Shown in pieces: positions 1 through 64,000 of a DNA stretch of 64,000 bases. Each line of letters begins with the position of its first letter. Position 1 is the stretch's first letter. The notes below the pieces were generated by a model. That model made no database searches, was not told the origin of the DNA, and saw nothing but the letters and a program-made list of their open reading frames with translations. The position numbers and the translations under genes are program-made. This DNA is from Chrysomallon squamiferum (taxonomy: Eukaryota; Mollusca; Gastropoda; Neomphalida; Peltospiridae). Location of the stretch: the NCBI GenBank assembly GCA_012295275.1, contig CM022674.1, positions 4,918,436 to 4,982,435 on the forward strand, given 5' to 3'.

Positions 1-546
1 AAAAAACATATATAAAAACGTATATATAACAACAACAACAGCAACAACAACAGTAATAATAATAATAAAGAAGAAGAAGAAGAAGAAGAAAAAGAAGAAA
101 ATGAATAATAATAATAATAATAATAACGACAACAACAACAATAATAAAGAAATAAATAAGAAAATAAATAAGTAAAATGTTAAGGTTATTGTTATCATAC
201 GAAAAAATGAAGACGAAGACGACGATATTGTGGTAAATATGATGATGATGATTCTGATAAAAGAAAGAAAGAAAGAAATCAAGCAGTGAAAAGAATGTCT
301 ATGTGTAACTTAAAAAAATAGTTATAATTTAGTCTTTAAGTTTATTTCTCTTTCTTTCTTATGAAAATTAATAAATGTAGTTAAACAATACCACACCTCG
401 ATTTTCTGTCAAACTGAAACATGTTTAAATCATGCTTTAATGTATATTTCTCTTTTTATCTAATTTACTTACCTGTTTCCATTTCTTCGCCCAAAGTCGT
501 CGACCTGATAATAAATTATTGTTATTACTATTATTATTATTATTAT

Positions 547-594
<48 letters not shown>

Positions 595-1457
595 CAGAAA
601 TGTTATTACTAGTAATAGTAGTTAACATTACAGTTGTAGAATAAGGACCTGTTGTTCTTGATTTTGTGACAATAAAAGATGTAACAGAATCATCGTAGTA
701 ATAGTAATAATTAACGGAGATTGTATTAGCTGAAGTGGAACTAGTAGTATTAGTAGTAGCAGAGGTTTTAGTAGAAGAAGTAACAGTAGTTATAGTTGTA
801 CCAGTTGTTGTAGTAATCTTAGTGATAGCAGCAGCAGCAGTGGATGTAGTACAGTTTCTACTAGTGTTATTACTACTTTTACCTCCAGTATTACTAGTTA
901 TAAAACTTGTAATACTATGTAAGAGTTCTTTCTCTCTAACATTAATTCTCTCTCGTTTTTATTCATCAACAGTTTTCCTTTAGATATTCTTACAATTTCG
1001 TGCGAATATTTCATTTCTGTGTGTCACTGTGTGTGTTTCTGTGTATGTGTGTATGCGAGCACGCCTCCCCATCTGAACACTGATAATAATAAAGATGTAA
1101 CAAAGAATGGCGTCACAGGTCAAAGTTATATAAGATGACGTCATGTTTTAACTTTTAATTATTATTAAACAATGAAATGTTTACTTTTAGTATCATCGTA
1201 GAATGACGTATAATACAAAATAAGTAAAAATTTATAACATTTATTCCTCTTATTTCTTCACCATATTTATTATTGAACTTATTTATTAATAATTTTATTG
1301 AGCTTTATTAATATCAAACTCTTTTTTTACCTCGTGATTTCGATCTTTGTTTTTTGTAACGTCTGTAGTAAACCCTTCCGAGCTTTCTGGCTCGACGTAT
1401 CTTTCGTAGCCAGTATGATACGTTACGTGTATACTGAAAATACATATACAGACACTC

Positions 1458-1522
<65 letters not shown>

Positions 1523-2503
1523 AATAATTAATTAATTAATCAATTAGTTAATTAAAACTAATAAAATTAATGTTTCCATACGATAAAATGATCAGGAAGA
1601 GGACAATAAGTCCATATTCTGATGATGATGATGATGATGATGATAAAAGAAAGAATGAATGAAAGGAAGAAATCAAACAGTGAAAAGAATGTATGTGTGT
1701 AAGTTAACAAAAAAGTAGTTAAAAAGTATTCTTAAGGTTATTTTTCTTTCTTATGATAATTAATAAGTTTACTTAAACAACACCCCAGCTCGATTCTCTA
1801 TCAAACTGAAACATGAATAAATCATGCTTTATTGTATATTTCTCTTTTTTCTAATTTATTTACCTTTCTCCATGTCTTCTTATAACGTGCAGTACCTGAA
1901 AATTAATATCGTTATTATTAGTAGTAGTAGTAGTAGCAATAGCAGTAATATTATTATTAGTACTAGTAGTAATGGTAGTAGTTGCAGTGGAAGAAGTTTC
2001 AGTAGTAGTAATTAGGTTTTAACATTACAGTACTAGAAGAAGCAGATGCTGTTATTGAATTTGTGACAATAAAAGATTTTATTGTAATAATAATAAAGTA
2101 TTAATAGTAATAATTAACGGTGGTATATTTGTGGTAGTAGTAGTAGTTGTAGTGGTAGTAGTAGTAGTAATAGTAGTAGTAGTAGTAGTAGAGGTTGTAG
2201 TAGTAGCATTTATACTAGTTATATTAGTATTTGATAAGTAGTATTTTATGAAATATATTACTCTTATTTTTTGAACTCATTTCTTAGTTGTCTTTTTTGT
2301 TATCATTTTTTTTTTTTAGACTATTAATATAAAACGATTTTTCTTACGGTATTTTTTATATCGTAGTCTGTATCTCTTTGCGAGCTTTCTGGCTCGATGT
2401 AGTTTCCGTTTCCAGCTTGCTACTTTACGTTTATACTGAAAAAACATATCCACACACGTATATATAACAACAACAACAACAACAACAACAATAATAATAA
2501 TAA

Positions 2504-2534
<31 letters not shown>

Positions 2535-2999
2535 AAGAAGAAGAAGAAGAAAATGAATAATAATAATAATAATAATAACGACAACAACAACAATAATAAA
2601 GAAATAAATAAGTAAATAAATAAGTAAAATGTTAAGGTTATTGTTATCATACAAAAAAATGAAGACGAAGACGACGTTATTGTGGTAAATATGATGATGA
2701 TGATTCTGATAAAAGAAAGAAAGAAAGAAATCAAGCAGTGAAAAGCATGTCTGTGTGTAAATTAACAAAAATAGTTATAATTTAGTCTTTAAGTTTATTT
2801 CTCTTTCTTTCTTATGAAAATTAATAAATGTAGTTAAACAATCCCCCACCTCGATTTTCTGTCAAACTGAAACATGTTTAAATCATGCTTTAATATATAT
2901 TTCTCTTTTTATCTAATTTACTTACCTGTTTCCATTTCTTCGCCCAAAGTCGTCGACCTGATAATAAATTATTGTTATTACTATTATTATTATTATTAT

Positions 3000-3038
<39 letters not shown>

Positions 3039-3886
3039 CAGAAATTTTATTACTAGTAATAGTAGTTAACATTACAGTTGTAGAATAAGGACCTGTTCTT
3101 CTTGATTATGTGACCATAAAAGTTGTAACAGAATCATCGTAGTAATAGTAATAATTAACGGAGATTGTATTAGCTGAAGTGGAAGTAGTAGTATTAGTAG
3201 TAGCAGAGGTTTTAGTAGAAGAAGTAACAGTAGTTATAGTTGTACCAGTTGTTGTAGTAGTCTTAGTGATAGCAGCAGCAGCAGTGGATGTAGTACAGTT
3301 TCTACTAGTGTTATTACTGCTTTTACTTCTAGCAATAAAACTTCTAATACTATGTAAGAGTTCTTTCTCTCTAACATTAATTCTCTCTTGTTTTTATTCA
3401 TCAACAGTACTCCTTTAGATATTCTAATAATTTCGTGCGAATATTTCATTTCTGTGTCTGTCATTGTGTGTATGTGTGTATGTGTGTATGCGAGCACGCC
3501 TCCCATCTGAACACTGATAATAATAAAGATGTAACAAAGAATGGCGTCACAGCTCAAAGTTATATAAGATGACGTCATGTTTTAACTTTTAATTATTACT
3601 AAACAATGAAATGTTTACTTTTAGAATCATCGTAGACTGACGTATAATATAAAACAAGTAAAAATTCATAACATTTATTACACGTATTTCTTGACCTTAT
3701 TTATTAATAATTTTATTGAGCTTTATTAATATCAAACTGTTTTTTTACCTCGTGATTTCGATCTTTGTTTTTTGTAACGTCTGTAGTAAACCCTTCCGAG
3801 CTTTCTGGCTCGACGTATCTTTCGTAGCCAGTATGATACGCTATGTCTATACTGAAAATACATATACACACACACATGGAAAAAAC

Positions 3887-3945
<59 letters not shown>

Positions 3946-4038
3946 TTAATTAATTAATCAATTAGTTAATTAAAACTAATAAAATTAATGTTTCCATACG
4001 ATAAAAATGATCACGAAAAGGACCATATTCTAGTAATC

Positions 4039-4073
<35 letters not shown>

Positions 4074-5428
4074 AAAAGAAAGAATGAATGAAAGGAAGAA
4101 ATCAAACAGTGAAAAGAATGTCTGTGTGTAAGTTAACAAAAAAGTAGTTAAAAAGTATTCTTAAGGTTATTTTTCTTTCTTATGATAATTAATAAGTTTA
4201 CTTAAACAACACCCCAGCTCGATTCTCTATCAAACTGAAACATGAATAAATCATGCTTTATTGTATATTTCTCTTTTTTTCTAATTTACTTACCTTTCTC
4301 CATGTCTTCTTATAACGTGCAGTACCTGAAAATTAATATCGTTATTATTAGTAGTAGTAGAAGTAGCAATAGCAGTAATATTATTATTAGTACTAGTAAT
4401 AATGGTAGTAGTTGTAGTGGAAGAAGTTTCAGTAGTAGTAATAGTATTTAATATTATAGTACTAGAAGAAGCAGATGCTGTTATTGAATTTGTGACAATA
4501 AAAGATTTGATTCTAATAATAATAACGTATTAATAGTAATAATTAACGGTGGTATATTTGTGGTAGTAGTAGTAGTTGTAGTGGTAGTAGTAGTAGTAAT
4601 AGTAGTAGTAGTGGTAGTAGTAGAGGTTGTAGTAGTAGCATTTATACTAGTTATAGTAGTATTTGAAAAGTAGTATTTTATGAAATATATTACTCTTATT
4701 TATTGAACTCATTTCTTAGTTGTCTTTTTTGTGATCATTTTTTTTTTTTAGACTATTAATATAAAACGATTTTTCTTACGGTATTTTTTATATCGTAGTC
4801 TGTATCTCTTTGCGAGCTTTCTGGCTCGATGTAGTTTCCGTTTCCAGCTTGCTACTTTACGTTTATACTGAAAAAACATATCCACACACGTATATATAAC
4901 AACAACAACAACAACAACAACAGTAATAATAATAATAATAAGAAGAAGAAGAAGAAGAAGAAGAAGAAAGAAGAAGAAAATGAATAATAATAATAATAAT
5001 AATAACGACAACAACAACAATAATAAAGAAATAAATAAGTAAATAAATAAGTAAAATGTTAAGGTTATTGTTATCATACGAAAAAATGAAGACGAAGACG
5101 ACGATATTGTGGTAAATATGATGATGATGATTCTGATAAAAGAAAGAAAGAAAGAAATCAAGCAGTGAAAAGCATGTCTGTGTGTAAATTAACAAAAATA
5201 GTTATAATTTAGTCTTTAAGTTTATTTCTCTTTCTTTCTTATGAAAATTAATAAATGTAGTTAAACAATACCACACCTCGATTTTCTGTCAAACTGAAAC
5301 ATGTTTAAATCATGCTTTAATGCATATTTCTCTTTTTATCTAATTTACTTACCTGTTTCCATTTCTTCGCCCAAAGTCGTCGACCTGATAATAAATTATT
5401 GTTATTACTATTATTAGTAGTAGTAGTG

Positions 5429-5462
<34 letters not shown>

Positions 5463-6316
5463 CAGAAATTTTATTACTAGTAATAGTAGTTAACATTACA
5501 GTTGTAGAATAAGGACCTGTTGTTCTTGATTATGTGACCATAAAAGTTGTAACAGAATCATCGTAGTAATAGTAATAATTAACGGAGATTGTATTAGCTG
5601 AAGTGGAAGTAGTAGTATTAGTAGTAGCAGAGGTTTTAGTAGAAGAAGTAACAGTAGTTATAGTTGTACCAGTTGTTGTAGTAATCTTAGTGATAGCAGC
5701 AGCAGCAGTGGATGTAGTACAGTTTCTACTAGTGCTATTACTACTTTTACCTCTAGTACTACTAATAATAAAACTTCTAATACTATGTAAGTGTTCTTTC
5801 TCTCTAACATTCATTCTCTCTCGTTTTTATTCATCAACAGTATTCCTTTAGATATTCTTACAATTTCGTGCGAATATTTCATTTCTGTGTCTGTCATTGT
5901 GTGTATGTGTGTATGTGTGTATGCGAGCACGCCTCCCATCTGAACACTGATAATAATAAAGATGTAACAAAGAATGGCGTCACAGCTCAAAGTTATATAA
6001 GATGACGTCATGTTTTAACTTTTAATTATTACTAAACAATGAAATGTTTACTTTTAGAATCATCGTAGACTGACGTATAATATAAAACAAGTAAAAATTC
6101 ATAACATTTATTACACGTATTTCTTGACCTTATTTATTAATAATTTTATTGAGCTTTATTAATATCAAACTGTTTTTTTACCTCGTGATTTCGATCTTTG
6201 TTTTTTGTAACGTCTGTAGTAAACCCTTCCGAGCTTTCTGGCTCGACGTATCTTTCGTAGCCAGTATGATACGCTATGTCTATACTGAAAATACATATAC
6301 ACACACACATGGAAAA

Positions 6317-6373
<57 letters not shown>

Positions 6374-8732
6374 TTAATTAATTAATCAATTAGTTAATTA
6401 AAACTAATAAAATTAATGTTTCCATACGATAAAAATGATCACGAAGAGGACCATATTCTAGTAATCATGATGATGATGATGATGATGATGATGATAAAAG
6501 AAAGAATGAATGAAAGGAAGAAATCAAACAGTGAAAAGAATGTCTGTGTGTAAGTTAACAAAAAAGTAGTTAAAAAGTATTCTTAAGGTTATTTTTCTTT
6601 CTTATGATAATGAATAAGTTTACTTAAACAACACCCCAGCTCGATTCTCTATCAAACTGAAACATGAATATATCATGCTTTATTGTATATTTCTCTTTTT
6701 TTCTAATTTACTTACCTTTCTCCATGTCTTCTTATAACGTGCAGTACCTGAAAATTAATATCGTTATTATTATTAGTAGTAGTACCAATAGCAGTAATAT
6801 TATTATTAGTAGTAGTAATAATGGTAGTAGTTGTAGTGGAAGAAGTTTCAGTAGTAGTAATAGTATTTAATATTATAGTACTAGAAGAAGCAGATGCTGT
6901 TATTGAATTTGTGACAATAAAAGATTTGATTCTAATAATAATAACGTATTAATAGTAATAATTAACGGTGGTATATTTGTGGTAGTAGTAGTAGTTGTAG
7001 TGGTAGTAGTAGTAGTAATAGTAGTAGTAGTGGTAGTAGTAGAGGTTGTAGTAGTAGCATTTATACCAGTTATAGTAGTATTTGAAAAGTAGTATTTTAT
7101 GAAATATATTACTCTTATTTATTGAACTCATTTCTTAGTTGTCTTTTTTGTGATTATTTTTTTTTTTTAGACTATTAATATAAAACGATTTTTCTTACGG
7201 TATTTTTTATATCGTAGTCTGTATCTCTTTGCGAGCTTTCTGGCTCGATGTAGTTTCCGTTTCCAGCTTGCTACTTTACTTTTATACTGAAAAAACATAT
7301 CCACACACGTATATATAACAACAACAACAACAACAACAACAGTAATAATAATAATAATAAGAAGAAGAAGAAGAAGAAGAAGAAGAAAAAATGAATAATA
7401 ATAATAATAATAATAACGACAACAAAAACAATAATAAAGAAATAAATAAGTAAATAAATAAGTAAAATGTTAAGGTTATTTTTATCATACGAAAAAATGA
7501 AGACGAAGACGACGATATTGTGGTAAATATGATGATGATGATTCTGATAAAAGAAAGAAAGAAAGAAATCAAGCAGTGAAAAGCATGTCTGTGTGTAAAT
7601 TAACAAAAATAGTTATAATTTAGTCTTTAAGTTTATTTCTCTTTCTTTCTTATGAAAATTAATAAATGTAGTTAAAAAATTCCCCACCACGATTTTCTGT
7701 CAAACTGAAACATGTTTAAATCATGCTTTAATGTATATTTCTCTTTTTATCTAATTTAATTACCTGTTTCCATTTCTTCGCCCAAAGTCGTCGACCTGAT
7801 AATAAATTATTGTTATTACTATTATTAGTAGTAGTAGTGGTGGTAGTAGTAGTAGTAGTAGTAGCAGAAATTTTATTACTAGTAATAGTAGTTAACATTA
7901 CAGTTGTACAATAAGGACCTGTTCTTCTTGATTTTGTGACCATAAAAGTTGTAACAGTATCATCGTAGTAATAGTAATAATTAACGGAGATTGTATTAGC
8001 TGAAGTGGAAGTAGTAGTATTAGTAGTAGCAGAGGTTTTAGTAGAAGAAGTAACAGTAGTTATAGTTGTACCAGTTGTTGTAGTAATCTTAGTGATAGCA
8101 GCAGCAGCAGTGGATGTAGTACAGTTTCTACTAGTGTTATTACTGCTTTTACCTCTACTACTACTAATAATAAAACTTCTAATACTATGTAAGTTCTTTC
8201 TCTCTAACATTCATTCTCTCTCGTTTTGATTCATCAACAGTACTCAATTAGATATTCTTCTAATTTCGTGCGAATATTTCATTTCTGTGTGTGTCACTGT
8301 GTGTGTATGTGTGTATGTGTGTATGCGAGCACGCCTCCCCATCTCAGCACTGATAATTATAAAGATGTAACAAAGAATGGCGTCACAGGTCAAAGTTATA
8401 TAAGATGACGTCATGTTTTAACTTTTAATTATTACTAAACAATGAAATGTTTACTTTTAGTATCATTGTAGACTGACGTATAATATAAAATAAGGAAAAA
8501 TTTAGAACATATATAACTCTTATTTCTTGACCTTATTTATTATTGAACGTATTTATTAATAATCTTATTGGGCTTTATTAATATCAAACTCTTTTTTTAC
8601 CTCGTGATTTCGATCTTTGTTTTTTGTAACGTCTGTAGTAAACCCTTCCGAGCTTTCTGGCTCGACGTATCTTTCGTAGCCAGTATGATACGTTACGTGT
8701 ATACTGAAAATACATATACAGACACTCATGCA

Positions 8733-8787
<55 letters not shown>

Positions 8788-9734
8788 TAAATAAATAATT
8801 AATTAATTAATCAATTAGTTAATTAAAACTAATAAAATTAATGTTTCCATACGATAAAAATGATCACGAAGAGGACCATATTCTAGTAATCATGATGATG
8901 ATGATGATGATGATAAAAGAAAGAATGAATGAAAGGAAGAAATCAAACAGTGAAAAGAATGTCTGTGTGTAAGTTAACAAAAAAGTAGTTAAAAAGTATT
9001 CTTAAGGTTATTTTTCTTTCTTATGATAATTAATAAGTTTACTTAAACAACACCCCAGCTCGATTCTCTATCAAACTGAAACACGAATAAATCATGCTTT
9101 ATTGTATATTTCTCTTTTTTTCTAATTTACTTACCTTTCTCCATGTCTTCTTATAACGTGCAGTACCTAAAAATTAATATCGTTATTATTATTAGTAGTA
9201 GTAGCAATAGCAGTAATATTATTATTAGTACTAGTAGTAATGGTAGTAGTTGCAGTGGAAGAAGTTTCAGTAGTAGTAATTAGGTTTTAACATTACAGTA
9301 CTAGAAGAAGCAGATGCTGTTATTGAATTTGTGACAATAAAAGATTTTATTGTAATAATAATAAAGTATTAATAGTAATAATTAACGGTGGTATATTTGT
9401 GGTAGTAGTAGTAGTTGTAGTGGTAGTAGTAGTAGTAATAGTAGTAGTAGTAGTAGTAGAGGTTGTAGTAGTAGCATTTATACTAGTTATATTAGTATTT
9501 GATAAGTAGTATTTTATGAAATATATTACTCTTATTTTTTGAACTCATTTCTTAGTTGTCTTTTTTGTTATCATTTTTTTTTTTTTAGACTATTAATATA
9601 AGACGATTTTTCTTACGGTATTTTTTATATCGTAGTCTGTATCTCTTTGCGAGCTTTCTGGCTCGATGTAGTTTCCGTTTCCAGCTTGCTACTTTACGTT
9701 TATACTGAAAAAACATATCCACACACGTATATAT

Positions 9735-9773
<39 letters not shown>

Positions 9774-9781
9774 AATAATAA

Positions 9782-9812
<31 letters not shown>

Positions 9813-10298
9813 AAGAAGAAAAAGAAGAAGAAGAAAAAGAAGAAGAAGAAAATGAATAATAATAATAATAACGACAACAACAACAATAATAAAGAAATAA
9901 ATAAGTAAATAAATAAGTAAAATGTTAAGGTTATTGTTGTCATACGAAAAAATGAAGACGAAGACGACGATATTGTGGTAAATATGATGATGATGATTCT
10001 GATAAAAGAAAGAAAGAAAGAAATCAAGCAGTGAAAAGCATGTCTATGTGTAACTTAACAAAAATAGTTATAATTTAGTCTTTAAGTTTATTTCTCTTTC
10101 TTTCTTATGAAAATTAATAAATGTAATTAAACAATACCACACCTCGATTTTCTGTCAAACTGAAACATGTTTAAATCATGCTTTAATGCATATTTCTGTC
10201 TTTATCTAATTTACTTACCTGTTTCCATTTCTTCGCCCAAAGTCGTCGACCTGATAATAAATTATTGGTATTACTATTACTATTATTATTATTATTAT

Positions 10299-10346
<48 letters not shown>

Positions 10347-11172
10347 CAGAAATTTTATTACTAGTAATAGTAGATAAACAGTATAGTTGTAGAATAAGGA
10401 CCTGTTGTTCTTGATTATGTGACCATAAACAGTATCATCGTAGTAATAGTAATAATTAGCTGAAGTGGAAGTAGTAGTATTAGTAGTAGCAGAGGTTTTA
10501 GTAGAAGAAGTAACAGTAATTATAGTAGTAGCAACTGTTGTAGTAATCTTAATAATAGCAGCAGCAGCAGTGGATGTAGTACAGTTTCTACCAGTGTTAT
10601 TACTACTTTTACTACTAGTAATAAAACTTCTAATACTATTTAAGTGTTCTTTCTCTCTAACATTAATTCTCTCTCGTTTTTATTCATCAACAGTATTTCT
10701 TTCGATATTCTTATAATTTCGTGCGAATATTTCATATCTGTGTGTGTCACTATGTGTGTTTTTGTGTATGTGTGTATGCGAGCACGCCTCCCCATCTGAA
10801 CACTGATAATAATAAAGATGTAACAAAGAATGACGTCACAGGTCAAAGTTATATAAGATGACGTCATGTTTCAACTTATAATTATTACTAAACAATGAAA
10901 TGTTTGCTTTTAGTATCATCGTAGACTGACGTATAACATATAATAAGTAAAAATTCATAACATTTATTACTCGGATTTCTTGACCTTATTTATTAATAAT
11001 TTTATTGAGCTTTATTAATATCAAACTCTTTTTTTTTACCTCGTGATTTCGATCTTTGTTTTTTCAGTCGTCTGTAGTAAACGCTTGCGAGCTTTCTGGT
11101 TCGACGTATCCTTCGTAGCCAGTATGATACGTTACGTGTATACTGAAAATACATATACACACACACATGGAA

Positions 11173-11230
<58 letters not shown>

Positions 11231-12217
11231 TAAATAAATAAATAATTAATTAATCAATTAGTTAATTAAGACTAATAAAATTAATGTTTCCATACAATAA
11301 AAATGATCAGGAAGAGGACAATAAGTCTAGTAATCATGATGATGATGATGATGATGATGATGATAAAAGAAAGAATGAATGCAAGGAAGAATTCAAACAG
11401 TGAAAAGAATGTATCTGTGTAAGTTAACGAAAAAAAGTAGTTAAAAAGTATTCTTACGGTTATTTTTCTTTCTTATGATAATTAATAAGTTTACTTAAAC
11501 AACATCCCAGCTCGATTCTCTTTCAAAGTCAAACATGAATAAATCATGCTTTATTGTATATTTCTCTTTTTATCTAATTTACTTACCTGTCTCCATTTCT
11601 TCCTATAACTTGCAGTACCTGAAAATTAATATCGTTATTATTAGTAGTAGTAGTAGTAGTAATAGCAGTAATATTATTATTAGTACTAGTAGTAATGGTA
11701 GTAGTAGTAGTGGAAGAAATTTGAGTACTAGTAATAGTATTTAATATTGTAGTACTATAAGAAGCAGATGCTGTTTTTGAATTTGTCACAATAAAATATT
11801 TTATTGTAATAATAATAACGTATTAATAGTAATAATTAATGGTAGTATATTTGTGGTAGTAGTAGTAGTTGTAGTGGTAGTAGTAGTAGTAATAGTAGTA
11901 GTAGTAGTAGTAGAGGTTGTAGTAGTAGCATTTATACTAGTTATAGTAGTATTTGATAATTAGTATTTTATGAAATATATTACTCTTATTTATTGAACTC
12001 ATTTCTTATTTGTCTTTTGTGTTATCAGTTTTTTTTTAGACTATTAATATAAGACGATTTTTCTTACGGTATTTTTTATATCGTAGTCTGTAAATCTTTG
12101 CGAGCTTTCTGGCTCGATGTAGTTTCCGTTTCCAGCTTGAGAGTTTACGTGTATACTGAAAAAACATATCCACACACGTATATATAACAACAACAACAAC
12201 AACAACAGTAATAATAA

Positions 12218-12248
<31 letters not shown>

Positions 12249-13538
12249 AAGAAAATGAATAATAATAATAATAATAACGACAACACCAACAATAATAAAT
12301 AAATAAACAAGTAAATAAATAAGTAAAATGTTAAGGTTATTGTTATCATACGAGAAAATGAAGACGAAGACGACGATATTGTGGTAAATTTGATGATGAT
12401 GAATCTGATAAAAGAAAGAAAGAAAGAAATCAAGCAGTGAAAAGCATATCTGTGTGTAAATTAACAAAAATAGTTATAATTTTGTCTTTAAGTTTATTTC
12501 TCTTTCTTTCTTCTGAAAATTAATAAGTGTAGTTAAACAATACCACAACTCGATTTTCTGTCAAACTGAAACATGTTTAAATCATGCTTTAATGTATATT
12601 TCTCTCTTTATCTGATTTACTTACTTGTTTCCATTTCTTCGCCCAAAGCCATGGACCTGATAATAAATTATTTGTATTACTATGATTATTATTAGTAGTA
12701 GTAGTAGTAGAAGCAGAAATTTCATTATTAGTAAAAGTAGTTAACAGTATATTTGTAGAATAATGACCTGTTGTTCTTCATTTTGTGACCGTAAAGGTTG
12801 TAACATTATCAACGTAGTAATAGTAATAATTAACGGAGATTGTATTAGCTGAAGTGGAAGTACTAGTATTAGTAGTAGCAGAGATTTTAGTAGAAGCAGT
12901 AATAGTAGTTATAGTAGTACCAATTGTTGTAGTAATCGTAGTAATAGTAGCAGCAGCAGTGGATGTAGTACAGTTTCTACTAGTGTTATTACTACTTTTA
13001 CCTCTAGTACTACTAGTAATAAAACTTCTAATACTATGTAAGTGTTCTTTCTCTCTAACATTCATTCTCTCTCGTTTTTATTCATCAACAGTACTGCTTT
13101 AGATAGTCTTACAATTTCGTGCGAATATTTCATTTTTGTGTGTGACTGTGTGTGTGTCTGTGTGTATGTGTGTATGCGAGCACGCCTCCCCATCTGAACA
13201 CTGATAATAATAAAGATGTAACAAAGAATGGCGTCACAGGTTAAAGTTACATAAGATGACGTCATGTTTTAACTTTTAATTATTACTAAACAATGAAATG
13301 TTTACTTTTAGCATCATCGTAGACTGACGTATAATACAAAATAAGTAAAAATTTATAACATTTATTACTCTTATTTCTTGACCTTATTTATTAATAATTT
13401 TATTGAGCTTTGTTAATATCAAACTCTTTTTTTACCTCGTGATTTCGATCTTTGTTTTTTGTAACGTCTGTAGTAAACCCTTCTGAGCTTTCTGGCTCGA
13501 CGTATCTTTCGTAGCCAGTAGGATGCGCTACGTGTATA
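1..13538 (-). repeat. Homogenised ~2.4-kb dimeric tandem repeat carrying cassettes beta8 to alpha18
   Basis: Landmarks inside the beta exons recur every ~2.39-2.45 kb, for example A-type betas at 1331, 3749, 6182, 8601, 11040 and 13436, and B-type at 2348, 4780, 7199, 9617 and 12068. Each dimer encodes about 85 residues: beta-A (34, core WLRKIRRARKL), alpha GRRLWAKKWKQ (11), beta-B (29, core SWKRKLHRARKLAK) and alpha RTARYKKTWRK (11). By hand count a typical dimer has 41 Lys/Arg, 10 Tyr, 5 Trp and no Asp/Glu. Units left of ~9.7 kb look nearly identical through introns as well as exons; divergence rises rightward. Base 1 lies a few bases from the acceptor of the next B-type beta exon. Confidence 0.9.
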
Positions 13539-13571
13539 CTGAAAATACATATACAGACACTCATGGAAATA

Positions 13572-13617
<46 letters not shown>

Positions 13618-14551
13618 CGTAATAATAATAATAATAATAATAATACCAAAAAAAAAAATCATAATTAATCAATTAATGGATTAAAAATAATAAAATTAAT
13701 GCTTCCATACGATAAAAATGATCACGAAGAGGAGGATGTTGTAGTAATGATTATGATGATGATGATGATGATAAAAGAAAGAATGAATGAAAGAAAGAAA
13801 TCAAACAGACAAAAGCAGGTATGTGTGTAAGTTAACAAAAAAAATAGTTAAAAAGTATTCTTAAGGTTATTTTTCTTTCTTATGATAATTAATAAGTTTA
13901 CTTAAACAACACCCCAGCTCGATTCTCTATCAAACTGAAACACGAATAAATCATGCTTTATTGTATATTTCTCTTTTTTATCTAATTTACTTACCTTTCT
14001 CCATGTCTTCTTGTAACTTGCAGTACCTGAAAATTAATATCGTTATTAGTAGTAGTAGTAGTAGCAATAGCAGTAATATTATTATTAGTACTAGTAGTAA
14101 TGGTAGTAGTTGCAGTGGAAGAAGTTTCAGTAGTAGTAATTAGGTTTTAACATTACAGTACTAGAAGAAGCAGATGCTGTTATTGAATTTGTGACAATAA
14201 AAGATTTGATTGTAATAATAATAACGTATTAATAGTAATAATTAACGGTGGTATATTTGTGGTAGTTGTAGTAGTTGTAGTTGTAGTAGTAGTAGTAGAG
14301 GTTGTAGAAGTAGGATTTATACTAGTTATAGTAGTAGCAATAGTTGTAGTAATGTTAGTAATAGCAATGGAAGTAGTACAGTTTCTACTAGTTTTACTAC
14401 AACTATCTCTAATACTACTAATATTATGTAAGCGTTCTTTCTCTCTAACATTATTTCTCTCTGGTTTTTCGTCATGAACAGTATTCCTTTAGATATGCTA
14501 ACGATTTCGAGCTATATCTCATTTGTGTGTATGTGTGTGTGTGTATGTGTG

Positions 14552-14603
<52 letters not shown>

Positions 14604-15005
14604 GAGTATGCCTCCCCATCTGAACATCGATAATTATAACGATGTAACAAAGATAAAAGTTACATAGGATGACGTCATATTTTTACTCTAAGTACTAAAC
14701 AATGAAATATTTACTTCTTATATCATCGTAGCCTGACGAATAATATAAAGATAACTAATATTTAATAAAATATATTACTCGTATTTATTGAACTCATTTC
14801 TTATTTGTCTTTTTTGTTATAAATCATTTTCTCTTTAGACTTTATTAATATAAGACGATTTTTTTTTTTTACCGTATTTTTTATATCGTCGTCTGTAAAT
14901 CGTTTCGAGCTTTCTGGCTTGATGTAACTTCCGTTTCCAGCTTGCTAGGTTACGTTTATACTGAAAATACATATCCACACATATATACATTATAATAATA
15001 ATAAA

Positions 15006-15045
<40 letters not shown>

Positions 15046-15961
15046 TTAATAATAATAACAATAATAATAATAATAAATAAATAAATAAGGAAAATGTTAA
15101 TGTTATTGTTATCATACGACAAAAATGATGACGAAGACGACGGTATTGTAGTAAATTTGATGGTGATGATTATGATAAAAGAAAGAAATCAATCAATCAA
15201 GCAGTGAAAAGCAGGTCTGTGTGTAACTTTACAGAAAAGAGTTATAATTTAGTCTTTAAGTTAATTTTTCTGTTTTTTTCTTATGAAAATTAATAACAGT
15301 AGTTAAAACGAAAACCCACCCACGATTTTCTGTCAGACTGACACATGCATGAATCATGCTTTAATGTATATTTCTGTATTTATTTAATTTACTTACGTAT
15401 TTCCATTTCGTCGTTCTACGCCCATGACCTGAAAATTAATATCGCTGTTATTATTATTAATATTTATATTAGTAGTAGTAGTAATACTGGTAGTAGTCGT
15501 TGTAGTAGTAGTAGTAGTAGAAGTAGTAGTAGTAGTAGTAGTACTAATCTCCCCGTCTTAACGTACGTTGATAATAATAAAGATGTAACAAAGAATGGCG
15601 TCACAGGTCAAAGTTATATAAGATGACGTCATATTTTAATCTTTTATTGATTAATAAACAATGAAATGTTTACTTTTCGTTTAATCGTCGAATGTCGTAT
15701 AGTATATAAAGATAAGTAATATTTGATAAAATATATTACTCTTATTTATTGAACTTATTTATTATTTCGTGTTTTTCTTATGAATCATTTCATTAAGCTC
15801 TATTAATATTAAACTTTTTATCTTTTTTTACCGCGTTTCTTAGATCTTTGTTTTTTATTTCGTCTGTGAACCCTTCCCAGCTTTCTGCCTCGACGTAATT
15901 TCCGTAGCCAATATGATACCTTACGTCTATACTGAAAATACATATACACACACACATGGAC

Positions 15962-16005
<44 letters not shown>

Positions 16006-16420
16006 TAACAATAACAACAACAATAATAATAATAATAATAACAATAATAATAATAATAAATGAATAAATAAATAAATAAATAATTACTTAATTATTTAAA
16101 ATAATAAAGTTAATATTTGCATACGATAAAAAATGATGACGAAGACGACAATATTGTGGTAAATATGATGATGATGATGATGATAAAAGAAAGAAAGAAA
16201 TCAAACAGTGAAAAGCATGTCTGTGTGTAACTTAACAAAAGTAGTTATTTATTCTTAAGTTTATTCTTCTTTCTTTCTTATGAATATTAATAAGTGTAGT
16301 TATTGTGTATTTCTCTATTTATCTAATTTACTTACCTGTCTCAATTTCTTCGCCAAACGCGCATTGCCTGAAAATTAATATCGTTATTTTTATTATTAGT
16401 AGTAGTAGTAATAGTAGTAA

Positions 16421-16452
<32 letters not shown>

Positions 16453-17303
16453 ATAGTAGTTGAAGAAGAAGTGGCTGCTGTTGTTGATTTTGTGACAACA
16501 AAAGTTGCTAGTGTAATAATAATAACGTAGTAATTATAATAATTAACGGTTGTGTAGTTGTGCCAGTAGTAGTAGTATTAGAGATTGTAGTAGTAGCAGT
16601 AATAGTAGTTATAGTAGTAGCAATAGTTGTAGTAGTGTTAGCAATAGCACCAACAGCAGTCCAAGTAGTACAGTTTCTACTATCATTATTGCTACTACTA
16701 CCTCTACTACTAAGAGTATTACTACTACTACTATTGTGTATGCGTTCTTTCTCTCTAACATTATTTATCTCTGTTTATACCTCATCAATAGTATTCCTTT
16801 AGATATGCTTACGATTTCGAGCTATATCTCATTTCTGTGTAGGTGTGTGTGTATGTGTGTCTGTGTGTGTGTATGTGCGTTTGTGTGTGTGTGTGTGTGT
16901 GTGTTTGAGCACGCCTCCCATCTGAACATCGACAGTTATAAAGATGTAACAAAGAAATGACGTCACAGATAAAAGTTATATAGGATGACGTAATATTTTA
17001 ACTCTCAGTACTAAACAATGAAATATTTACTTTTTCTATCATCGAAGAGTGACGTAAAATATAAAGATAAGTAATATTTGATAAAAATATATATTGCTCT
17101 TATTTATTGAACTTATTCGTTATTTGTCTTTGTTCTTATAAATAATTCTTTTTTTAGACTATTAAAATAAAACGAATTTTTTACCGTGTTTTTTATATCG
17201 TCGTCTGTAAAGTTTTACGAGCTTTCTGGCTCGATATAGCTTCCGTTTCCAGCTTGAGAGTTTACGTCTGTACTGAAAATACATATACCCAAACATGCAT
17301 AAT

Positions 17304-17369
<66 letters not shown>

Positions 17370-17574
17370 TTAAATATAAAATAAATAAATATATAAATAA
17401 ATAATGAAAAATAATAAAATGAATGTTTACAATAAAAATGATGACGAAGTCGATGATATTGTGCTAATGATGATGATGATAATAACGATGTCATAATAAT
17501 GATTATCATAAAAGAAAGAAAGAAAGAAGGAAAAAATCAAACAGTGAAAATCATGTAAGTTAACGAAAATTAAA

Positions 17575-17623
<49 letters not shown>

Positions 17624-17892
17624 GAATCAAACAGTGAAAATCATGTCTGTTTGTAAGTTAACGAAAATAGTTAAAAAGTATTCTTAAGGTTATTTTTCTT
17701 TCTTTCTTATGAAAATTAATAAGTGTAGTTAAACAATACCCCCACATCGATTTTCTGTCCAACTGAAACACGCATAAATCATTCATACATTAATGTATAT
17801 TTCTCTGTTTATCTAATTTACTTACGTTTCTCCATTTCTTCGCAGAACGCCCACGACCTGAAAATTAATATAGTTATTATTATTATTATTAT

Positions 17893-17929
<37 letters not shown>

Positions 17930-19234
17930 CGTAGTAGAAGTATAAGAAGTTTCAGTAGTGGTAATAGTTGTTAGCAGTATATGGTAGAATAAGTAGCTGC
18001 TGCATTTGATTTTGTGATAATAAAAGTTGTTATTGTAATAAGAACGTAGTAATAGTAATAAGTAACGGTGTTATAGTTGTGGTAGTAGTAGTAATTGCCG
18101 TGGAAGTAGTAGTAGTAGTAGTAATAGTAGTAGAGGTTGTAGTAGTAAGACTAGTACTACTACTACTAACATTATGTAAGCTTTCTTTCTCTCTAACATT
18201 AATTCTCTCTTTTTTCGTCATCAACAGTAATCCTTTAGATATGCTTACCATTTCTTGGGAATATCTCATTTGTGTAGGTGTCTGCGTGTGTATGTGCGTG
18301 TGAGAGAGAGAGAGGATGATAATAATAAAGATATAACTATGAAATGGCGTCACAGATATAAGATGACGTCATATTTTAACTTTTATTTATTACTAACAAT
18401 GAAATGTTTACTTTTCGTTTCATCATAGACTGACGTATATTTTAAAGATAAGTAACATTTGATAAAATATATTACTCTTATTCATTGAATTTATTTATTA
18501 TTTGTCCTTTTTGTTACGAATCATTTTATTAAGCTTTATAAATATCAAACTTTGTTTGTTTGGGGGTTTTTTATTGGGTTTTTTTACCTCGTGCTTTAGA
18601 TCTTTGTTTTTTATGTCGCCTGTTAAACCTTCCGAGTTTTCTCGCTCGGAGTAATTTCCGTAGCCAATTTGATAAGTTACGTCTATACTGAAAATACATA
18701 TCCAGACACACATGGAAAAAAACACAATAATAATAATAATAATAAGAATAATAATAATCAAAATAATAATAATAATAATAATAATAATTATGATAATAAT
18801 AGTAATGATATTAATAAATAAATAATCAAAAATAATAAAGTTAATATTTGCATACGATAAAAATCATGACGAAGTCGACGGTATTGTGGTAATGATGATG
18901 ATGATGATGATGATGATAAAAGAAAGAAAGAAAGAAAGGAATCAAACAGTGAAAAACATGTCTCTGTGTAAGTTAACAAAAAAGTAGTTTAAAAGTATTA
19001 TTAACGTTATTTTTCTTTCTTTTTTATGAAAATTAATAAGCGCAGTTAAAACAAGACCCCAGCTCGATTTTCTGTCAAAGTAAAACATCATTAAATCATG
19101 TTTTAATGTGTATTTCTCTGTTTCTCTAATTTACTTTGGATGTTTTAATCGACCGTCCTCTGTGAAGCCTTCTGGCGTAACTTGTCTTCCGTAGCCGATG
19201 TAACTTGTTACGTCTGAGCTGAAATGACATACAG

Positions 19235-19275
<41 letters not shown>

Positions 19276-20347
19276 TAATTAATTAATATTTTCAATTAGA
19301 TAATTAATTAAAGATAATAAAGTGAATGTTTGAATGCGGTAAAATGATGACGAAGTTGATGACGTTGTGGTAACGATGATGATGAAAGAAAGAAAGAAAG
19401 AAAGATGGAAAGAAAGAAAGAAAGAAAGAAAGAAACAAAGATAGATAGAAATCAAAGAATGAAAAGCATGTTTGTGTATAAGTTAACAAAAAATAATTTA
19501 AAAGTATTCTCATCGTTATTTTTCTTTCTTTCTTAGGAAAGTTAATAACAGTAGTTAAAACGAAAACCCCACCTTGATTTTCTGTCAAACTGAAACACGC
19601 ATAAATCATTCATACATTAATGTGTATTTCTCTGTGTATCTAATTTACTTACGTTTCTCCATTTTCTCCCCGTCCGGTAAATGTATTTTCTTGGTTTCCG
19701 GAGGCTACGCCCACGATCTGAAAATTAATATCGTTATTATTATTATTAGTAGTAGTAGTAGTAGTAGTAGAAGATGACTTTGAGTAGTAGTAATAGTAGT
19801 TGCAACAGTAGTAGCAGTAATAGTAATAGTAGTTGTAGTAACAGAGTAGTAGTACAAGAAGTAGTTGTTGATTTTCTGATAATAGAGATTGTTTTTGTAA
19901 CACAGTATAGTTGTTATGGTGTTGTAGTGATGGTAGTGGCAGTAGAAGCAGTAGCTGTAGTAATGTTAGTAGTAGTAGCAGCAGTGGAAGTAGTAGAGCT
20001 TCTACTAGTATTATTAAACTACTACCTCTACTACTACTACTACTACTATGTAAACGTTCTTTCTCTGTCATATTAATTCTCTCTGTTTTCCTCAAGAACA
20101 GCATTCATTTAGTTATTATTAGTATTTCGTGCGAATATCTCATTTAGATGTGTGCATGTATGCGTTTGTGTGTTTGTGTGCATGTGTGCGTTTGTGTGTT
20201 TGTGTGCGTGTTTGTGTGTGTACGTGTGTGTGTCCCATCTGAACATTACGTCGTCTGCGGGACAATCTGAGCTTTCTGTAGCGACGTATCTTCGGTAGTC
20301 GTAACTTCCTACGGCTAAACTGAAAATGAATATACACATATACATAC

Positions 20348-20388
<41 letters not shown>

Positions 20389-20556
20389 AATAATAATTTT
20401 GATAATAATAATAATAATAAATAAATAAATAAATAATAAATAAATAAATTAATCAATTAATTAAGTAAGTAAGTAAGTAAAAATAGTAAAGTGAATATTT
20501 GCATACTGTAAAAAATGATGACGAAGATGATGTTGTTGTGGTAATGATGATGATAA

Positions 20557-20600
<44 letters not shown>

Positions 20601-21561
20601 AAAAAGAAATAAAGAAAGAACGAAAGAAAGAAATCAAAGAATGACGAGCATCTCTGTGAGTAAGTTAACAAAGTATTCTTATCGTTATTTTTCTTTCTTT
20701 CTTATGAAAATTAATAACAGTAGTTAAAACGAAAACCCCACCTCGATTTTCTGTCAAACTGAAACACGCATAAATCATTCATACATTAATGTATATTTCT
20801 CTGTGTATCTAATTTACTTACGTTTCTCCATTTTCTCCCCCTCCGGTAAATGTATGTTCTTGGTTTCCGGAGGCTACGCCCACGATCTGAAAATTAATAT
20901 CGTTATTATTATTATAAGTAGTAGTAGTAGTAGTAGTAGTAGTACTAGTAGTAGTAGAAGAAAAAGACTTTGAGTAGTAGTAATAGCTGTTGCAACAGTA
21001 GTAGCAGTAATAGTAATAGTAGCTGTAGTAACAGAGTAGTAGTACAAGAAGTAGTTGTTGATTTTCTGATAATAGTGATTGTTTTTGTAATAGTAATAAC
21101 GTAGTAATAATAATAATTAAAGATAGTGTAGTTGTGGTGGTGTAGTAGTGATAGTAGTTGCAGTAGAAGCAGTAGCTGTAGTAATGTTAGTAGTAGCAGC
21201 AGCAGTGGAAGTAGTAGTATTATTAAACTACTACCTCTACTACTACTACTATTACTACTATGTAAACGTTCTTTCTCTCTAACATTAATTATCTCTCTTT
21301 GTTTTCCTCAAGAACAGCATTCATTTAGTTATTATTAGTATTTCGTGCGAATATCTCATTTAGATGTGTGCATGTATGTGTGTTTGTGTTTGTGTTTGTG
21401 TGTGTGTTTGTGTGTTTGTGTGCGTGTTTGTGTGTGTGCGTGTGTGTGTCATCTGAACATTACGTCGTCTGCGGAACAATCTGAGCTTTCTGTAGCGACG
21501 TATCTTCGGTAGTCGGAACTTCCTACGGCTAAACTGAAAATGAATATACACATATACATAC

Positions 21562-21593
<32 letters not shown>

Positions 21594-21612
21594 AAGAAGA
21601 AGAAGAATTTTG

Positions 21613-21650
<38 letters not shown>

Positions 21651-22116
21651 AATTAATTAATTAATTAATTAATTAATCAATTAATTAAGTAAATAAGTAA
21701 GTAAAAATAGTAAAGTGAATGTTTGCATACTGTAAAAAATAATGACGAAGATGATGTTGTTGTGGTAATGATGATGATGAAAGAAAGAAAGAAAGAAAAA
21801 AGAAATAAAGAAAGAACGAAAGAAAGAAATCAAAGAATGACGAGCATCTCTGTGAGTAAGTTAACAAAGTATTCTTATCGTTATTTTTCTTTCTTTCTTA
21901 TGAAAGTTAATAACAGTAGTTAAAACGAAAACCCCACCTCGATTTTCTGTCAAACTGAAACACGCATAAATCATTCATACATTAATGTATATTTCTCTGT
22001 GTATCTAATTTACTTACGTTTCTCCATTTTCTCGCCAAACGGATTATATGTTTTCTTGGTTTCCGAAGGAACCGCCGAAGAGCTGAAAATTAATATCATT
22101 ATTATTATTATTAGTT

Positions 22117-22147
<31 letters not shown>

Positions 22148-22247
22148 TGTAGTGGTAGTAGTAGTCATTGTAGAAGGAGGTTCGGGTTAGTGTGTGTGTG
22201 TGTGTGTATGGGTTAGTCTGTTTGTGTGTGTGTGTGTGTATGGGTTA

Positions 22248-22284
<37 letters not shown>

Positions 22285-22637
22285 CATTGATAATAGGCTA
22301 ACACATATATGGCGTTACAGATAAAAGTTATATAAGATAACGTCTTATTTTAACTGTTAATTATTACTAAACAATGAAGTGTTTACTGTTTTATATCATC
22401 TTAGACTGACCTATAGTATAAATATAAGTAAAATTTGATAAAATATTTTACACTTATTTATTGAACTGAAATTTATGGTTCCATTAAACAACGTTATAAG
22501 TATAATACTATTTATTTATTTATTTATTTAAAAATTTTAAATACTTACATCGTTTTTCTCGAATTTTTACATCGCTTTCGGAATCCTTTTCTGTAACAGT
22601 AACAACAACAGTTATTAATTATGATGATGATAATAAT

Positions 22638-22676
<39 letters not shown>

Positions 22677-22886
22677 TAATAGTAATAATAATAATATAAT
22701 AATAATAATAATAATAATATAATAATAACAAAGGCTAGTAGTAATAGCATAGGAGTAGTAGCAGAAGTACTCGCAATCGTAGCAGTAGTAGTAGTAGTAG
22801 TAGATGTAGTAGTAGTAGTTGTTGTTGTTGTTGAAGTTGTAGTAGTATGAAGAGAATAGAGGTGGTAGTAGTGAGGGACGAAGGGA

Positions 22887-22961
<75 letters not shown>

Positions 22962-23094
22962 TAAGAGAGAGGGAGAGAGTGAGTGCGCGAGAGAGAGAGT
23001 TCGTGAGAGAGAGAGTGAGTGTGTGAGAGAGAGTGCGTGAGAGAGAGAGTGAGTGCGTGAGAGAGAGAGAGTGAGTGCGAGAGAGAGTGAGTGC

Positions 23095-23180
<86 letters not shown>

Positions 23181-23243
23181 ACCTGTTGAGTAGACAAGGG
23201 CCACCAGAATAACGCAAAGGAAAAGGAGTAGAACGTACTTCAT
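473..23243 (-). CDS. Giant secreted polycationic protein gene built from tandem two-exon cassettes (3' end outside window)
   Basis: Family not recognised. I traced 38 coding exons by hand. In 5'->3' order: E1 23183-23243; E2 22549-22590; a1 22018-22082; b1 21464-21533; a2 20822-20886; b2 20250-20319; a3 19653-19717; fused b3/a 19135-19218; b4 18588-18687; a4 17826-17857; b5 17185-17272; a5 16336-16367; b6 15832-15931; a6 15397-15428; b7 14873-14960; a7 13995-14026; b8 13436-13538; a8 12625-12656; b9 12068-12155; a9 11587-11618; b10 11040-11142; a10 10219-10250; b11 9617-9704; a11 9135-9166; b12 8601-8703; a12 7764-7795; b13 7199-7286; a13 6716-6747; b14 6182-6284; a14 5353-5384; b15 4780-4867; a15 4294-4325; b16 3749-3851; a16 2926-2957; b17 2348-2435; a17 1864-1895; b18 1331-1433; a18 473-504. 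Every acceptor is AG, mostly TTTTCAG, and every donor is GT, mostly GTAAGT or GTAAAA. Alpha exons run phase 1 to 0 and beta exons phase 0 to 1. The join totals 2,436 nt, or 812 codons, with no stop. The product has a signal peptide, an acidic pro-segment ending KR, then repeats that are nearly half Lys+Arg with many Tyr and Trp and almost no acidic residues. The next beta exon should lie just left of base 1. Function is unknown; a secreted antimicrobial, adhesive or matrix polycation are possibilities. Confidence 0.85.
10825..10868. promoter_or_regulatory. Recurrent intronic CRE/TATA-like element (best copy)
   Basis: This 44-bp block contains TGACGTCA, then AGGTCAAAG, TATATAAG and a second TGACGTCA. 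It recurs in the longer beta-to-alpha introns, at about 1102-1145, 3536-3579, 5969-6012, 8372-8415, 13223-13266, 15591-15633, 16950-16993 and 18339-18371. A degraded copy lies at 22309-22352 in the intron after E2. In other copies the first CRE reads GGCGTCA. The shorter B-type introns of the homogenised array lack it. TGACGTCA is the CREB/ATF consensus; activity here is only inferred. Confidence 0.45.
13995..18687 (-). CDS. Intermediate cassettes: beta4 to alpha7
   Basis: Four beta exons (100, 88, 100 and 88 nt) alternate with four 32-nt alpha exons, so the A/B dimer pattern is already present. A-type betas carry NWLRK or YWLRK and end KKQRSK plus a short basic tail. B-type betas carry SSWKRKL or ASWKRKL and end RRRYKK plus H or Y. 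The alpha peptides are GRGRSAKKWRN, GNARLAKKLRQ, GHGRRTTKWKY and GTASYKKTWRK. Relative to alpha1-3 these alphas have lost exactly 33 nt (11 codons). Beta7 has a rare acidic residue (KLETIY). Introns are 470-850 bases. Confidence 0.8.
19135..19218 (-). CDS. Fused beta3-alpha exon created by an in-frame deletion
   Basis: This 84-nt exon begins like a beta exon (acceptor ATTTCAG, then LRRNKLHRLRK) but ends in alpha-type sequence whose donor GTAAATTAGAG matches the bases after alpha donors elsewhere. The beta-to-alpha intron, normally 450-850 bases, is missing. The spacing to the beta4 landmark is only about 530 bases instead of about 1.2 kb. Because beta is phase 0 to 1 and alpha phase 1 to 0, the fusion is phase 0 to 0 and keeps the frame (28 codons). 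Confidence 0.75.
19653..22082 (-). CDS. 5' diverged cassettes: alpha1, beta1, alpha2, beta2, alpha3
   Basis: Alpha exons here are 65 nt (22 residues), twice the later length. Alpha1 reads S-L-R-R-F-L-R-K-P-R...RKWRN. Alpha2 and alpha3 begin HRGRSLRKPR and end RKWRN. Beta1 and beta2 are 70 nt, starting FSRRK and containing LPKIRRYRKLRL, and ending RRR plus the first base of the next codon. Introns are 500-600 bases and hold AGT/ACT-type and TG repeats. The exons stay alignable with the 3' ones in Arg/Lys positions and splice phase. Their divergence suggests the oldest cassettes lie nearest the signal peptide. Confidence 0.8.
22549..22590 (-). CDS. Exon 2: acidic propeptide ending in a dibasic site
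   Basis: This is a 42-nt micro-exon with acceptor TGTTACAG and donor GTAAGTA, phase 1 in and phase 1 out. It encodes EKDSESDVKIREKR. It carries five of the few acidic residues of the whole protein and ends in Lys-Arg, a classical proprotein-convertase site, immediately before the first basic cassette. That layout (signal, short acidic pro-region, KR, cationic mature part) is seen in many secreted cationic peptide precursors. Cleavage here is inferred. Confidence 0.75.
22887..23174. repeat. GA/TC microsatellite in intron 1 of the cassette gene
   Basis: The tract is almost pure GA on the plus strand with scattered GTGA and GCGA interruptions. It starts directly after the exon 1 donor in the sense direction. 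Long Leu/Ser reading frames across it are artefacts of the repeat. Confidence 0.95.
23183..23243 (-). CDS. Exon 1: start codon and signal peptide of the cassette gene
   Basis: The ATG is at 23243-23241. It is followed by a textbook signal sequence, MKYVLLLFLCVILVALVY, with one Lys, an unbroken hydrophobic core and a polar end. The exon ends in phase 1 at ACA-G with donor GTAAGA. A TATA box sits about 45 bases upstream, implying a 5' UTR of roughly 15-25 bases. The first intron opens directly into a long GA/TC microsatellite. Confidence 0.85.
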
Positions 23244-23285
23244 GGCTATGAAGTAGCGTCTGTCTCACAGCGAGAGGAGAATTAC

Positions 23286-23293
23286 AATTTATA
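23286..23293 (-). promoter_or_regulatory. TATA box of the cassette gene
   Basis: On the minus strand the sequence reads TATAAATT, 43-50 bases upstream of the start codon of exon 1. This is the right place for a core promoter with a very short leader. The palindrome TTTCGCGAAA lies about 80 bases further upstream, near 23372-23381. Confidence 0.6.
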
Positions 23294-24384
23294 CTAGTCC
23301 GTACCCGCGTTCGGTTTCAGCCGGATATTAAGCCATGATTTTTGCACCAGATGTCGACCAGAACGTGTATTTCGCGAAATTAAGAAAGAATAAGTAAACT
23401 CCAGATCAAATTAACAAATTTAATAAACACCGGTTTTTTTTTTGTTGTTGTTTTTTTTTTTTATTATTATTTTCGTAACAGCTTTTAATAATAAAAAAAT
23501 ATATGTGTGGTTTTTTTTGTGTGTTTTTTTTTAAATTTTGGAAGAAAACTTAAATTACGTTTCTTTTATTTGCTCTGGTCCGTGTTCGTGAGGCCGAAAA
23601 TCGATTAATCGCGAAACATTTGTGTATTGGCGATTGTCAGGCCTGATAAACACATGATAGAAGTTAACACGTGAACGAAGACTAATTGCTTTAACGATAT
23701 CCGAGAACGTGGACGATTGAAAAATGTTAAATAGATAACGATTATGCTAGTGAATACCCAAGGCGCATACTACACAGAGGCAGGTTCAGGGAGGGGCAGG
23801 TTCAGGGAGGGGCATCTTCTCCAAATTTGTATTCGCCGTTTATTTGGAAGAACTTTCGGGGTTGAAAGATGCAAAAATATTGTTATAATTTTCTTTCGTT
23901 CTTTCTTCTTTTTCTTTTTTCTCTCCTTCTTCTGTTCTTCCTTCTTCTTCTTTTTAATCAAAAATATTGAAGAATTCAGTGATAAAGGTTCTGTTTTTTC
24001 ATACTAGTTCTGACTGCTACAGATCCTAATTACCCGACTGATGAAATTTCAGCCGCCACGGACTTAGCAGTAATCTATCACTTTTTATGTGCCAGTTCAT
24101 AAACAGAAAGACGCTGACAGGAATGTTAAATCGTGAAGATGTAACATGTTGTCCATAATACTTCAAGAACTGGTTTAAGCAGGGTCCTCCAAGAGAAAAA
24201 ATGTGCAAGATGGTACAAAACCCCTTTTGCGAGAGAGAGATTTTGGATCAACTTATAGTAAGGATTCTAACTAGTTATCAAATAAGATAAATAATTTTTT
24301 GAGCAATGAAATGCTAAAATCTGTGTTTATATACACACACAAACACACATACATACATTCACTCATACACACATATCTGTTTAT

Positions 24385-24457
<73 letters not shown>

Positions 24458-24589
24458 AGCGCCCTTTGAAAACCATACCTAAAATCATTATAACAATAAA
24501 TACTCTATTTCAGTCAACAGATGTACTGTTTGTGTAAATGGTTTAAAAAAAAAAAAAAAAAAACACGTGCTTACAAAGTTACACGATAA

Positions 24590-24620
<31 letters not shown>

Positions 24621-25061
24621 GAAATTAAGTGAAGCACGTTAGAAATTTGTTCGAAAGATTTAGGAAATTTTAAACTTGCGTTATCAAATTAATTTCAGCT
24701 CACGGAGGCATTGAATTACTGTTTGACAGACAAGTGACGGTCAAATTATTTTTGTTTGATTGTTCTCTGGTTTGTTGTTCGGTTTTTTTATGAATTACCA
24801 GTCTCTGATGCAGACACTCGGTTTCCGGTTTTTTCACTGTACACTTGCGTTCATAAAAAGTGAACTGGAGTGTAAGAAAACAGTTGTTTGTTTATTTGTT
24901 TATTTATTTACTTATTGATATATTCAACTAGTGCGAAAAAAAACCCGCAATATTCAAAGAAAAATGTAAAACAACACAACAAAACAGAGGGCAATGGAAA
25001 TAACGGTAAGAGCAGCAGTATCACAACCACCACCAACAACTACAACTACAACAACAACTAC

Positions 25062-25111
<50 letters not shown>

Positions 25112-25252
25112 TAACGAAAGCAATAATAATAACAATAACAATGATAATAATAATAATAATGATAATAGCAATAACAGCAATAACGGTAACAACAACAACA
25201 GCAACAACAACAACAACAATAATAATAATAATAAAACAACAATAACAACAAC

Positions 25253-25292
<40 letters not shown>

Positions 25293-25764
25293 GACAAAAC
25301 AGAATACGTTTGTACATATTGTATTTCAGTAAAATCGTCTCGTTTCACATTTAGTACTACAAATACCTGTACATTCAGTCTTATTATTTATTGTTGCTTT
25401 CATTAATTTCATTCTGTATAATAATTGGGCTTTGTAATAATCACAGTCATCATCATCATCATCATCATCATGGTTTAATGTAACTTTGTTCTTCTTCTTA
25501 AGCTGGTAATTCTGAATCGCATGAACACAAAATTCATTTTACAATTTCTTCAAAAGATTATGTAATTTCATAATTAAATCACAGTAATTAAATCCCCAGA
25601 TAGGACTGATTTATTTAAGAACTGCGTTTTCTTCTTTCTGTTTTTTTTTTTTTTGTTATTGTTGTTGTTGTTGTTTTGGTCAGCTAGGGTCCCACTATAC
25701 TTTTAGTACTTCTGAAATCATGGACCTTTAACTACAATTCAATTTATTTTGGCTATTAGTTAAA

Positions 25765-25810
<46 letters not shown>

Positions 25811-26355
25811 GATTTATTTTATTTCAAGTTTTCCGAAATTCGACGAAGACAAAATAGTAGAGTCATCGATAGAAAAAAAGAATAATCCTAAATTAAAATT
25901 TATTATCAGGGGACGCCATTTTGAATTTGTACAAGACGTTATAAATCCTTATTATGCCTCTGAGCAAATCATTCTTAAGTCCTTGCAAGCCAGTACTAGT
26001 TCTTAAAATACGTTACGGTAAGTACTCTAGTTCACTAAGATGCAATAATTAGAAAATTAGTATCACTTGATCAGTGACGCAGTTTAGTCTACGTCATTGG
26101 AGTAGGTCATGTGATACTTCTTTACAAAATGGTGGCTGCTTTACGATTTCGTGCTGTTTTCTATTGTCTTCAAAACGGGAGTACTTTGTCTGACATAAGT
26201 TATATCATTGCCACGTCCTGAAGAAATATGAGGTGTATGAAAACAAAGACTAAACGCATAATTTTGTTTCTTTTGTAAGAAAAATTACGTCAAGGGAAGG
26301 GTTCGAGTTTGTCGGTCTTAAAGTTACCATTTTTCTTTTAACTTTTTTTTTCTTC

Positions 26356-26419
<64 letters not shown>

Positions 26420-27456
26420 ACATTAATTTTTTTTTTATTATTTTTTATTATTATTTGATTTTATTTTTAAATTATTTCTTTTTAATCTTTTTTATTTTTC
26501 CTTTCTTATATTTTTAATCTTTCTTTTTTTAACCTTTTTCTTTTTATATCTTTTCTTTTTTTTTTTTTTTTTTTTTTTCTCACCGTTTTCTACTTATTAA
26601 AATGCTCCAAATATCTGAAATCTGAGTTAGCTCACTAGGGTTACATAATAAATACACTTGCATACTTTAACTTATATTCATTCAGTTTACAGTGTATGGT
26701 TAGTAACAGAAAAATCTACAAACTATATTAACTGGGTGATCTTTTGACAAACTGTGTCATGAAATCATATTTCTTGTAGTCATAATATTAATAATAAAGG
26801 GCATCACCTAAAATTTTCATTACAATAATTTTAATAATTACTTAACCACAACATGATTATAAAGGAATTAAATGTGTAGTGTTAGTTAACTAATTATGTA
26901 CAGTGATGTAAAAATTTCGAAATTTTTTCAATTAGTTAAACTGAAATGAAGCTGAAGAAAGGTTGAGGAATTTTCAGTGAAATATATGAATGAAAATCTT
27001 GGTTTTGGTTTTGTTATTTTTCCTTTTTTTATTTAAATATTATTTTAATTCTGTGATAAATATTCTGTGTCTAAATAGGTAGTTTTAGGATGTGTTGATT
27101 TAATAATAATAATAATAAAAACAATAATAATAATAACAATAATTATTATTGTTATTGTTATTATTGTTCTTATTGTTGTTGTCATTGTTATTATTATTAT
27201 AGTAGCAGTAATAGTAGTAGTAGTTGTTGTAGTACAGGCAGTTGTAGTAGCAGCAATAGTAGTAGAATGTATTCTTAATAATATAAAATTAATGTTTTTG
27301 AAAATATATTTTTAATTACGTTGCAAAGATTGATTAAAATAAAATATTAAATTTACATAATCAGTTTTTATTATTAATTTAAATCAAATTATTGCAATCT
27401 TTCAAGCTAATTTATTTCATATACATGTATATAATAAAGTTGTTATTTTGTAAAAT

Positions 27457-27506
<50 letters not shown>

Positions 27507-27789
27507 AATAATAATTATTATTATTATTATTTTATTATTATTTATCTTCAAATTATGAAAATATTTTACCTTTAGATTTTTGTTTGGGAATTCAATTTTA
27601 TCATAATTAAGCATGAAACCTTTTTAAAAAAATATTTAGCCACAAAGGAAAAACAATTTAATTAATTGTTTAATTTTCACTTACTTGACTAATTTTAGCA
27701 TGCACGGACACACACTCACACTGGTGTGTGTGTGTGTGTGTATGTGTGTGTGTTTGTGAGTGTGTAACTGTTTTTATTTTTCTGTTCAG
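23294..27789. other. Intergenic region, no gene found
   Basis: No supported coding exon is visible, although a short first exon of the downstream glycosyltransferase gene may hide here. It contains GA repeats (24389-24456), an AAT/AAC trinucleotide tract (25000-25290), TTA repeats (25762-25810, 26356-26417, 27458-27532), poly-T runs and a TG repeat (27722-27770). At 26124-26137 a YY1-like AAAATGGTGGC lies on the plus strand, and a reversed relative (CGCCATTTT) at about 25915. These could mark a transcription start, but that is speculative. Confidence 0.6.
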
Positions 27790-28322
27790 AACTAAAATTT
27801 CAAGGCACCGTGTAAAGGTGTTTGTGTTGCTAGCTGCTGCTCTCTACCTGGCCACTGTTGTAATGAAAAAACGAACTTACCAGTTGGTGCCTTCTCTTTG
27901 GAGATATTATCAATCAAATCCAAATGGGGCAGGAAACATCTTCGTTCATCATGTGGTATGTGGCTACTCTCTCATACACATCTGCATGAACACACATACA
28001 CACACAGACACACACAGACACACACAGAGAGACACAGACACACAGACAGACACACACATGCACACACACACAATACACACAAATGCATACATACACTTAT
28101 ATGGAGAGGTAGATGATAGATAGAAAGATAGATAGATACACACACAAACAGAAAAGTGATCGGCAGATAGACAGATAGATACACAGACAGAAAATACATA
28201 TCTATAGATATAAAAACACAAAAACATAAACACAGAAGTATGTTCATATGCTTACAATGGTAGGGCAGTTTCTTTATAACATCTTCAATGAGAGATTGAG
28301 AGATCGTCTGAAAGAAAGTGAG

Positions 28323-28416
<94 letters not shown>

Positions 28417-28626
28417 GAGAGAGGGAGACAGAGAGAGACAGAGTGAGAGAGAGAGGGAGACAGAGAGAGAAAGAGAAGAGAAAGAGAGAGAGAGGGGGAG
28501 ACAGAGAGACAGAGTGAGAGAGAGAGACAGAGAGACAGAGAGAAGAGAGTGAGAGAGAGGAAGACAGAGAGGGAGACAGAGAAGAGAGAGAGAAAGAGAA
28601 GAGAAGAGAGAGGGAGAGAGAGACAG

Positions 28627-28664
<38 letters not shown>

Positions 28665-29446
28665 AAGAGAGAGGGGGAGAGAGAGTCAGTCACACACAGA
28701 CACATTAAATATTAGATTATCTCATTTAAATATCCCATTTAAAAAAAAAAATAATTAAAAAAAACATTTACTGTGGTTGTAGTTGGAATGTGACAAACTG
28801 TTCAGTGGAGATGCAGAGAGCCAGGACATTGCACTTGACATAACAAACCACTGGAGATACGTACCTTTCACCACCAGTCAGTACGTGAAGTGGACAGCAA
28901 ACTGCAGACGCTTCGTCAGCGACCGCAACTACATCGTCAATGTGTCTGACAAAGAAAGAGACTTCCCTATCGCCTTCGGCATCCTTGTGTACACAGACGT
29001 CGAACAGTTTGAACGGCTTTTGCGTGCGATCTACCGACCCAGCAACGTCTACTGCGTTCACATCGACACAAAATCAACACACGAGTTTAAGAAAGCAGTC
29101 AGCAGAATTGTCGACTGTTTTGACAATGTTTTTCTGTCGTCTGTGTCGTTCAAAGTGACCTGGGGCAGTTTGACAGTGCTGCTTCCAGAGATTGTGTGTA
29201 TTCAGGATCTTTTTAAATACAAGTGGAAGTACTACATCAATCTCACGGGACAGGAATTTCCACTGAAGACAAATCATGAACTGGTGGATATTCTGATGGC
29301 GTACAATGGTGCTAATGATATACATTATGACTCGAAGTAAGATGATGCATTTTATAACTGTATTTAAAATTATGTCTTGAAGATGTTTTCGTTGAAATGT
29401 TTAGGCTTCAGGAGTAAATACAGTTATTTCATGTGGATATCTCATT

Positions 29447-29502
<56 letters not shown>

Positions 29503-29618
29503 GTTCTTAGTTGAAAAAGATGAAAGGCAGAATGGTGAAAAATGGGCATTGCTGGACAAAAGTTCTTAGAACTTTAATTTATTATTTTTATTTTTATTTA
29601 TTTATTTTTTTTTTTTAT

Positions 29619-29673
<55 letters not shown>

Positions 29674-31433
29674 TATTATTTTATTATTTTTTATTTTTTT
29701 TTTTTTTTTGTATCTACTGTTTTTTCCCTCCTATTAAGTTGTATCTTCAGACAAAATACTGATATAAATCGGCAATAATGTGTTCATTTGCAATATAAAG
29801 AAATAAAATTCAGAGATAGGTCAGATTAAATCCAGATGCAATAAATAATTACTTGGAAGAATATATTTATTTGTATTGCTGAAAATACATCATAATACTG
29901 TACACTGCACAAAAAAATTCCTTCAACTTATATGTAAGTTTATCCATACATTTGATTTAATGACAGTTAAAATGTATTCACAAGGAACACCTGTGTTTTT
30001 CTTTATATTTCTAGAGACATAGGTAATACAAATGAAGAGATTAAATTTTATATTTCTTTATAACAAAAACAAAATATATATATACCTTCCATATGCCTTG
30101 TATTAAACTTTATATTTCTATATGATACAGAAATATATTCTGTCCACACCTTGCATGTTATTAATTACTTTTATCTTTCTTTTTAAAATAAAATTATTTT
30201 TTTCAGAGTGGAGGATACATTCATCAGATGGGAAGATGCTGGTAGCCCTCCTGATGGTTTAACTTTGAGGAAAGGATCTGTACACATCACAGCTAACAGA
30301 GAATTTCTTGAGCAGATTCTTGCATCTGAGGTAGCTTTTCATTTCATAATGTGGCTGAAAAATACTGGAATACCAGATGAAACTTTCTTCAGCACCTTAA
30401 ACCACAACCCACAATTAGGTCTTCCAGGATCTTATAAATACACTGGTATGTATTGTCTGTCTCTTCATCTGTTAGTCTGTTCATTATCTTAACCATAATT
30501 AGGTCTTCCAGGATCTTATAAATACAGTGGTATGTATTATCTGTCTCTTCGTCTGTTAGTCTGTTCATTATCTTAACCATAATTAGGTCTTCCAGAATCT
30601 TATAAATACACTGGTATGTATTGTCTGTCTCTTCATCTGTTAGCTTTAACCATAATTAGGTCTTCCAGAATACTTTATGTACAGTAGTATGTATTGTGTT
30701 TTTGTCTGTTCCTTTTCTTAACCACAAATAGGTCCTCCAGGATGTTATGAACTCAGTAGTATGTACTGTCTGTTGTCTGTTCATCTCTTAGTCTGTCCTT
30801 TATCTTAAGTCGAAGATAGGTCTACTAGAATAATATAAATATGATGGTATGTGTTGTCCAATATCCTAAACCAAAGTATGAATGTAATGCCTGTGTTGTC
30901 TGTTTGTTCCTCTAAATCACAGTTAGGTTTTTCAGGATACTGTAAATATAATGGTATGTACATCTATCTGTTCATTTGTTAGTCTGTCCAATTATGTTAA
31001 ACCAAAAAAAAAGATATTTCAGGATTGTATAAATGTACTCGTAGTTATTGTCTATCTATTCATCTGTATAAAATGTCCATTATCATAAACCAAAGATAGA
31101 ATTAGTTAAATATAATGATATGTATTGTTTTTGTCTATTCATCTGTTAGTTTGTCCATCATCTTAAACCAGTGATAGGTCTTCTACAATTATATATTATC
31201 ATGCCATACATATACTGTTGGTCACATGATCAAATTTTCCTAAGTGTCCTTACAGAACTGTTGCCTGTGTTCTGTGTTTTGTTTGTTTGTTTGTTTGTTT
31301 GTTTGTTTATTTTTATTATATTTATTATTTTTTTTTTTTTATTAAGGATGTCAGGGCTATTACAGATTTAATACCTTTTTATTATCACTACTGTTACTAT
31401 TACTATTATTACTATTGCTAATATTACTACTAC

Positions 31434-31493
<60 letters not shown>

Positions 31494-32184
31494 GTATTTA
31501 TTTATTTATTTATTTTATACATTTCTATATAAAGAAAGACCAGTAATGAACTGGAAGCTACCTGCAGTCTAAATTACTTTATTACATACTTTATCATTAG
31601 CAAAGGTTGTCATTCAGCAGCATACCAATCAGCATTAAAAAGTCTTAGAACTTAATCAGAGTTAGACATTTGCAGAAATATGCAGAAATTTGGCATCTCT
31701 TTCCATAATCACATGATTCTAACTTTATAGGGACGATACTGTTTATTTTAATCTTGTTATATATAATTCTAATTATTTATTTATTTGTTTGTTTATTTAT
31801 TTATTTCCTTCCTGTATTTTCAAAGCATCAAAGAATGGTCATAAACCTTTCATGGCAAGGTACAAGCTGTGGGGAAAAGAAGCCATTCCAAGAAACATCA
31901 CATGCTATGGATTATACAGTCGCGGAATCTGTGTTTTCGGAATCAAGGATTTGCCAAAGTTGGCAGGTCGTAAAGAACTGTTTGTGAATAAATTCTACCA
32001 GGATTTTGAACCCCTGGCCTACGACTGCGTAGAGGAGAGATATTTCAGGAAAGTGAAAGAAGAAATGGAAGGAACAACACATATTAATGTTTCCTTTTAT
32101 GCATCTCTGGACTTTGTCATAAACCAGATTAAATCAAACAGAACAACAACTGAACTTGAAAACAGAACTTTATATTTTTATTAG
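27790..32184 (+). CDS. GCNT: Core-2-type beta-1,6-N-acetylglucosaminyltransferase (GT14 family)
   Basis: Exons are 27790-27955 (phase 2 in), 28783-29336, 30207-30445 and 31826-32184, with the stop at 32182-32184; all junctions keep frame, giving about 439 residues. The family adds GlcNAc in beta-1,6 linkage to form branched O-glycans or I-branches in the Golgi. A short basic tail (RTKISRHRVK) precedes a hydrophobic anchor (VFVLLAAALYLATVV), giving type II topology. Exon 2 has the GT14 block YCVHIDTKS and YINLTGQEFPLKTN. Exon 3 has GSVHITANREF and IPDETFFSTL, where the PDE glutamate matches the family's proposed catalytic Glu. Exon 4 has GICVFGIKDL and LFVNKF. The initiating Met is uncertain: an AG acceptor precedes 27790, so a tiny upstream exon is likely, but the frame is also open back to an ATG at 27728 inside a TG repeat. 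Substrate class (core 2 or I-branching) cannot be settled by eye. Confidence 0.9.
27985..28690. repeat. CA and GA microsatellites in GCNT intron 1
   Basis: A CACACA/GACA-rich tract (27985-28090) and GATA-like repeats are followed by a long GA-rich tract (about 28318-28690). Arg/Glu and Ser/Leu reading frames here are repeat artefacts. Confidence 0.9.
30401..31190 (+). repeat. Minisatellite duplicating the GCNT exon 3 donor junction
   Basis: The unit is about 84 bp. It starts inside exon 3 (about 30401), crosses the donor (ACTG then GTATGT at 30445/30446) and repeats downstream, with clear second and third copies at 30493 and 30577. Copies decay progressively to about 31190. The early copies therefore carry the last ~45 bases of exon 3 plus a donor. 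Confidence 0.85.
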
Positions 32185-32189
32185 TTTTC

Positions 32190-32730
32190 ATTGTTTTATT
32201 CATTTTTATATTGAGTTATTGAAATTTATATCTTCTCAATCCAGATTAATTTTCCTGTGAGTTACTGAAATGATTGACATAAGTTTTGAATTTAATCATG
32301 AGTAATAGAACTTTGAAAGATGAATTATTGAGTTACAGAATTTTATTACACAAGTTATTGAATTTTTTTATGTCACAGAACGTCATAACACAAGTTGCTG
32401 TATTTAATAATGTTATACGTTTTTGTATAGCGAGTTATGGAATTTTATTGAATTTCATATGAACTTTTGAATTGTACACTGTGAGTTATAGAACTGTATA
32501 TAATGAATTTCTTAATCTGATGATGTGTACAGATGTATACTGTGTGAGTTATTAAGCATTGTTGGTTATTTAACTTTATAAAATGAGTTACTGAATTTCA
32601 TACAATAAGTTTTTCAATAAGGATATGAGTTACTGACCATTACGACTTGAGTTATTGACCTTTTTAGGTATGTTATTGAACTTAACATTTGAGTTACAGG
32701 ACTTTATAGTTTATAATGTGAGTTAAATAT
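32190..32730 (+). repeat. Degenerate minisatellite in the GCNT 3' flank
   Basis: Imperfect repeats of GAGTTATTGAATTTTATA-like text occur every few tens of bases just after the stop codon. They probably lie in the 3' UTR. Confidence 0.6.
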
Positions 32731-35329
32731 ACTTTTAAAATTAATGCTAAGTAAAATAAGTAGCCATTTTTCATATTACATCAGTGTGATTGTATAACAC
32801 AGGCAGAACAGCACTAATCCATTATCTCTAGTCCAGGATTATTTGACAATCCATAAGTTTCATGATTTATCACAAAAAATAAATAGAATAATAATAAAAT
32901 AAATAAATAAATAATAATTATTATTATTATGATGTTGATGATGATGATGAAGATGATGATGATGATAATGATAATAATAAATCAAATATTTACTATTTAT
33001 TAACAGTAAATTATTCTGCTATTTCTTTTTCTACTGCTATGCTATTTTATAGAGTAAAAAAAATGATGGAATAATGGTGAAAGAGATGCATGGTTGGAGA
33101 GAGGGAATAAAAGACAGATACTTTCACTCAGAGGAATATGCACACACACACAAACACACACACACACACACACACAACTGAACACACACGAGGGCCAATA
33201 GTATCTGAGTTTGAGTGGCAGTTTGAATGTCTGTGTACATGTGAATGTGTAAATGTTTACACATACAAACATACATACATTCACATATATATGTATATGT
33301 ATATATATATATACACAGAGAAACACGTGTGTATGTACTGATGTGTGTGTTGTGTTAAATTTATTGTTTATTGTTCATATTTCTTTCAAAGGGCATTAGA
33401 GAACGTTTTTAAGCATCAAAATAAAACATGCTGATGGAGAAAACCATTGTTGTTGTTGTTTGTTTTTGTTATTTTTAATGCTACAGTTGTAGTATTTATT
33501 TAGTGAAGAAAATGAATGGAGAGACAATAGAAAAACAGACAAAAAGATAAAGAAATACAAAAACATGAAAAAGGTCACAGGAAAAAGAAATGTATATTAA
33601 AGTATCAGTATTCTTCAACTTTGTGTTTGTGTGTGTGTGTACATATATCTCTGTTTATGTCTGTATATGAGTGAGTATATGTGTGTATTCTTGAGTGCAT
33701 CTATATGTGCATGTATGTTTATGTATGGTTGTATTTATTTGAGTGTGATTGTATATGTGTGTGTTTTTGTGAGATTGTGTGTGTGTGTGTGTGTGTGTGT
33801 GTTTGTATGTATGTATGTAAATGATTGTGGATGTCTAACATCTGGCTAAATAGTTTTACTGTTTAAATCAAATATTAATAAATGAATACTACCACCAGTA
33901 ACAGGAATAATAATAACAACAACAATGATGATGATTATACTAAAAATAAATCCAACAGTGATGATGATACTAAACTGTTTCAATAATAACTATGATTTGA
34001 TAACATGAATACTACATTTAATAATAAACACTGACCTCTAATACAAATTAATCATTTTTTTGTTTACATAAACTGGTCTGCCATCTTACATGTTAAATAC
34101 TGTTAGTATTGCATTATGCTTTGTTTGCTTTAAGAGTTCTTTAGGTACTGTGTGTTCAGCTTCAGCAATGTAAATAGTTCACAGTATTGGCTATGTGTGG
34201 TAACCTAGGTTACAACACAAGTTGTCAGTATTCACATATTTTATTTACTTCTATAATGATAGCATTAACAATAGTTATCAAAGATGCTTATGTATTTCTT
34301 TTTGTTTTTTCGTGGGTTTTTTGGTCATTTTTGTTGTATTTGTCTGTAAGAAATTACAAAGTTGATGTTTTATGGTTATTAAAGTTATGTTTATGTTATG
34401 ATCTCCAGCAAGTACATCTGAACTCTCTCTCTCACACACACACATACACCCACACACACACACACACACACGTGTTACAAGAAATAATTACATATTTTGA
34501 ATATTTTATATAAAAATCACTGAACTGAAAGTAACGTGGCCTAAGTTGTTAATGATCCACGAAATCTGGATATCCACAGAACCAAGGCTTTGTTAAAAAC
34601 CAACAAGCTGTTACAATGAGGACATGTTTGTTTGTTTTGGTTAGCAGATAACAATAAAGCTGAATGGACTGTTTGGACTCATATTTGTTCAGTTTTAGAA
34701 GAACTGCTGTCTTAAGTGTTCCCCATCTACAGCACTGGCTGTCATGATCTCTAGCATCTCTCCTGAAACTCTCAGTCGACTTCAATCACAGGATGATTTA
34801 CATGCAACCAATGCACTGCCATTTACTGAGTGAATCAGAATTTAAACGTTTTTCCAGAAATTTTCAGGAATAAGAAATATATCCTAATTATACATATTTC
34901 CAAACAAACACACACACACATGCCAACATGCATAAACATGTACAACATTCAGAGTTAAATACATTAACATATACATACATACATACATACATTCACACAC
35001 ACATACACACATACTGACAGAGTGTGAGGTCGTGATTGGACTTTGTCCTTTTGTACATTCCCATATTGTCTGTGTGTCGTCTAATCAGACACACACACAC
35101 ACACACACACAGATACATGTATACATACATACAGACAGACAGACACAAAGACACATGCATATATACATACATACATACATAAAGTTCTGATAACATTAAT
35201 TTATTAAACAAAGGCTCTGGATTGAGTTCTGGTAAAAAAAAAATAAACAAGATTAATAGTAGGATTTAGAACAAATATCTGAAATTCACTTTAATTTATT
35301 TTATTAACAGTGCATCACACACAAATTGG
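32731..35329. other. Intergenic region between GCNT and CENATAC
   Basis: No supported exon. It holds TAA/ATG trinucleotide tracts (32880-32985), CA/TG microsatellites (33140-33175, 33620-33800, 34430-34470, 35085-35110) and unclassified AT-rich sequence. Confidence 0.55.
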
Positions 35330-36190
35330 TATAAGATATTAATATTCAGCAGAGAAGTAAAAATCTGATTGTCTATTTTTGAGAAATGGAAAGTAAATTC
35401 CAGTTAAGGCATCAACCAGTGAATACATTATACTTCAAATTACACCTCTCTGCTAAATACAGGAGTCTAAATGAAATTTTTGTTCTTATTAAAAGACAAT
35501 ACATGATCCTGAATTAAATGGAGTTTTCTATCAACTGTGGAAAATACTGAATTATAAATCAAAGTTTTGTTCTGTCAAAAATAAATAGTTGTTGGTTCTG
35601 AATTTATTTATCAGTATTAAAAATAAAATTTAGTTCATCTGTTATTGGTAGCATAAATTATGAGTTTATCAATAAAATTTTGAAATCTGTAAATAACAGA
35701 AAATACCAAATTCAAATGAACTTTTTGTTCTTTTTTTTTCTTGATTTTTTTCCCCCTCTGTAAATATAAATACCTGAGTATAAATTAAATATTTCTTCAG
35801 AACTATGAAACCAAATTTATTTTCTCTAAGTGGAATTAAATACCTTGAATCACAATTTCATTTTGTCAGTAGTAGAAAATATTTCATTTGGATACAAATA
35901 CCGATTTTGTTATTAAGAAAATAAAAACATTTAATCAGATTTAATATCTGCCAACAGCAGAAAATACTTCATTTTGTCAGTATTTGAAAGTAACTGATTT
36001 TGAAGCAAATTTTATTTACACTTGACTTTGAATATTTGATTTCTGCTAATAACTGAAAAACACCCATGAATCAAATTTTGGTTCTGTTAACAGCAGAAAA
36101 TACTCGAATTTCAATCAAAATCGGGTTTCGTCAGGAGTATAAAATAGCTGACTTCAAATCAAATTTCAGATCTGTCATCAATAAAAATAA
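35330..36190. repeat. Degenerate ~65-bp minisatellite 3' of CENATAC
   Basis: Imperfect copies share the blocks CAAATTTTGTTCTGT and CAGAAAATAC with variable spacing. The array ends about 70 bases beyond the CENATAC stop codon and may form part of its 3' UTR. Confidence 0.55.
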
Positions 36191-36257
36191 AATAAACTTT
36201 TGTCTTGGAAGTCTTTTTTTCTCTCTCTGCAAATGCTAGACAACATCAGAGACTGTA

Positions 36258-42922
<6,665 letters not shown>

Positions 42923-44064
42923 TATTGTACACTGTTCATTCGTACGTGTTACGCAGGTCCAGCATAGAATAACCTAAAAGAGCCGAAAATAAACTAAAAT
43001 AACTATAACGAAAAAAAAAAGAGATATAAATTATAATATAAATTTATAACCATATGCAAATTAATAAGCAGTTAGATTTTAAATGATTTAAAAAGACCGA
43101 AATCAGGAAAATACTTTTTGAAAGAAGGTCGTACTGAAATAAATACTAAAATAGGAGACAAACAAAATTTATAAATTAATTTTTAGAACCTTTAACATAC
43201 TGTTTAATTTATTGTTAATTAATAATCATTAATGATCATTATAAATATATTGCATTTAAAGTGTGATGAAAGAGATATAATAATTTTGTTTACTATTTAT
43301 TTTTATTCATTTTGGTTTTAATTAGTTTACATTCACTGATTCTGACAGTTCCATACTAACCGGAAGTGAATTGTGCGGAAAAAAGGAAATAAACTGATAA
43401 ACAAAACTGACAAAAATACTTAATTTAATCTCTGAATCATTATATATCTTAAATAGTAAGTTTAATTGATTAGAATATTACGTCAATTCCGGATTTTAAA
43501 GATCCATTTGTTTCTCTTTTCATTACATTCGTATTTAATAATTTCAGATAGTCTATTTCCGTTATAAGCTCAAATTCGGTATATTTACGTTAGTTATTGG
43601 TTTTATTAGATGAAATTATACGATCTAAACAAACTTGATATATTAATGGAGCTTAAAGACTGAATTATATTACTTTTTATATATCTTTTCAAAGTCTTGG
43701 AGTTTATATATGTAATGTTCATTTACTCAAATGTTCAATACGTTGTTTTTCGATTTGTAATAGAATTATTAATTAATCAATTATATACGGTTTAATACAT
43801 ATAAATATTGTAATATGATGCACCATTACCATCAGAATATTGATTTTAATTTACCACTGATGTTAATTTCAAAGTTAAAATTCATAATTATGACTAATTT
43901 TACAATTAGGTATAATAATAATGATAATCAAATGAAAGAAAGTAAAAATACATAATTTAAATGTTAGAACATCAGGAATCTTTGCGAAAATGACACTGAC
44001 AGAATTTTAATTTTATTTCAGCAAAAACTTATAAGAATTCGAGGATTAATTTAAAATCTTCAGA
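42923..44064. promoter_or_regulatory. Probable bidirectional promoter region, CENATAC and GPS2
   Basis: The two start codons face away from each other across 1.14 kb with no coding exon between them. At 43359-43368 ACCGGAAGTG is a perfect ETS-family (GABP-like) site, typical of housekeeping bidirectional promoters. Two AG acceptor-like sites near 44022 and 44061-44063 just before the GPS2 ATG suggest an untranslated first exon further upstream. Confidence 0.5.
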
Positions 44065-44180
44065 ATGCCTGCTCTATTAGAGAGACCGAAAATGTCACTG
44101 ACAATGTATCAAGCTCTCAAAAGACATATCATTAAAGAAAGAGAGCGGAAAAAACAAGGTTTGAACAATTTTATATATTA

Positions 44181-44227
<47 letters not shown>

Positions 44228-45398
44228 GCTGTTAAAAAGGGGCTTTAAACTTAAAGTATTTGTCATTTGAATGTACAAAAACACCCTAATAACTGGTATA
44301 GATCTGTTAACTACAGTTTCATTCTTTATTTTTCATTGATATTTTTTTGGAGGGGGGAGAGAAGGAGTATTTATAAAAAACTTTGTCTGGAAAAATCAAC
44401 AAATTCAGTTTAGTTCAAGTCCTACATTATTTATACATCAGGTTACATACACTCAATATAAAGTGTGATAGGCATTTCACAATTTTTACAATAAAATAGG
44501 ACACATTTATTTATTTCACTATTTTTCGCTCTTTTTTCTTTCTTCCTGTATTTTCTTCTTTTCTTTTTTACTTTTCTTTTCAGAACAATTGCAGGATAAA
44601 CTGATGGAAGAACGAACACAGAAAGAGAGAGAGATGAAGAAAAAGAAAGAAGAAGCTGACACCCTTACACTGGAGCAGACAAAAGAACAGGTAACCATGG
44701 TGACAACAGGGTCGAATATCATCAAAGTTTTTATTAAAGATGTGTCCTTCTTGCTGTGCTTGTTTTTTTCATTGTATTCTGTTCAGCTTGCTTTACTCTG
44801 TCAATGTTACCCAAAAATTTTGGAAGTGGCATATACCATATGATAAATAAATCATAAATTTTTGGTTTTTAAATTAATAATAATAATAATTAATTAACGA
44901 TAATTAATAAAAAATATAAATAGTTACAGTTATAAAAACATGAGATAATTATTCATGAAAAAAATAATAATAATAAAATTTAGTAAATATTATTCACAGG
45001 GCAAAACAATACAAATATTCAGATTATGGATTCTTAAAGATTTTTAAAGATATTTTTCTAGGTCTTATTAAAATATTCATTAAACTTTTATCAAAGATTA
45101 TTAATCTAAACTGAATCGTTCTTTTATAACCATCTAATTACATTCAAGTATGATATTCAAACACACAATCCTGCATACACAGACATACACAAACGTACAG
45201 ACATACACAAACTGACTGATTAATGAGGATTAAAAAAGATCTTTGCCACTGCATTTTCAGCTATTTTTTCTTAAGTTTCACAGAGTTGGATACATTTTGA
45301 CACAGCTATCTATTATTATTATTTATTTATTTATTTATTTATTTAAAATTCTTTTTTTTTTTTTTTTTAAATTAATTTCTTTCTTTCTTTTTTTTAAA

Positions 45399-45467
<69 letters not shown>

Positions 45468-48400
45468 TGTTTATTTAAAGATTTCTCAACTTGAGAAAAG
45501 ACTAAAAGAACTTGAGACGGAGAAACATGAACTGTTTTCCAGACTCAAAAAAGTTTTACATCAAGAAGACGAATCTCGCAGGAGAACTCAGATAAAGGAA
45601 CAGAAGTGAGATTTTATTTATTTATTTATTTATTTATTTAGTTATTTAGTTAGTTAGTTAGTTAGGTAGTTTGTTATTCATTTATTTTATCATTTATTTT
45701 TGTTTATTATAATGTTTTATTCAAATTACATTTATTTGTTGTTAAAAGTTTAAAAAAACAATTTCATGAAACTTGATTATAATGACCTCTAGGAAATGAT
45801 ATTTATTTATATATTTGTTTATTTTATTTATTACTTTTTTATAATTATTATTATAATATCACATTATTATTATTATTATTATAACAATAATACCCACATG
45901 TTTGACATTTAATAATTGTTAATATTTATAATGCTTTGAAGTGTTTTTAAACTAATCACTTTGTCTTTTTGTTCCTTTCATCCACTCATCATTCTTTTTT
46001 TATTTTTTTTCATTAATTTTTTTTTCACACATCTAGTCATTCATACTTTCTTATTTTCTACCTTTCTCTTTCATTCACATTGTCCATCCATTCATTCATT
46101 CATTCATTCGTTCATTCATTTGTTCATTTGTTCCTCTAATTGCAGTGAGATGTTGATACAACAACAAGGGTACCAGTGTCTTCAGATTCCGGTCTCCTCG
46201 CATCCAGCAATGTTACAGCAGATATCTGGCCGGCCAGCAATGTACAAACACCCACAAGTCTTAGTGGTCAGTTTTACTGTGTCCACTTACTGTGTTACTT
46301 TAATAACTGGAACAAATAATTTGTCAAGTTCAGTGGTCAATTTTACTGTGTCCACTTACTGTGTTACTATAATAACTGGACAAATAATTTATCAAATTCA
46401 GTGGTCAGTTTTACTGTGTCCACTTACTGTGTTACTGTAATAACTGGACAAATAATTTGATTCAGTGGTCAGTTTTACTGTGTCCACTTACTGTGTTACT
46501 ATAATAACTGGACAAATAATTTGTCAAGATTCAGTGGTCAGTTTTACTGTGTCCACTTACTATGTTACTTTAATAACTGTACAAATAATTTGTCAAATTC
46601 AGTGGTTAACTTTAATAACTGGACAAATAATTTGTCAAATTACTAGTCAGTTTTACCACTTACTATGTTATTATAATAACTGGACAAATAATTTGTCAAT
46701 GTTAATTAACTACTACTAGTCTACTAATTACTGCAATGATAGCTAATTACTACTACTACTACTACCAGCACCATTACCACAACTTCACAACTACTACTAC
46801 TACTGCTAATACTAATACTACAACAACCACTACTACTGCAGCTTCAGGTACCAGACCAATTATTCAGATTATTAGGCATTCGGATTTCTGGATTTTCCTG
46901 GTTTTCTGGTACCAAGACATCTAAATATGTAAATAATTAGGCATAAACATTTTAAAATTAAAACATAAAAAGAATTGATGATGACACAACAGCACGTAAA
47001 CAATGCGGTGAGTGAATACTTGAAAGAGTAGTTCTACTATTCAGATCAACTAATAATTGTTATTACTACAACTTCAGTTACTATAATTATTTTTACTGCT
47101 TTACCATTGTTGTTATTACTACCAACATTATTACAACAACAATTACTACTACAACAATTACTACTACTACTACCTCTGCAACTGTTACTACAATAAACAG
47201 AATAATAATAACAATAATAGCAACAAATAATAATAACAGTATGACCTGCCAATTACAAAATATTTAATAATAAATAATACTAATTATTAAGTAGTTTTTA
47301 TAGTAGTAACAATGATAATAATGATATTAATAAAAACAGCTACAGTAGTATTATCATAAGAAAACTTAACAAATCATACTTTTTTTTCTTTTTTTCAGGG
47401 TGTCAAAAGAATGAGGACTCCGTCACCACCAGCTACATCGTCATACCAGAACTACGAAGATCCTAAATACCTTCACACATCGTTCACAACGGCACCAAAA
47501 CAACAAGCTGCCAGTCATTTATATCAACATCCACAGGGAACTGAGTATAGTTAGTACACAAATTTTTTATTCTTTTCTTTGTTTATAATAACTTTTAAAA
47601 ATACACTTGTACTCAAACCAGTGTATTTTTTTACATTTGATTATAACTTAATACTAATGAGTAACTGTTTCGTTGAGAGTCAATACCATTGAAAATGCTT
47701 TATCAGAAATGCTTGGGATCAGAACTGTTTTGGATTTCGGAATGTTTCGGATTTTGGAATATAAGGAGATAGCTTTAGAATAGAATCTATGTCTAACTAT
47801 GAATTTCATTCATTTTTCAATATACAGCTAAAACAAATAGTCTGCAGGATTCTTTAAAATAATATCTGTAATAATTTTGTGCATAAATTGTGGTCTGTGT
47901 ATGAAAAATTGTCTGAAAATGTTTTGGATATCAGAGCTTTTCTGATAAGGGATCATCAACCTGTAGTAAATATTAAAATTAAAAATTATTGTAGAAAAAA
48001 AAAAGAAAGGAAAGAAGACTAAATAGAATTCTGTGATTCAAAGTTATTGTTTTAATTTGTTTTTGTTTTTTTTGTTTTTTGTTCTTAAAATTTTATGTAT
48101 TTCGTAATTAAAGTTTTAAAACAGTATTTATAAAATCTTTACTTATTTGCAGTAAATTTTTAATTTGATATATAATTATTTTAATCTTAAGAATTATTGT
48201 AATATCAAAAATTAAACCATTTAACATCCATGTTAAGAAACAAAAGTAATTATATTTAATCATTTATATTATCATATGCTAGAGATTAATGGGTGACAAA
48301 TTGAAAATATTCTTTTATCATTTCTCATTTTATAATTTTCCTTATTTTATTTATCATTTTATTATTATTATACTTTTTTATTTAATAATTTTTTTTGTTT

Positions 48401-49080
48401 TCACCATTTTGATAATAATAATTCTTATTAAATCTTATCTTATCCTGTTTATTCCAGAAGGTACTGCTTACTCACAAGCTCAGCCTGGTCATGTGACCTA
48501 CACCAGCCAATCATCATCGTCGACAGGACATTCGTTTCAGCAGCAGGCTGGAGTGTACACAAGCAGCCAATCGCAGCCAGGGAAATATCTTCAGCCCGGC
48601 CAATCAGCTTTCACGTCTTATCCATCTCATTATGCACAACACCAGCAGAAACAGCAACTCCCAGACAACTTTCCACCTGGCTTTGCAATTCAGAGAATGC
48701 AGCAACAAGGTATGTTGTTGTTGTTGTTGTTGTTGTTGTTGGAATATTGTGTTTATTATTATTGTTGTTGTGGTTGTTGTTGTTTTTATTATCATTGTTG
48801 TTGTGTCTGTTGTTTTATTATGTTGTTGTCATCATTGTTGTTGCTGTTATTATTATTGTTACTATTTATTATTACAAATACTACTAATGTTACCACTGCC
48901 ACTGTTACTACTACTGCTGTTATTACTGTTATGATATTAATACAGTCACAACTACCATTAGTGCTATTCTTATCATCATTATTAGTAGTAGTAGTAGTAG
49001 TGGTAGTATTATTATTATTATTACTGTTATTACTTTATCATTATTAATTTGGTGTTATTATTAGTATTATTATTATTATT

Positions 49081-49169
<89 letters not shown>

Positions 49170-49424
49170 TATTATTATTCTTATTGTTATTGTTATTATT
49201 ATTACAGGTTATATAGGATCACCACATGGAACAGGTATTTCAATTCAACAGCAACTTGAACATGCCAATCAGAAATCTGGATTCACAGAAGACAAATACA
49301 AGATGCAACAGGTAAAAGAGAAATATTTAATTTTAAAACCTGTACTGATAGTTTCACACATAATCAATCACCTCCATATGTTCAGTGCAGATAAATAAAT
49401 CACATAGCTACATACACACATACA

Positions 49425-49509
<85 letters not shown>

Positions 49510-51343
49510 ATGTATATATATGTCTGTGTGTGAGTGTATGTGTGTATATGCATGTGTATATATATAGATATATAAAATAAATGAAAGAGAAAGAGATAAA
49601 TTGATAGATGGATGGTTAAAAAGAACGATAGACAGAGAGACAGACAAATAAATTAATAAACAGAAAATAAATAAATAAATAAATAAATGCCTCTACACAC
49701 TAAGTTTGGTTTTATTTACCAGAGACAGGAAACAAAAGTGCTTAAGGTTCAAGTTGAAACTATTTGTATTCTTCTTGACAAACACAAAAAAAATTGAAAC
49801 TTCTAAATTTAAAATGTGTCCTATTCAAGTATTTTAATATTATTCCAAATAATCTTTAACTTTTTTGTGTGAAATATTTTATAAATACATTTCATGAGAA
49901 TTATTCTATTTTTATTTTTATTGGTTTTTATTAGTTTTGTTTTTATTGTTTTTAATTTAAGGGTTTTTTTTATTTTTATTTATATTTATAATTTTTTTTT
50001 TTTTTTCAGGTTAGAGAACAACAGAGAAATTTTCCAACAGAACAGTGGCAACAAGGATCAGCAGTGGCTCCACAGTATGCATTTCAGAGAGTGAGTCTTA
50101 ACTTTGTGTATGTCATAGAGGGGGGTAAGGAATGAGGGAGGAGGGAGGGAGAGAGAGGGAAAAGAGAGTTACATACTGTAGTTTATCATAGATGTATATG
50201 GACGTATGTCTACGTTTTTGCATCCATGTGTTTTTCCAGACAACTATGCATCTGATTGACTGTATTTCTATGTGTGTCTCTGTATTTACTTATTTACTTA
50301 TTATGTATAATTTGTGGCTACTGAAAGGCTCGAAGTAACAAATTTTGTTGTGTTTTTACTGTTTAAAGGTTTTCTAATTATTTGCCACAAGCAACTTACA
50401 TACATATGCACTGAATAATTGTGCATTCTCCTTTATTCAGTTTAAATTTTTTAATTTATATGAGCTTTTTCATCTTTTATTTATTTTCATAACTGTTGTT
50501 GTTGTTGATGTTGTTTTAAAATGTTGGGTTACTATATTTTTACAGGCACCAATAAGAGGTAAAACGCCATTACCAGGGCAACAGCCAGCCATAATGCAGC
50601 AGCAGCTACAGTTGCAGCAGAGTCAGTCAAAGGTATTTTGTTTATTTAGTTATTTATTTATTTAGTTATTTAGTTATTTTTATCTGTTTATTTTTAAATT
50701 TATTTATTTACCTTTTTATTATATTTATTTTTATTTACATTTTGGTTATTTACCTTTTTATTATAATTATTAATTTATATTTTCACCTTTAATAATGTTT
50801 TATTAATCTATATTTTTTATTATTATTATTTTATCTTTAATTTATTTATTTATTTATTATTATTATTTTTTTTTTTTTTATTGTTTCTTTATTTCTTTAT
50901 TTTTTATTATTATTATATATCATGAAATATGTTTATGGGTATCACATGCTGATATTAAAAATATTTCCAAGAGACTGCAGTATATTTAAACTAGCAGTTT
51001 ATTCTGATCTGTGTGTAAGTAAAATAACATTTTAAAAAAAATTAATAATTTATTTATTTAGCTAAGTATTGTTTTTTTTTTAAATAGCATTTATTTATTT
51101 ACTTATTTACAAGTACTGATTGATTGATTGATTTTTGTATTTATTTATTTATCTATGTACCTATATCTCTATTTATCCATTTATTATTTCGTTCTTTATT
51201 TCACAGGGAAGTATTGTGACTGGTTATCCTTCACGACCCCACACAGGTCCCTCAGGGTCGTATCAGACTCAGCCTGCGCAGGTTTGTTGATCTGATTATT
51301 TCCCTTTATGTAATGATTAGATCTGAGAGATTTGTAAAAGTAA

Positions 51344-51432
<89 letters not shown>

Positions 51433-51584
51433 TAAAATAAAAGTAAATTTAAGAAAAGATAGAAATGAAAAGTATTCCTATTTTCGATCAGACAGTGAAT
51501 TTGTTTATTATGTAAAGATAATGTTTGTTTGTTTGTTTGCAGGGCAACTTTCCACCACAAACTACTCAAGGCAGACCTAACTGA
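44065..51584 (+). CDS. GPS2: G protein pathway suppressor 2 (GPS2)
   Basis: Eleven exons: 44065-44158, 44584-44690, 45481-45605, 46146-46266, 47399-47549, 48458-48709, 49208-49311, 50010-50090, 50546-50632, 51207-51281 and 51543-51584, all GT-AG and in frame (about 412 residues against 327 in human). GPS2 is a subunit of the NCoR/SMRT-HDAC3 corepressor complex and a brake on JNK and ubiquitin signalling. The start MPALLERPK is the GPS2 N terminus. Exons 1-3 encode the charged coiled coil (RHIIKERERKKQ, TKEQISQLEKRL, LFSRLKKVLHQEDESRRR) that binds the corepressor. Exon 4 holds PQVL, and exon 7 the conserved block ISIQQQLEHANQKSGF. The rest is Gln/Pro/Ser-rich and likely disordered. Exon 4 could end at 46263 or 46266; both keep frame, and GTG/GTCAGT fits better. 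Confidence 0.95.
46264..46670 (+). repeat. Minisatellite starting on the GPS2 exon 4 donor
   Basis: A 64-69 bp unit begins at the exon 4 donor. The text GTGGTCAGTTTTACTGTGTC recurs, exactly or nearly, starting at 46264, 46333, 46401, 46465, 46534 and 46602 (last copy diverged). Most copies thus carry a decoy of the same donor. Confidence 0.85.
47690..47966. mobile_element. Non-autonomous DNA transposon (MITE), pogo/Tigger-like
   Basis: The element has characteristic text such as AATGCTTGGGATCAGAA, TTTTGGATTTCGGAATG and ATTTTGTGCATAAATTG, and ends GGGATCATCAACCTGTA. Its right end matches the inverted complement of a degraded left end around 47690-47720 (TATCAGAAATGCTTGGGATC). From memory it resembles a mammalian repeat with TACAGGTTGA termini that I associate with the Tc1/mariner pogo class. 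The class name is tentative; its repeat nature is better supported. It sits in GPS2 intron 5. Confidence 0.5.
49079..49168. repeat. ATC trinucleotide microsatellite, GPS2 intron 6
   Basis: A near-pure ATC run is flanked by ATT repeats. The same intron begins with a TTG repeat (48713-48740). Confidence 0.97.
49427..49505. repeat. TC microsatellite, GPS2 intron 7
   Basis: A pure CT dinucleotide tract. A similar GA tract lies at 51346-51430 in intron 10. Confidence 0.97.
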
Positions 51585-52049
51585 GTTGAAACTTCATAAA
51601 AACACTGAAATCTGTGAACAAGAGAAGTTCTTCAGTATCACATGACTTAAACAAGCACAGTCATTGGTTGTCTCTGTTAGTCACGTGACCTGATCAACAA
51701 TTATAAATATGGAGGATGCGTGTTATTAACAACAGAAGATGAAATCATTTAAATATGAAATAACATTGAAAGAAAAGTTATCTCTTTAGTTGCATCACGT
51801 GACTAAAATCTGCTCTTTCATTGGCTTATTGTGCTTGTCATATGACCTGCCGAAAGGTATAAATATTGGAAGACAGTATTTATTAAATGTCAGATTGCAA
51901 TGTCTCTATTTAAATAAGAAAGTTTAGATAACTGTTTCTGTCACATAACCTCACGTCACAAGATGTGAACGTGCTCTGTCATTGGTCAGTTATTCCTGTC
52001 ATGTGACAAACTCCACAACAGGCTTTTAGTAATTTGTACATCACATGTC

Positions 52050-52094
<45 letters not shown>

Positions 52095-53690
52095 CCCTTT
52101 GGGTATATATACATTTATATAAGGCGTTTAAATTATTTCTCTATGCTTTACCTTAATACTTAAAACATAACAAAGCTTGTTTTAGGCTCTAATGCTCTGT
52201 TTTCCTGTTCATCTCATATAGATACATGAGAAAGATAAACTATTAAAATGTCTGTGCTCTTAGATTTGTGTGTTTAGCCAAGTTTTAATGGCTGGCTTTG
52301 TTTCACACTTATTTCACAAACTTCTTCATATTCTTTTGCCTGGATTGTTTCTTCATCAAAACACCAGGAATATCTAAGTTCAGAATGATAGGCTAATGTA
52401 AGTCACATGACACCCTAGAGGAGAGTTTGATTGGCTGTTTTATTGAATTTATTTGACTAACTGTGTCTGTTGGTTTTATTTTATGATTTATTTGATATTA
52501 CTATTCAAGTTTTAGATTTTCTAACATTATCAGTGATCATCTTTTGATTACTGCATACAATAAGTTGATTGTCAGATACCATTAACTGGACATATTTCTT
52601 TAAATGCCATTCGTTCATGTTACTGTCTATTACACATCACATGACTAAAATATGAATTTATTTGACTAACTGGTTTTGTACCTGTCATTAACTGGATGTT
52701 TCTTGACTCTGTAAATAACAATGCCATCAGTGTGTTTTATTGGGTGGTTTTTCTCTGACCTTTGACTGGATATGTCATCTGAAATATCTTATACGATTGG
52801 CTGTTGCACATCACATGATACAATTAGCTCTTTGATTGGCTAGTTTTGTAACATTATTTGACAAGTGTTTTTCTTGGAATACTGTTCCAGTATGTGATTG
52901 GCTGGGGATTTTGTTGGTTTTTTCTTGTGTGTGTCACATGACAGGCTGTAGACATCTGATTGGCTGAAGGTCATTATGTCACATAATAAATTACCACTGT
53001 TTGACTGAATATTTTTTCCTTAATTATGTGACCTCGGTAGCTGCTACTGGAACCTGTCTTCAGACTGTAACATATTTTTCTTTCACTTGTTTACTTACTT
53101 TCAACTTAGCTTTGGATACATCTAATCATTATTAATTAGTTTATAAAGCAAGAATTAACAATGAAGGGTTGTGGTTAGAGAAATTAATAATCAGTAGTTG
53201 AATAACAGTGAATAAATGAATATATGAATGAATGAGTGAATAAATGAAAGAAAAAAAGAGTTGGAATATGAATGAATAAAAAGAAAAATCTTTATTTGTT
53301 AAATTTGTATTTAAAGTGCATGATAGGTGAACTGAAATAGGTGTTCCTGTTATTGTTAGATTATAAATGTGAAAGACAAATGTTTTGGTACTGCATTAGT
53401 ATCATTCATTTTCTCTTTATGATGTTGGATTGTATGCAAGCATTCGTGAACAGGTACACACACACACATACACATACAGTATTTGCATACAGCACATGCA
53501 TCTGTTATAAAATGTTGAGATTGTTGTTTACAGAAATAAAAGTAAATAAAAAAAGTAGAAATTCATCTCTTGATATTAACAAACTTTCTCCTTCTTCCTC
53601 TCACTATCTTTCTCTCTTTTCTCCCTCACACTCTCCATTATCTTTTTTAATCTACTGTTTTCAATAAAATTAACAGAAATCTGTAGAAAA
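51585..53690 (+). other. GPS2 3' UTR with probable polyadenylation signal
   Basis: No exon is visible after the stop at 51582-51584. The first strong terminal AATAAA is at 53663-53668, about 600 bases before the opposing receptor kinase stop codon. The UTR contains a TC run (52055-52092) and many short degenerate repeats combining CATCACATGAC-like and GATTGGCT-like blocks. The exact cleavage site cannot be read from the sequence. Confidence 0.55.
51639..52005 (+). repeat. Dispersed repeat, copy 1 (GPS2 3' UTR)
   Basis: It aligns by eye with 62432-62780 in the same orientation. Shared blocks include TCATTGGTTGTCT, GTGACCTGATC, ATATGGAGGATG, AACAGAAG and TCAGATTACAATG-like text. This copy contains GTCACGTGAC, a perfect E-box palindrome, and an inverted CCAAT box (ATTGG). 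Class unknown. Confidence 0.65.
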
Positions 53691-54180
53691 ATTGCTTTGT
53701 TTGTTGTTTGAATCTCAGTTGATGTAAAATAAGCTGTTTTTTTGTTAAATAAAATGTGAAATAAAACATAGAAACCTATGACAGATTTCGTTTTATCTGT
53801 TTGAACTATATAAGCATTCTGAATGGAATATGTACGACTGTTTGTTTTGTCAAATTATTACAATATCTAGAAATAAAAACAATAATATTAATAATAAATA
53901 TTAATCTATATATATATATATATATATATATAAGCTGAGCTTATCTAGCTTACCATTCGTCAAGCGTAATTAACCAATAACTTAAACATTTGGGGATGAA
54001 AAGTGATCCTGTATCCGTAATATACAGGATTTGGTCCATTAAGGATTTTAATAAAAACCATGTATAAAACGTAAATTCAGGACCAAAAAAAAACATGGCC
54101 ATGATAACTAGGGACCGATTTTGCCAGTTTAATAATTTAAAGATTACGTCAAAAACAAAACTATTATCAAAACAAAACAA

Positions 54181-54186
54181 TTTATT
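54181..54186 (-). terminator. Probable polyadenylation signal of the receptor kinase gene
   Basis: AATAAA on the minus strand, about 135 bases after the stop codon and just beyond a GA/TC microsatellite (54232-54311). It would make the two convergent genes end roughly 0.5 kb apart. Confidence 0.4.
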
Positions 54187-54230
54187 TTTACTTTATATAC
54201 ATTGCATTTCAAAGATAACATTAAGTCAGT

Positions 54231-54315
<85 letters not shown>

Positions 54316-54319
54316 TTAT

Positions 54320-64000
<9,681 letters not shown>

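Follow-up and report, generated by a model that had tools for sequence, protein, structure and literature searches.

A predicted 71-exon gene of Chrysomallon squamiferum for a secreted polycation built from exons of complementary phase and ending in a VWD domain

Results

An array of alternating exons on the minus strand

The minus strand of the 64-kb window (the whole stretch of 64,000 nucleotides analysed) carries two leading exons, E1 and E2, and then, as far as 504-473, 18 alpha and 18 beta-type exons; joined in phase, as rebuilt from the raw sequence, these 38 exons give 812 codons and no stop. AG is found at 37/37 acceptors after E1 and GT at 38/38 donors, TATAAA lies at 23293-23288, and E1 resembles a signal peptide, as judged by eye. 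In these respects the original prediction of a giant secreted gene with at least 36 tandem alternating exons was borne out, although its size was underestimated: followed in the genome beyond the window edge, the array continues for ∼17 kb before the C-terminal exons, and the complete gene comprises 71 exons over 43.9 kb, encoding 1,614 residues and ending in TAA followed by AATAAA. The domain order is signal peptide, pro-exon ending in REKR, 32 alpha and 32 beta exons, short linker and VWD. The features are as follows (window positions, minus strand as marked; exons beyond the window in contig positions).

23288..23293 (-) TATA-box-like TATAAA, ∼45 nt before the ATG, read from the sequence
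23183..23243 (-) E1: ATG and signal-peptide-like MKYVLLLFLCVILVALVYST, ends in phase 1, rebuilt from the sequence
22549..22590 (-) E2: pro-exon EKDSESDVKIREKR, furin-type REKR, phase 1 to 1
22018..22082 (-) alpha1 (65 nt, 1 to 0)
21464..21533 (-) beta1 (70 nt, 0 to 1)
20822..20886 (-) alpha2
20250..20319 (-) beta2
19653..19717 (-) alpha3
19135..19218 (-) beta3, beta/alpha fusion exon (84 nt, 0 to 0)
18588..18687 (-) beta4 (100 nt)
17826..17857 (-) alpha4 (32 nt)
17185..17272 (-) beta5 (88 nt, A type)
16336..16367 (-) alpha5
15832..15931 (-) beta6 (100 nt, B type)
15397..15428 (-) alpha6
14873..14960 (-) beta7
13995..14026 (-) alpha7
13436..13538 (-) beta8 (103 nt, B type)
12625..12656 (-) alpha8
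12068..12155 (-) beta9
11587..11618 (-) alpha9
11040..11142 (-) beta10, AlphaFold2 single helix 3-30
10219..10250 (-) alpha10, first R-G-R-R, across the beta10/alpha10 splice junction
9617..9704 (-) beta11
9135..9166 (-) alpha11
8601..8703 (-) beta12
7764..7795 (-) alpha12, R-G-R-R junction
7199..7286 (-) beta13
6716..6747 (-) alpha13
6182..6284 (-) beta14
5353..5384 (-) alpha14, R-G-R-R junction
4780..4867 (-) beta15
4294..4325 (-) alpha15
3749..3851 (-) beta16
2926..2957 (-) alpha16, R-G-R-R junction
2348..2435 (-) beta17
1864..1895 (-) alpha17
1331..1433 (-) beta18
473..504 (-) alpha18, R-G-R-R junction
contig 4918432 to 4901441: beta19 to alpha32
contig 4900526-4900454: linker exon C1
contig 4899819-4899769: linker exon C2
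contig 4899284-4899028: VWD exon C3
contig 4898812-4898493: VWD exon C4
contig 4897839-4897818: last exon C5, with stop

Alpha exons run from phase 1 to 0 and beta exons from 0 to 1. The sole exception to this alternation is beta3 (19218-19135), which has the start of a beta but the end of an alpha (0 to 0), with the next beta still in phase. Phases match at every join, the VWD exons included, and the open chain reaches the stop and AATAAA. All length classes keep the frame (alpha 32, 35 and 65 nt; beta 70, 88, 100 and 103 nt; fusion 84 nt). Across all 64 repeat exons the coding frame holds 0 stops in 1,308 codons, versus 21/1,307 and 84/1,276 in the other two frames. The gene strand holds 50 open AG..GT segments rich in K/R, and none occurs in any of the five controls (the gene's opposite strand, and both strands of two neighbouring stretches of 40 kb and 49 kb), at thresholds chosen after the exons had been seen. 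Beta donors are weak, with a mean donor score of 1.77 versus 7.07 for alpha donors and -5.33 for 1,966 other GTs, 13% of which reach the score of the weakest beta donor. The coding array is more than chance, and we regard a single protein-coding gene of this architecture as very probable, in which all exons would be spliced together in order. Loss of a single alpha or beta exon from the transcript (fusion beta3 excepted) breaks the frame, whereas loss of an alpha plus beta pair keeps it, so that copy number per transcript could vary.

Composition and the C-terminal VWD domain

The alpha/beta body (1,340 residues) is 46.8% K+R with a net charge of +622, and contains 8.9% Y, 5.4% W and 0.5% Pro. 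The repeat part in the window is 46.7% K+R with one acidic residue in 778, in agreement with the expected repeats of about half Lys+Arg and almost free of acidic residues. The pro-exon, described beforehand as acidic and ending in KR, does end in REKR, but it is acidic only before this motif and its overall net charge is 0.

The C-terminal part contains a VWD domain (PF00094, Pfam E = 1.1e-26, 94.4 bits against a cut-off of 22.9) that carries GDPH and covers residues 48-196 of the last 240, with 44 further residues before the stop. No C8, TIL, E or other mucin module accompanies VWD in these 240 residues (Pfam, E≤1), and the closest PDB sequence matches of the domain are FCGBP, mucins and VWF. 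As judged from sequence, this end of the chain, which lay outside the view of the original prediction, changes the kinship of the gene.

Relatives

A beta-exon query against the genome (404.6 Mb, 22 contigs) gave 12/12 matches at this locus. No protein relatives were found among 5.8 billion proteins with queries whose lengths could not return a full-length relative of ∼1,600 residues: residues 1-427 of 1,614 gave 0 of 7,507 candidates at E≤10 (proteins of 235-747 aa), and a 124-residue query 0 of 2 (68-217 aa). Within the Pfam scope (residues 1-427 and the last 240), residues 1-427 matched no family at E≤10, and they had no PDB match; no kinship with a known antimicrobial family was found from residues 1-427 and the 124-residue query. 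Animal proteins do occur in the protein database, as shown by the search with the neighbouring gene. That gene encodes a core-2/I-branching enzyme with 776 protein matches at E≤0.001, mostly mollusc among the best 120 listed; of these, the third, probably from Gigantopelta, has the highest identity (56%), and the best by E-value is 42% identical. Six peptide strings had no match in literature text.

Duplication and divergence of the array

Most exon copies are recent duplicates, and the 36 exons are thus not 36 independent observations. Non-CpG divergence is 0.234 for alpha exons, 0.155 for introns and 0.133 for same-length beta exons (alpha1-3, alpha20, alpha32 and pairs with an intron difference outside 0.08-0.20 left out). 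Nei-Gojobori dN and dS, all from non-independent pairs, are 0.487 and 0.270 for alpha4-11, 0.145 and 0.303 for B betas, 0.121 and 0.154 for A betas, and 0.393 and 0.330 for A against B betas; the young array shows 15 non-synonymous and 0 synonymous changes. Alphas outpace introns but same-length betas do not; positive selection is not claimed. In 23 of the 32 introns before alpha exons there is a 165-bp stretch that contains TGACGTCA and a TATA-like motif, on the gene strand only (24 blast rows). It travels with the duplicated unit, and an internal promoter is not claimed.

Furin-type motifs lie at dimer junctions

The body contains 12 R-X-[KR]-R motifs, versus 42 ± 5.4 in 500 full shuffles, and 11 of them are R-G-R-R spanning a beta/alpha splice junction. 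Of the 31 beta/alpha junctions, 11 carry R-G-R-R, one per dimer between alpha10 and alpha30 and with spacings of 85, 85, 85, 85, 85, 86, 85, 74, 74 and 74 residues; the other 20 lack it, among them every junction between the oldest N-terminal units. The 11 sites may derive from one event in the amplified dimer, in which case their regularity is partly inherited. Inside 23 distinct units R-X-[KR]-R occurs once against 21.1 ± 3.8 expected (0 of 2,000 shuffles as low), under a null that shuffles K/R identity alone and assumes K and R interchangeable at each helix position; with units thinned to four (<60% identity) the count is 0 against 5.5 (p = 0.001). The KR dipeptide is similarly scarce inside units (17 versus 43.5 expected), whereas the looser R-X-X-R is still common (56 versus 71.9), and RR (54 versus 54.8) and K-X-[KR]-R (15 versus 15.5) are not depleted. 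The same test on single units is powerless (A unit 0 versus 0.4 expected, B unit 0 versus 1.5). As RR and K-X-[KR]-R persist and the body holds 245 adjacent K/R pairs, exposure to dibasic convertases or to trypsin-like proteases would cut it to pieces. The Gly codon of R-G-R-R is split across the beta/alpha splice junction. The placement of furin-type sites, at dimer junctions and avoided inside units, was absent from the original prediction.

Helical periodicity of the units

Hydrophobic periodicity peaks at 105 degrees, and at 100 degrees it is significant for eight old-lineage units jointly (p = 0.006) and for the A unit alone (p = 0.013), with p = 0.065 for the B unit alone; this test, on a chosen set of eight, followed a mixed result for the whole-unit hydrophobic moment at exactly 100 degrees (p 0.015 to 0.72, 22 distinct units). 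AlphaFold2, given exon beta10 as one sequence alone, returned a helix at 3-30 (pLDDT 75.7, pTM 0.30).

Discussion

A possible multipeptide precursor and its rivals

The locus has the layout of a multipeptide precursor, namely a signal peptide (by eye), a pro-segment and tandem repeats in one frame, and the earlier ideas of a polycation or a polyprotein both fit the sequence findings. Furin in the secretory pathway would cut after REKR and after R-G-R-R at the beta/alpha junctions. The predicted products are an N-terminal polycation 430 residues long (or 407, should RIRR within beta10 be cleaved too), seven 85-86-residue peptides with a net charge of +39 to +41, three 74-residue peptides with +33, and a C-terminal part bearing VWD; trimming of the terminal RR would expose Gly, a substrate for C-terminal amidation. 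GDPH, whose autocleavage has been studied and reported in FCGBP (PMC10880436), may likewise self-cleave here. The VWD domain would tie the precursor to mucus or help to pack it. We give cleavage into peptides an even chance, and the favoured reading of the whole, as a multipeptide precursor that would release some ten Trp- and Tyr-rich cationic amphipathic helices, is equally balanced. Such peptides would most likely act at a mucous surface as antimicrobials, for host defence or for the control of symbionts, a tentative role whose probability we put somewhat short of even. More doubtful is the fuller proposal of a lineage-specific secretory 'peptide cartridge', in which two paired exon types of complementary phase would build the helices, splicing would make the furin/amidation site (R-G-R-R) once in each dimer, selection would purge furin-type and KR motifs from the helices, amplification of the site-carrying dimer would yield more peptide per transcript, and VWD would deliver the product to a mucous or armour surface.

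The same motif avoidance (1 versus 21.1 for furin-type sites, 17 versus 43.5 for KR) can be read as if the chain must stay whole. The 1,340-residue polycation would then remain intact after removal of the pro-segment and be linked through VWD, a domain typical of mucus proteins, into mucus, glue or a mineral/chitin matrix, with Lys/Arg and the abundant Tyr (8.9%) and Trp (5.4%) providing cation-pi cohesion and binding sulfated or phosphorylated polyanions. The occurrence of one R-G-R-R per dimer between alpha10 and alpha30, and the lack of a Pfam match to C8, TIL or another mucin module over the C-terminal 240 residues, argue against an intact chain, which we consider rather unlikely; mineral-matrix and adhesive roles remain rivals. 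Variable choice of alpha-beta pairs, or early ends at betas, could instead produce a family of shorter cationic proteins. The pairs are indeed phase 1-1 and skippable as such, beta donors are far weaker than alpha donors, and read-through past an A- or B-type beta donor meets a stop within ∼35 nt, soon followed in B types by AATAAA (both by eye). Phase-matching exons nevertheless bound the array on both sides and end in VWD, and beta1 and beta2 lack the downstream stop and AATAAA, having another right-phase donor instead (by eye), so that this cassette arrangement appears improbable.

A sperm or acrosomal basic protein, as had also been suggested, finds no support and is very unlikely. High K/R and fast-changing alpha exons would suit it, but sperm basic proteins such as protamines are small, Arg-rich and nuclear, without a secretion signal, whereas this chain of 1,614 residues has a signal-peptide-like E1, a VWD tail, Lys and Trp richness and helical periodicity, and nothing found points to sperm. 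That the array is non-coding or decayed and only looks coding is scarcely credible: recent duplicates, microsatellite-rich introns and alpha divergence exceeding that of introns would agree with decay, but 71 exons without stop or frameshift, completeness from start to stop, an intact VWD and the 50 K/R segments against 0 in five controls do not.

If transcribed as read, the gene would represent extreme exon-by-exon growth of a secreted polypeptide, a higher-order tandem repeat adding peptide copies within one gene with phase and processing sites locked, and the union of a very large polycation with a VWD module of mucus type. The predicted natural cationic helices of 74-86 residues would be a ready test set. 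Annotation pipelines easily overlook exons as short as 32 nt, so that such genes may be missed in other molluscs.

Comparison with known systems

FCGBP and the gel-forming mucins share a VWD with GDPH, but here a polycation replaces the mucin or multi-D chain, without a C8, TIL or E match in the C-terminal 240 residues; VWD joined to a massive polycation in one protein was not found among the literature matches listed. Nor do the available portions of the literature examined describe a unit split over two exons of complementary phase with a VWD tail. By analogy, the nearest known precursor logic there appears to be that of bee apidaecin and ant hymenoptaecin. Apidaecins, which are short and rich in proline, are not known to have a VWD or paired exon types.

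Among mollusc linear cationic peptides, myticalins and molluscidins resemble the predicted peptides in a convertase site and a Gly/Arg end, expected to be amidated at the C-terminus in the myticalins of Mytilus (PMC5577615). According to the available text of the same source, however, a myticalin gene has three exons and yields one peptide of 23-42 residues without predictable secondary structure and with a C-terminal acidic pro-region, whereas here the pro-exon is N-terminal, the exons number 71 and the body has 0.5% Pro. Hymenoptaecin of Camponotus floridanus, termed a 'multipeptide precursor', resembles the present gene in having a signal, a pro-sequence and tandem repeats; its repeats number six and have RR processing sites, with EAEP-RR spacers of its own, and no sequence kinship is shown, in the available text (PMC3415428). 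The statement of the original prediction that no family has this exon logic is too strong, as the honeybee apidaecin gene has, in the available text, several exons that each encode one antimicrobial peptide (PMC3415428); the present gene differs in that each unit is assembled from two exons of complementary phase, and four exons make up the repeating cleavage unit.

Extent and coding status of the array gene

Rebuilding from the raw sequence reproduced the structure of the original prediction, namely the signal-peptide-like exon E1 (23243-23183), the pro-exon E2 (22590-22549) and a series of 36 repeat exons whose last member is 504-473, with AG/GT borders throughout and 812 codons free of stops. 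By our count the repeats comprise 18 alpha exons (phase 1 to 0) and 18 beta-type exons (phase 0 to 1); 19218-19135, counted as beta, is a beta/alpha fusion with phase 0 at both ends that keeps the reading frame. The observed array is real, and the predicted gene is larger than was proposed there. The window is positions 4918436-4982435 of contig C10 (assembly of 404.6 Mb, 22 contigs). In seven extra 10-kb stretches examined past it, the array continues from beta19 (4918432) to alpha32 (4901441) and is followed by non-repeat exons, i.e. linkers C1 and C2, C3 and C4 encoding a von Willebrand factor D (VWD) domain, and C5 with the stop, AATAAA lying 56 nt beyond it (distance by eye). The full gene has 71 exons and 4,845 nt including TAA, encoding 1,614 residues. 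The 1,340-residue repeat part, or body, contains R 26.1%, K 20.7%, L 8.9%, Y 8.9%, A 6.8%, W 5.4% and E 0.4%, lacks Cys and has a net charge of +622. Within the last 240 residues Pfam recognises VWD (E = 1.1e-26) and no other family; most of the 31 sequences that a PDB search gave at E<=1 are FCGBP, mucins and VWF, and a GDPH motif lies within the domain. Judged from sequence, this is very probably the complete gene model of a VWD-tailed secreted polycation.

Exon lengths in the repeat array
alpha exons: 28 x 32 nt, 3 x 65 nt, 1 x 35 nt
beta exons: 14 x 88 nt, 9 x 103 nt, 5 x 70 nt, 3 x 100 nt, 1 x 84 nt

Every one of these length classes preserves the frame, and the 64 repeat exons carry no in-frame stop in 1,308 codons, as against 21 in 1,307 and 84 in 1,276 in the shifted frames. 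A scan for K/R-rich AG..GT segments, with thresholds chosen after the fact, gave 50 on the gene strand versus 0 in five control stretches or strands. As a TATA box, ATG, signal-like start, stop and AATAAA are all present, a chance or decayed array that only resembles coding sequence is very unlikely.

Donor strength differs between the exon types, being high for alpha exons (GTAAGT in 29 of 32) and low for beta exons (GTAAAA, GTAAGA, GTAATG and GTAAAT, in the window and at C10:4902211-4918432 of the same contig), a contrast that invites a look at regulated splicing. Read by eye, the alignment suggests that beta1 (21533-21464) and beta2 (20319-20250) end where a deletion joined them to intron DNA from further downstream, leaving the phase-correct donor GTAATG.

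Growth of the array, intron elements and neighbouring genes

Between alpha8 and alpha23 the intron of a unit differs by 15-20% from the next unit and by ∼1-7% from the next but one, which argues that the growing unit is a dimer of A- and B-type alpha-beta units of ∼2.4 kb. Downstream, a second dimer family (alpha24-31) shows next-but-one differences of 2.9-9.6%, and divergence is greatest among the 5′ units. With CpG sites excluded, alpha exons still change more quickly than introns, which is not the case for beta exons.

A 165-bp stretch that contains the CRE palindrome TGACGTCA together with a TATA-like motif occurs in 23 of the 32 introns preceding alpha exons; copies, among them window 13169-13333 and one at C10:4940850 in the intron that separates E2 from alpha1, share 74-100% identity on the same strand, and none was found elsewhere in the 134 kb examined (E<=1e-5). 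The stretch may serve as an internal promoter or as an enhancer, or be no more than a passenger. Within the window, 15 of the 18 alpha exons have an acceptor-like 'tgtttcag' ∼60 nt downstream, in the alpha-beta intron (e.g. at 7704 and 6656), and the DNA behind it is similar from copy to copy (TTTGAYAGARAATCGAG...). By eye this stretch stays open in the phase of the exon for just ∼10-15 codons; it is possibly a poison or alternative exon, or possibly again a passenger.

Neighbouring genes
window 28783-32184, plus strand: Core-2/I-branching N-acetylglucosaminyltransferase-like exons (PF02485 match)
L012:2167-5218 (stretch beyond the far end of the array gene), minus strand: Core-2/I-branching N-acetylglucosaminyltransferase-like exons (ORFs judged by eye)
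window 55972-62453, minus strand: putative receptor tyrosine kinase pieces (Pfam, partly by eye)

Exons resembling O-glycan branching enzymes thus adjoin the VWD gene on both sides, on opposite strands. The third locus includes kinase (PF07714, E = 3.4e-11) and EGF (PF07645, E = 2.2e-7) pieces and an Ig-like piece seen by eye, with no Pfam match; that they form one receptor tyrosine kinase gene is a guess.

Furin-type motifs and proposed processing

The last four residues of E2, REKR, fit the furin consensus. In the body R-X-[KR]-R occurs 12 times, compared with 42 in shuffles. Eleven of these are R-G-R-R motifs that span beta/alpha splice junctions, once in each dimer (end residues 464, 549, 634, 719, 804, 889, 975, 1060, 1134, 1208 and 1282), and the remaining one is RIRR within beta10. 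Of the 31 beta/alpha junctions, 20 lack such a motif. When the K-or-R choice alone was randomised, units contained 1 motif versus 21.1 expected, with 0 of 2,000 shuffles as low; after thinning units to <90, 80, 70 and 60% identity the observed/expected values were 1/15.8, 1/12.2, 0/7.8 and 0/5.5. Inside units KR is also depleted (17 versus 43.5) and R-X-X-R mildly so (56 versus 71.9), with no depletion of RR (54 versus 54.8) or K-X-[KR]-R (15 versus 15.5).

On our reading of this pattern, the precursor would meet furin on its secretory route, which would spare the helices within units and cut at junctions, yielding seven 85-86-residue and three 74-residue peptides. We give such processing about an even chance. 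The main rival is an intact, uncut polycation, because avoidance of furin-type motifs inside units also fits an uncut chain. Self-cleavage at GDPH, reported for FCGBP (PMC10880436), may also occur in this VWD domain.

Hydrophobic periodicity peaks at 105 degrees, near that of a heptad; at 100 degrees p is 0.006 for eight old-lineage units, 0.013 for one A unit and 0.065 for one B unit. AlphaFold2 predicts a single helix for exon beta10 (residues 3-30, pLDDT 75.7). Since mussels have linear cationic peptides, whose Gly/Arg end is expected to be amidated (PMC5577615), an antimicrobial role of released peptides is the most economical guess, and a tentative one.

Nearest designs

A B-type beta query gave at least 12 matches in the species' own genome (26 candidates scored), 12 of 12 at the array locus, and a VWD query returned, besides the two exons it came from, three further places (identity <=33%). 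At E<=10 protein databases yielded no relative among 7,507 candidates (proteins of 235-747 residues) or, with a second query, among 2 (68-217 residues), and no title of this design appeared among the literature matches listed (titles and abstract openings). If processed, the product would be a multipeptide precursor, a known kind; if left whole, it would be a structural protein of mucus or matrix, and an unusual one. Among the nearest precursor designs, as described in PMC3415428, apidaecin has several exons that each encode one peptide, and hymenoptaecin has six repeats within one exon.
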